Of a stretch of 64,000 nucleotides of DNA, positions 1 to 64,000 are shown piece after piece. The position numbers and the translations under genes are program-made. Each line of letters opens with the position of its first letter. The stretch's first letter is position 1. The stretch is from Crossaster papposus. Lineage: Eukaryota; Echinodermata; Asteroidea; Velatida; Solasteridae. The notes under the pieces were generated by a model that was not told the DNA's origin, ran no database searches, and saw nothing but the letters and a program-made list of their open reading frames with translations. The stretch spans positions 1-64,000 of the forward strand of contig JBAIAA010000409.1 of the NCBI GenBank assembly GCA_037893245.1, given 5' to 3'.

Positions 1-388
1 GGCCGAAGTTTTTTTTTTTGCAGTTTTAACGCGCGAAATTTCGCAATCTTATCTTTAAAAGATTTAAATTATAGTCTTCAAATACCAACCGGAGTTAGCT
101 CAACGGCTTAATTCGCCAGGGTGACTAGTCCTATATGGGAGTCGGTCAATGTGTTCAGTAATAGGTCCGTACCCCTGAATTGCTTAGTCAACACCACTTT
201 ACTTTTTGTTCTTCATTTTCCCCTTACCACCAATGCAGACGTGCGTTCTGTATTTTTCTTGATTTACTTTAAAGGGGGAGGGGGGGGGGGGGGGGGGGGG
301 TTGTGGAGTAATGAAAGGGTTACTTCATTCTTCTACATTGGAGCTATTACTCCAGTTTTCAAACTTAAGTTACATCGATTTGAAACAA

Positions 389-476
389 TGTTGACCGGTA
401 GTCGAATGGCCGAGTGGTTAGGCTCCTCGTTTGCGGGGTTTCATCGCCAGGGTTCGAAGACTCGTCCTGGCCGATG
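389..476 (+). repeat. tRNA-Ser-like SINE head (box A and box B); seven copies in the array
   Basis: TGGCCGAGTGG fits the box A consensus and GGTTCGA plus following bases fits box B, spaced as in a tRNA gene. The same head recurs near 1622-1705, 2152-2235, 2618-2702, 3849-3932, 4379-4460 and 5437-5515. Each is followed by T-rich sequence and a tail containing AACGCGCG. The T-arm and acceptor stem do not pair properly, so these look like tRNA-derived SINE heads rather than working tRNA genes. A second box A-like motif, TAGCTCAACGG, lies in the tails. Confidence 0.7.
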
Positions 477-718
477 TTTTTTTCTTCTTTTTTTCCGCAG
501 TTTTAATGCGCGCAATTTAGCAATCTTATCTTTAAAAGAATTAAATGATAGTCTTCCAATACCAACCGGAGTTACCTCAACGGCTTAATTCATCAGGGTG
601 AAGAGTCCTATATGGGAGTCGGTCAATTTACACAAGCGGGGCGTGTTGGCTCTGATGTGTCGCTCGACGTTACAATACATTTGAATGCTATGTTTGTGAA
701 AGTGCAAACGTACAATGT

Positions 719-754
<36 letters not shown>

Positions 755-2944
755 CTTGCAAATCGACTTGTAATTTCTAAATCCATTTCGATGCCACCCT
801 TGGACTTTCACAAGATGTGGAATAGGGAATAATACGATGTTTTAATTTCTTGAACTTTCTATGCATAGTTTTCTTTAGCCTTGATCAAGGCGTCATTACC
901 CGTCCGTACGTACATGTATGTACATCGATGCCACGATGCTCGAAATTTCGTAGGACTGTCTTGCGACGACCCCCGATGACCCACGATCTGCCAAAATTGT
1001 ATGTCGTTTCGTGGAACAAATGCGTCGTGGGTTCGTTGTGACCAGGCCTTACCAGGACAACATTTCGTACGATCCGTTGTGACCGGGGTTTATTAACACA
1101 GAGCCCTTTGGGTGAAACGGAGCAAATCAATTCCCATAGACCTAAGGGCTAAAACGCCTATACTTTCACGATCTTATTAAAATACTTAGAACTTTCACCG
1201 GTTCAGGGACTACATAAACATGACGACTAGCATGTCATATTCTTTTTAATTTTTGGTGGGTTGACCGATGATTATTTTTGAAAAATTCTTACCCAATGCA
1301 AACAAGACAATTTTATTAATTTTTTTTAATTTCCAATGAAAAAATATATACATTGCCACCCTACTCCCGAGTGTCGCGAGGCAGCGCCGTTTGTCTGATT
1401 TTGTGTAGTTTCCTTTGAGCCCGCGCTTTGCTGGTGACTTTTATTTGTGTGGCGCGCCCTCTATCGACATAAAATAAGTCGAATTTTCGGACAATTAATG
1501 CGTGGGCGGATCATTAACCCTGAAAACACAGTTTCTCCTTCTTCTTTTGAGCAGATGTAGGATAGAGCTATTACTCCAGCTTTCAAACCTATTAAGTCAC
1601 ATCGATTTCAAACAGTGTTGACTGGTAGTCGAATGGCCGAGTGGTTAGGCTCCTCGTCTGCGGGGTTCCATCGCCCGGGTTCGAGTACCCGTTCTGCCCG
1701 ACGTCATTTTTTCCCAGTTTTAACGCGCGCGATTTCGCAATCTTATCTATAAAAGAATTAATTGATCGTCTTCAATCACCAACCGGAGTTAGCTCAGCGG
1801 CTTAATTCGTCAGGCTGGTACTGTCCGCGGAGTTCAGGTGCGCACCTTAGTATAGGGACGGAGCTCGTTTGCTTGCATAGGCGGCAAGAGCTAGGGCCTC
1901 GCTCCGTCAGTCCTCCCTTTACGGTAGCGTGGCCTACGGGTTACATGAACATGGACAGGGAAGGATGTGTGGTGGGCCGGGAATCCTAGAACCCAAAAGA
2001 GTCCTATATGGGTGGTCGTTCAGTGAGTAAAGTCACGGGTTCGACCCCCTGAATGCTTGGTCAACACCACATAACTTTTTTTCTCTTCATTCTACACTGG
2101 AGCTATTACTTCAGTTTTTAAACATAAGTCACATCGATTTGAAACAATGTTGACCGGTAGTCGAATGGCCGAGTGGTTAGGCTCCTCGTTTGCGGGGTTT
2201 AATCGCCTGGGTTCGAGTCCTCGTCCTGGCCGAAGTTTTTTTTTGCAGTTTTAACGCGCGAAATTTCGCAATCTTATCTTTAAAAGATTTAAATTATAGT
2301 CTTCAAATACCAACCGGAGTTAGCTCAACGGCTTAATTCGCCAGGGTGACTAGTCCTATATGGGAGTCGGTCAATGTGTTCAGTCATAGGTCCGTACCCC
2401 TGAATTGCTTAGTCAACACCACTTTACTTTTTGTTCTTCATTTTCCCCTTACCACCAATGCAGACGTACGTTCTGTATTTTTCTTGATTTACTTTAAAGG
2501 GGGAGGGGAGGGGGGGGGGGGGGGTGGTTGTGGAGTAATGAAAGGGTTACTTCATTCTTCTACATTGGAGCTATTACTCCAGTTTTCAAACTTAAGTTAC
2601 ATCGATTTGAAACAATGTTGACCGGTAGTCGAATGGCCGAGTGGTTAGGCTCCTCGTTTGCGGGGTTTCATCGCCAGGGTTCGAGGACTCGTCCTGGCCG
2701 ATGTTTTTTTCTTCTTTTTTTCCGCAGTTTTAACGCGCGCAATTTAGCAATCTTACCTTTAAAGAATTAAATTATAGTCTTCCAATACCAACCGGAGTTA
2801 CCTCAACGGCTTAATTCACCAGGGTGAAGAGTCCTATATGGGAGTCGGTCAATGTACACAAGCGGGGTGTGTTGGCTCTGATGTGTCGCTCGACGTTACA
2901 ATACATTTGAATGCTATGTTTGTGAAAGTGCAAACGTACAATGT

Positions 2945-2982
<38 letters not shown>

Positions 2983-4603
2983 CTTGCAAATCGACTTGTA
3001 ATTCTAAATACATTTCGATGCCACCCTTGGACTTTCACAAGATGTGGAATAGAGAATAATACGATTTTTTAATTTCTTGAACTTTCTATGCATAGTTTTT
3101 TTTAGCCTTGATCAAGGCGTCATTACCCGTCCGTACGTACATGTATGTACATCGATGCCACGATGCTCGAAATTTCGTAGGACTGTCTTGCGACGACCCC
3201 CGATGACCCACGATCTGCCAAAATTGTATGTCGTTTCGTGGAACAAATGCGTCGTGGGTTCGTTGTGACCAGGCCTTACCAGGACAACATTTCGTACGAT
3301 CCGTTGTGACCGGGGTTTATTAACACAGAGCCCTTTGGGTGAAACGGAGCAAATCAATTCCCATAGACCTAAGGGCTAAAACGCTATACTTTCACGATCT
3401 TATTAAAATACTTAGAACTTTCACGTGTTCAGGGACTACAGAAACATGACGACTAGCATGTCATATTCTTTTCAATTTGTGGTGGGTTGACCGATGATTA
3501 TTTTTGAAAAATTCTTACCCAATGCAAACAAGACAATTTTATTTAAATTTTAAAATTTCCAATGAAAAAATATATACATTGCCACCCTACTCCCGAGTGT
3601 CGCGAGGCAGCGCCGTTTGTCTGATTTTGTGTTTTCTCCTTTGAGCCCGCGCTTTGCTGGTGACTTTTATTTGTGTGGCGCGCCCTCTATCGACATAAAA
3701 TAAGTCGAATTTTCGGACAATTAATGCGTGGGCGGATCATTAACCCTGAAAACACAGTTTCTCCTTCTTCTTTTGAGCAGATGTAGGATAGAGCTATTAC
3801 TCCAGCTTTCAAACCTATTAAGTCACATCGATTTCAAACAGTGTTGACTGGTAGTCGAATGGCCGAGTGGTTAGGCTCCTCGTCTGCGGGGTTCCATCGC
3901 CCGGGTTCGAGTCCCCGTTCTGCCCGACGTCATTTTTTCCCAGTTTTAACGCGCGCGATTTCGCAATCTTATCTATAAAAGAATTAATTGATCGTCTTCA
4001 ATCACCAACCGGAGTTAGCTCAGCGGCTTAATTCGTCAGGCTGGTACTGTCCGCGGAGTTCAGGTGCGCACCTTAGTATAGGGACGGAGCTCGTTTGCTT
4101 GCATAGGCGGCAAGAGCTAGGGCCTCGCTCCGTCAGTCCTCCCTTTACGGTAGCGTGGCCTACGGGTTACATGAACATGGACAGGGAAGGATGTGTGGTG
4201 GGCCGGGAATCCTAGAACCCAAAAGAGTCCTATATGGGTGGTCGTTCAGTGAGTAAAGTCACGGGTTCGACCCCCTGAATGCTTGGTCAACACCACATAA
4301 CTTTTTTTCTCTTCATTCTACACTGGAGCTATTACTTCAGTTTTTAAACATAAGTCACATCGATTTGAAACAATGTTGACCGGTAGTCGAATGGCCGAGT
4401 GGTTAGGCTCCTCGTTTGCGGGGTTTAATCGCCTGGGTTCGAGTCCTCGTCCTGGCCGAAGTTTTTTTTTTTGCAGTTTTAACGCGCGAAATTTCGCAAT
4501 CTTATCTTTAAAAGATTTAAATTATAGTCTTCAAATACCAACCGGAGTTAGCTCAACGGCTTAATTCGCCAGGGTGACTAGTCCTATATGGGAGTCGGTC
4601 AAT

Positions 4604-5186
4604 ATATATAATTGACGCTACTGGAGTCATACTCGACTCGAGGCGTTGTGACTAATAGTTTTTCAAATTCTCGAAATTCGTCTCAGCCATCCAGCCCGAT
4701 CCTGGGAAGCACGAACAGCCTGATCGTGCTTAAGGCCGATGGCGTTGAGGTCGTCTATAATCTGTAAGAGGTAGGTGCGACGCAGGCCTCCTCCCCGTCT
4801 AAACGGCTCTGAAGGTTGATTTTTAGGGTTTAGGAAGACAGCGAGTGTCACCTCAGGTCTCCGTAGTGCGTGACCTATTAGGCGAAGGCGACTTCTCAGC
4901 AGGGTGGTTGTGGCAGGTGCTACGCAGGTACGAGCATACAAGTCGACGTTGGATAGCCGTACTGGGAAGTGCACACCAAGACAGTAGCGTAGGAGAGCGC
5001 GGTGGGTAGCGTCAAGATGCCTGGCCATAGTTTCAGTGATCGCAAGGGCATCACAACTGTATAATAAAACTGTCTCAACTGTGGACTTAAACAGGTGCAC
5101 CTTGGCGCTATCACTGGCTGCTCCGTCCCACACAAGTGTACATTTTCGTGCTGCAACCCAAGCCAGCTGTCGTCGCCGCTGAATGG
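4604..5186 (-). mobile_element. 5'-truncated LINE inserted in the tandem array
   Basis: The unit sequence breaks at 4603 and resumes after 5186. The 8-bp direct repeat CGGTCAAT at 4596-4603 and 5187-5194 is the target-site duplication. The insert reads on the minus strand, ends at its 3' side in an AT-rich tail (TATATATT), and lacks the 5' portion, as expected of aborted target-primed reverse transcription. It lies in only one of the array copies, so it arrived after the array began to expand. Confidence 0.85.
4663..5186 (-). pseudogene. C-terminal part of a LINE reverse-transcriptase ORF
   Basis: About 174 codons are open to a stop at 4663. The reading has the pattern seen after the RT catalytic core of many non-LTR elements: RRRQLAW, then LFKSTVETVLLYSCDAL, then a spaced leucine and arginine pattern with RLRLIGHALRRPE, and a basic tail ending GWLRRISRI. 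The catalytic palm motifs are absent because the 5' part was never inserted. I cannot fix the clade; a Jockey/CR1/RTE-type LINE is likely. It is a fragment with no expected function. Confidence 0.75.
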
Positions 5187-5862
5187 CGGTCAATGTGTTC
5201 AGTCATAGGTCCGTACCCCTGAATTGCTTAGTCAACACCACTTTAATTTTTGTTCTCCATTTTCCCCTTACCACCAATGCAGACGTACGTTCTGTATTTT
5301 TCTTGATTTACTTTAAAGGGGGAGGGGGGGAGGGGGGGGGGGGTGGTGGAGTAATGAAAGGGTTACTTCATTCTTCTACATTGGAGCTATTACTCCAGTT
5401 TTCAAACTTAAGTTACATCGATTTGAAACAATGTTGACCGGTAGTCGAATGGCCGAGTGGTTAGGCTCCTCGTTTGCGGGGTTTAATCGCCTGGGTTCTC
5501 GTCCTGGCCGATGTTTTTTTTTTGGCAGTTTTAACGCGCGAAATTTCGCAATCTTATCTTTAAAAGATTTAAATTATAGTCTTCAAATACCAACCGGAGT
5601 TAGCTCAACGGCTTAATTCGCCAGGGTGACGAGTCCTATATGGGAGTCGGTCAATGTGTTCAGTCATAGGTCCGTACCCCTGAATTGCTTAGTCAACACC
5701 ACTTTACTTTTTGTTCTTCATTTTTCTCTTACCACCAATGCAGACGTACGTTCTGTTTTTTTCTTGATTTACTTATTAAAAAAAAAAGGGGGGGGGGGTG
5801 GAGCAATGAAAGGGTTACTTCATTCTTCTACACTGGAGCTATTACTCCAGTTTTCAAACATC

Positions 5863-5985
5863 ATATTTAATCTACGACATCACAAACTTGTATGTACGAC
5901 ATCACATATTTATTTACGACATCACATATTGCATTTACGACATCACATAATTGCATTTACAACATCACACAATTTTTCACGACTT
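5863..5985 (+). repeat. Short degenerate tandem repeat (ACGACATCACAT units)
   Basis: Five or so imperfect ~19-21-bp repeats, each with ACGACATCACA or AACATCACA, lie just after the array ends and just before the CpG-richer stretch 5985-6140. They code for nothing recognisable. Confidence 0.6.
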
Positions 5986-6144
5986 TTTATTCACGACACG
6001 CATGCAAGTCGTGAATGTTTTTGTCGCGAATTGTTTACAAGTAGCTTAGGGCGCGTAGCTGACCCTGCTCGATCGATGTGTGCTTGAGCTGGTAATTTGC
6101 ATTTCTTTCTACTTCTGAGAGTATAAGCACAACCGCGGTGAGAT

Positions 6145-6177
6145 ATGGAGGCTCGTAGTGACGAACCGCGTTCAAAA
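6145..6177 (+). CDS. Possible first coding exon of an unidentified gene
   Basis: ATG at 6145 opens 11 codons (MEARSDEPRSK) that end exactly at a strong donor, GTAAGT at 6178. The preceding 100 bases are CpG-richer than the surroundings, as at a promoter. The reading continues in phase 0 into 6305-6370. I do not recognise the product. The support is the start codon, donor and matching phase; there is no homology evidence. No convincing later coding exon was found before the carrier gene, apart from a 23-base candidate at 6668-6690. Confidence 0.3.
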
Positions 6178-6304
6178 GTAAGTTACTTTTGTTTTGTTTT
6201 GTTTTGTTTTGTTGGCTACAAATTAAATAACATCGTTCTCTCTTCATTAAATCTTGTCAGTGTACCATTTTATTCCCGTAAAAATCTGCGTTCCTTTTCC
6301 TCAG

Positions 6305-6370
6305 CAGATCGAAGACATCCTTCGGGGGATGGGATTGGAAGTTTTGATTCCAAATTCCAAGAAGGGGCAG
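6305..6370 (+). CDS. Possible second coding exon of the same unidentified gene
   Basis: Bounded by an acceptor (TTTCCTCAG) and a donor (CAG then GTACGT), this 66-base stretch reads as 22 codons in phase 0: QIEDILRGMGLE followed by VLIPNSKKGQ. An amphipathic helix is plausible. The start of the joined peptide faintly recalls histone-fold proteins such as TAF9 but diverges where the family is conserved, so I assign no function. The alternative is chance. Confidence 0.3.
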
Positions 6371-6877
6371 GTACGTCAAACTTTGTGTTTAAAGTATACT
6401 TACTTTGTTATTGCAATTGTTTTAAATTTTTTTGTTTTAGTATTTCGATGGTTTATCCTTTGTGTAGATATTTTATATCGGGAGATATAGCCCACTGCAC
6501 ACCTCTTCGCTTTTCGGCCGTCCGGTTTACGGAACGATCGGCCCGATGTTTACCACGTTTTAATACCCCGGAAATGTGCGATCTGTTTCGTTATTTGAGT
6601 ATGAGATTAAACCCAAAATACATCTATAGTCAAACCAACAAAATCCCTTTTTGCTTGCTGACTTTAGCCTGACGTGAACTCAGTGTTTCTGTAAGTTATA
6701 TTGCTTTTTATTATGTGACCCCATCCGCGGGATAGTTACCAGATGGTGTACTTACAAGTGAAGAATGGCTAATCGACCTGATTTGCCGACCTAAAAAAAG
6801 TACAAACATAAAAAACAATGCAAACCAAAATAACTATATATGTAACAGAAACTCAAATAAATGTGGATTTTGTAAAT

Positions 6878-6952
6878 ATTAAGACATTTCACACAAATAA
6901 CGAATATATGTTATGTAACATAATATTAGTTATTTGTGTGAAAGGTCTTAAT
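6878..6952. repeat. Short hairpin, 24-bp arms
   Basis: ATTAAGACATTTCACAC with AAATAAC is mirrored by GTTATTTGTGTGAAAGG with TCTTAAT at one mismatch, around a ~27-base AT-rich loop. It may be a tiny TIR element. A small-RNA precursor is possible in shape, but nothing else supports that. Confidence 0.55.
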
Positions 6953-6959
6953 AATTACA

Positions 6960-7152
6960 CATCGACTCACATGATGACTACGGAGCACAGCCTGAGATCG
7001 AAAGTGTTTGATTTTTTCAAGAGGGAAGAAAACCGGAGGACCCAGAGAAAAACTCTCTCGGCACAGGAGAGAATTAACCAACTCACAACTTTATTCACAT
7101 TATGGTCCGGACCGGGAATCGACCCGCCCACATTGGTGAGGCGTGCGCTTTA
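6960..7152 (-). mobile_element. tRNA-derived SINE
   Basis: On the minus strand a box B-like GGTCGATTCCC is followed by a body containing GAGAGAGTTTTTCTC and CCTCCGGTTTTC. That arrangement is familiar from a widespread invertebrate SINE with a conserved central domain. The 5' tRNA head is incomplete. Open frames across it are shadows. Confidence 0.6.
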
Positions 7153-7683
7153 GGGTGGGTTTTCACGAGGCACGCCAACGATTCGCGAAGGGTGCGAATG
7201 AAATTTGTCTTTGAATGTGTCGCGACAATGCAGTTTGTGCGTAGTTCTCACAACGTACATGAGTGTGCAAATGTCGTGTGTAGCGTTGCCGAACTTAACT
7301 ATGGCCAGTCCACATACACGAAGAACATGCGACTAAAATGCGAGCAACACCAATGTTGCACAAATCTCGGGCAACATTCGTGAGGACATTTCGCGACACA
7401 TATGCGACACATGCAAACCTTTCGCGCATATTTCTCGAATAATGAAAGCCGTGCGACTTTCAAAGTTGAGTGACACCGAAGACGTCCTCGGTTGAAAACG
7501 TGTACAAAACAAACGAGAGCGCTGCAAAAACAACAAACAAACCTGTATGTGCACGCGCACACAGGTATGCCATCAAACCGAATGTCATGCATTTTTTTTT
7601 AATTCGCGGTAAAAATATTATTGCGAAAAAAATATATGCACAGAAAGTTCCTGAAATTGGAGAACAATCATGGTCTATGTTAA

Positions 7684-7825
7684 AGGTAAGATACACCATT
7701 TGCAGATATCGCACATTTTTACTACCAAATTATTAAGAAATTATTAAACGACATTTACTATAAAATACACCCCTCCCAAATCCACACATAAATTAATTCA
7801 AGCAATTACCAATGATCTATATCCA
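7684..7825 (-). mobile_element. MITE-B fragment
   Basis: TTAA is followed by AGGTAAGATACACCA and then sequence matching the minus orientation of the family, with an internal deletion and a decayed far end. Family features are described under the copy at 11709. Confidence 0.7.
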
Positions 7826-7834
7826 GAACCAGGG

Positions 7835-8515
7835 TTGCATCGCAATGGATTTAAAAATACCATGTCAATTTACAAGCGGGTTTCCCCCATATTACGCTGC
7901 CGCTGATGCACAAGACGTTTACCGCTCACGTATACATTTTGAATGTGGTGCTGGTGTTTCTCGACTTTTGGTGGAAAACTACACATAGAAACTGTAGTCA
8001 TTTATCGAACATACGTCCAGTTTGTATTAGCCGAACGTGTGGGCCCATAATGAAGTATACACGTGTACATTGTTGATGAGTGACGGGTGAAGCAATCCTA
8101 TATCAATGGTCCAAATTGATGCCACGTTTTGTGGGTAAACTATGCATAATAGTAAGTTCAACATTTTTAAAGCTCGCTTTGATCTATTCCCCATCTCGGG
8201 TGGTATCATAATCGGTTTAAAAATGAGAGACATTTCCACGAACACCAGCAACGCAACGCGCGCACCGTCCAGCATGCAACGCATATAAATGTACCCGTGT
8301 GAATAGGCTGCGTGCGTTTATGCGGTAATCGTGACACCGCACTAATTTTGATCCCAGGAAAACCATGCATAGAAAGTTCAAAAAAAAATAAAAAAAATCG
8401 TCATAATCTATTCCTCATCTGGTAGTTGTAAAAGTCCTAGGGTGGCATCGTAATGGATTTGGAAATTACAAGTAAATTTGCAAGCGGGGTCCCCTATATT
8501 GTACGTTGGCACTTT
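7835..8515. repeat. Dispersed repeat related to part of the 2.2-kb array unit
   Basis: CATCGCAATGGATTT near 7836 and CATCGTAATGGATTT near 8447 are diverged internal repeats. Read in reverse, 8340-8530 aligns with 690-880 of the array unit, including AACTTTCTATGCAT and the point where that unit has its poly-C tract. Here the poly-C is only a short C run next to GCTTGC, so the tract in the array arose by expansion. No gene is seen in this stretch. Confidence 0.6.
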
Positions 8516-8688
8516 TACAAACTTTGAAGTGGATGTCCGTTACGGAGCACCGTAGTAGCAAAGGCGATGCTGTAAATGTAATAGAGCAAGGTGCCGGTGA
8601 TACCGTAGGCTAGCTTGACGCAGATGTCCTTTAAATTTGTAGCCGTATTTTCTGGGGGACGATCATGCAAACCTCTTCGAGGGATCAT
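8515..8688 (-). CDS. Speculative 57-residue ORF with one membrane segment, antisense to the carrier gene start
   Basis: ATG at 8688 opens 57 codons to a TAA at 8515. After a polar start (MIPRRGLHDRPPENTATNL) comes a hydrophobic stretch of about 20 residues around YGITGTLLYYIYSIAFATTV, then a basic-polar end. The ATG lies within, and antisense to, the first coding exon of the carrier. The last codons run into the dispersed repeat. It could be a small membrane protein from a divergent transcript, but a chance ORF of this size is quite possible. Confidence 0.2.
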   Translation of the reverse strand: MIPRRGLHDRPPENTATNLKDICVKLAYGITGTLLYYIYSIAFATTVLRNGHPLQSL

Positions 8689-8737
8689 GCTCTACGGTTT
8701 TGTTTCGCTGGCTTCGGCGGCATGTGCGGTGCCTTTG
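8665..8737 (+). CDS. Carrier exon 1 (start codon, helix 1)
   Basis: ATG at 8665 gives MQTSSRDHALRF, then the glycine-rich helix 1 (FAGFGGMCGAFG). The donor is GTATGT at 8738, after the first base of an Ala codon. Confidence 0.88.
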
Positions 8738-11700
8738 GTATGTTGTTTTGGAAGGGAAGGCAGGTGCCGCCACTTAATTGATTGATTGATTGATCGTGTA
8801 CAAAGTATGGAGAGTTGAGCAGCGAGTCGCGTAACGTAAATGAATGTAGTGGCGCCACTGCCAACGTTAGCCTAGGTCAGTAGTACCAGTACCCCTACCC
8901 TAGGGCTCCCGACGCCCGTAGGGTCACCCGACGCCCGTACTAGGGTCAGGTCACCCATAGAGAGGGTTTTTACAGGTTAACCGTCGTTAAACATTAGAAA
9001 CCATGCACAAACTGCACACAATTACTCCCATACCGCTGGCGCTGCACGGTATACCTCCAAACACATTTTTATGAGTACTTTAACAACTCACCATGCCAGC
9101 ACCATGGAGCTTCTCTTCATAGCTCCATGCCAGCACCAACCATAAAACCGGTCGAATCTCGCCCAATTTCTGTAAAAAAGTTGAAAACTATCCCCGTTCC
9201 GCAAACGCGACTGTTTACAAGATGGCACTCGTTCGTAATTTCAACGGAGCTAAAGTTAGAAGTTGACATCAGTATGGGAAAGATGTAGCCCCCTAGAATA
9301 TTAGCTAGAACCGTGCCTGAGTCATACCTGTAGTACTACTACTACTACTAGTAGTGTGACCATGGAAACTGTACATACCGTACCCCCATGGTAGTGTGTG
9401 ATCAATGGGGACATGGGGGCCGTCACGGGGGCGTGGCACAGTTGTCATTAGTGTTACTGTTAGGAAATACATGTAAACAGAGAAGCGGTAGCCCTGTAAA
9501 TGGGGCGCTGATGTGGTTATCATACTGTGGTTACTTGGAGGCTTACTTCCAAAAATGTAAGGCACCGTGTCTTACATTTTTTCATGTTGATTTGCATCAT
9601 ACTCCTGCGTTTCATAGCGTTTGCTTCTTAGAATTCGCAAACGCTATTCAACATGACAATGCAATCAAAGACCAATCAGATCCCGTGATTCGAAACAAAA
9701 CCAGGAAGTATGACTAAAACTTCAAGGCTGTGAATGAAACTGCCAGTGATTAGACTCCACATGGTCATGGGTGGCCAGTATAGTATTTTGCTGGATGGCT
9801 ACAATCATTATTTACTTTCAAATAAGTAAAATATTTTTTAATAATTCGGTACTAAATTTTTGGGATAATATAGTATGCAAATGGTGTATCCTACCTTCAA
9901 CATGAATATATTTTAAATTATCAGTGAAACAATGTGTGAAAAGATTAATCAGTAATTTGTAATTGTATCAGTAATACAAAAATGGTAAGTGGTTCTCGGC
10001 TAAACAGGTTTGTGCACAAATGCTCAGGTTTGCTTGTCATCCAATGATCCACGGAAATAGGGCGTTGTGCTAGTTTTTTTTAATAGTGTCCTCTGTCGGC
10101 CTCTTTATGCAGTTGTATTTTCTGTTTTTATTTGGAATGGAGGAACGTCTGTGCTCTATTTACAAATGTTTTGCTAATTATTTCCACAGCAACCAACCCA
10201 GTTGATGTGACCAAGGTCCGCATGCAATTGGACGGTGAGTTGGCCAATCAGAGAGGTCAGCTGGGCAAAGCCTACAAGGAGCGTCACTACAAAGGCATCG
10301 TTAGGGGCGCGGTCACCATCGCAAGAGAGGAAGGAATCTTGGCTCTATATAAAGGGTATAAGTTTTCACAGTGAAGTAATGACGTGCATCGAATTGGGTT
10401 GACTATAGACCAAACCGACCCGAACCATTAAAAATATAAACTGAACAAAAACCCAAGCGATTAAACATTTTGGTTAAGGTGGACAAAGAAATTGGCAAGG
10501 CGGGACTTGAACCTTCAACCTCCGGAATACCGGACCGGCGATCTACTAACTGAGCTATCTTGCCCTATGTTGGCGGTCTTCCAAATTATCAGTATCTATG
10601 TTCGAGGGCGCTAGTCGGAAGTCATAAACACCACAATGCCATGTGGCCAGGGATCTCGCCTAATTTTACGATACAACCTGGGAAGCGACACTGGAGATTA
10701 CTCAATGAGGTTGTACCTAGTCAGTTTCACTTGTGGTTTATTTGTGTATTATAAGATAAAATGTCGTATCCTCATTGAGTGATCATCACAATGTCAGGTT
10801 GTATCTTATAATTGGGTGTGATCCCTGGCCACATGGCATTCTGGTGTTTATGACTTCTGACTAGCGCCCTCAAACAAAGATACTGACAATTTGGGAGACC
10901 GCCAAGATAGCTTAGTTCAATAGTTGGTAGAGCGCCGGTCCGGTATTCCGGAGGTTGCAGGTTCGAGTCCCTCCTGACATTTCCTTTGTCCACCTTGAAA
11001 TTTATGCAAATTTACCTAGTCAGTTTCTCTTCTGGTTTATTTGTGTATTAACAAGACCCCCCAAAAAAATAAAAAATTGTTACCCTTTTGTGCCTGAACT
11101 AGTATACTAGTATCACCGGGTTGCCAAAAAAATAAAAAAATGGGTGTAATCTGAAACTAAAAAAGTGAATACACCACGAGAATTTCCTTTTTGTAAATTA
11201 AAAAAAAAAGGTTTTCCACACCATAGCTTAACCAAGCCGACCCCAAAATCACCAATGTGAAACTGACCCGACTGAAATGATGGAAAAACTGACCCGACCT
11301 GAAACCGGCTTTGGGACGAGTCAGGTCGGTTTTCGGTTTTGGGTCAGTTTTGCACAACATTACAGTGAAGCATTATTGGTCCAATAGTATGACATTTTTG
11401 GTGTCCCGGTTACACTTAATACCCTTTATAATTTATCATGCATTTACGTGTCATGGAAATTGACTTTGTTGGTTTGGGATCGGGTTACCCATAATTATAC
11501 CAACCCTTGTTTTGCCTCATCTGCACTCCATAGCTTGACCCCTGCCCTGTTGCGCGAGGCTACATACAGCACCATACGCATCGGAGCCTATGAACCAGTC
11601 AAAGTACTGTTTGGCGCTACAGACCGCCACCACACGCCGCTGTTCAAGAAACTTGGAGCTGGCGCTACCTCTGGTATAGTACCATATTTAGTTTTTGTTC

Positions 11701-14700
11701 ACACTTAAAGGTAGGATACACCATTGGTAATTGTTTGAATTATTATGAATGGGTTGATTTTGGGGGGGGGGGGGGGGGTGTATTTTATAGTAAATATCGT
11801 TTAACTGACCTGTCTGAATTTTTACAATCATGGATGCTGAGAAAAGCAAGAAAAACGACGTTTATTTTTCAACCGACATCAGGCAATGTTTGTTATGTTG
11901 TTTGTTTTTTTCGCGATTGCCGGCGTGAATTTTTTCTTTTTAATTCGATTTTTCGGAACAATTACTAGATATCTAGCGCAATCATTTTGCTGGATAGCTT
12001 TCCAATAATTAGTAATATATTCCTTAATAATTCAGTAGTATTTTTTTCTCTCGATATTTGCAAATGGTGTATATTACCTTTAACCCTATAACCACCCTAT
12101 AATATACCCCAACTCCCTACCCTATTTTGCTTACATATATTTATATTTTGAATCATGCAAAATCCAGCAACTCCAAAGTGTTAAAACTCCATGTAACCTG
12201 AATCCTGCAAAATCCTTCAATATTTGTTACTGGTGACCACTGCCTGAATCGTGCAAAATCCTGCAGTAGGCTATAAAGCAGCCAATTAAACATGAAACAA
12301 ACAGCTGCTAGTTGCCCTATTACAACAAGGGTCTGCACACATGACCCTTGGTAACAAATAACCTAAAACCTCAAAAATTCCCATTTAGATAAATACCCAA
12401 GTAACCTCAATCCTGCAAATTCATCCAGCATTAGTTTAGGCCTTATGATCTGGATCCTGCATTATCCCCAAAGGTAGGATACACCATTTGCAGAATTATT
12501 AGGAAATATCTTACTCATCTGAAAGTAAATAATGATTCTAGGCATCCAGCAAAATTATTGCGCTAGATATCCTGTAATTATAAAAAAATATAGAATTGTA
12601 TAAAGAAAAATTCGCGATCGCCAGATGGCGATCGCGAAAAAACAAAGATAACATAAGAATAACTGCTCAACGCCGGTGGAACACAAACGCTGTTTTTCGT
12701 GCTTTTCTCGGTATCCATGATTGTAAAACTTCGGACGGGTCATTTAAACAATATTTAGTATAAAATACCACCCCCCAAATTCACCAATGATAATTCAAGC
12801 AATTACCAATGGTGTATCCTACATTTAAGTGGCAAAACCCAAAACACCCCAATCCTGCAAATTCCTCCTATGCATCAACTTCTATATTGAGTGAGACCTC
12901 AATCCTGTAATTTGCAAAGAGGATTTGGGATGGTTTGGGTTTACTAATTTGGTTGGTTATTTTTTAGATGGTTGCAAATGGTACATGTATGCTGCTCCTT
13001 TAGCCAGTTTGCGTGGGATTATTTTAACATCACCAAGCCGAGGCGCTGGATTATTTTTCAACGAAACTCGATCAAAGGCAGGTTCAGGCCGATGGTATCA
13101 GGAAGCACACCCACGCATTTCCGGCCTTGCTTGCTGCTGACAGGCATTTCCGACCATTACATTGTAGTCATGTCTGGGCATTGACACTTGCCTCAAATTT
13201 CAACAAATATTGTCTCGATGCACAACTATCGGCACAGGTGCTATCGGCAGCACGATAGCCGTGCCCACCGATCTAATCCGCGTCCGTCTCCAAGCCCAGG
13301 GTCATATGAGCATCGGTACCGGTGAGCAGCCCAGATACAGGGGGTTCGTCCACGCTTTCACTGATATCCTGACTAAGGAAGGCTTCTGGGGGTTGTACAG
13401 GGGGACTTCCCCTACCGTCCAGAGAGCCATCTTGGTGACTGCAACGCAGGTAGGGGTTGTATGGCTTCATTTGAATTAGTATTACGAGTGTTTTATATCG
13501 CGAGACCGGTTGTATAAATCTCTTGTGGTATTGTATGCATCATCTGTTTCTGTGTGTAACATTTCAATGGATAACGCAGCTGGCTTCCCAGTATACCTAC
13601 TACTATTTTGTCCACCTTGCCCTTACCTTTTTTTTTGAAATTCCTACTTTTTTATAGTCGGGAGTACTGCAACTGTACCTACGAGGCTTAGATGCAGATG
13701 GAGCGCAAATGTTGCGAGTAAAGAAAATGCCAAATGAGGCTTATAATGCGGTAGACTGAAAATTATTCCTTTTTTGTCCAGCTTTTTAGAAAATGTTTGT
13801 GGGTCTGCTTGAAAGCCTAACAAAACTCGATCCGAGGCGGGTTCAGGCCGATGGTACCGGGAAGCAGATACAAGCATTTCCGGCCTTGCTCGCTGCTGAC
13901 AGACATTTCTGGCCTTGCTCGTGACATGTTTATGCGTCATCCGTTTTGAATCTGGGGAAAACTTTGCATGTATATACGTCCTCCGACGCGAACTGGTTAA
14001 CAATGCTTATAGTGAGAAAATCTAATTTGTTGTGTTAATAATTAGTGCCCGTTTGGAACGGGCAATTTGCTAGGCCTCTGGTAGAGCTTAAATTACGTGG
14101 CGGTACAGAGCGCAGTGCTCATTCCAAATGTGCAGCAGTGTGGTGGTTTATACCACCACGTTTGCTGGACTACGCCTCTGGTATTGTAGTTCATTGAATA
14201 TCCGCTCAATGAACAAGCGCCTATGATATGCGAGCAAATTCGGTGATTAATTATGCCAACAATAAGACTGCATCTTGACCTTAAGATTCTGTCCATTTTG
14301 CAGGCGCTTTCCATCGCGATATCGCGTCTTCCGTTACCTGTTGTTATGTTACAAAAACACGACAGCCAGCAAATTGGCCAATCCGCAGCCAGCAAATTGG
14401 CCAATCAGCAGCTTTGTCCTGGCTTCTGCACCAAATGACCTCACAGTGGACTCTGATTGGCTGGCGTGCAAGGTTGCATAAATGTGCATGTCTACATCAG
14501 ACGTTGGTTCGGAGATGGCTCCGTTAACTAACATATATGATACGGATATGATACTCAGACTACTGGTATTGCTTTTTTTTCTCTTCAATATTGACACCAC
14601 ACATTCTTTGGTCCTGAGCAATACACCTGCCGAGTTTCAACTTCATACAGTGGCTGGTTCTGGAGATAATCGAATTAGGGACACACACACAATTAGGTTT

Positions 14701-16518
14701 ACCTTACATACGTACTGTGGACATTCCTTTGTCTTCGTGTAGTTAAAAAACGTTGACTAAATACTCATTTGTCTCGCTTCCCCAAAACAAATTTAACCTC
14801 CAATTTCGATTATGGGCCTCTCAGCTGTTCCTCTAAAGCTCTTTTCCAAGTCCACAAATTGTAACCTTTCTCGCATCCTGTAGACTTCAATTGTTCGGAG
14901 GTCCACAGTGCGTATGTAAGACTAACTCACGCAAGTGTGTAAACACCTTCAACCTTCAATGGACGGGGCATTGTCCGACCGTTATTCCTCTTTTGTTTGT
15001 ACTCTTTTTCGGAAGCCCTCCATAGGATTTGTACAGGATTTGGAATCGTGGACCTTCTGTCAATCGTGGACCCATTGTTTGCCCCCCAATTTTTTTTTCC
15101 GACGTCCATGATGGAAGGTGTTTACACACACATCAAGACAGACATTCCTGGATTTATAGTTGAATTCTTCTGATTTTTTTTACATGTAGGTTCCGACGTA
15201 CGACCATACTAAGCACACTATACTCAACCATGGCTGGATGGTAGAAGGTCCAGCATTGCACATAGTGTCTGCTATGACGGCAGGCTTCATGTGTGCTGTC
15301 ACAACCTCCCCAGTTGACCTCATTAAAACACGGGTCATGAACCAGCAAATCAAAGGTAAGCATTTCAAATGACATTTTTTGTGTGTCTTTTTTACAGGAT
15401 AAAGTGTAATATAAAACTCGTGGTACTTCATACCCTGCTTCGAGTGGTATATATTTCATATATTGAATGGTTATAGAGTGGTATAGCCTAGTGCTGGGCG
15501 AGTAGTGATTTTCCCCACTCGAGTACTCGTGAATAAACTACTCGCGAGTAGGGGATAATGACAGTCACACGTGTTTATCACTATGTGTTTTCATTCAAAA
15601 GCATAACGGTTATTTCTCAGCGAGCTTGGCAGCAATTTGGTTTCCTTTATTGCTCAAGTTCCAATTCAGAATGTTTTTATTCCTCCATAGAATTGAAAAT
15701 CAATAAAGATTGTTATATGGTAAAAACCCTCGTAATTGTCATAAGTTAATAATCTCACTGTTTTGCAACGTCCGTCTGTACTTGTCAACAATCAATGCTC
15801 GCTAACAATAACTACTCGCAGGTAATTATTGCAACTTGGGCTGGCATGAGTACTCGAATACATGTAGTTGAAATGCGAGTAGTTTAACGAGTAGTAAAAA
15901 CTAATCACGAGTACCGGGTAATGACATAATCGAGTTACTCGCCCAGCACTAGTATAGCCTGAATTCATATCTTGAATGGTTATAGAGTGGAATAGAATTC
16001 AAATATTGATTGCTTTAAATGTTTGCGAGTCTGATGGTAAGAATATTTTCATGAGGTGACAGGTGGAATGTTCTGTTTCGCCGAGTGGAATGGAACATTT
16101 CATCTGTCGCCGAATGCAATTATTCTTCCTATCGTGCAAACGTGAAACATTTGTTTTATACAACACTATTAAGTCATCTGATTGGTCAGAGCACGACGAT
16201 ACAATGGAAGTTCTAGCAAGGTTGAATAGAACTTTTATTTTGGTGTTGCAGCCGTGCCGTGCCGTGCACTGGGACGAATAATTCAATGCATGTGATCAAC
16301 GATTGTCATTCAATTGTACGTTGTATTTAGGCATTCCGAAAAGTGACAGGATGTACCGTAGCGGTCTGGACTGCCTTCTCAAGACCGTGAAATCGGAAGG
16401 TTGGTTGGGTTTATATAAAGGCTTCATTCCAAACTGGCTACGCATCGGTCCTCATACTATCATCAGTTTTTTCCTATTTGAACACCTCAGGAAAATGGCG
16501 GGTATTAATCCTATATGA
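8665..16518 (+). CDS. Mitochondrial carrier (SLC25), UCP/ucpB-like, complete, six coding exons
   Basis: Join 8665-8737, 10190-10355, 11534-11673, 13238-13449, 15190-15355 and 16331-16518: 945 bases, 314 residues, every junction GT-AG and in phase (1, 2, 1, 0, 1). The family exchanges anions or protons across the inner mitochondrial membrane through three ~100-residue repeats of two helices. All three signatures are visible: PVDVTK (28-33), PTDLIR (136-141) and PVDLIK (238-243), each followed by an EG...LY(K/R)G motif (EEGILALYKG, KEGFWGLYRG, SEGWLGLYKG). Length is normal for the family and there is no N-terminal presequence. REATYSTIRIGAYEPVK and the ending NWLRIGPHT...MAGINPI resemble the UCP4/UCP5/ucpB and dicarboxylate carrier branch; the substrate cannot be read from sequence. 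The start is the first ATG in frame just before helix 1. I see no breaks. Confidence 0.95.
9785..9897 (+). mobile_element. MITE-B 3' fragment in carrier intron 1
   Basis: The stretch runs from TTTTGCTGGATGG to AATGGTGTATCCTACCT and matches the right third of the family. The left end is missing. The rest of intron 1 (8738-10189) holds only short simple repeats, such as TACTACTAC near 9336, and no recognisable gene. Confidence 0.7.
10190..10355 (+). CDS. Carrier exon 2 (first signature motif)
   Basis: The acceptor TTTCCACAG ends at 10189. The exon carries TNPVDVTKVRMQLDGE and ends at EEGILALYK plus two bases before GTATAAG. Confidence 0.95.
10465..10735 (-). mobile_element. tRNA-derived SINE, first of an inverted pair
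   Basis: On the minus strand 10495-10567 reads as a tRNA-like head: box A TAGCTCAGTTAG, an anticodon-arm-like CCGG...CCGG, and box B GGTTCAAGTCC. The adjoining body (GATCCCTGGCCACATGGCAT) is repeated in the copy at 10760. The tRNA fold is incomplete and the sequence is dispersed, so I call it a SINE rather than a tRNA gene. Confidence 0.7.
10760..11035 (+). mobile_element. tRNA-derived SINE, second of the inverted pair
   Basis: The same body and tRNA-like head (10901-10979; box B GGTTCGAGTCC) lie in the opposite orientation about 25 bases from the first copy. The pair could form a long hairpin in the carrier pre-mRNA. Confidence 0.7.
11534..11673 (+). CDS. Carrier exon 3 (helix 2 to start of repeat 2)
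   Basis: The acceptor CTCCATAG ends at 11533. The exon reads LTPALLREATYSTIRIGAY and onward to LGAGATS, with donor GTATAGT at 11674. Confidence 0.95.
11709..12079 (+). mobile_element. MITE-B, full copy (TTAA target, TIR AGGTAGGATACACCA)
   Basis: A 371-bp non-coding element with ends AGGTAGGATACACCA and its inverse, flanked on both sides by TTAA (11705-11708, 12080-12083). The interior has GTCCGAAGTTTTACAATCATG-like, CAACCGGCGTCG-like and TTTTGCTGGATGCC blocks that recur in every copy. TTAA duplications with AGG ends suggest a Kolobok-type master; piggyBac is the alternative. This copy carries a poly-G tract at 11762-11778. Confidence 0.85.
12100..12950 (+). repeat. Dispersed repeat rich in AATCCTGCAAA, interrupted by MITE-B
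   Basis: The motif AATCCTGCAAA and blocks such as GGGTCTGCACACATGACCC recur inverted at 33620-34040. A MITE-B sits at 12472-12824 inside it. No coding potential. Confidence 0.55.
12472..12824 (-). mobile_element. MITE-B, minus orientation
   Basis: It begins AGGTAGGATACACCA and ends GGTGTATCCTACAT before TTAA; the left TTAA has decayed to CCCA. Internal blocks read in reverse, including GGCATCCAGCAAAATTA. Confidence 0.8.
13014..13165 (-). mobile_element. MITE-A internal fragment
   Basis: The stretch from GGGATTATTTTAACATC through GAAACTCGATC to CATTTCCGGCCTTGC matches the interior of MITE-A. Both terminal repeats are missing. Confidence 0.7.
13238..13449 (+). CDS. Carrier exon 4 (second signature motif)
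   Basis: The acceptor GGCACAG ends at 13237. The exon contains PTDLIRVRLQAQG and EGFWGLYRGTSPTVQRA, and ends on a whole codon (CAG) before GTAGGG. Confidence 0.95.
13818..13996 (-). mobile_element. MITE-A, left-truncated
   Basis: It matches the family from AAAACTCGATCCGAGG to the right end GACGCGAACTGG, followed by TTAA at 13997-14000. The left TIR is missing. Confidence 0.75.
14044..14750. repeat. Dispersed repeat, also at about 57620-58440
   Basis: GTGCCCGTTTGGAACGG, AATGTGCAGCAGTGTG and GGTCCTGAGCAATACACC recur in order, with gaps, at about 57623-57740 and 58330-58440. The interior has short direct repeats (AGCAAATTGGCCAATC twice near 14367 and 14390). No gene is recognised. Confidence 0.5.
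14935..15133. mobile_element. Small TIR element
   Basis: GTGTGTAAACACCTTC near 14935 is mirrored by GAAGGTGTTTACACACAC near 15115-15133. The interior contains CTTTTGTTTGTACTC, shared with the element at 28803, so the two may be related. Confidence 0.55.
15190..15355 (+). CDS. Carrier exon 5 (third signature motif)
   Basis: The acceptor TACATGTAG ends at 15189. The exon reads VPTYDHTKHTILNHG and onward to SPVDLIKTRVMNQQIK, with donor GTAAGC. Confidence 0.95.
15489..15951. mobile_element. hAT-like non-autonomous element with 8-bp target duplication
   Basis: A 463-bp element with TIRs TAGTGCTGGGCGAGTA and its inverse, flanked by the perfect 8-bp direct repeat GTATAGCC (15481-15488 and 15952-15959). 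An 8-bp duplication and this kind of terminus are typical of the hAT superfamily. It lies in carrier intron 5 and carries no transposase. Confidence 0.85.
16331..16518 (+). CDS. Carrier exon 6 (last helix and stop)
   Basis: The acceptor TTGTATTTAG ends at 16330. The exon contains SEGWLGLYKGFIPNWLRIGP and ends MAGINPI with TGA at 16516-16518. A variant poly(A) signal, ATTAAA, lies at 16795-16800 and could end the transcript. Confidence 0.95.
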
Positions 16519-16849
16519 TGGATAAACTGTGCAATTGATATTACAAACTACATATGTTAGTCGGGAAAATTTAATGGCAAATATAGAATTGTTCACTTGA
16601 TGATAAAAGCATGGAATTTTGCCATAGGGCCATCGCAGACTTGTCCTTTGAAGAAATATAGGTAGACTAACAAGCAATGGCAGCCATTTTGAAAATTGAT
16701 TGTTATTCTACCTGTATCTGTGATGGCCCACTAGCCAAATTCTTTCTCGTAACATAATCTAACTGTGTGCAAAACGTCATGCTTGTATCATCAAATTAAA
16801 GGCATGCACTGTTTTGGGGCCTTTTAAAGGTAATGTTTAGTTTATTTAA

Positions 16850-17083
16850 CCAGTTCGCGCCGGATGACGTATATAAACGCAACAATTTCCCCAAATTCAA
16901 AACGGATGACGAATAAACACGCCAAGTTCAAGTTCGGAATTGTATGTCAGCAGCGCGCAAGGCCGGAAATGCGTGGGTGTGCTACCCAGCACTATCGGCC
17001 TGAACACGCTTCGGATCGAGTTTCGTTAAAAATAATCCCGCCCGTCGGCTCGGCGATGTTAAAATAATCCCGGCGCGAACTGG
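16850..17083 (+). mobile_element. MITE-A, full copy (TTAA target, TIR CCAGTTCGCGCC)
   Basis: A 234-bp element with ends CCAGTTCGCGCC and GGCGCGAACTGG, flanked by TTAA at 16846-16849 and 17084-17087. The TTAA duplication and CC...GG termini suggest a piggyBac-type master. It is non-coding; reading frames across it are shadows. The right TTAA is shared with the next MITE-B. Confidence 0.88.
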
Positions 17084-17087
17084 TTAA

Positions 17088-17685
17088 AGGTAGTATACAC
17101 CATTGGTCATTGCTTGAATTATCATGAATGAGTAGATTTGGGGGGTTGTATTTTATAGTAAATATCGTTTAACCAGTTCGCGCCGGGATTATTTTAACAT
17201 CGCCGAGCCGACGGGCGGGATTATTTTTAACGAAACTCGATCCGAAGCGTGTTCAGGCCTATAGTGCTGGGTAGCACACCCACGCATTTCCGGCCTTGCG
17301 CGCTGCTGACATACATTTCCGAACTTGAACTTGGCGTATATATTCGTCATCCGTTTTGAATTTGGGGAAATTTTTGCGTTTATATTCGTCATCCGGCGCG
17401 AACTGGTTAACTGAGCTGTCCGAAGTTTTACAATTATGGATGCCGAGAAAAGCACGAAAAACAGCGGTTTTTTTTCAACCGGCGTCGAGCAGTTATTCTT
17501 ATGTTACGGACGGCGATCGCGAATTTTTCAATATAAAATTTTATTTTCCGGAATAATTACAGGATATATAATGCAATCCTTTTGCTGGATGCCTAGAAAT
17601 CAACGTTTACTTTCAAATGAGTAAGATATTTTTTAATAATTCGGTAGTAAATATTTTTGATATTTGCAAATGGTGTATCCTACCT
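17088..17685 (+). mobile_element. MITE-B split by a nested MITE-A
   Basis: It begins AGGTAGTATACACCA after TTAA and ends GGTGTATCCTACCT before TTAA (17686-17689). It is interrupted at 17174-17406 by MITE-A. The empty-site sequence ATATCGTTTAACTGAC, known from other copies, is split exactly at its TTAA. Confidence 0.88.
17174..17406 (-). mobile_element. MITE-A nested in MITE-B
   Basis: A 233-bp element, CCAGTTCGCGCC to GGCGCGAACTGG, with TTAA at 17170-17173 and 17407-17410. Comparison with unfilled MITE-B copies proves the TTAA duplication. Confidence 0.9.
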
Positions 17686-17689
17686 TTAA

Positions 17690-18020
17690 ATGTACGATAC
17701 ACTATTGGTTATTGCTTGAATTATTATGAATGGGTGGATTTTTGAATTTTGTTTTATAATAAATATCGTTTAACTGACCTGTCAGAAGTTTTACAATCAT
17801 GGATATTGAGAAAAGCAAGAAAAACAGCGTTCGTTTTCAACCGGAGTCAGGCAGTTGTTTTTATGTTGTTCTTGTTTTTTTCGCGATCGTCGTCAGGCAA
17901 TCGTGAATTTAGCTTCTACAATTCAATTTTTCAGAACAATTACAGGATATCTAGCACAATCATTTTGCTGGATGCCTACAATTATTATTTACTTTTAAAT
18001 AAGTAAGATATTTTCAAATA
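17690..18020 (+). mobile_element. MITE-B, right-truncated
   Basis: It follows the previous copy directly, sharing its TTAA. The left TIR is diverged (ATGTACGATACACTA) and the right end is lost after AAGTAAGATATTTTC. Confidence 0.75.
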
Positions 18021-18029
18021 ATTTTTTCC

Positions 18030-21000
18030 CATTAGACATTGATATCTCTACAAAGATTTCAATGTTATTTTACTAGTTCCCAATGATTGTAACAGATGAA
18101 TGGAACAAATTCAAAGCCCATATATCTTAAAAGTTATGAATACAAACAATGCACACAATAGTTAGTCTTTTGGATTTCTTCATGTTTTGAAAAAGGTTTA
18201 CTTTTTTTTAACCCTATCCTCCCTGAATCTATCAAATTCCATCCATACCCGTTTTGGAGAATTTAGGCGGATTCAGGATATACCTCCATATTGAAAATTA
18301 GGGGATTTTGATGGATTGTAAGCCTAGCGGTACTGCAGGACTTTGATGGATTCAGGATACCTCAATATCTTTGTGTGTTACAAAACTCAGGATACTTTCT
18401 AGTAAAGATATCAAGAAGTTAGGGTAAATAGAATATATTTGTTAAAATTTATTTAATAACTATATATATTTTGGCAAAACAAATACACTTTTCTCGGTTT
18501 TAATATTAATATTTGTCTGATGGTAAAAAAAATAGTGAAAGATAGTTTTAGTTGATATTTGAATTGTAATGGGGTCAGTTACGAGTTCATGCAAGTCATA
18601 AGTCAAACTTCAAAAGTTGAACATGGAAGAGAAAAGCCTTTGTCATGTGACATTTGCATGGCCTGTCAATACAAGATTTAACAATGGTTGAGTGATGTGA
18701 TGTTTTTAACACTTGGGAGCTTCGCCTCGGATGTTAAAAATGTCATATCACACATCACAACAATTGTTTTCTTTCCAATAAAAAGATAAATAGCTGTATT
18801 TTTGTAACTTACTCGTAATTTGACGAATAAACTACCTCCATGTTTAGAACAAATCACATATGTCAAAACACAGCTGACCGTCTGCTATTTCACTGCTCTC
18901 CCACTGTAGGTGAACATTACATACAGGTACGTAGGTACTAATGATTCATCATATTATCACACATGGATGGTGCCATGTGTTTGTATAGACCGGACACATG
19001 ATCGTTCTAAGCTAATCGCACAAGACTTATTATTGACTTGTAGTAGAGTTGAACATTTGATTATTTAAACTTAGTTGAATTTGATCATATATTTGTAATG
19101 CAGCACTTAATACTGGACAAGTTTTTTATGACTTTATGAACTCGACACTGGCTAAAAGAGTACAAAACTGAACTGTGAACAGTCCTAACAAAGTCGCGTT
19201 TTGGACATTGGCTTTATTCAACACAAAAATAATTAATATATATTTTGTTCATTTCTGGTCTCGGTCTCAGCCTGCAAAAGTTTCAAAAGCCTTGTTCTTG
19301 GACATTAAGGTCTCGACTACAACGCTGGAACAATCTGAAAAAACAAACCTCTCTCGTATTGCAAATTAATATGTTACAGCTGACAAGAGTGTATTATCAC
19401 ATCCATATATTAGCACACAATGGTAAACATTTGTCTTTATTATTGTAATAATGTACTGGTAAATATAATGACTGGTAGATGTAGATGTAAATCAAGGTGG
19501 AAAAAAAACCTTTTTTTTTAATAATTGTGTATTGAACAAAATCATGCAAGAATTGAAAAATTGAATGTGTCTTTTTAAATTTTATAAATGAAAAATCACC
19601 TGACTTTTATGCTGAAAAAATTTAATCTTGCTGGAAATTCCTATAGAAACTTGATTATATATTGTTATCCATATACAATTATAAATTTATTTTTTGTAAG
19701 TGTACATTTCAGCTCTTAGCTATGTAAATAAAATTTAAATGTTACCCTCTGGGATTAAATTTGCCATTGTCTTTGAAAGTAACTATTTACATAAGTTTAC
19801 TGTCTGTACACGGTATCCTAGGATATATACACTTTTTTGTTACAATGTATTGCACACGGTGCATAGGTCATCTAGAAAATAAACTTGAATAAAATTGCAC
19901 AAGAGGAAGTTGATTTCAATATTTGATCGACCAGGATTTCTTTTTTTGATCATGACAATTACTAAAATACAAAAAAAATTCTTGTGACATTTTCAGATGA
20001 CATTTTAAACACCATCGCATGTTCAAAATGTCATATCCCACATCACAGCAGTCAACAATAAATTGTACAATGTAAAACCCTGCAGATAACAACAATAAAA
20101 AAACTTACATTACTTTAATATACTTGACAATTTTGGAAGTTTAAAGGCTGCCATGCTAGACTTAATGTGCTAAAGTTATACAACAGTCTGTTAGTTTTAC
20201 TGAACAAATGCAATGTGAACACAGCTTACAGTCATGTACAGGTATGTATGTATTTCAGAAAGATTTCAGTAAGAAGTAAAATCTAATTGTCAACAAACTT
20301 GTTTACTGGGGCAGAAAGATATCTTGGCATTTTAATACCAATACATGTATTATTTTAATATGAGAATATTTTACAAATGTATATACAATTCATTAAAAAT
20401 TACATTGTAATAACTGCTATAAAATTACTTTTATTTGGCACTTTATGGCTTATATTGCAATTTTGTGGAATTTTCAGTAATTTTTATATCTCTACAAAAA
20501 AGACTACAGAAAAAGGCCTAAGGAATGCTACATGTATGATTTAAGCTCATAACTCGAAAGGAAAACCACAGAACAATATATAGAATTTTCTATCAACTCT
20601 ATGCGCATTTCAGCACGTTTGATTTAAAAAGAAATATCAAGTTATATTGCACATAATGTGAAAGCTCTAATTCAAATCAGTGATTTTGCTCAAATTTGAC
20701 CAGGATAGCCAAGGCATGATTATAACATAGGTCCAATGCTTCTAAGGTGATAGACTATTCCTGAAAGGAGTATATAAGTCAGTTTCGTATTCACCTATTA
20801 CCTGTGAAGCCAATGATGGCCAATAGAATGTTAGATTGCCGCACAAGAAGTAAAACACAGATTGGCATGGTGAAAAGTCGCCTGACGACGGGCAGAGCAT
20901 CAACTGTCCAAAATGTTGAGTTCCTTCAGGTTCCTTTCAGAACCACACAAACTCACAAACAAGTTATCTTGAAACACACCCACCACAAATCATGAATGTA
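18030..21000. other. AT-rich stretch between the converging genes, no gene recognised
   Basis: No frame here resembles a protein. A diverged repeat at 18205-18430 (GGATTCAGGATA motifs) is shared with 34380-34740. The rest is AT-rich with scattered poly-A and poly-T. The 3' UTR of the minus-strand gene could extend into it. Confidence 0.5.
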
Positions 21001-21012
21001 TGAGAGTAAAGC

Positions 21013-21600
21013 TTAAGTCACATTTGCCGCGGCGGCCGTGGGGTCTAAAATATCTACGGCCAATAGCAATTATAGAGCCGCCGCAGAATTCCCACGGTCA
21101 CATACTGTAGCAGTCACATACATGTTAAGGTAGCCGCACGGCGTATTTTGAATTATATAGAAAACCTGCGGCAGGCGTACGCCTTGCGTTGCCACATACC
21201 GCAAGGCTACCTTACAGGCACCGTAGGGCTGCCTTAAGGCTGCCCTAGTGCGCCCGTGGAATTCCTGCGGCCGCCGCAATTTTGTTGGGGTCCGCAAATG
21301 TCAATTGTAATTCATAAGACCCCAGGGCAGCCGCACGGCAAACGCAAGGCCCCCGTATACGCCCGACGTATGGTCGCCGTCGAACCACTCTACGGCATGG
21401 CTACAGCGTGTCTAATTGCCACGACGAGTCTAGAAATGAAAACAGTTATAACTCCGCGTTATAATCCTACGGCCTGTAAAAGATAGGGATACGTCCTAGG
21501 GCGACCCTGGGGCCTCTGCGGCCGCCGCAGGTATCTCTCGATTTCTTGATTTCGTTATGGCCACCGTATCCTAGCCGTAGAGCAAATGTGACTTAGGCTT
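21013..21600. mobile_element. GC-rich TIR element just past the PH-actin stop codon
   Basis: AAGTCACATTTGC near 21017 is mirrored by GCAAATGTGACTT near 21580, with GCTTA on both outer sides as a likely target duplication. The interior is full of GCCGCCGC and GCGGCC motifs and is far richer in G+C than its flanks. It ends about 118 bases beyond the stop codon at 21718, so the gene's 3' UTR must cross it or end before it. Confidence 0.65.
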
Positions 21601-21717
21601 AAGCACCAAATCTATATAAAAAAGCTGGTGCCGTAAAACTAGATCGGGCCGTAAAACTGTTACTCGCCTTGATGTTACCAACTGCACGTTGCACCCCAGG
21701 TGGGTTCAAGTCACCAA

Positions 21718-21864
21718 CTACGTGTTCTGCCACTTTGTGAGGCTGGTCGGGCCCAGCTGTTTCCAGTCGTCTTTGGTGATGCACAAGTTGTCAAAGGCAG
21801 ACAAGGTGCTGAGTACTGTTCCTCCGTAATACGCCGAATGGTAGCGCTCTGGTGATGCGTGGAC
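21718..21864 (-). CDS. PH-actin gene, last exon and stop
   Basis: 147 bases with TAG at 21718-21720. ASPERYHSAYYGGTVLSTLS matches [20 protein letters not shown], and CITKDDWKQLGPTSL matches WISKQEYDESGPSIV. The end is WQNT, unlike the KCF of conventional actin. Confidence 0.94.
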   Translation of the reverse strand, partial: VHASPERYHSAYYGGTVLSTLSAFDNLCITKDDWKQLGPTSLTKWQNT

Positions 21865-24800
21865 CTACGGACGAGTGTATACACAAAACAAATAGGCGAT
21901 TGTGTAGTTACGGTACAAGCCCATCTCTAGTTTTGATCAAATTTAGAGTCAAGGGTGATGTTTATCATTCCAAAATTACTTTATCAACCTAAATTTATAA
22001 ATACCTGGGATAGTTTAGGCATTCCTATTGGTCGAGAGCCTGTCACGTGGCCAGTATTAAACGGACGATAAAGACATGGCTGGAAGTGTTTAAAACCAGC
22101 TGGCAACAAAACACTGTCACGCAAGTCGCATTATACCCGTCCCCAGGGCTCACTTTATTTCCAACCGTACCTCGTCTCCAATAGTAAGAGCGGGTAGTGT
22201 TGGGCGCTTACAGCTCGACACCCTGGGAACGAGGTTGCCCTGGGAACGAGGTTGTGTAGAGCGACAGAGGCGGGAACATGTCATTTGACACACACAGAAT
22301 GCCGAAACACTGAAATTTACTTGCGACAATTTTTCGGCTCGGGTAATTATCAGCACCCAGACTCCAAGCGGTATTAAACAGAGTGATTAAAACCTCTCGA
22401 ACACACATTTATTCCCTTAGTAAAATATTCTCAATGCTAATGATAGAAGGATGAAATAACTAAGTGAGCACACGTGCAGCGCAGAAAAACACTTGCGCAG
22501 CTAGCAGCATGTCAACCAGCATTGCAAAGTTTGGCAAAATGCTTAACGTTTACTATGGTAAAATGTCAATCGTAACATTTTGTTTAAATAAAACATGTAA
22601 GCATAACAATTTGCTTAGCACAAAAAATGTGTATTTCACACTTGTCTCTATAAAGCAAAAACCAACTAAACACCAGTTACCTGAAAATGTTGTTTGTAAC
22701 CCTGTTTTTGCCAAGGCAGAATTTTCATGCTAAGCAGATTTGTGTGCTTATGTTTTATGAAATTAGCCCCAGGTAACTGTAGGGGTGCACCAGTACCCTG
22801 AAGGAGTGCGAATGCACAGTTCTCATTTTGACGTCATTGCTCTTCTTTTTCCACGTTGCTTATTAATTTCACACACAAACTAAAAGTGTGTTTATGGACG
22901 AAGGGGTGCCATGACCTCGTGGTCTGGAGCATTGAATTTGTAATCTTTAGGTAAAGCTGCAGGTTGTGGGTTCGAGTCCGGCCTGGGACTACGGTGTGTG
23001 TGCCCTTGGGCAAGGCACTTTGTCACTCATTGCTTCTCTCCACCCAGGAGTAAATGGGTACCTGTGAGGACAGAGATGGTTATTAGAGAGGTTTCGCCTG
23101 CGAACGGGTACGGTTAGCTTAAAGGATACGTCATCAATTTTTGCAAACATATGACGTCACAGCTCTTCACTATCCGCTAACCGTGTACAAGGCACGGATA
23201 TCTCGCTCGCTACACGTGAATATAAAACGCGTACGGATAGCTAAACGTACGCGTACCCGTTCGTGTGCGAAACCTCTCTAATGTGGTTGATTTAGCTGCT
23301 TTGTGCCGAAATGGCAGCATCGAGCTGTATACTCCCCAGGGAGCTGAGATGGTATTTGGATTGTTTCATGGGCCCAGTTACCGGGGTAATAATGTTAAGC
23401 GCTTTGAGACTTTGGTGATAAAGCGCTATATAAGCACCGCACATTATTATTATAAGGGGTAGGGCAAGCGAATGAGAGGCAGACCCACCTTGACTGGAGA
23501 GCTCTTGGGTAACATTCTGACGAGCTCACTCCGGAGTCTCTCAGCCAAACCTGGTAGCAAGGTTGTCCCTCCACACAGATACACAGACCTGCAAATATCC
23601 ATAACTTACATTCATTAATGAGCCAGTACGATATTTCAACTGTGCATACTGTGCGCACACAAAAATGGGTCACACGTTGTACGCAAAAGGACACCACACA
23701 ATGCTTGTGTGTTAATCAGAGTGGGCGTCAACGTAACAGAGCGTAACATCACGTCAATGATTTTATCACAAATGTGACCCAACCCGACAAAATGAGTCGC
23801 AAGTCGCCAGAACTACTTTTGAGTAATATACCATTTAACACTGTCCGACACCCTTCCACCCAAACTGTACAATAAGGTGTCAACATGAGTGATACAACAA
23901 ACTGAAGAGCAAATGATGTGCTTTCAATTGCATGTGGAAAAACTCCTGAAAATACCTGAAAAATTGTCCTTCAGACTAATTTTAAGGGATTTGATCACAA
24001 CCACAAATTTTGCACTGCAAATGGGACGTGATCTAATATGCAAATTAGACGCATGCGCATCAGTGTTATTCAAACAGCTTCTCTTCTTCTCTCGTATGGA
24101 CCGAAGTCCGGATTGACAGCTTTAGTTCGAGAGGTCTTTTTTCTTTTAGCCGGATCACCACGAGAAGGTAGCTGTCTTGATCCTCCAGAAACACCGGGGC
24201 AAACCACTTCTCTTAGCGATAAGTTTTTCTGGGTTCTTTTATGTGCATTACACAACACACGGGACCTCCAGCTTTACGTCCCATCCGAAGGACGAAGCAA
24301 TAGTGGTTTAATTGCCTTGCTTAAGGACACACGTGTCGACACCGGGACTCGAACTCACGCTCTGCGGAACCGAAACCGAGTTCTTAACCGCCCGGCCACG
24401 ACACTCATTCAAACAGCTATTCCCAGGAAACTCGCTTGCAAAGCTGTGATACACGGAGGATGTCAACATAGACCACCGCCGTGATGCTCTAGCTCATTCA
24501 CGCGAACCAGGCTGCGGACACCAGCAGAACTCATGATGCACCCTCAAACTATTATCCCTGAGCCTCCATGTTTAACACTGGGGACAACACACTTCTCGTT
24601 AAACATGGATCAAATAAGAAAATCCCCCATATAATGCATTATGGCATGTCATCAGCTGGATATCTATGGCTGACCATCAGCTCAAATAGCCAATAAGGCT
24701 CTCAACTCCTCCTTAACTTACATAGGTTGTATTTTCTCGGACATTTTGTGTGAACTTTTACTTCGTAGCACCATCGAAAAATATAAATACGCGTGAAAAG

Positions 24801-27800
24801 ACGAGTGCGGCCGGTGGCAATGCATTCGGTCAAAGGTTATCTGTTTGTTTGTTGCTAACAACTACAGCGTGGGATGCTGCGTGTACGCACTCATCCAATC
24901 AGCGGTTACACGGGTCGTACTTAAACACAGAAGCGTCCCTACTACCGCTTTTAACACGTGTACTTCTCTACAAGGATCGAGAGCTTTCAACCCGCCTCCC
25001 AAGCAAAGTTAGTTTTGACACGGATTGAGCGCTCTATGGGTCGATGCCGTGTTGAAATGTTGTAGTGTGAAAAGGTCAGTCTAGTTTACACGTGTCGGAC
25101 CCGTGTATAACATGGACATTTTGCGTGTGCGAAAAGGCTTTTTGAATTTGGTTCAAGTTGTCAATCTATTAAAACTAATGCACGGTTCTTGCCACACATG
25201 TAAATGTATATGGAGCGAAATACAGTACCCTCTGGAGACTTGAACACAATGGGGAAAATGGGAGTGAAAAGGTCTCCAAAGGTTAATTTCTATAGATGAA
25301 TAGGTCTCCATTAGGAATTTCACAAATTAGATTTTTGGATTGTACCTATAAATTACTCAAAAACTAGGGTTAGGATGTGGGTTAGGGTTAGTGTTTGGGT
25401 TAGGGTATAATATAGAGTATACTGGGTCGAAATTTCAACCCAGGAAAATAATTGTGGTTAAAATGGGAGCCTTTTGAAAAACGTGCTCGACTTTCCAACC
25501 ATTTTGTACACGAGAACAAAGCCATGTCGCCACAGTGATACAAAAACGCGAATATTTGAACCAATACATACAACCTACTGTGTCTCTCTCACTATGCCAT
25601 TCACAATGTTCTTATCGGTGCTTACCTGCACATTTGTTTGCGTACGTCATTGCTGCAGGCCTGGATGGCGTTGTATACCAATGTGTGCAAACCGGGATGG
25701 TCTTTACCCCAGACCTCTGGATGGAATAAACCCTCTGTGCTACGGAACCGAGAGTAGTCTAGCTTGATAGAGCTGAAGAGAGAAATTATGAAATAAGAGC
25801 TGTAGTCACGTTATCCATAAGTCCATAAGCAATTTTACTAGCCATTACCAAGTATGTTTAAAACCGGCTCATGGGACTGAACATTGTTAACCAGTTAGCG
25901 CAGGATTATTTTAACATCACCGAGCCGACGCGCGGGATGATTTTTTATGAAACTCGATCTGAGGCGGGTTCAGGCCGCCAGTACCCTCATTAGAATGACT
26001 CGACTCAACTCGAGTGAAGGCTAATAAGACACGAGCCCCCAAAATAAGAGCAAAACTTTGCGAAAAGTAAGGGAGAGTGGAGGACAGCAACCAAGTCCCA
26101 AGATGGTGTAGAATAAGCCTCGCCTACAAAAGATTTGACTTGCGACTGAATTAATTGTGAGAATTTGGCTAAAAACTCAGGTGTACGGCAGAAAATAATT
26201 TCAATGCACGGACACCTACGTGTAGCATGTTGTCTACAGGTATGCATCTATACACAATTACGAACAGTAACATAGGATGACAATAACTGGTTCTGAACTA
26301 AATCTGGCAGCAAGATTTTTTAATTTTTTTCCCAGCTCTGCAATTAAAAGACCTTTCATCTGTAAGCTTCAGTGACCTTGGCTTTAGTGACCTTTGACAT
26401 TTCGGTGACCTTCAATTTAAACATTGAACACATACCCTGGTCCATTAGGAATGTCATATTTCTCCACGTCGATGTAGGTGCTGCAGAGTTCAGGGTCTAG
26501 GGAGCAGAACTTGAGTTCAGCATGATAGTCCTGAGCTACGAAGCAGGCCTGTTGGTAAATAACAAACAGCAGTTACGAGTACATTTATAATAAAAGAGCA
26601 TGTACAAGTTGATGGCTCAATAAAAAAATGCAGACAAGCATATTCAACGGACAAGCATACATCCAATACACTGCGGCAAAAACTACTTATACCAATTGAT
26701 GGACAATTTCTTGAAGAAAAATGACACCAAGATATCTGTATTTGTGCCAGTGAGTTTTAAATCAAAACCCTATTTTGTGAAGTGAAGTCAGAGATTCTTT
26801 CGCACCGAGAAATATTTATAAATCATGTCATGTTAAATTCGCTGTCGCCATTTAATTTATTTTCACGGTGCAAAAATACCTTCACCATACCAAAATGCTT
26901 CACAAAATAGGGTCTGGAGCAGAAACTACTGGCCCAAATCAAGATATCTTGGTATCATTTTTCTTGTAGAATAATTCTTTGTCCATTTAGTTTTGGCCTC
27001 AGGGTAGTGGTATGCTTGTTCGTTTTACATGTATATCCAACAGCCGGGTTGCCGATAGTTCAGTTTTTCAGTGTCTGAGCATTGTAAAAAGCCTGATCAT
27101 GAGCTCAACTCATATTGGTACATGTGTATGTGTTGGGCACGATCGGTCGATCTGCACTTTTACTTGATCAAGCAGAAATGCACTTGCGCGATCGGGTAGG
27201 AAATCTGCGACTTTACTTTCTGTTGATCTGCGCTATTGGTCAATCTTGCAGGAGTGCTTTGTAAAAGAAATTAAAAATTTTGTGTACCGGATCGACTGAT
27301 CACGCCAGTGCATTTCTGCACAATCAAGTCCAAAATATGCAATCTGGTCAGCATCCAGCCTGGCCCGTGGGCTCATTATTAGAATAAGTCAACTAATCCA
27401 GAGATTAAGTCCAGACTGCCAGAATGCCAGAGTGGCATTACATGAATTATGTGTATGGGCAATAATGATTTCTTAGCTAAGTGGGCCGATAGTTATGTCC
27501 AACCTGACAAAAAAGCACCAACGCTTTTATAAAGGGTATTGACTAAGAACTAAACTGTGATCAAATACCGTACATCCATAGCAGTACGATAAGTCGGTGT
27601 TATTAAAGATTAGGCCAAATAAAAAAAAAAAAAAGTTGGTGATCATCCCCGCCCGACTCTCCGAACAGGCCCCGAGCCCCCGACCCAAATTATTTTTTCA
27701 TTTTTTATTTTTCGAAAAACCGCCGTAAAAAAACGAAGAAAACGCCATAAAACGTGAAACCCCATTCAAATTTTGCGGGCTAGGTTTGACCCACGCCACC

Positions 27801-30800
27801 AACGTGCTTCTAGCGAGTACGTGCGCATGCGCTGTAGCCACACTTGCTGATTGCCATTGTCACTGCGCAATATAGACACTGATCTCTACAAATTCATCAG
27901 TGGCCATAGACCATATTGCGAATAGCAAAATATCACAAGAGGGCGCAGCTGCCCAAAGCCCCATTTTACACCTATGATGCATTGCGGTTCGGATTAGCAA
28001 TAAACCTTATTGTGTTGGCCAGGCATTCCAACAGGCATTGTTCTCGGCTTTTGTTCGTTTTGAGGTCGTGCAGTGATTTATCATGTCGTTGATCGTGATG
28101 ACAATACTAAATAATGCATTGTGCGTACAACATATCTGATTTATAGTTCATTCATTTTTTTGGCCTTAGAGAACTTGTAACAGGTATCTTGGTTAGCTTG
28201 CAAGAACCTCTCCTGCCAATGCACAATGTTATGATGAAGGACTGACGTGAGCAGTACCCATAGATAATGAGCTCATAGATCAGGGGAATACACCTACGTA
28301 CAGGAACTGAACTGTCGGGTAACCGATGGAAATCACTGACAGTTGGGTTGATATATGCTTCCTATAAGAAGCCTTGTTATTTGGTTTGTTTTATAATTAG
28401 CTTCCTCGGAAAAACCCAGGTTCAACCGTCAAAGCTTGCTGCTTGCGTAGCTCTGACGTCATTTTGTGTAACATCCGTCATACGAGTCAGACCTGGGGCC
28501 AATTTCATGGAGCTGCTAAGCACAACAAAATGCTTAGCACAAAATAAATGGGCTCAGTAAAAACAGGTTACCAGCCAGAACTCCATGTGCTTTTCATGCT
28601 AAGTAAAACCAACCAATACACATCACCTGAAAATTTGATTTGTAACCCTGCTTTTTCCTAAGGAAACATTTTTATGCTAAGCATTTTGTTGGGTGCTTAG
28701 CAGCTCCATGAATTAGGCCCCTGGTAACAGTTTATGATGCTGACAATATGGTGTCATTAATGAGATTTCGCATGTGAATGAATATTACCTGTGCACATAC
28801 GTTTGTTTATGGTGTAAATCGAGGAGTTTCTTTTGTTCCTCTCAATAATTTCCTTTGTTTGTACTCTAACTTTTTCCAACGGCTCTCATTGGTTTTGTAC
28901 ACGAATTTCAATCGAGGACGTCCTCGATTCTAACCCTAACCCCAATTCACCTTCGTGTCGCCAGGCATGTATCCTCCATTTACACCATAAACAAACGCTT
29001 ACATGTATGTTTTACTTTTCACAACCGTAATCCACCTTTTCATTGTTTTTTTGCATTGTGTTCGCATTTCTTTGTGTTAGCATAACATTTTGAATGAATG
29101 CAGGAATACTTTGAAAGCAGAGAAACATTTGCTAGACTATTCCAAACAGTATAATGTACCGGTACACAAAATATGTATGTAAAATGTGTCCAGTATTGGA
29201 GGTGCTCAACTGACTATACAATGTCTTACTCTTTCCTTGAGGTATCTCGCAATGTACATCTCAATCTCTGTGAAGAACCTGTACCAAGAAAAATAAGAGA
29301 AAAATGGTAAACTTTACCAAAAAAATAGGTATATAGGGAAAAACAATGAACTATGATGTAGAAAGTAAATTCACTAAAGGGAGGGGGGGGGGGGGGGGGG
29401 GGGGTTCTGTACAAATTGCATGAGTCGCAAGCTGTCATATGAACTGGGACAGGGGTATCATTGATCATCATAACCTGTCACCTGTGACATCATTGTGAAT
29501 TGACTGGTGACAGATTTTTGCCAGACTTGTGCTGCGACTTAAATATAACGTGTGACGGGGCTTGTGACGGGGCTTGTGACGGGGGCTTGTGACGGGGCTT
29601 GTGACGGGGCTTGTGACGGGGCTTGTGACGGGGCTTGTGACGGGGCTTGTGACGGGGGCTTGTGACGGGGGCTTGTGACGGGGGCTTGTGACGGGGGCTT
29701 GTGACGGGGGCTTGTGACGGGGGCTTGTGACGGGGGCTTGTGACGGGGGCTTGTGACGGGGGCTTGTGACGGGGGGCTTGTGACGGGGGGCTTGTGACGG
29801 GGGCTTGTGACGGGGGCTTGGGACGGGGGCTTGGGACGGGGCTTGGGACGGGGCTTTATTGGGACGGGACTTAATTAGGACGGGACTTAATTGGGACGGG
29901 ACTTAATTGGGACGGGACTTAATTGGGACGGGACTTAATTGGGACGGGACTTAATTGGGATGGGACTTAATTGGGATGGGACTTAATTGGGATGGGACTT
30001 AATTAGGATGGGACCTAATTAGGATGGGACCTAATTAGGATGACACTTAATTGGGATGACACTTAATTGGGACGAACTTGCAACCTGACTTGCGATCCCC
30101 GGACTTGCAATCCGCTAGACCTGCAATCCGCTAGACCTGCAATCCGCAAGACCTGCAATCCGCCAGACTTGCAATCCAACTTGAAATTGGATTTGTGATT
30201 TTACTTGTATCTAAATTGTGATTGAATTAAGATCTGGCCAAGGATTGACTGCGAAATACAACTCCAGAATAAAAAATAAAAAAACGATTGATATTTCAAC
30301 ATTGATCCGCCTTTAACATGTTAACAGCCCGGAAACATTACAACTTCCTCCTGGAAATGGATCATCCGCTGCTCAACCTTTAGCACAAGATGGTCTGAAT
30401 TACAAGAGGTTGTCTTGACGTCATGAGGAAATGAGTTGGACAAATATCAAACAAAAAGATCACTGCACAATTAACTGCCGCTTTTGTAAAGAACAATATA
30501 GTAATATTGATTTGCTGCATCAAATAAGTAATTTGTACTTGACTTAAAAAAAACAAAAAATGTCTGGATCTAAAAATATACCTTTGACATGTTGGAAAGT
30601 ACATGTACAGGCTTGGTACATGTAATTTGTTATTTCAAGCTGGAAAAGGATGCCAAGCCAGTGGTAATTAGTATTGCATAAAATAATGAAAGAGAACAAC
30701 TAAGTTTTCAGTTATTTCGCATTATGTACAGATCGAGTTAAGTTATCTAACACCATGCTCTAAAAATTCCTCAATCTAAAATAAAATAACTACGTTTAAA

Positions 30801-33800
30801 GGTAGGATGGTACACCATTGGTAATTGCTTGAATTATAATGAATGGGTGGATTTGGGGGGTTGCATTTTATAGTAAATATTGTTTAACTGACCTGTCCGA
30901 AGTTTTACAATCATGAATGCCTAGAAAAGCACGAAAAACAGCGTTTGTTTTCAACCGGCGTTGAGCAGTTAATATGCGATCGAAAATTTTTCTTTATAGA
31001 ATTATATTTTACAGAATAATTACAGGATATCTAGTGCAATCATTTTGCTAGATGCCTAGAATCATTATTTACTTTCAGATGAGTAAGATATTTCTTAATA
31101 ATTCGGTATTAAATTTTTTTGATATCTGCAAAAATAAGATTAATCTGGTCACAGTATTAATCGGATTTATGGAGCGCGAGTCGTTTACTTACTAGGGCAA
31201 ATTCCGTTCAAAATTCTTTCGCTTGCAAACAGCTACTCTGCAGCTGCAGTTATTTAGGGTTTAGTATATGTGATTACGTAACATAGCTTTTGTGTAACAC
31301 GCTCTGGCAAACGGGCTTTTTGTCATGGGCATTGCGGTCCCTCGGCTTGTGCAGTATTAAAAGGGAAGGGAAACTGCTGCTTCACTTTAGTCCCGACTGC
31401 TCGTGTAGACGGAGGTCACGGTGGAACGACATTTTTCCTCCTCCCTCCCTGCCTACCGAAAAGTCTTTGCAATCATCTTATGCTATGTTATATACCTGTT
31501 GAATTATAATTATATAATAATAATTCTCTTCTAATCACAAAAAATTGTGTTTTCTTTCTCTATAGCAGTGGAATTGTTATTATACATTTCCTCCTCCCTC
31601 CCCACCTACCGGAACATTTGTCGCGAAGATATATTTGATTTGAACTAATATAATTATGGAAGTGGATTATGGATTTTGCTATATTTTGTACCTAAACCAT
31701 TATGTGGTGTAATACTATAGAAGTACATGTACACTGCTTAATTTCATTAGTTTGGTGTGCAAATTATTATGTTAATGTTTGCTGCCTTCATAGTTATGTC
31801 TTGCCTGCGTCTTAAGTTGATAAAAACAAGTGTATTATAATGTTATCTGCTGATGATATCTACTGATGGCGGATTTGCCCCACGAAAAATGCGTGAGAAA
31901 CCATATCATTATATCTTAGTTGACCCTATTGTATTTTATGCCCAAAAAATAAGTATAGGGGTATTGTCATTACAATCAAGTTAAGCTTTGTTTTGATCTG
32001 GCAGTTTTGTTTCTAATATTATTTTTTTACAAAGTGGACATTGTGGACAATTTTAGTAGTTTTGTGACTGTCCTTTGAATACAAGAGATTAATACTTAGT
32101 TATCAAAATTAAAACTTTTAAGAATAATGTTGAACTCCTTTCAAAGAATGAAGTGTGTGCCAGCTGTGAACGTAAACTCCTTTTGCTCAATGTGATTTAT
32201 TGCAGTTTTACAGGTACCCCGTTCACAGTGATTTCCCGTAATCAGTCGGTAGGTTAACGAAGGTGTCGTTGCCGTAAAAAAAAATAGTGATTGCCTTGGT
32301 TTGTTGGGGTTTCAGAGCACTTGAAATCTCCAGTTTTTACAACCCATAGTCAATGAAACCTATATTTCTTTCGGTGCTTCCCTCCAACACCTCCATTTTG
32401 ACGTTGAACACAAAGAAATCAGAATAAATGCGATGAAACGATCGAGAGTATTTTGTAAAAACGGAAATATCAATAATCAGGCGTGTGTGTATGAGAGCAG
32501 TAGTTTCTAGCGCATCAGCTGAAAGATGCATCATGAATATTCATATGTGACCTGTCATCACAAAATGAGCGTAAAGTCGCACGGAGTGATTTCCCAGTAC
32601 GGCCAGTCAAAATTTAAAGGGGTGGTCGATTTTGAGATTATATGGTTTTTTTAAAGACTAAATCCCCAACAATCAATTCCCAATTTTTCAGGACGATCAG
32701 ATAAAAAAAAAAAGTTTTTGAGACAATTTTAACTATGCCTTTCTTTGCGCGTTTACACAATTTCTCGCAAGAAATGCCCATTTTCTCATAATCTCTGTAT
32801 TAAGACTCAGACTAAAAAAAAAAAAAAAAAAAAAAAAATATTGAGTATCAAAGTGTTATATACCATTGGAAAGCTCTGTTTCCACAGGATTTAGAAATAC
32901 CCATATCTCAATTTTGGATTTTGCCGACTTTACGCTCATTTTGTGATGACAGGTCACATATATGGTTCTTAACCAATCAGACTGCTCCGTCCAATTTTGG
33001 TAGCAAGTCTCAATGCTTGTGCACAAAGCTGAAAACAGGTTATTCAAGTCGGTGATTGAGAGTGAATAAACGTTATTGGGATCGACAATGTACATGTACG
33101 TACCGTCCCCGCAATTAGGATGGCGTGTCTATACCGCCACACCCCGGCAGGGAGCGAGGCAGATGCAGCGGCCGCGAGAGGTGAATAAAACCACTTAATA
33201 AGCCATTTGCGCGTGACCCCGAGTTAAATTTGAATAACATCTGGTACACTGACTTGCTCACACAGCTTGGCACAGTTTAACTTTAAATTCTCCAGACCAA
33301 AGACGCTGTTGCTATATCACGTGATCCGGGGCAAGCCTTACGCGTCATATGCTAGCAACCCCCCAGCTCTGGAATGGTCTGGTGTCTTTTTGACATTCTC
33401 ACCCATTGTAAACAATGTATTGGTGCTGATCGTCTCTTACGTAACTATGCAAAAGCTTGCCCCGAATCACGTGATATAGCAACAGTGTCTTTGGTCTGGA
33501 GAATTTAAAGTTAAACTGTGCCAAGCTGTGTGAACAAGTCAGTGTACCAGATATTATTTAAATTTAACTCGGGGTCACGCGCAAATGGCTTATTACCGAC
33601 TTGATTTCAAGTCTATGTTTAACCCTACTAACCATTCCAAATCCTCCAAAATCCTTTTTTGCAGGATTGAGGTCACTTGGAAGTTGACGCATCAGAGGAA
33701 TTTGCGGGATTTAGGGCGTTTTGGGTTTTGTTACTAAAGGATCCAGGTCATAAGGCCTAAACTAATTCTATATACTTTTTTGCAGGATTAACCGTCCTCA

Positions 33801-36800
33801 ATCCTTCACCTGTTGGAAGATTGAGGACTGTTGGGGTTAAGGTTACATGGGTATTTATCTAAATGAGGATTTTGGAGGATTGAGGTTATTTGTTACCAAG
33901 GGTCATGTGTGCAGACCCTTGTTGTTCTAGAGCACTTAGCAGCTGTTTGTTCCATGTTCCCAACTGTAATTCCATGTACACTGCATGCAAATAGCAAACA
34001 GTTGTTAACCCAATGCTGAATCCATCAACTTAAATTTACACACTCCCTAGGTGGTTATAGTCGATGTGCCTCTGTTTACATCTGTATTTAAATGTGCCCG
34101 TCAATATGCGCATGAATCATGTTTTACATAAATTTGGTTAAGAGATGACATCAGAGGTCACATAATTCAAAGGCGATCTGACCTGCGATGTCACTCTTTA
34201 AGCAAATTGTATGTAAAACACGATGGGTGCGCATCACTGCCGGGCACATTTGAATATAGACATAAACACGTGACGTCAGAGGGCACATCGTCTATAGGGT
34301 AAGAGTTGTAACGAGTCTCTGATTTCTATAACTTGAGTTGAATCATTTTGAGTATAAAGTGACTCAAGTCGCGTCACAGTGTATATTTGATATCGGAATC
34401 CATCACAATCCATTTCCTGTTTTGGAGGAGTTCGGATTCACGATACTTCCATATTGAACAAACTGGTCATGGATTCAGGATTTTAAGTCTAGAACTGCAG
34501 GATTGTGCAGTACTGCAAAATGGATTTTGAGGTGATAGGTTTTAACAACTCTATATGGAGAAACACTGCAAAATATTTGTATGCCAGCATGGTATCCTAA
34601 ATCTGTCAGAATCCATCATAATTTAGTTAATTGTTGATGGATTCAGGATGTCTCCAAAATGTATACTGGTGGCTTCTGATGGACTCAGGACACCAGCAGT
34701 TTATGCAGATTTAGGACACTTTCTAGTAAAAGCACTCAAGGGGTTAGGGTTAACCAGTTCACGACGGATTTATTTTTAAGTTACCGAGACCACTGGCGGG
34801 ATAATTTTTCGATGCAGACAATGTAACTAGGATGTTAAATAGGCCTAATCACTGAAGCATGATACCACCATATAGCTTATATACACGACCACCGCGTCAA
34901 CGAAGCATGCTTAGCATCGTCGACGTTTATTCACTTCCACCGCTGTGTATGCCATACATATCAGTCGTGTATACCCGTCCTCCGCAGCGCTAGCTAGTAA
35001 CTAAGTTTTAGCATCAGTACACGTCAACCGCAACGACCAAGGAAACCTTGCAGCGTATATACACGTCCTCCGTGGAATTAAATTGATGTGCCTGACGAAT
35101 TAACGCATCATCCGTAAATAATAAACAATTTTTGTTGGGCCTTGCTTGGGACGTGTTTATTCGTCATCTGTTTTGAATCTCGGGATATATACGGCGTGAA
35201 CTGGTTAATAAACACAAGGAATTAAGAAAATCATTTGTTGGCATTTTTAATTAGAAATCGCCCGAAGCCGAAGATGATTCGAGTTTGAGTCTTCTGAAAA
35301 GGGGCTTGAGTTGAGTCGATCTATTTGCCTACAGTGACTCAAGTCAAGTTATGCATTGAACTTGAGTTGAGTTTTCTAATGAGCTTTCCTACAGTGATTT
35401 GAGTCACCATGACGAAAACAGTCCTTTAACCAGTTCGCGCCGGATGACGTATATAAACGCAAAAATTTCCCCAAATTCAAAATGGATGACGCATAAACAC
35501 GCCAAGTTCAAGTTCGGAAATGTATGTCAGCAGCGCGCAAGGCCGGAAATGCGTGGGTGTGCTTCCCGGTACTATCAGCTTGAACCCGCTTCGGATCGAG
35601 TTTCGTTAAAAATAATCCCGTCCGTCGGCTCGGCGATGTTACAGTTTTGACACATCCTTTTCAACCTCTATTAGGAGTCTTTAGGTAAACTAACTTTCTC
35701 TGGCACTCTCTACTCATGAAGCAATACAACGGTTTTATAGCTCCATGCTCTCTACCAATTGTGGCCCACACAGTTCACGGCTGCACATAATTATTGCTGG
35801 AGACCCAAAACTAAGATCGTTCTGGACTGTTTATTGATCTGCAGAAATTCCTAGATCCGCCCCTGATTACAACTGGTTGGGGTTAATCTACAACTAAGAC
35901 TATTGGAGGGGGAGTGTAGGCTAGTGGTTCAGAGGGTCAGTGGTTCAGAGGTTCGAACTGCTGCCCATATTGCGTCCTTGGGCATGCCACTTCACCACCA
36001 TTGCCTTTCTCCACCCAGAAGTATAAATGGGTACCAGCATCAGTTAGCTGGGCAGTAACCTGCGATGGACTAGCACTCCATGGGGGAATCTAAATATTCC
36101 CTAAAATATATTCCCTAAAATGGGAGTTAAACACTGGCCTGATGAGCCCTATTGGATCGGGACAGACTTGGCTTTGCTTTTAAGACTTTCGAATCCAATT
36201 TGAAAAGGAAAGTCTAGTCTTGTTTGAAGTGAAATTGCCATGTTTCAGTTTACTGATGAGTATCCGTTCTGTATCTCAGTGTTTAAGAGTAGGATACACC
36301 ATTGTTAATTGCTGGAATTATCATGAATGGGTAGATTTGGGGTGTTGTTTTTTATAGTAAATATTGTTTAACTGACCTGTCCGAAGTTTTACAGTCATGG
36401 ATGCCGCGAAAAGCACGAAAAACAGAGGGTTTTTTTCAACCGGCGTCGGGCAGTTATTCTTATGTTATCTTTGTTTTTTCACTATCGCCGTTCGGCGATC
36501 GCGAATTTTTCGGAATAATTACAGGATATCTTGCGCAATCATTTTGCTGGATGCCTAGAATCAATATTTACTTTCAAATGAGTAAGATATTTCTTAATAA
36601 TTCGGTAGTAAATATTTTTGATATCTGCAAATGGTGTATCCTACCTTTAATATTAGCAAGCTCTGGCATTTGATAGAGAGCGTGTCTAGATTCATTGATT
36701 GATGTTGACTGAGTGCAAGCATTTTGACGTTGACTCACCGATAGCCACCCTCCGTCAACAGACGGCGTAAGTGCTCCGTAATCTGCCGCCCGCCAAACGG

Positions 36801-39800
36801 CAACCTGTACACGCCCTTCTGAACGATGTATCCATCCACGATGGGAACTACATCGATTCTCTCCCCGATGTTAACTGCATTTGAAAGGAGCAAATGGTAG
36901 AGAAGAAATGTGTGACGAGTTACATTAGTTATGTTAGGTGTGTTTGTCAAAATGTACAAATGTATTTCTACAAACAGCCTTGTTTATGTACACAAGCACC
37001 CTTCATATAACCAATCACTATTATCCTCAAGCAACTTTCCTTGGTGATGATTGGTCGATCCATGGCAACAAACCGTGCTACAAAAATACCCAGCACACCA
37101 CTCGCACTAATGGGATAACTAATATTTTGTGCTTGGATACTGTAATTTGATTGCCTAGAACGAATAACAAATTATGGCCCACTCCTAGCATGATATCACA
37201 TTGTGTGCTATTCTGTGATGTCAGACGATCAGCTGTATCATTGGTATCCACGTGAACTACCGTAGCAGACGATCAGCTGTATCATTGGTATCAACGTGAA
37301 CTACCTTAGCAGACAATCAGCTGTATCATTGGTATCCACGTGAACTACCGTAGCAGACGATCAGCTGTATCATTGGTATCCACGTGAAGTACCGTAGCAG
37401 ACGATCAGCTGTATCATTGGTATCCACATGAACTACCGTATCATACGATCAGCTGTATCATTGGTATCCACGTGAACTACTGTAGCAGACGATCAGCTGT
37501 ATCATTGGTATCCACATAAACTACCGGTAGCAGACGATCAGCTGTATCATTGGTATCCACGTGAACTGTGTATCATTGATATCCACATGAACTACATGTA
37601 CCGTAGCAGACGATCAGCTGTATCATTGGTATTCACGTGAACTGCCGTATCATACGATCAGCTGTATCATTGGTATCAACGTGAACTACCGTAGCAGACG
37701 ATCAGCTGTATCATTGGTATCAACGTGAGCTACCGTAGCAGACGATCAGCTGTATCATTGGTATCCACCTGAACTACAGTAGCAGATGATCAGCTGTATC
37801 ATTGATATCCACGTGAACTGCTGTAGCAGACGATCAGCTGTATCATTGATATCCACGTGAACTACCGTAGCAGACGATCAGCTGTATCATTGGTATCCAC
37901 GTGAACTACCGTAGCAGACGATCAGATGTATCATTGATATCCACGTGAACTACCGGTAGCAGACGATCAGCTGTATCATTGGTATCCACGTGAACTACCG
38001 TAACAGACGATCAGCTGTATCATTGGTATCCACGTGAACTACCATAGCAGACAATCAGCTGTATCATTGGTATTCACGTGAACTACCGTAGCAGACGATC
38101 AGCTGTATCATTGGTATCAACGTGAACTACCGTAGCAGACGATCAGCTGTATCATTGGTATTCACGTGAACTACCTTATCATACAATCAGCTGTATCATT
38201 GGTATCAACGTGAACTTCCGTAGCAGACGATCAGCTGTATCATTGGTATCAACGTGAACTACATGTACCGTAGCAGACGATCAGCTGTATCATTGGTATT
38301 CACGTGAACTACCTTATCATACAATCAGCTGTATCATTGGTATCAACGTGAACTTCCGTAGCAGACGATCAGCTGTATCATTGGTATTCACGTGAACTAC
38401 CGTAGCAGACGATCAGCTGTATCATTGGTATCAACGTGAACTACCGGTAGCAGACGATCAGCTGTATCTTTGGTATCCACATGAACTACCGTAGCAGACG
38501 ATCAGCTGTATCATTGATATCCACGTGAACTACCGTAGCAGACGATCAGCTGTATCATTGATATCCACGTGAACTACCGTAGCAGACGATCAGCTGTAGC
38601 ATTGGTATCCACGTGAACTACCGGTAGCAGACGATCAGCTGTATCATTGATATCCACATGAACTAATGTAGCAGACGATAAGCTGTTTCATTGGTATCCA
38701 CTTGAACTACCATAGCAGACGATCAGCTGTATTATTTGTTCCTACGTAAACTACCGTAGCAGACGATCAGCTGTATCTTTGGTATCTACGCAAACTACCG
38801 TAGAAGACGATCAGCTGTATCCACGTGAACTACTGTAGCAGACGATCAGCTTTATCATTGGTATCCACATGAACTACTGTAGTAGACAATAAGCTGTTTC
38901 ATTGGTATCCACGTGAACTACTGTACCGTAGCAGACGATCAGCTGTATCATTTATATCTATGAAAACTACCGTAGCAGACGATCAGCTGTATCATTGGTA
39001 TATCTACGTGAACTACCGTAGCAGAAGATCAGCTTTATCATTAGTATCCACGTAAACTACCGTAGCAGACGATCAGCTGTATCATTGGTATCAACATGAA
39101 CTACCGGTAGCAGACGATCAGCTGTATCTTTGGTATCCACATGAACTACCGTAGCAGACGATCAGCTGTATCATTGATATCCACGTGAACTACCGTAGCA
39201 GACGATCAGCTGTATCATTGATATCCACGTGAACTACCGTAGCAGACGATCAGCTGTAGCATTGGTATCCACGTGAACTACCGGTAGCAGACGATCAGCT
39301 GTATCATTGATATCCACATGAACTAATGTAGCAGACGATAAGCTGTTTCATTGGTATCCACTTGAACTACCATAGCAGACGATCAGCTGTATTATTTGTT
39401 CCTACGTAAACTACCGTAGCAGACGATCAGCTGTATCTTTGGTATCTACGCAAACTACCGTAGCAGACGATCAGCTGTATCCACGTGAACTACTGTAGCA
39501 GACGATCAGCTTTATCATTGGTATCCACATGAACTACTGTAGTAGACAATAAGCTGTTTCATTGGTATCCACGTGAACTACTGTACCGTAGCAGACGATC
39601 AGCTGTATCATTTATATCTATGAAAACTACCGTAGCAGACGATCAGCTGTATCATTGGTATATCTACGTGAACTACCGTAGCAGAAGATCAGCTTTATCA
39701 TTAGTATCCACGTAAACTACCGTAGCAGACGATCAGCTGTATCATTGGTATCAACGTGAACTACCGGTAGCAGACGATCAGCTGTATCTTTGGTATCCAC

Positions 39801-42800
39801 ATGAACTACCGTAGCAGACGATCAGCTGTATCATTGATATCCACGTGAACTACCGTAGCAGACGATCAGCTGTATCATTGATATCCACGTGAACTACCGT
39901 AGCAGACGATCAGCTGCATCTTTGGTATCCACGTGAACTACCGTAGCAGACGATCAGCTGTATCATTGGTATCCACGTGAACTACTGTAGCAGACGATCA
40001 GCTTTATCATTGGTATCCACATAAACTACCGTAGCAGACGATCAGCTGTATCATTGATATCCACGTGAACTACCGTAGCAGATAATCAGCTGTATCATTG
40101 ATATCCACGTGAACTACTGTAGCAGACGATCAGCTGTATCATTGGTATCCACGTGAACTACCGTAGCAGATAATCAGCTGTATCATTGATATCCACGTGA
40201 ACTACCGTAGCAGGCGATCAGCTGTATCATTGGTATCCACGTGAACTACCAGAGCAGACGATCAGCTGTATCATTGGTATCCACATGAACAACCGTAGCA
40301 GACGATCAGCTGTATCATTGATATTTACGTGAACTACTGTAGCAAACGATCAGCTGTATCATTTGTATCCACGTGAACTACCAGTAGCAAACGATCAGCG
40401 GTATCATTGGTATCCACGTGAACTACCGTAGCAGATAATCAGCTGTATCATTGATATCCATGTGAACTACTGTAGCAGATAATCAGCTGTATCATTGATA
40501 TCCACGTGAACTATCGTAGCAGACGATCAGCTGTATCATTGGTATCCACGTGAACTATCGTAGCAGACGATCAGCTGTATCATTGGTATCCACGTGAACT
40601 ACCGTAGCAGACGATCAGCTGTATCATTGGTATCCACGTGAACTACCGTAGCAGACGATCAGCTGTATCATTGATATTTACGTGAACTACTGTAGCAAAC
40701 GATCAGCTGTATCATTTGTATCCACGTGAACTACCAGTAGCAAACGATCAGCGGTATCATTGGTATCCGCAGTAAAACATATTGGGAACAGCGAACTTGC
40801 AGATGATTAGCTGTGTTTGGAAAGCGTGATTGTTTCAAAATTATATTCGTTTCTTCATGAATAATTTACAAAAATACAAGAATTATCGTTTTGATTTGCA
40901 TGATACATGTATAACATACCGGTTTAATATTAAAAACCACAGTTGTTAAGACCTACCTACTATTCCAGATGTAGCCTTGTAGGAATACAGAGCCATGAGT
41001 GCCTGCTCTTGAAGATAGACACCTTCAGGGTTGAAACGATCAAAGATCATCTCTACTACCTTCTCCTATCAAGAATATAATTGCAAAAACAATACACAAA
41101 ATAAAATCCCTGATGAAATTCATCTCACTGCGAATGATGTATGATTGAGGGAGCAACATACATGTACATGGGTTTGCAAAACTAAACCCGAAACCAAAAA
41201 GGCGAGCAGGTACAGGGTGGCACGTCCGTGTAGCGCACAACATAATGAGTGCACTCTCTAGTTTCTATAATATAACTCTATGAGTCTGGTCGGTTTTGTG
41301 TTTGTCATTTTCGGGTTGAATCGGGTCAGTTAAAGTTTGGGTTTTGAAAAAAAAACCGAGATAAACAGAAAATGGGAAATTCACGTGGTGTATTCACTTT
41401 TTTGCAGCTTCAGATTACAGCCAAATTTAAGTGTGGGTAGCGGGCACATAAAAAACAACCCCTAAACCCTGTAGACCGGAAAAGCGTGCACAAAAAGATA
41501 CATCGTAATAGTTTACATACCGCGGGATGGTTAAACAGGCGGACGTTGCTTGATCAAATGATATTCATTTGATACTGGATAAAGTTCAGGCACAAAACAC
41601 ACACAATTCGTGAAATTTAGGATGAATTGCCTGAGCTAGTCAATCGTTTGTTATTTTTAGGTTTTTTTGTGCGTTCGGTCGGTTCGGGTCGGTTTCTCCC
41701 TGAATTTATGTCGGGTCGGTTCGGGTTGGGGAGTTCAGATCGGTTTCGGTTCTGATTCGGTTTATATTTTGTTCATAGACTGGGTCGGTTTGACCTGGTC
41801 CACCCAATCTGATGCACATCATTAATATGGGTCTGTCCATAAGTTAGGAGATCAAACTGTTCGTGTCCCTGTTACATTTGACAAGATTCTTTCAGCATAC
41901 ATTCTTTGAAGCCTTCTATATTAAAGAGCAATTACATGTACATAAAGTAAAGTACCTGCAAAAACCTGCAAAAACTACAGGATAAATTATTGTATATACT
42001 CTGTATGGATTACGAGAAAAAAAATCACTGACTTGGGTGGAACCGGAACCCCCGACCTCCTGCTTCTAATATTGAATACGACGCAAATTCCATCTCATGA
42101 AACATTCACAAACTACTCGGGTGGAACTCGAACCTGTGACCTTCCACTTACTGGTTGGGTCACCAGCATATGATTTAACAAAGCACTACGGTGTGTAACA
42201 TGTCGCAACTCGCATTGCGTTGTCTGATCCATTTCACGAATCTTGCGATGCATTAAATGCGTCACAAGTTCCTTGACAACGATTAAACACGCAAGTTGCG
42301 GCGTGTCTTTGGTGGTCGACATAAAGTAAGATCATCTTTTATATAGCCAGTTTTTGCCACAAAAAATGATTTAAAGCGTTAATGTAACACCGATACACTT
42401 TGTAGAAAGTTGTAAATGGAACATTCATTGCCGCAATCAATGTGAATAAACTGAATAATGCAGTTGAAATTTCAATTAGCTAGAAATCCATGGCAAGCAT
42501 GTTTTTTTCTTCAACCAGTTCGCGCCGGGATTATTTTAACATCACTGAGCCGGCGCGCGGGATTATATTTAACAAAACTCGATCCAAGGCGGGTTCAGGC
42601 TGATAGTACCGGGAAGCGCACCCACGCATTTCCGGCCTTGCTCGCTGCTGACAGACATTTCCGGCCTTGCTCGTGGCGTGTTTATGCGTAATTCGTTTTA
42701 AATCTGGGGGAAAACTTTGCGTTTATATACGTCATGTCGCGCCAACTGGTTAAAACTGCATCCTTTCATTCGCCATTTTGTTTATTTTACGTTTGGAAAA

Positions 42801-45800
42801 CTTTTTTGAGACGACTGTTTACTGTGCATTGACAAAATACAGGACAGTCACCGTTTGTGCCATAAATACCGTGATGACGCGTCACACCTACGATGTTTTA
42901 GTGAACTGTATAACAGAACGTGTCACAGCTGCGACGCATCGTAGAGATACGACACATTGCAGTGCTGCGATGCATCGTAAGTTACGTTGAGTTTTAAGAA
43001 ATCGGGCGACGGCAGGTTCAAATCTGATATGGCAGCAGGTAATCAATATCTTGTATATGATGGAACTTTGCAAAAGTAGACATGTCGATTTTGTATTCAT
43101 TAAAACACTGCCTAAAATAACGTTTACATCAATCCTTCAAAATTCAAAATACATGTAAGGCCAAACATGATTAGAATTGGACTTCTACTTTGCATATATG
43201 TGACCTGGCACCACGAAATGAGCAAAAAGTCGCACATGGTCAAAACGAGTTATTGCCCGAAACGTTCATTTTTCAAGTGGGAGGTCGGTTTCGAGTTGTT
43301 AACGTTTTTACATAAAAAAACAACTTGTTTATCATATCCCAAAATTGTATAGCTCCATTAAAACACTAAAGTGTTTTTTTTGTTGGGTGAATTGCACTAA
43401 TTGATAGTATAGTTGGCACGGGTATCGGACTTTGAACTCCGTTTTCTCAAAACGAAGGAGCATGACTTCAGCTCTTTCAAAAGAGTATAGCGGCGGCTAG
43501 GAATAAGCTACAGCAACACACAATACATCGTTTGAAAGCTTAGGACTCCTTTCTAGAAATGTGATAATGTCAATTTTGTTATTTTGCGACTTTCCACCCA
43601 TTTCGTGGTGCCAGGTCACATATATATAAGGCCAATTTTTTGAAACTTTAAAATGACACATACCGGTACATGTACAAACACACCCTTACTACGCAATACA
43701 GACAGAAATAGTGATTGCTTAGTCTCTTCCGGAAATTTGTTCGGTAAGACAACAAATTCTATAGTAAATTTGACTGCGAAAAGCGCTTCAGGGTTATGCA
43801 CTCAATACTGCGTGGGCGGGCCCTTAGGGAGCTACATGTATTTATAGAAGGCTCTACCGGTATGAAACAATAACGAAGAGGAAAAGTCAAGTTTATAAAA
43901 GGAACACAGCAAAGGAAAGTGGCATGACTCACTTGTGTGTAAATACGTTTACAGGGGACGTTGGCACGCCATAATTCTGTTGATCTTTCAGTAATTCATG
44001 CGTGCTGCTTTAAAGGTAGGATACACCATTTGCAGATATTAAAAAATATTTACTACAGAGTTATTAAGAAATATCTTATTTATTTGAAAGTATATGCATC
44101 CTGCAAAATGATTGCGCTAGATATCCTGTAATTGTTCCGAATAATAAATACAAAATAATTAAATATTAACACAATTTTTCTTGCTTTTTTCTCGGCATCC
44201 ACGATTGTGAAACTTCGGACAGGTCAGTTAAACAATATTTACTATATTTTACAACCCCCCAAATCAACCTATTCCTGATAATTTAAGCAATTAGCAATGC
44301 TGTATCCTACCTTAACCAGTTCGCGCCGAATGACGAATATAAACGCAAAGTTTTCCCCAGATTCAAAACGGATGACGCATAAACACGCCACGAGCAAGGC
44401 CGGAAATGTCTGTCAGCAGTGAGCAAGGCCGGAAATGCGTGGGTGTGCTTCCCGGTACTGGCGGCCTGAACCTGCTTTGGATCGAGTTTCGTTAAAAACA
44501 ATCCTGCGCGTCGGCTCGGTGATGTTAAAATAATTTCGGCGCGAACTGGTTAAAAGGTAAAATATACCCTTTGCAGCTATTGAAAAAGTAATAAACCAAA
44601 AATACTGTTGAAAATATTACTTGTAAAGATATTAATAATTCTAAACTCCCTGTGAAAGTATTCCTACTGGCATGCTGTCAATTGGAAGAAATTAACAAAA
44701 AAATGGCCATTTCCAAAAATGCGTCTCAGAGATGCACTTTTGGATATTTATGCAAATAGTGCTTGCAAGCGTTCGAACAACGCACGCTTAGGCGCTATTA
44801 TTGGTCTGCTAAGTGTGTGACTCGCCAAGCAGCTGCAATCGGCTGGGGCCAATTTCATAGAGCTGTGAAGCACACAAACTTGCTTAGCATGAAAAATTTT
44901 CCTTGTCAAAAACAGGGTTACAAACCAAATTTTTAGGTACATGTAACATATATTGTATCTGACTTATATTCAGTTGGTTTTTTTTTTAGCATGAAATGCA
45001 CATGGAGTTTTGGCTGGCAACCCATTATTTTTTAGCACGGCTTTTTGGTGCTAAGCACATTTTTGTGCTTAACAGCTCTATGAAATTTGCCCCTGGACGG
45101 GATGAACGCACCCTGAATGCAGATTGTGGTCGCTATTCAAATTGTGTTCAAATTATGAAATGAAATCAAAATATTATAATTTTGTTCTCTCGGAACATGC
45201 GGCATTCACAGATAGGTAAAAACTTCATCAGGTTGTTTGTAAAGCACCTTTCTTTATACTTTGAGCACTTTTGCTAGTTCAAACGATAACAAACTGACAA
45301 ATGGTGCATTATCCCTTTAACATGTGGTAATCTCAGTTTCGATACATAACAGCCTTCGGGTTGCTAATCTGTTATTGGGCTTGCTAGACATTTTGGATCC
45401 GTTTCAAGAATGTAATCTGCCTCTTTCGTGAGGTTGATATTTGAAAACCTAGAGAGTGACTCACTCCGATGGTCCATGACATCGGCCAGCACATTTCCTG
45501 TCAACATGTAGCGATCATAGCAACAACAAAAACAGCAGCGATTCCAGACAGATCACTTCCCTAATTGGGATGTAAACATGTACATGTTCTTGTTGATAGC
45601 TGAGGAAATTAGGCAATAGAGTGGTTTCGCAGCATCACAAATATCGATACGCTATACTAGGAAAAAACATTACTTGTTGAACAGCTGAACTGGGAATTGG
45701 TGACTCGTAACTGGTTTTGAACTGGTTTTAATGTGTGTTAACTGGTTTTGAACTGGGGCCAATTTTATAAAGCTGCTTAAGCATAAAAAATGCTTAAGCA

Positions 45801-48800
45801 CAGAACATTCTTGCTTAAAAAAATCAGCTTACCAGCCACAACTCCATGTGATGTATATTATTTGTGATTGGTACTTGGCTGTTGTTAGCTTAGCAGAACA
45901 ATCGCATGGAATGTTGGCTCCTTACCCGATTTATTAAGCAATGGTTTTCAGCTCTATGAAATTGGCCGCCAGTGTTTATACTTTTGAACTTTTTGCATCA
46001 ACGTTTCCAATGAATATCGGCATCTATACGCGTCACTAACGGATAATCGTGTTCATGGCTCTTTTTGCTGTTTTGACCGTAGTCCAAAAAAACATTCGCC
46101 GGATGTGCATGAGATATGGGTCAAATGTTTGCGTTTACAAGAATTAAAGGTAGTATACACCATTGGTACTTGCTTGAATTATCATGAATGGGTGGATTTG
46201 GGGGGTTGTATTTTATATATCGTTTAACTGAACTGTCCAAAGTTTTACAATCATGGATGCCAATAAAAGCACAAAAAATTACATTTGTTTTCAACCGGCG
46301 TCGAGCAGTTATTCTTATGTTATTTTTGTTTTCTCGTGATTGCCGTCCGGCGATCGCAACATTTTTCTTACTAAAATTTTATTTTTCGGAATAATTACAG
46401 GATATCTAGAGCAATCATTTTGCTGGATGCCTAGAATCATGATTTAATTTCAAATAAGTAAGATATCTCCTAATAATTCAGTAGTACATTTTTTTGATAT
46501 CTGCAAATAGTGTATCCTACCTTTAAACGACCAAAAATTGAGGCTCAAAATAATGTAATATAATGCTTTGGAATCCAAGCTGAGAACCATTATGCAAGAT
46601 GATACTCACTCACTCCAGTCCGCGTAGTATTGAACAGGTCAAGGCAAAACCGTCAATTGAAGTCTCATACAACGCTACATAATCATTCTTTTTTTTACCC
46701 AGTTGCATTGCATTTTTTTAATCAGACTTATACTACACAAATAAATCACAAGGGAAACTGATTAGATAAATTTGCATACAATTCAAAGTGAAAAAAAAAA
46801 ATCCAAGGCGGGAATCGAACCTGCAACCTCAAGAATACTAACTGAGCTATCTTGCCCTATGTTGGCAGTCTCTCAAATTGTCAGTATCTTTGTTTGATAA
46901 TGTGCTGCTGTGCTGGTGCTTTTTACAGTTTGTTTTCAACCAGCGTCAGGCAGTTGTTCTTGTTGTTCTTGTTTATATAATTCAATTATTCGGATCAATT
47001 ACAGGATATCTATATGTAGCGTAATCATTTTGCTGGATGCCTAGAATCATTATTTACTTTCAAATAAGCAAGATATTTCTTAATAATTCGGTAGTAGTTT
47101 TGTTTTTATATGCAAATGGTGTATCCTACTGTCGACCCTGGCCACTTCGAGTTTTGATTGGAAAAGGGCACATCAAGTTTTAATTTGGTGAAATCCCTGT
47201 TGATACGACTTTTGGTTCAAAATTTACAAGTAATTTTGAGTAACGACACATTGAAAAGAATATAAGAGAGAAAATCAGGTTTAAAGTTATATTATTCAAT
47301 TATAAGGCGTTGAAATGAAGCTTGACATTTTAAAAGAATAATACATAAAGCAAAACACATAAAATACAAATATTTCTAAACTTCGTTTTTCTTAAAGCTA
47401 GCAATTTTGGGCGATGATCTAACTCAGGGTTGAAAATTCACTTTTTTGACCTGTTCCCTTTTGAATTTTTTTTTTTTTTTAATTCACTGTTTAAAAGTTG
47501 AATAGACTGGATTTCCGATTACTTTTGGCAAAAAAATTTAACAATATTGAAAATTCCACCCCAGCACATATAAAATTCTGTGCTGAGGCCTTCCACATCT
47601 CAAAATTAGAATTCCCGACTTCCGAAACCATTTTACTTGATGGCATCACAAATTGTGAGTAAACTTACTGTAAGCTTGGGTCCCAGGTGGAACGGCACAA
47701 TGACCATGAGTTGGTATGCTATTGGATCAATGCCCAGCTCAGTGAATGCCGTATCTAGGAAGCCTTCCATGGTATGCATGTTCAGCTTGAACTGTAGAGA
47801 AGAAACGCAGATAAAAAGTTAACTGATAGTACAGGCTTTGCATGGACTGAAAATCAGGCGATTACAAGCCCCTCTTTAACCAGTTCGCGCCGATTGACGT
47901 ATATAAATGCAAAGCTTTCCCCAGATTCAAAACGAATGACGCATGAACACGCAACGAGCAAGGCCGGAAATGTCAGTCAGCAGCGAGCAAGGCTGGAAAT
48001 GCGTGGGTGTGCTTCCCGGCATTATCGGCCTGAACCCGCTTCAAATCGAGTTTCGCTAAAACTAATCCCGCCCCGTGGCTCGGTGATGTTAAAATAATCT
48101 GCGAACTGGTTAATTTTGGTAAAGTAAATTTGAATCAAGTTTGGTTTTTTTTCATTTCAAAACGACTTTATACCGTAAACCTATTCACTCAACTCTAATG
48201 AACAAATTATGAAGAGGTTCCTGTGGTACAAAATGTGATTTTCTTGCGCAATTTACAATCAGTGTCAAAGCAGTTTTTGGTGATCAGTGTGCATCACACT
48301 GCGCAGTAGCCGTGGCTTTGTTGCCATTTTGTGATTGGACAGTTAATGACGTACAGTTGTTCTTAATAACTCCAACCCGAGTACGATTGGCCGAGAGCTA
48401 GTCACATAATTATGTCTGAATAGTCTAAACCCTCAATGTCAAACTTTTCATTGTATATTTGTGACCACGAAATGAGCGGAAAGTCGCACATGTCCAAAAC
48501 GAGTTATTGGCCAAAACGTTCATTTTTTAAGTGGGAGGTCGGTTTCGAGTTGTTAACGTTTTTACATACAAAAAAAACCTTCTTTATCATATCCCAACAT
48601 TTTATAGCTCAATTAAAACTAAAGTGTGTTTTTTGGTGGCTGAATTGCACTCATTGATACAGTATAGTTGGCACGGTTCACGAAATTTGAACTCCGTTTT
48701 CTCAAAACAAGGGAGCATGACTTCAGCTATTTCAAATGAGTATAGCAGCAGCTAGGAATAAGATACAGCAATACACAATACATCATTTGAAAGCTTAGGA

Positions 48801-51800
48801 CTTCTTCTTTCTTGAAATGTAATAATGTCAATTTTGTTATTTTGCGACTTTTCACCCATTTCGTGGTGCCAGGTCACATTTTTCAGACACCCTGTTAACG
48901 GCGGAGAAATAAGGTGTCTAAAAACCTTGGTCCGTCGCACCTTGACTTGTTCCTGGAGTGAGGGGTTCCGGAAGGGTGATGACAGCCGTGACACGCAGCG
49001 GACCTCTGGGGTCAGGGCTTCGTAGCCGTAGCTGACACGGTCCTTGTGCTTGGTGTTAGTCGCCACCATGGAGGGAAAGAAGACTTGAGGGTTAGGGGAG
49101 TCGCTGTCTGAGAGGACACCAGCGCGCACGGAGCAGCCGCCCACATCGATGATAGCCACATGCTAGGGTGTGGAAATTAACAAAACAATTATTCCTTTTT
49201 TTTAATGTGTAGATAAGTTTAAAGGGATCGTATACGTTTGGTAATTACTCCAAAAATTGATGGCAATAAAAAATTACTTGGTAAGAAGTACAGCAGCTTT
49301 GGATAGTATAATGCATTTTGAGAAACTTTTCACTTCGAAGTACTGCGGTTTATGGAAAAATATCACCTTTTATCCCCCAAAATTTGAATCTGAGAAGCGT
49401 TACTGCAGTGACGTTTCTCAGAGTGTGTATTCCAATGCAGATTATTCTTCCTGTGTGGACAAACTGAAACCGCTCCAGAATTTCGGCAATATCTAAAAAT
49501 CGCTACCACCTTTTGAAATGAAATTTGTACAGGTTAGTTTTATGGTATATACATGTATCTATAACTATATAGGATTGAAACAAACAGTGGGTTCCAATTA
49601 CCAAACGTATACGATCCCTTTAAAGTGTTGATTTAACCATAAATCACACTGGTAGTTTCTTAATTATGTTTACTATTTAACCCCTTGACGCCAGTATTAC
49701 CGACGTCCCACTTCTCCATGCACCAAAATATTATGCATAATGACTGCACAGCTGCCTTCGTCTTGTAGCTGCACTGCACAATAAACCTAGCGTGCAGCTG
49801 CCACACAGGGCGTGTTCTACAAAATACATGTACATGTAGCACATCTGTACTGTCCACAGCATTCTCGTCGTCAAGGGGTTAAGGCCCAGTCACACCGGGC
49901 CTACGATCAGGTTACAACCCACTGTAGCTGTGACCAAAAAATGTTTGAATCACGAGCAAATCGTAGAAAGAACGCGCGACTGGTTGCAGAGGTCGTGGGT
50001 GATCACCAGAGCAAAATCTATCGCAGCAACGTCGATGGTCATGTTCAAAAACATCTGACCTGCAATTTTAAATCGTACAAGGTTGCGGACAGGTCTTACA
50101 TGGTCGTACCACCAGTCTCGCATGGTCACACCACCAGTTGGGGATGATCGCGAGTCACGCAGTCGCACGATTGGTTGTGCGATTGGTTAAGAGAAACTCC
50201 ACCCATATGTTAAAGAGTGTCAATTGCCATTGTGACTTGATTTGTATTTCATTTTTTTCGGTTTCGGTAATCATATAAAACAGAGATTTTCTCGCACTGC
50301 GCTTACCGTCATGTGAGCCGCCATTTTGTTGTGGTTTATCGGTTCATTTGAAATATTGTGACGTAGTGTCTGCACCATCAATAGCCCGATCGATAGCGGC
50401 CCTGCACGCGCAAAGAATGCAAGTGAACCCTTTTGTGTACGGCATAGTGTATACCTAATGTGTACTGTACATGTGAAAGTGGCCTCAAAATCATACGGAG
50501 AAGGACCTGATGCCATAATTACTAGCTCACAGATGTTCCATTCTTCTCAGAAAATACAATAGTTTGTGGCGCGTCAAGTCGATATTCTGCACAGAAATGC
50601 AATACATGTACATGTACTCGCAATAGTCGGGCGCCGTACGTCTGAATATTGTAGTTAATTGGCCGCGTCAAGGTGGGATACCAGTGCGAACAACGGGCAA
50701 TAAAGCGATGTGCATTGAGGTGCAGACACTACGTCATAATGTCCCGGGCGAGGCGGGAAATTTGAACAATATGGCCGCGCCCTTGTACTTCTGAATGGCA
50801 AGAAATCGTGAATTATAATAGGCGCGTATGTCGTTCTCGATAACAAATCAAAACAAATTCTCTGCGGAGTCAGTATGTTACCATATATTCTTTTAGACTA
50901 GGTAAACAATTATTGAGCCTGGAATTTCCCTTTAAAGAGCAATCTCAGTACGCGACCAATAATGGAGATCGTAGCAAACATTGCCGATTGATCGTACCTC
51001 GTCCAAATTGCCACTAATCACACGATCCGGAAATCGTATAACCCGGTGTGACTGAGGCTTAAAGGAGAGGACCTCGTCCATCAAAATCCATCCCTCAACA
51101 TTTGCTGTACTAAATACCAACACCCAAATCCACCTATTTCTAAAAATATTACAGCAAAAGCAAATGTGTATGTATTTAAAGGTAGGATACACCATTGGTA
51201 ATAACTTGAATTATCATGAATAGGTAGATTTAAGGGGTTGTATCTTATAGTAAATATCATTTAACTGACGTGTCTGAAGTTTTACAATTATGGATGCCGA
51301 GAAAAGCACGAAAAACAGCGATTGTTTTCAACCGGCGTCAAGCAGTTATTCTTATGTTATCTTTGTTTTTTCGCGATTGAAATACCAAATTGCAACAAAT
51401 TCAATTGGTCCTATATGTCTTTCAATGCTGCATTAGTTTTTCAGGTCCATTACACTCAGAGAACACATTCAGATCAGCTCAGGATATCTCTCGTTAAGAA
51501 TTTACATCCACAGGCAAGAAAGGCCTCTTGGGATTACTACTTGTAATGCACTACTTGGCAGTAGGATATGTCAATTGTGAATTAGGATAGACCACCCGCT
51601 ATCATCAATGACAAAGCTGGGGCAACCGTAGCCTAGGTTGGACGAAGTTCTTTATTGCATTACGACTGACGTCCAGGGTATCAATGTTTCCTGCCATAGC
51701 GAAAAATTTTACTACAACTTTTTTTTCATATTTTTACCTGATAAAGGAAGCCAAAATCTCGCTTATGTATTCCTTGTGTCTGGAACTACAGATCGTCATG

Positions 51801-54800
51801 GGTTATTAAAAGTTAATGTGTCTTTAGGCAACTTATTTACAGAAAATAAATTTCAAATCCATGCTTTTGGACGTGAGCATCATGTACGAACTCTCTACAA
51901 TCCCTACAATGTGTGCGCGGGTACCGTGCACGCGCCTGGCTCATCAGTTGTAGACCGGCGCGGCAGGAAACATTGATACCCTGGACTCCGTCGTGTTGTA
52001 CACAACGGAGGAGTCCAACCTGGGCTATAGGGCAACCGCACAGTGGACATGTGCAAGTCCACAATCAGTTCCCTCTTCCTGCATCCTGTGGACAACTTTT
52101 GTTCTCAGGTCCACACATAGAGCTATATTAAATTACTAGAGCGCTGGCTCGATGTACAAAGTGATGCCTGCATGCTGGGCGTATCCATGTTTGTGCACAA
52201 ACCTATGGAAACCTCCAAAATTTGTACCGCGTTTGTACGCTTATTTTCATATCTGCGTTTGTATTCTATACAGTGCGTTACCGAAGCCGCTACGCCCAAA
52301 ACCGAACCGATTGATTTAGCAAATGAGCGCAAACATCGCAAATGCGTGTGCGATCCGCGCGCTGCATGATGATGATTTTGCCGTGACTTTCTTTACATTT
52401 GCATGACGTGCCTAAGTTGTTTGTGTCTGTTCTACTTGAACGCGCGTTGCATATAGTACACGTTCAAAATTCAATCCATCAATTTTTTTTATGCTCTACA
52501 AGCACGCACCTGAATTAAAAATGTCTGCGTGCAGAATGGATTCAAAGTATCTCTGCGCATAAGAATGAAGAGTTATCGCTCTAGTAATTTAATACAGCTC
52601 TATGGGTCCACAAAATGTATGCAAGGTTCGAGCACACAAACATCTTGACAGTTACGGGTACCACTATTGTGTACCACTATTGTCCACCACTATTGTCCAC
52701 CTTTAATTCCTTACTACCGGTACTGTTCTCCCGCATTTGTTCCTTTTAAAATCTATTTAAACTCCATAGCATTTCTCTTACAGGGTGGGTTCCCATTACT
52801 CCTATTGCACCCTTGTACCCCATAAATCCGTTTATAAAACCTCACCCACAGATTCTGTGTTTTGATTGGCCAAGAGTTAGTCATATGGCATTTTCTATTT
52901 TTACTATCTTTCTGTGCCCGGCCAAAAGTAATATACCCGTAGCAACCAAATGTACACATAGTTGCATTACCGTTGAAGGATCAGAGTCAGTCACCTGACA
53001 GCTTATCGTCCCAGCTGCTCATTGTATCATTTGATAGCTGCTAGAATGAATGACCAGCCATATCGATGTGTCCTGATCCTTCTTGATAAAAAGACGGTTA
53101 CTTCTGGAGTTAGTTTGGAAGTCAGCGTGTAATGGCTGATGCGAGTCAGGAGACTCTTGTTGAAAACCAATAATTTTACTAGCTTGTTTAATCCCAAGTC
53201 CCACTGAAGCCGGATATGCTACGGATAGCCCCCGGATCGCCCAGAATGGCCCCGGATGAAACAGACGTTTGACCCCGGATATGAACCGTAGTGCATCCGG
53301 GGTGATCCGTAGTGTATACAGGTTTTGTTGGGACTGGGGCTTTAACTACCGTATGTGTCTAACCCACGACGTCTGCACTTCGCGAAAGCAAACTCGAATT
53401 TGTGACATCACGGCAAGATTTTGTGCTGCAAATTTGCAAATGTTGAAGACATTTCAACTCCGGCAAATTTTCGCTTCATATGAAGCAAGATATGAGACGG
53501 AGGGACCCCCCCCCCCCCCCCCCCCCCACCCCTCCTTTATGGTGGTCATTGTGCTTGCGGAATGTTGTGGTTCCTCAGGAATTGTTAAGTGCGTTATAGG
53601 TAACAATAGTCTAGAGAGAGAGTGTATAGGTATTGGGGGCTAAAGGGGAGTCCCTCGGTCTCATATCATGCTGGGTATAATTTGCTTTGAGTGAAGTACC
53701 GGTATGAACCGACATTAAGACTAACCTTTCTAATAGTATGCGGGGTGGGTGATTTGGGCGTCATGTTGTATACACCACTCTCTGCATTCAGTATGATTTT
53801 CCAATCCTCAAACTCCAAACGGCTGCTGCAGCGAAGCAGTAGAACACGGCCCCTCTGAGAACAGGGAGAAAGTCAGGCTGGTTTAAAGGGAATTGTGGCG
53901 GATCTCCACAGTTTGCAGGTTGTTTTTGTATCAGTAAAGTAAAAGGTACCAGTAGGATACCATTGGTAATTGCTTGAATTATCATGAATACATGTAGGTG
54001 GATTTGGATGGTTGTATTTTATAGTAAATATCGTTTACCTGACCTGTCCGAAGTTTTACAATCATGGATGCCAAGAAAAAAGAGAGAAAAACGGCGTTCG
54101 TTTTTAACTGGCGTCGGGCATTTGTTATTGCCGTCTAGCAATCGTTATTTTTCTTAAACAAAATTTGTTGTAACAATTACAGGTTATCTAGTGCAATCAT
54201 TTTGCTGGATGCCTAGAATCAATATTTACTTTCAAATAAGTAAGATATTTCTAAATAATTCGGTAGTAACCATTTTTTATATATGCAAATGGTGTATCCT
54301 ACCTTTAAGTTTGTTTTCTCAGTAAAGTTATGAGTATCTACATGAACTTTGAAAAAAACGGTACCAAATACTACAACCCACGGCGTGTAATGCATTAACA
54401 CGGGTTACGGCAATAAGAGATCTTCCTTTGTGAATCCCATGTGCTCTCGTACGGCCACCAGCCCCCTGACACAGGGAGCTGCTGGCCTGCGACTTATTCA
54501 GGGTTTCGTCTGCATTTCGTCTGCTTTTTCGTCTGCTTTTTCGTCACTTGGAGTAAAAACCCAGAGAGAAACAGATTTATTGGATGCCCACCCACCCATG
54601 TAAACACCAGCAATCACCAAATCAAAAATTGAGATATGGGTATAAAAATTCTGTGGAAACAGAGCTTTCCATTGGTATTGGAGGTTTGATACTCAAGATT
54701 TGTTTTATTTTTATTTTTTTAGTCTGGAGTCTTAATACAGAGATTATGAGAAAACGGGCATTTCTTGCAAGAAATTGTGTGAACGCGCAAAGAAAGACAT

Positions 54801-57800
54801 AGTCAAAATTGTCTAAAAAAATTAGTTTTTCTGGTCTGATCGTCCTGAAAAATTGGGAATTGATTGTTGGGGATTTAAGGCGCTTTCACACTTTCACACA
54901 AGTCTCGGGGTTGGAACCGGTTCCAACCCCGAGATTTTTTCAACCCTTTTCACACTACTAAAATTTCAACCCGGTTCCAACCCGGGTAGCAGGCTCTAGC
55001 CGGATCGAAATCAACCCTGGTGGGGACCAGGGTTGAAAATCTCAACCCGGATTGAAATTGCAATTTTCGGCGTGAACCGTGTCAAAAATGATAGTGTGAA
55101 CCGCCTCGAGTTGAGTTTGCTTACCGCTGATCCGTGTTGAGTTGTGGCGCGAAATCCTACGGAAATCGGACACGCGGTACAAAGGTCAATAAACAATCAG
55201 TTGTGCGATCGACGTGGCACGTACATGTACATGTATGAGTACGAGTGAGGGTGTACATTTACATTTATTTGTATGGTATGTACCCCCGGTACATGTACTG
55301 GCACGTTACGCATGTTTTGCATGCGCTAGCACACACGTGGTTCTTCACCAAACCCCAACACAACAGCAACAACACGCACTTACTCGGACATTTCTCTTCA
55401 ATTTTGTTCGGAACAAAAATGGGTCTCAAAAAGTCCGACAATAAAGCTGAAAGACCGACATGAAACTTGGAAGGACAAAGAAGTAAAGGCCATGTTGACG
55501 ATTAGGTCGGACGATTAGGTCGGACGATTAGGTCGGACGATGTGGTTGAGTCGCAACTGGACGGCACGACAAGAGATAAGGTGTTCACGAAAATGTCTGA
55601 GGATCTCGAAGGCCAGGGAATTCACGACAAAACGCCGAGCCAGTGCCGCATAAATTAACAAATTTGAGGTGGGATTATAAGCATTGTGGGATCGGGAAAT
55701 CATCACAGCGCGCCTTTTTGAATGTGATCCGTGTTGAGAAATGTGTAGTGTGAATGCACGGCGGCCCTAGCCAGATTGAACGTTACACGGTTCACTAGCG
55801 GCTGGTTCGCGGCATGAACAGTGTGAACGTTGCGTCTCCATGATCCGTGTCGAAAACAACCCATGCTGAACCAGGTTGGAACTGGGTTGGTTTCAACACG
55901 GTTCGAAACGGAGATAGTGTGAAAACGCCTATAGTCTTAAAAAAACCATATAATCTAAAAACCGACCACCCCTTCAAATTTTGACTTTGACTGGCCGTAC
56001 TGGGAAATCACTCCGTGCGACTTTACGCTCATTTTGTGATGACAGGTCACATATGACCTTTAGGCTCAGTAGGTTACAAGTAATGTGCCACCTTGGCCTT
56101 CTAAACCTTTCCTTCCAGCTAATTCTCCTCGGCCAATTGGCTCATCACATTCAGCAGAGGATAGCCTAACAGCTTGTCATTTCTTTCCCTCCCCCCAGGG
56201 AGTCTAGGGTGTCAAGTAACTTGCAGCCTTAATGACAGGAAATCCACTCCTAGACAACTGAACAAGGCAGTCATTCAAGGGTTGCTTGAAGGGGCATTCC
56301 GCCAGGAAATGCCACCACTTAATTGTTTTATATTTGTTTTACATGTATTTCAAAACGCCTACATTATAGTTGAAGTAAAACCAACCTAATGTCTTACTGT
56401 TCCCAAGAAAAGAAGGAAAAAACAAAAAACGAACCACCAAACGGATGTTTACATCTAGGGCCAATTTCATAGAGCTGCTAAGCACAAAAATTTGCTTAGC
56501 ACAAAAAAGTCTTGCTCATTAAAAACAGGTTACCAGCCAAAATTCTACTGGTTTTACACGCTAATCCCCAAACCAGCTGAATAACTACCATAAACAATGA
56601 AGATCACGTAACATTTTTGTTTTTGCCAAGGATAAATGTTCATGCTAAGCAAATTTTTGTGTTTAGCAGCTCTATGAAATTGGCCCCTAACGCGGCCCAG
56701 GGAGAAAGACTCAAAAAGATAAAAAAAAGATAAGAAAAATGAGGCAGAGAGAAAATTAATAGAGACGAAGAACTGCAACGAGAGAGACTGCGTGCGCGGC
56801 GGGAACATATTGTAGGCTAGGTTCGGGTGGTCCGTTCTTGACACGCGAAACTCGTTCTTGCGTCAAAGGGCACCCAAGAACATTGCACATGGAACAGAAT
56901 CCTACTATTTATATTGGATGAGTATATGATTTATACACGCTAGACACCGGAACTTATAAAGTGACAGAGTGGGCCATGCTGGCTTGTCATACTGTCTTGT
57001 CATACTGTCTTGTCATACTGTCTTGTCATACTGTCTTGTCATACTGTCTTGTCATACTGTCTTAATGTCATACTGTCTTGTCATACTGTCTTGTCATACT
57101 GTCTTGTCGTACTGTCTTGTCGTACTGTCTTGTCGTACTGTCTTGTCGTACTGTCTTGTCGTACTGTCTTGTCGTACTGTCTTGTCATACTGTCTTGTCA
57201 TACTGTCTTGTCATACTGTCTTGTCGTACTGTCTTGTCGTACTGTCTTGTCATACTGTCTTGTCATACTGTCTTGTCATACTGTCTTGTCATACTGTCTT
57301 GTCATACTGGCTTGTCATACTGTCTTGTCATACTGTCTTGTCTGACTGTCTTGTCATACCGTAGGGTCTTTTTTGGCACTGTCTGCATCATGCGGTGGTT
57401 GAGTGACTCACCGAGTCTGTGACCTCAATGCATTTGTTGCTGATCTCCGTAATACGGCCGCCCACAAGCTGGATGTAGCCCAGAGACTTCTTGGCTTTGT
57501 GGTCCTGTAAGGGATCGGTTAAAGAGAAGCTGATGGCTGATGTGATCTTTAATAAAGATGAACTACGTGTATCTGTGGTACCGGTACATTTTGAAGTTTC
57601 ATAATGTTTGTATTGATTACGAGTGCAGTGCCCGTTCGAAATGTGTCTGTTCAGAATAGGCAAATTGTGTGTCTCCGATCCTCCAACATGGCAGTATAGA
57701 GCGAAGTGCCCGTTTAAAATGTGCAGCAGTGTGTGGCGGGCCCCCAATATTAAAAGATTCATGAAAACTAAGAGTGAGTTAAGTTTAATAAATTTATATT

Positions 57801-60800
57801 ACTATAAACTTTGACCTTTGCATACATTTTTGTGTCAAATAAATTTGGTTTGGGAAATAAAACAGCAATGTTTCCCCCCACTTTCCCAACGAAAAAACAG
57901 CCGACCATACCACGCGACCTGCTACATGTACGTCATGGTAAGAACAAATGCTTCTCAGCACCTAGCCTGCAGGCTAGGCGAGCGTCATGCGATACGGACG
58001 TACAGTGTACATTATACGTGTACACAATACACACACTCGTGCACCCATGTCGCGATCGATCGTCAACCGGCTAGACTGTGCAGGGTATAGCCACGCTATA
58101 TTCTTACCAAGACGTCATCTTTTGTGGGCAGGGGCACGGCGCATATTGCTTTTCATTTTAGGATCACGATTAATGAGCAAACATAAACAAATATGAAGTT
58201 TTTGCAGTTGTTAAGTATTCAGTGTTATTAAAGAGTATATTTCGTCATATTAAAGTTTTGAATTTTAGGTACCATTTTTTGCAGCATTTTTGAAAACTGC
58301 TGATCCATACAACTTTAAACTTGACATTGCACATTCTTGGGTCCTGAGCAATACACCCGCCGCGTTTCAACTTCATCATAAAGTGCCAGTGCCCGGTTAT
58401 GGAAATAATTGAATTACGGACAGAAACATTACACAGACACCGTGAAATTACCCATGAGGAAATCCCTCTGCCCTCCCTAAAATCCAATATCCAATACAAC
58501 CTTGAACCCTTTACTGTACCTAACCAAACAGGACCCGGCAAAACTAATGGAATTTGGTAGGCCCGGGATTGTTTGAGTTAATTTTTAATTTGGTGAAAAC
58601 CCCATCTTGATACGACTTTCCGGTTAAATAAATTAGCACATGTTGAGTATAGACATCGAAAAGTAGAAGAACAAAAACAAAAAATTGAATTTTAAGTTAC
58701 AGTATTGATTTTTTTTGTTTTTGTGGCAGAGTATAGATTCAATAATAAATAAAAAAACAAATTTGGGTAAATTAAGTAAGAAATAGGTTTTTTAGAGGCA
58801 TTTTCTTTCTGCGCCTGCACAGCCAGAAATCTGAAAAGCGCGAGTTCAAATCTCCGTCTGTATGTAAACATATGACGTCATTCTGGGAGACGGTGGCACT
58901 GCATACATATATGTACAGTATACAGTGCCACCGTCTCCCAGAATGACGTCATTTGACGGAGATTTGAACTCGCGCTTTTTAGATTTCTGGCTGTGCAGGT
59001 GCAGAAAGAAAATGCCTCTAAAAAACGTATTTCTTACTTAATTTACCCAAATTGTTTTTGTACATGTATTTATTATTTTTTCTATACTCTGCCACAAAAA
59101 CAAAAGAATCGAAGAAAAAAAAACCTTTGAGTTCCCCTTTAAATACAAACCTCATAGTAGAAGAGGTTCCCCTGTTTGGACCTGAAGTAACGTTTCTTCC
59201 ATTTCTTGATGAAGGAGGCCCGTCTTCTGCCCATGGGTAGCTTCTCCATGTACCCCTCCATGCTGACCTCCCCAGCCCGACATAGGGGACTCTCGCTGTC
59301 AGGCTGGTGCCGCTGGATGTTGGCATACAGGTCCTGGACTATGGGAAGCTAATCAGAAAGATGCAAGATCATCGGGTACCAGGTCGTATGTACAGAGGGT
59401 AACATGCATGAACAGTATCCTGTGAAAAGTTGTATCAAGGTAGGCTTTTAAGCAGACCCAGGTGAAAATAGAAATGGTAGAAACGTCAGTTACTGAGTAG
59501 GAACATTAGTTCCTGAGTAGGAACATTAGTTCCTGAGTAGGAACAAGGACTTTGGAAGTTTGGAGGACAGAAAGTAGTTTTCGTTGATGCGATTTTGTAT
59601 CACTGTGGAGACATGGCTTTGTTCTCGTGTACAAAATGGTTAGAAAGTCAAGGAAGTTTTTTCAAAATGCTCACGTTTTTCAAAATGCTCCCATTTTAAC
59701 CACAATTATTTTCCTGGGTTGAAATTTCGACCCAATACCCTATATTATACCCTAACCCTAACCCAAACACTAACCCTAACCCACATTCTAACCCTAGTTT
59801 TTGAGTAATTTAAGTACAATCCAAAAATCTAATTCGTGAAATTCCTAATGGAGACCTATATTTATATTCATCTATAGAAATTACCCTTTGGAGACCTTTT
59901 CACTCTCATTGTCCCCATTGTGTTCACGTCTCCAGAGAGTACCGTATTTCGCACCACACTCATCCATGTCGATACAGCATCATAAGCAATTAGCATGTTC
60001 TGTACTCACAACACTTGTGCTCCACCTTAAGCTCTTGGAAATTCACATGTACCGTACATGGACCGTATACAGTACAGTTGCAGTACTCCTGTGCCCAAAT
60101 GTACACGATACACGGTAGTAACCAACAGATAATGTATCACCAACCAATAATGTCACACAAATTGACCGATACTGTATCAATAGATAGGTTTCGCATACAA
60201 ACGGATACGCGTAGGCGTACGTTTAGCTGTCCGTACGCGTTTTATACTTACGTGTAGCGAGTGAGATATCCGTGCCTTGTACACGGTTAGCGGATAGTCG
60301 AGTAACTGTGTCGTCATAAGTCCGCAAAAATTGATGACGTATCCGTTATAAGCTATACCGTATCCGTTTGCAGGCGAAACCTCTCTACTAACGGATAATG
60401 TAACAACAAATGAACAGTAGTGTAGTAACTTTCACTACACTCTCAGTTAATTTCTGTTACCTAATCGGTCAGGACCGATAATGTTTTTAACAATTTTAAA
60501 CAAAAGTAGAACAGTAAGAATACTTGAAAGCACTTAAACTACTTGAACTAGTCACAGAAGCAATTTACATAATCCCATTAATTTGTTTGGAAGTTTTTTT
60601 ATTTTGCAAATATTTCCTTCCCTTAGAAATTTGTTCGCACTTGGAAACTTTGTGAAACAGGACCCGTTTCGAAAAATTGATGTGTACGTAATTAATGATT
60701 TGTGTATTTCAAAAAGTTTCTGGCTTACCGGATTCCATTTCTTGACATTATCCCTCTCTTCAAAGCAAATAACCTCGCTGGTGTCGTTGACACCAAATAT

Positions 60801-61700
60801 GATGGGCCCGTCATATTTGTACACGACCTCCTCGTGATGGTTGGAGGACAAGCTTCCCCGGATGCTGCCGTCCAGAATCTCGCCAGGATCTGAGAAGTCA
60901 TCCGCGGGCGGAAACTCGTAAATTGCCATGTCATCCATGGCGGGAAGCGAGGAATTCAAGACGTGATTAGTCTTCTTCTTGCCGAGGGGCACCTCCGTGT
61001 TGATGTACATGGATGAGACCGCCATGTAGTTCTGACCGGACTCCGGCCGGTTCTGGTGGTGGCGCCGGGGCACGCGCAACACCTCTTCGTACTCTGATTG
61101 GTCCAGGCTGTGTGTCAGGTGACTGTTGTGGTGGAGAGAGTTGGCGCGGAGGTTGGCAGTGGTGGGGCCATTCTGATCCTTGACCTGCCGGCCCCTGCAT
61201 CTCATCGGCGTTTCGTAACTGCCGTCGTCCTCCACCACCGAGCCGTTCAGGCTGTACATGTACTCCGGTTCCGGCACGTCCGAGTAGTCGCCACTCTCGA
61301 TGCGGAATACCTCCTTAGAGGCTGCCGCCTCATGACGGCGGCCTTCATGGTTCGCCTGGGGTTCCTCAGTCTCGACCAGGAGGTCCTCCTTGCTCTTTCG
61401 GATGGCTTCTTGCATGGCTTCCACCTGGGCGGCCAGGCTCTGGACAAAGTCCCTGCAGGCTTCTAGATCGGTGGGTGGGGACCCTTCTGGCAGCACTGCT
61501 GTTACCACCTCTTCGCTGATTGATTCTAGCTCGGCGAAGGTCTGTGTGTCGCGCTTGTGGCCCAGGCAGCTGGAGCATTCCGAGGAGTTCTCTGAGTAGT
61601 CCGAGTCTTGCTGGTCCGTCAGGTCATCGGAGCTCACCTCTGAGCTCAGCTCCGAACTGGTCTCAGACTTCTTCTCGTTTTCCCATTCGACTGTCATTAA
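21718..61700 (-). CDS. PH domain-actin-like fusion protein, at least 13 coding exons
   Basis: Join, in transcript order: 61700-60729, 59348-59151, 57504-57412, 53854-53726, 49162-48941, 47791-47669, 41065-40957, 36874-36739, 29278-29230, 26548-26436, 25772-25626, 23588-23489, 21864-21718. The 2,538 bases stay in frame at every GT-AG junction and give 844 residues from the ATG at 61697. Residues 1-323 are acidic, serine- and tyrosine-rich, with a likely coiled coil at about 78-108. Residues ~352-446 are a PH domain (MEGYMEKLP, KKWKKRYF, closing FEDWKIIL). Residues 464-844 follow actin end to end (381 against about 375). The adenine loop GGTT (769-772) and the Gln of the active site (599) are kept, but the phosphate loops read DVGGC and NIGERI in place of DNGSG and DSGDG, and the DNase-binding loop is short. 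Likely a membrane-directed actin-related protein with weak or no ATP hydrolysis (inference). I do not recognise a named family. More 5' exons may lie beyond the window. Confidence 0.92.
22608..22772. mobile_element. MITE-C fragment (GCTTAGCACAAAA hairpin family)
   Basis: It carries GCTTAGCACAAAA, GGTTTGTAACCCTG-like and TTCATGCTAAGCA blocks and ends ATGAAATTAGCCCC. The left TIR is missing. Confidence 0.65.
22905..23462 (+). mobile_element. tRNA-derived SINE split by a TIR element
   Basis: The head has box A-like TGACCTCGTGG and box B GGTTCGAGTCC; the body has CCTTGGGCAAGGCAC and CTCCACCCAGGAGTAAATGG. The 3' half resumes after the insertion with AAGCGCTTTGAGACTTTGG and AAGCGCTATATAAG, ending in an ATT-rich tail. 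The insertion occupies 23086-23278. Confidence 0.8.
23086..23278. mobile_element. TIR element (GAGAGGTTTCGC), nested in a SINE
   Basis: Ends GAGAGGTTTCGC and GCGAAACCTCTC, flanked by TA on both sides. The interior carries GACGTCA and a CG-rich GTACGCGTACCCG block. The element recurs inverted at 60182-60388. Confidence 0.82.
23489..23588 (-). CDS. PH-actin gene, adenine-binding loop exon
   Basis: 100 bases. SVYLCGGTTLLPGLAERL matches NTVLSGGTTMYPGIADRM, with the nucleotide-binding GGTT intact at 769-772. It ends SSPVK at donor GTGGGT. Confidence 0.95.
24105..24406 (-). mobile_element. tRNA-derived SINE
   Basis: On the minus strand the head has box A TGGCCGGGCGG and box B GAGTTCGAGTCCC (24342-24356). 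The body has CCTTAAGCAAGGCAATTAA, GTCCTTCGGATGGGACGTA and GGTCCCGTGTG, a pattern common in marine invertebrate SINEs. The forward reading frame at 24038-24484 is a shadow of it. Confidence 0.78.
25222..25560. repeat. Dispersed repeat with interstitial telomere-like motifs
   Basis: TTAGGGTTAGTGTTTGGG and related blocks sit at about 25368-25405, inside a ~340-bp repeat that recurs inverted at 59585-59948. Both copies share ACCTCTGGAGAC-like and TGTACACGAGAACAAAGCC-like ends, so the telomere-like part belongs to the element. Confidence 0.7.
25626..25772 (-). CDS. PH-actin gene, subdomain 3
   Basis: 147 bases. RFRSTEGLFHPEVWGKDHPG matches [20 protein letters not shown], and YNAIQACSNDVRKQMC matches FNSIMKCDVDIRKDLY. 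Confidence 0.94.
25891..25990 (-). mobile_element. MITE-A, truncated copy
   Basis: TTAA at 25887-25890 precedes CCAGTTAGCGC; the match runs to CGGGTTCAGGCCGCC and then stops. Confidence 0.75.
26436..26548 (-). CDS. PH-actin gene, subdomain 4 to 3
   Basis: 113 bases. ACFVAQDYHAELKFC matches LCYVALDFEQEM, and EKYDIPNGP matches KSYELPDGQ. The donor is GTATGT. Confidence 0.93.
26650..27020. repeat. Foldback repeat in an intron
   Basis: GCATACATCCAATACACTG, GGACAATTTCTTG and CACCAAGATATCT on the left are mirrored by AGATATCTTGGTATC, AATTCTTTGTCC and GTAGTGGTATGC on the right; CCTATTTTGTGAAG faces CTTCACAAAATAGG inside. The arms are imperfect, about 140 bp each. Confidence 0.6.
28495..28722. mobile_element. 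MITE-C, full copy
   Basis: GGGGCCAATTTCATGGAGCT on the left is mirrored by AGCTCCATGAATTAGGCCCC on the right, with GCTTAGCACAA-type subterminal repeats. A non-coding hairpin element of about 228 bp. Confidence 0.8.
28803..28996. mobile_element. Small TIR element
   Basis: GTTTGTTTATGGTGTAAAT is mirrored by ATTTACACCATAAACAAAC, a perfect 19-bp terminal repeat around about 155 bases. Confidence 0.75.
29230..29278 (-). CDS. PH-actin gene, short subdomain 4 exon
   Basis: 49 bases: FFTEIEMYIARYLKER, matching the actin helix EREIVRDIKEK. The acceptor is CTTGGTACAG and the donor GTAAGA. Confidence 0.88.
29384..29404 (+). repeat. Poly-G tract
   Basis: An almost pure G run about 100 bases upstream, in transcript sense, of the short exon 29278-29230. 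Similar tracts occur in the array, at 11762-11778, and as poly-C at 53507-53527. Confidence 0.9.
29549..30195 (+). repeat. Graded minisatellite: three unit types in succession
   Basis: About 23 copies of CTTGTGACGGGG with growing G runs (29549-29820) pass through CTTGGGACGGGG into about 14 copies of a 16-bp ACTTAATTGGGACGGG unit (29860-30070). They then change to ACCTGCAATCCGCTAG-type units to about 30180. Neighbouring units differ by one or two bases, so the array shows stepwise drift. Confidence 0.9.
30800..31131 (+). mobile_element. MITE-B, right end decayed
   Basis: TTAA at 30796-30799, then AGGTAGGATGGTACACCA, and family blocks to TTGATATCTGCAAA. The right TIR is lost. The sequence from here to 32540 is AT-rich intron with no other feature I can support. 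Confidence 0.78.
32543..32961. mobile_element. MITE-D, full copy
   Basis: TIR TATGTGACCTGTCATCAC, continuing as AAAATGAGCGTAAAGTCG, with its inverse at the right end (36 bp, nearly perfect). A 23-base poly-A tract lies near 32815-32838. The second copy, at 54618-56055, is split by a Harbinger-like element. Confidence 0.85.
33198..33596. repeat. Long-armed foldback element
   Basis: Arms of about 140 bp (33198-33337 and 33457-33596) are inverted copies with about six differences. They begin AATAAGCCATTTGCGCGTGA and reach GCTATATCACGTGAT. The 120-base centre is unrelated to the arms. Confidence 0.85.
33620..34040 (-). repeat. Dispersed repeat (AATCCTGCAAA family), inverted copy
   Basis: TTGCAGGATTGAGG blocks and GGGTCATGTGTGCAGACCC are the inverse of the copy at 12100-12950. 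Confidence 0.6.
34053..34300. mobile_element. Imperfect TIR element
   Basis: TTATAGTCGATGTGCCTCTG on the left is mirrored by CAGAGGGCACATCGTCTATA on the right, and AAATGTGCCCG by CGGGCACATTT inside, over about 250 bp. Confidence 0.6.
34754..35204. mobile_element. Longer relative of MITE-A
   Basis: TTAA (34750-34753), CCAGTTCACGACGG, and at the right TACGGCGTGAACTGG before TTAA (35205-35208). At 451 bp it is twice the size of MITE-A, and most of the interior is different. It may be nearer to the source element; no transposase frame is visible. Confidence 0.75.
35430..35640 (+). mobile_element. MITE-A, right end lost
   Basis: TTAA at 35426-35429, CCAGTTCGCGCCGGATGACG, and a match to GGCTCGGCGATGTTA, where it stops before the right TIR. 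Confidence 0.8.
35895..36160 (+). mobile_element. tRNA-derived SINE, degenerate
   Basis: Box A-like TAGGCTAGTGGTTC and box B-like GGTTCGAACTGC are followed by GTCCTTGGGCATGCCAC and CTCCACCCAGAAGTATAAATG, as in the SINE at 22905. The head is partly duplicated. Confidence 0.65.
36287..36646 (+). mobile_element. MITE-B, full copy
   Basis: TTAA on both sides (36283-36286, 36647-36650), with left end GAGTAGGATACACCA and right end GGTGTATCCTACCT. It lies 92 bases from the exon at 36739. Confidence 0.85.
36739..36874 (-). CDS. PH-actin gene, second phosphate loop and subdomain 3
   Basis: 136 bases. NIGERIDVVPIVDGY replaces DSGDGVTHTVPIYEGY, so the catalytic-loop Asp (actin 154) is Asn. YRLPFGGRQITEHLRRLL matches LRLDLAGRDLTDYLMKIL, and TEGGYR matches TERGYS. 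Confidence 0.94.
37208..40770 (+). repeat. 44-bp satellite with CAGCTG and CACGTG in its unit; 660-bp higher-order period
   Basis: About 80 units of ACGATCAGCTGTATCATTGG, then TATCCACGTGAACTACCGTA and GCAG, fill an intron of the PH-actin gene. Nearly every unit keeps CAGCTG, and most keep CACGTG (variants AACGTG, ACATG, TTCACGTG). From 38440 a block of 15 units repeats at a 660-bp interval: landmarks at 38446, 39106 and 39766, and 38725 and 39385. The array ends sharply near 40770 with no coding frame. Confidence 0.95.
40957..41065 (-). CDS. PH-actin gene, actin segment with the conserved active-site Gln
   Basis: 109 bases. EKVVEMIFDRFNPEGVYLQE then QALMALYSYKATSGIV parallels [20 protein letters not shown] then QAVLSLYASGRTTGIV. 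Gln599 corresponds to actin Gln137. The donor is GTAGGT. Confidence 0.94.
41280..41830 (-). repeat. Dispersed repeat (GGTCGGTTCGGGTCGG)
   Basis: The inverse of the copy at 10378-11370, ending GGTCGGTTTGACCTGG, CCCAATCTGATGCACATCAT. Non-coding. Confidence 0.55.
42030..42150 (-). repeat. SINE-like fragments with box B motifs
   Basis: GGTTCGAGTTCCACCC and GGTTCCGGTTCCACCC on the minus strand look like two adjacent decayed tRNA-derived heads. Box A is not clear. Confidence 0.4.
42515..42749 (-). mobile_element. MITE-A, full copy
   Basis: CCAGTTCGCGCC-type left end after TCAA (a decayed TTAA) and right end GTCGCGCCAACTGG before TTAA. Confidence 0.83.
43196..43626. mobile_element. MITE-E, full copy (TATGTGACCTGGCACCAC)
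   Basis: The TIR TATGTGACCTGGCACCACG and its inverse enclose about 430 bases. The terminal TATGTGACCTG is shared with MITE-D, so the two families probably use related transposases. Confidence 0.82.
44014..44311 (-). mobile_element. MITE-B, minus orientation, abutting a MITE-A
   Basis: TTAA at 44010-44013, AGGTAGGATACACCA, ending TGTATCCTACC directly at TTAA 44312-44315, which is also the target site of the next element. Confidence 0.83.
44316..44549 (+). mobile_element. MITE-A, full copy
   Basis: CCAGTTCGCGCCGAATGACG to TCGGCGCGAACTGG, with TTAA on both sides (44312-44315, 44550-44553). Confidence 0.87.
44845..45094. mobile_element. MITE-C, full copy
   Basis: GGGGCCAATTTCATAGAGCT is mirrored by AGCTCTATGAAATTTGCCCC. 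The interior has GCTTAGCATGAAAA. Confidence 0.8.
45755..45970. mobile_element. MITE-C, full copy
   Basis: GGGGCCAATTTTATAAAGCT is mirrored by AGCTCTATGAAATTGGCC, with GCTTAAGCATAAAA inside. Confidence 0.78.
46148..46522 (+). mobile_element. MITE-B, full copy
   Basis: TTAA on both sides (46144-46147, 46523-46526), AGGTAGTATACACCA to AGTGTATCCTACCT. The reading frame at 46188-46394 is a shadow. Confidence 0.86.
46800..46920 (-). mobile_element. tRNA-derived SINE, truncated
   Basis: The minus strand shows AGGGCAAGATAGCTCAGTTA (box A) and GGTTCGATTCCCGCCTTG (box B), the same family as 10465 and 10760, with a deletion in the anticodon arm. Confidence 0.65.
46926..47130 (+). mobile_element. MITE-B 3' half
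   Basis: It matches the family from TTTGTTTTCAACCAGCGTC to AATGGTGTATCCTAC. The left half is missing, replaced by the SINE. Confidence 0.75.
47669..47791 (-). CDS. PH-actin gene, actin subdomain 1
   Basis: 41 codons in phase 0. MHTMEGFLDTAFTELGI corresponds to MEKIWHHTFYNELRV, and LMVIVPFHLGPKLT to LLTEAPLNPKANR. Confidence 0.93.
47880..48109 (+). mobile_element. MITE-A, full copy
   Basis: CCAGTTCGCGCCGATTGACG to CTGCGAACTGG with TTAA on both sides (47876-47879, 48110-48113). It lies 88 bases from the exon at 47791. Confidence 0.86.
48457..48879. mobile_element. MITE-E, left end shortened
   Basis: The left end TTTGTGACCACGAAATGAGC lacks part of the TIR; the right end is CATTTCGTGGTGCCAGGTCA. 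It stops about 60 bases from the exon at 48941, so the donor-side intron sequence is largely transposon-derived. Confidence 0.8.
48941..49162 (-). CDS. PH-actin gene, actin subdomains 1 and 2
   Basis: 74 codons in phase 0. HVAIIDVGGCSVRAG matches the actin start (VVDNGSGMCKAG), with the Ser-Gly phosphate loop altered. VFFPSMVA matches VFPSIVG. The DNase-binding loop is reduced to about TKHKDRVSYGYEAL. Confidence 0.94.
49223..49619. mobile_element. Kolobok-like MITE-F (TTAA, TIR AGGGATCGTATACG)
   Basis: A 397-bp element with ends AGGGATCGTATACGTTTGG and its inverse, the latter followed by TTAA (49620-49623) and the former preceded by TTAA (49219-49222). AGGG ends with TTAA duplication fit the Kolobok superfamily. 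Non-coding. Confidence 0.82.
49681..49878. mobile_element. piggyBac-like MITE (CCCCTTGACG)
   Basis: A 198-bp element, CCCCTTGACG to CGTCAAGGGG, with TTAA at 49677-49680 and 49879-49882. Confidence 0.82.
49882..51058. mobile_element. Harbinger-like non-autonomous element
   Basis: The left end AGGCCCAGTCACACCGGG is mirrored by CCCGGTGTGACTGAGGC, with TTA outside both ends (49879-49881 and 51059-51061). Three-base TWA targets and this kind of terminus fit PIF/Harbinger. It abuts the previous element, sharing its TTAA. It is 1.18 kb with no recognisable transposase; CACTGCGCTTACCGTCATG and similar stretches do not code for anything I know. Confidence 0.7.
51180..51380 (+). mobile_element. MITE-B left half
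   Basis: TTAA at 51176-51179, AGGTAGGATACACCA, and a match through TTTTCAACCGGCGTC to TTTTTTCGCGATTG; the right half is lost. Confidence 0.78.
52116..52604. mobile_element. hAT-like non-autonomous element with 8-bp target duplication
   Basis: CATAGAGCTATATTAAATTA is mirrored by TAATTTAATACAGCTCTATG, a TIR of about 29 bp, and the perfect direct repeat GGTCCACA flanks it (52108-52115, 52605-52612). 489 bp, non-coding. The 8-bp duplication points to hAT; P elements also make 8 bp. Confidence 0.85.
53188..53343. mobile_element. Short TIR element with CCGGAT repeats
   Basis: AAGTCCCACTGAAGCC on the left is mirrored by TTGGGACTGGGGCTT on the right, and the interior repeats CCGGATATG and CCCCGGAT in both directions. 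The superfamily is uncertain; Harbinger-like is possible. Confidence 0.55.
53726..53854 (-). CDS. PH-actin gene, PH C-terminal helix and linker
   Basis: 43 codons in phase 0. RGRVLLLRC is a late PH strand and LEFEDWKIILNAES is the closing helix with its invariant Trp (438). A Ser/Thr/Pro-containing linker follows (MTPKSPTPHTIRK). Confidence 0.93.
53943..54304 (+). mobile_element. MITE-B, left end rearranged
   Basis: AAAGGTACCAGTAGGATACC replaces the usual left TIR; the right end is GGTGTATCCTACCT before TTAA (54305-54308). It lies 88 bases from the exon at 53854. Confidence 0.8.
54878..55930 (+). mobile_element. Harbinger-like element nested in MITE-D, with a Myb/SANT-like remnant
   Basis: A 1,053-bp element whose ends AGGCGCTTTCACACT and AGTGTGAAAACGCCT are inverted repeats. 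It is flanked by TTA and ATA, a possible 3-bp TWA duplication (the uninterrupted copy reads TTTAGTC). The subterminal zones repeat GGTTCCAACCC and TTCAACCC motifs. It keeps one decayed gene (55461-55700) of the Myb/SANT-like kind that accompanies the transposase in PIF/Harbinger elements; no transposase is visible. Confidence 0.72.
55461..55700 (+). pseudogene. Remnant of a Harbinger Myb/SANT-like DNA-binding gene
   Basis: The plus strand reads ETWKDKEVKAMLTIRSDD, then after a 13-bp tandem triplication (GATTAGGTCGGAC, 55499-55537) VVESQLDGTTRDKVFTKMSE and DLEGQGIHDKTPSQCR, then after a frame change KLTNLRWDYK. This follows the trihelix/Myb-like pattern: W at the start, a T(R/K)..V(F/Y) block, QCR, then NL(R/K)..YK. 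The triplication inserts 26 bases and shifts the frame, and an in-frame stop follows, so the gene is broken. Inferred from pattern only. Confidence 0.6.
56458..56687. mobile_element. MITE-C, full copy
   Basis: GGGCCAATTTCATAGAGCTG is mirrored by CAGCTCTATGAAATTGGCCC; inside are GCTTAGCACAAAA and AGGTTACCAGCC. Confidence 0.82.
56984..57358 (+). repeat. 13-bp minisatellite (CATACTGTCTTGT)
   Basis: About 28 copies with two subtypes, CATAC and CGTAC, in blocks. Because 13 is not a multiple of 3, it stays open in all three forward frames as a serine/cysteine/leucine/valine repeat, which is not a gene. It ends about 54 bases from the exon at 57412. Confidence 0.93.
57412..57504 (-). CDS. PH-actin gene, PH domain exon 2
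   Basis: 31 codons in phase 0 (DHKAKKSLGYIQLVGGRI and onward to CIEVTDS), the central strands of the PH fold. The 13-bp minisatellite ends about 50 bases from its donor. Confidence 0.93.
57620..58440. repeat. Diverged dispersed repeat, related to 14044-14750
   Basis: GTGCCCGTTC, AAAATGTGCAGCAGTGTG and TGGGTCCTGAGCAATACACC appear in the same order as in carrier intron 4. Non-coding. Confidence 0.45.
58712..59107. repeat. Near-perfect palindrome (foldback), arms of about 190 bp
   Basis: The left arm from TTTTTGTGGCAGAGTATAG to TGGGAGACGGTGGCACTG (58712-58903) is matched in reverse by 58928-59107, with a few changes and a longer T run. The centre is about 24 bases (CATACATATATGTACAG). Each arm contains GACGTCA and AGATTTGAACTCGCGC. 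It ends about 44 bases from the exon at 59151. Confidence 0.9.
59151..59348 (-). CDS. PH-actin gene, PH domain exon 1
   Basis: 66 codons in phase 0, starting LPIVQDLYANIQRHQ. The PH domain begins near EVSMEGYMEKLPMG and continues through IKKWKKRYF to GNLFYYE. The basic run is where phosphoinositide headgroups bind in many PH domains. Confidence 0.93.
59585..59948. repeat. Dispersed repeat with telomere-like motifs, inverted copy
   Basis: CTAACCCTAACCCAAACAC and ACTAACCCTAACCC at about 59750-59785 lie in the inverse of the element at 25222-25560, with the same ends (GGAGACATGGCTTTG, GTCTCCAGAGAGTACC). Confidence 0.7.
60182..60388. mobile_element. TIR element (GAGAGGTTTCGC), inverted copy
   Basis: The left end ATAGGTTTCGC is slightly decayed and the right end is GCGAAACCTCTC followed by TA. 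The interior matches 23086-23278 in reverse (GTACGCGTTTTATA, TATCCGTGCCTTGTACACGG). Confidence 0.8.
60729..61700 (-). CDS. PH-actin gene, first visible coding exon (N-terminal region)
   Basis: The acceptor TTCTTCTTCCAG ends at 61701. The exon opens TTAATGACAG, so ATG at 61697 is either the true start in a spliced leader exon or an internal Met. It encodes 323 residues: Ser/Glu/Asp-rich 11-43, helical ~78-108 (LEACRDFVQSLAAQVEAMQ), then scattered tyrosines (138, 146, 148, 161, 203, 224, 231, 260, 293, 295), several in SH2-type contexts such as MYINTEV and EYEEV. It ends VKKWNP at donor GTAAGC. Confidence 0.88.
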
Positions 61701-61710
61701 CTGGAAGAAG

Positions 61711-63390
61711 AAAAATAGTAGAGCACATTTATAACATTGAAATGCACTGTCAGTACCAGAGGAAACCTATAAATACTACAGGTAGGGACTGATTACAGTA
61801 TGACTGATACTAGGGACTGATGGTTTGTTTGTGAACTTTACAACATTCAACCATGGCTAAGCCATGCCGTCACAATTACCGTCATTGCTTGGAAGTCAAA
61901 CGTTAGTTGCTGTCGGCATGGAGCTATAAAAAGGTATGCTGTCACACACATGCAAAATCCCATTCAGGCTGAGCAAGGTACCAGCTGGTCAAACATGTGT
62001 GCCGCACGCGATTTTTTTTCTGTACCACTAACGCGTCAGATCGGCTAATTTTATTCCGCAGAATGACTTGGTCAGAGACTTTTATACCTTTTTCTATAAG
62101 ACCCTACATGTATCTAGATGAGATTATTAACCAATAATTTTGGTTAATAGAAAAAGTAATAATAGTGACACATAAGAATCAGATCGACTCCTGTGAAAAT
62201 CGTGCTCCTTCCTTCCTAATTCTCCACTAAAGCATGCACAGTACTATCGCATTTTGTCACGCGCTGGGAAATCTCGAGTCGACATGCCCCCGGCCCGGGC
62301 TAGTCTTGGTTACAAGACGTCCCATATCCGCCGTATACGATGCAGCGTATGCGACGCAGTGCGCAATTCACTCAAAGAGGATACGTTTTTTTTTAAATAC
62401 AACTTTTTAAATAAACAATAAAAGGGAACTGACTAAATGTAGGTTCATATCTTTTTAGATTTTGCACAAAGAAATTGACTGGAGCAGGGCTTAAAGGTTC
62501 TACGCAGACCTTTCGAGGAGAATTGCTGTTTAATAATTTAAAATGTGCCTTGGTGTGTAAGTAACAAGACCAGGAGTGATAAAATGGTATAAAATGACAT
62601 TAATTGGGGTTAATCACCGTAAATGTAATTGGCCCCCTAATTAACATGTTCAAACACTGACAAATGGTGGTGCTGTTCATGACGAACATTCGGCAACCCC
62701 CCAAAAGAACATGTACATGTACATGCGAGATTGTATGCACGCGGGTACGCACGCAGCAGATTTTGTTCAGACATGGCGAGTGAAGACGACAGTTCGGGGC
62801 CTGGGAGCGCATATATCCGCAGTATCACCAGGTCCTACATCTGAAGAAGATATTCCACTTGACAATTCCTTTGACAATAACTTGAGTCGACCATCGACTG
62901 AATGATTTTGCATCGATACGCGTGGCACATGATGCATGCATGCACGGGCACGCTGGTTCACGACGTCGAAGTCTTCCCGAACATTCGTCACAATTATGCA
63001 AATTTTACATGTTAATAAGCTACCATTCTAGGGGCGGGGCCGGTCCCCCAAAGCACTTTATTATTTTTTTTCTCATATTAATTACCCAAAAAATAAAACT
63101 TTTATAAACTGAAAATCACTCAATTAGTTATAATCTTTCATTTAAACTAATAAAAACCACATTTCTAGGACCCTTTAAACCACTGTATTCACTTTGAGTG
63201 ATCCCCATTTGCAACATATTTTCCGGTTTTGCAACACTGCTAGTGTAATTCTGCTAGCATTGTGACCTTCATTGCTGCATGTAGGAAGGATATTCTTAAA
63301 TTGCCAAAGCATTTGCTGTAGATTTCTAAATTTTCTGATTTACAATATTGTGATTGATTTCAAACTAGCAGATCAAAGATTTCGGCCTTT
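61711..63390. other. Upstream of the PH-actin gene's first visible exon; no gene confirmed
   Basis: This holds an intron or promoter of the minus-strand gene. I see no convincing upstream minus-strand coding exon. A plus-strand ATG at 62773 opens MASEDDSSGPGSAYIRSIT and stops after 23 codons; an overlapping frame reads PTSEEDIPLDNSFDNNLS. Neither is bounded by good splice sites. Confidence 0.4.
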
Positions 63391-63393
63391 AAA

Positions 63394-64000
63394 AGGTAGG
63401 ATACAACCATTTGCAGATATCGAAAATATTTACAACCGAATTATTAAGAAATATCTTAGTCATCTGAAAGTAAACAATGATTCTAGGCATCCAGCAAAAT
63501 TATTGCTCTAGATCAGGGTTCTAGCCACGGTGGGCGGCGCCGGGCGGTACCGCCCGGCACTGCAAATTTCCGCCCAGCACTTGGGTTCAAATTGGCTGTG
63601 CTGCCCGGCACAAAACAAAAAAAACAACAAAAATTTGTATTTTATTAATTTTTTGTTTTTAAATTAAATTATGGGCACAAAAGAAAGAGAGGAGATACAA
63701 AGTCACGTTAATCATGTTCCTGTAGTAATTAATTTTATTAATTTAGCTAAACTTTCACAGAAACATTAACTGGACTCCCGGCCGTAAGGCGAGAGAGCTC
63801 TGCTCGCTGCGCTCGCTACGCTTCGCAATCTGATAATTTACCCGGCACTAAAAAGGTCCTATATAGCTAGAACCCTGCTCTAGATATTCTGTAATTGTTT
63901 CAAAATATTGAGTTGTATTTTTTAAAAATCACAATAGCCGGACGGCGATCGCAAACACACACAAATAACATAAGAATAACTGCTCGACGCCGGTTGAAAG
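63394..64000 (-). mobile_element. MITE-B, minus orientation, split by a hAT-like element and running off the window
   Basis: AGGTAGGATACAACCA starts after TTTAA; the family continues to GCAAAATTATTGCTCTAGAT at 63513 and resumes at 63878 with CTCTAGATATTCTGTAATTG. The end CAACGCCGG-type block is near 63990. Confidence 0.83.
63514..63877. mobile_element. hAT-like element nested in MITE-B, 8-bp target duplication
   Basis: A 364-bp element with ends CAGGGTTCTAGCC and its close inverse GCTAGAACCCTG. The perfect direct repeat CTCTAGAT (63506-63513, 63878-63885) flanks it, and uninterrupted MITE-B copies carry the site once. The interior has CGCCCGGCAC and GAGAGAGCTCTGCTCGCTGC blocks. CAGGG ends and an 8-bp duplication are classic hAT features. 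Confidence 0.9.

Follow-up and report, generated by a model that had tools for sequence, protein, structure and literature searches.

Fusions of a whole actin fold to another signalling domain seem to be rare, and the nearest parallels met are filactin of Dictyostelium (PMC2441452) and Arp53D of Drosophila (PMC8291977). In filactin the actin domain lies behind a long N-terminal extension and remains close to conventional actin (PMC2441452). In Arp53D a divergent actin fold follows an N-terminal extension, described as a tail of ~40 mostly unstructured residues that directs the fold to special structures (PMC8291977). The terms 'PH domain' and 'pleckstrin' are absent from the main texts of both papers (PMC2441452; PMC8291977). 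The starfish protein presented here likewise carries its actin domain behind an N-terminal extension. Unlike Arp53D it has a PH domain in place of a short unstructured tail, and unlike that of filactin its actin domain has moved far from conventional actin.

A sequence-only reading of this locus knew of no named PH–actin family. The statement fits the open-access literature, in which no PH–actin fusion was recognised, and reaches no further than that. Two pattern searches concerned other parts of the living world and say nothing about animals. Six peptide patterns for relatives of the actin domain had no match in viral contigs, and seven pattern matches to the PH end plus actin in prokaryotic contigs yielded none that tblastn confirmed. 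Three prokaryotic actin-like matches in NCBIfam all lie far below their cut-offs; the best is syringactin (E 1.7e-12, 46.9 bits against a cut-off of 300).

Gene model and N-terminus

The window, that is, the whole 64,000-nucleotide stretch of Crossaster papposus DNA that was analysed, holds thirteen minus-strand exons from 61700 to 21718, which were rebuilt independently and join into 2,535 bases comprising 844 codons and the TAG stop at the end of exon 13 (21718). Their coordinates agree with those of the sequence-only reading, which had joined thirteen exons in frame into 844 residues. The model was seeded by tblastn with actin as the query, and the other exons were placed from reading frames and splice sites; each of the five tblastn matches at E <0.001 lies on the minus strand and inside an exon of the model. 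AG/GT borders are present at 12 of 12 introns and the phases of the spliced model are consistent.

Exon 1, 60729..61700, minus strand: codons 1-323, ATG at 61697; acidic, probably mostly disordered N-terminus with one predicted helix (78-109)
Exon 2, 59151..59348, minus strand: codons 324-389; linker and start of the PH domain, with the basic beta1-beta2 region
Exon 3, 57412..57504, minus strand: codons 390-420; middle of the PH domain
Exon 4, 53726..53854, minus strand: codons 421-463; end of the PH domain and linker of ~20 residues; phase-0 donor
Intron 4, 49163..53725, minus strand: PH-to-actin junction, 4,563 bp
Exon 5, 48941..49162, minus strand: codons 464-537; actin subdomains 1/2, phosphate loop 1 (DVGGCSVRAG), shortened D-loop
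Exon 6, 47669..47791, minus strand: codons 538-578; actin subdomain 1
Exon 7, 40957..41065, minus strand: codons 579-614; actin subdomains 1/3, Q137 equivalent kept
Exon 8, 36739..36874, minus strand: codons 615-659; phosphate loop 2, D154 replaced by N, H161 not kept
Exon 9, 29230..29278, minus strand: codons 660-676, 49 bp; actin subdomain 4; weakest exon call
Exon 10, 26436..26548, minus strand: codons 677-713; actin subdomain 4
Exon 11, 25626..25772, minus strand: codons 714-762; actin subdomains 4/3
Exon 12, 23489..23588, minus strand: codons 763-796; GGTT nucleotide loop, subdomain 3
Exon 13, 21718..21864, minus strand: codons 797-844 and TAG; C-terminal part of actin

The exon calls differ in firmness. 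The acceptor of exon 2 was selected to keep the frame, which an alternative AG 10 bases downstream breaks, and the donor of exon 5 (gtgcga) is weak. Exon 9 was chosen from 1,220 exon-and-phase candidates, narrowed to 14 by filtering for pyrimidines and for an actin-like pattern, and its fit to actin is partly a product of selection since the pattern itself resembles actin; its phases (2 in, 0 out) agree with the neighbouring exons. Upstream of exon 1 lies a good acceptor, ttcttcttccag, and because the frame is open across it at least one further 5' exon probably exists, in which case the true N-terminus may be longer than modelled. Exon GC ranges from 0.41 (exon 9) to 0.60 and GC3 over the whole reading frame is 0.69, against 0.41 for the window; the other introns besides intron 4 measure 663 to 7,460 bp. 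The many tandem repeats within the introns could point to a pseudogene or an assembly join, an explanation that we consider barely credible in the face of 844 codons free of frameshifts and premature stops, twelve AG/GT introns and the GC3 of 0.69.

The N-terminus had been described as tyrosine-rich and disordered, and the two adjectives fared differently. Residues 1-350 contain 12 tyrosines (3.4%), an ordinary content given the usual value of ~3%. The region is instead dominated by acidic residues and serine (E 42, S 41, D 26; together 109 of 350) and has a net charge of -37. Single-sequence AlphaFold2 run on exon 1 alone agrees with disorder, with a mean pLDDT of 42.1, 262 of 323 residues below 50 and one confident helix at 78-109; the acidic N-terminus is probably disordered. 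Might the protein be a signalling adaptor that works through its PH domain and phospho-tyrosine sites, the actin fold being a protein-binding scaffold with no link to F-actin? Of three features tested, one exceeds shuffled sequences, namely tyrosines with a hydrophobic residue at +3 (n=7, P 0.012), and the strings YEEV, YINT and YANI resemble SH2 sites. Against this, the overall tyrosine content is unexceptional, neither tyrosines with an upstream acid nor YxN motifs are enriched over shuffles (P 0.15 and 0.12), and the barbed-cleft residues kept in the actin half hint at binding of actin or of its partners. We regard the adaptor as distinctly unlikely.

The PH domain and its junction with actin

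Searched with Pfam, the joined translation matches PH (PF00169) at residues 351-442 (E 9.2e-10, 39.4 bits against a cut-off of 25.1, profile positions 1-100 of 105) and Actin (PF00022) at 465-836 (E 1.1e-61, 209.1 bits against 27, profile positions 6-403 of 410), both passing the curated cut-offs. The order PH then actin in one reading frame, read earlier from the letters, is therefore upheld by the joined exons and by Pfam. A PH_8 match overlaps the PH domain and stays below its own cut-off; apart from PH, PH_8 and Actin, no domain was found in the 844 residues at E up to 10. Filactin carries filamin-type repeats before its actin domain, and no filamin repeat was found here in the same Pfam search (E up to 10), so that the protein lacks the make-up of a filactin-type fusion. 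When exons were searched one at a time, exon 4 gave no match and exon 5 one below the cut-off, single exons being too short.

The PH region has 50 distinct PDB sequences as matches (E up to 10), and among the weakest some are not PH domains. The closest solved domains, similar in sequence to the one described here, belong to KIAA0053 (E 5.5e-6), which we take to be ARHGAP25, and to PLEKHA6, GRK2 and SKAP55, with E values from 5.5e-6 to 1e-3. We know of no actin domain in any of these four proteins. The main partners of some of the nearest solved PH domains are proteins, a point against a membrane role. PH domains that bind phosphoinositides have a basic motif, K-x(n)-[KR]-x-R, in beta1-beta2. 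The stretch K359...KKWKKRYF has this pattern, judged from its sequence, and because the domain carries such a phosphoinositide-type stretch, membrane recruitment through it is plausible.

Is the PH–actin protein the product of one gene or two? The junction proposed by the sequence-only reading, 53726 to 49162, stands: its 4,563-bp intron is in phase 0 with AG/GT borders, falls within the size range of the other introns of the gene and is not unusually long. The exon GC and GC3 values also speak for one gene. Read through its donor, exon 4 closes its frame after 19 codons. Exon 5 is preceded, right at its acceptor, by a stop codon, and for this reason the first actin exon needs an upstream exon; its first in-frame methionine comes after the phosphate loop. 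As a gene model, the fusion is real. Two adjacent genes on the same strand would divide it: one for a PH protein, finishing after exon 4, and one for a divergent actin-related protein, whose short first exon would sit inside intron 4. That intron does contain ten phase-0 stretches that open with ATG and run up to a donor-like GT, as well as five AATAAA/ATTAAA hexamers, and PH proteins and orphan Arps are, as a matter of general knowledge, common separately. However, the exon 4 donor and the exon 5 acceptor are both in phase 0, the actin exon is unable to start by itself, and chance ATG stretches and poly(A)-type hexamers would be expected in 4.5 kb. Two genes are less likely than one, and on its own account we hold the two-gene arrangement to be quite improbable; the PH and actin halves are likely to be joined in one transcript.

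A divergent actin half

The actin fold had been called complete. As to its extent, from near the beginning to near the end of the profile, this holds, but the domain has lost catalytic residues and part of its D-loop. The domain was compared with a panel of ACTB and six Arps (ARP1, ARP2, ARP3, ACTL6A/ARP4, ARP6 and ACTR10), from which ARP5, ARP8 and the testis Arps were left out. ACTB, with which it shares a near-complete actin domain, obtains the top phmmer score (194 bits), followed by ARP1 (147), ARP2 (128), ARP3 (99), ACTL6A (87), ARP6 (67) and ACTR10 (45). Identity to ACTB is 32% (115 of 359 aligned residues). The PDB has 191 distinct sequences that match (E up to 1); among the best 60 of these, all labelled actin, the top matches are conventional actins (E 4.7e-58). 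In comparison with ACTB, the PH–actin protein adds a PH domain and a long N-terminus, exhibits D154N, does not keep H161 and has a shortened D-loop. The six Arps resemble it in having a divergent fold, and ACTL6A, ARP6 and ACTR10 also in having changed nucleotide sites, yet it scores higher with ACTB than with any of them. At 376-429 residues (full-length PDB matches), these Arps are moreover too short for a PH domain plus an actin fold. The tree of eight sequences has no well-supported inner branch (0 of 5), gives the PH–actin protein no supported place with any of the six and flags it as a long branch, which makes its actin half a divergent orphan relative to this panel.

The residues that form the catalytic and Mg site of actin are D11, Q137, D154 and H161. 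The first two are kept, D154 is replaced by N and H161 is not kept: the panel alignments and two of the three PDB alignments shown have a gap there, and the remaining PDB alignment has D. As a sequence, this is not the set of a functional ATPase. Further changes in ACTB numbering are S14G, G15C, D157E, G158R and K336Y, while G13, K213, E214, G301 and G302 are retained with D11 and Q137. D154 is kept in all six Arps. The loss of H161 is not special, because ACTL6A and ACTR10 also lack it, and Q137 is absent from ACTL6A, ARP6 and ACTR10. Seven positions of subdomain 2 (48-54) are missing, five of which belong to the D-loop set, and the D-loop and filament contacts expected of a polymerising actin are accordingly not intact. 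From the changed catalytic residues and the shortened D-loop we infer that ATP hydrolysis and normal polymerisation are impaired or lost. Nucleotide binding may persist, since the nucleotide-site set (12 of 28 residues identical to ACTB) is more conserved than background (P 0.043).

Conservation of the filament faces was likewise compared with background, for sets of barbed- and pointed-face contacts. The barbed-face set is marginally above background (P 0.05-0.07), residues 23 and 25, both changed, having been dropped from the initial list in one test of the wider set. A 10-residue core of the barbed cleft gives P 0.004, an optimistic value as the core was picked after the residues had been seen. 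The pointed-face set is below background (P 0.005-0.01), and this low conservation comes from the D-loop, as without it P becomes 0.58. Each of the six control Arps likewise has a pointed face less conserved than background (P <0.0005 to 0.07). The barbed set exceeds background (P <0.05) in ACTL6A and ARP1, where the 10-residue core is also kept (P 0.009 and 0.026, respectively); neither result extends to ARP2, ARP3, ARP6 or ACTR10. These values hint, without proving it, that the barbed cleft remains in use.

A rival reading, in which the PH domain tethers an actin that has kept ATP binding and hydrolysis and enters filaments together with cellular actin, would account for the near-complete domain, for conventional actin as the nearest relative (194 bits against 147 for ARP1), for the retained residues D11, G13, Q137, K213, E214, G301 and G302 and for a nucleotide-site set above background. 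The conservation of that site and a pointed-face signal confined to the D-loop shift weight slightly towards such an actin. We nonetheless deem it improbable in view of D154N, the absent H161, the five further substitutions, the missing positions 48-54 and an identity of just 32%.

A membrane-recruited pseudo-actin as proposed function

What are the implications of joining a PH domain to a degenerate relative of actin? We propose, with a probability of roughly 0.57, a membrane-recruited pseudo-actin: a modular, one-gene actin-related protein that would be targeted by its PH domain and offer an actin-shaped binding surface devoid of ATPase activity. Its single gene would encode three parts in sequence: a disordered, acidic N-terminus, then the PH domain and finally the divergent actin-like domain. 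The PH domain, by virtue of its basic beta1-beta2 motif, would probably bring the protein to a phosphoinositide-bearing membrane. There the actin-like domain, with its changed catalytic residues and shortened D-loop, would probably act without actin-like ATP hydrolysis or polymerisation, might still hold nucleotide and would present its surface to partners, the most likely of which are an actin filament end or actin-binding proteins engaged through the barbed-face cleft. Arps that act as docking or seeding subunits offer an analogy, as do Arps located by their own N-terminal extension, for which the tail of Arp53D, in the part of the report available, is the precedent (PMC8291977).

The combination of a PH domain with a degenerate actin relative is unusual and could hold that relative at cell membranes. 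If true, the fusion would link membrane lipid signalling and an actin-shaped surface in a single protein. We would place it among the actin-related proteins as a new variant. A more far-reaching version, tentative and in our estimate unlikely, is that it represents a previously undescribed branch of the animal actin family, a PH-placed pseudo-actin that seeds, anchors or caps filaments at phosphoinositide membranes by means of its kept barbed cleft and shortened D-loop.

The remainder of the window offers several minor observations. Tandem arrays occupy three introns of the gene: a minisatellite with a 44-bp unit and ~81 copies (37222-40768, within intron 7), 13-bp (23.8 copies) and 16-bp (14.5 copies) arrays at 29551-30074 in intron 8, ~270 bp upstream of exon 9, and a 13-bp array of 29.4 copies (56975-57359) in intron 3 just downstream of exon 3. 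A mitochondrial carrier gene of several exons (10087-16515, plus strand) lies tail to tail with the PH–actin gene; three hand-joined pieces of it match Pfam Mito_carr, and we take it to be SLC25/UCP-like. A 179-codon open frame (4666-5202, minus strand) has no Pfam match at E 0.01 and is presumably the end of a retroelement reverse transcriptase. At 112-4561 a block of ~2.2 kb is apparently duplicated in tandem, translations of 112-1986 recurring near-identically in 2337-4212. Finally, a dispersed repeat whose translations share the core LTDLSE is found on both strands (11594-11965, 17746-18003 and 36335-36670, plus; 44169-44282, minus) and is probably a mobile element.
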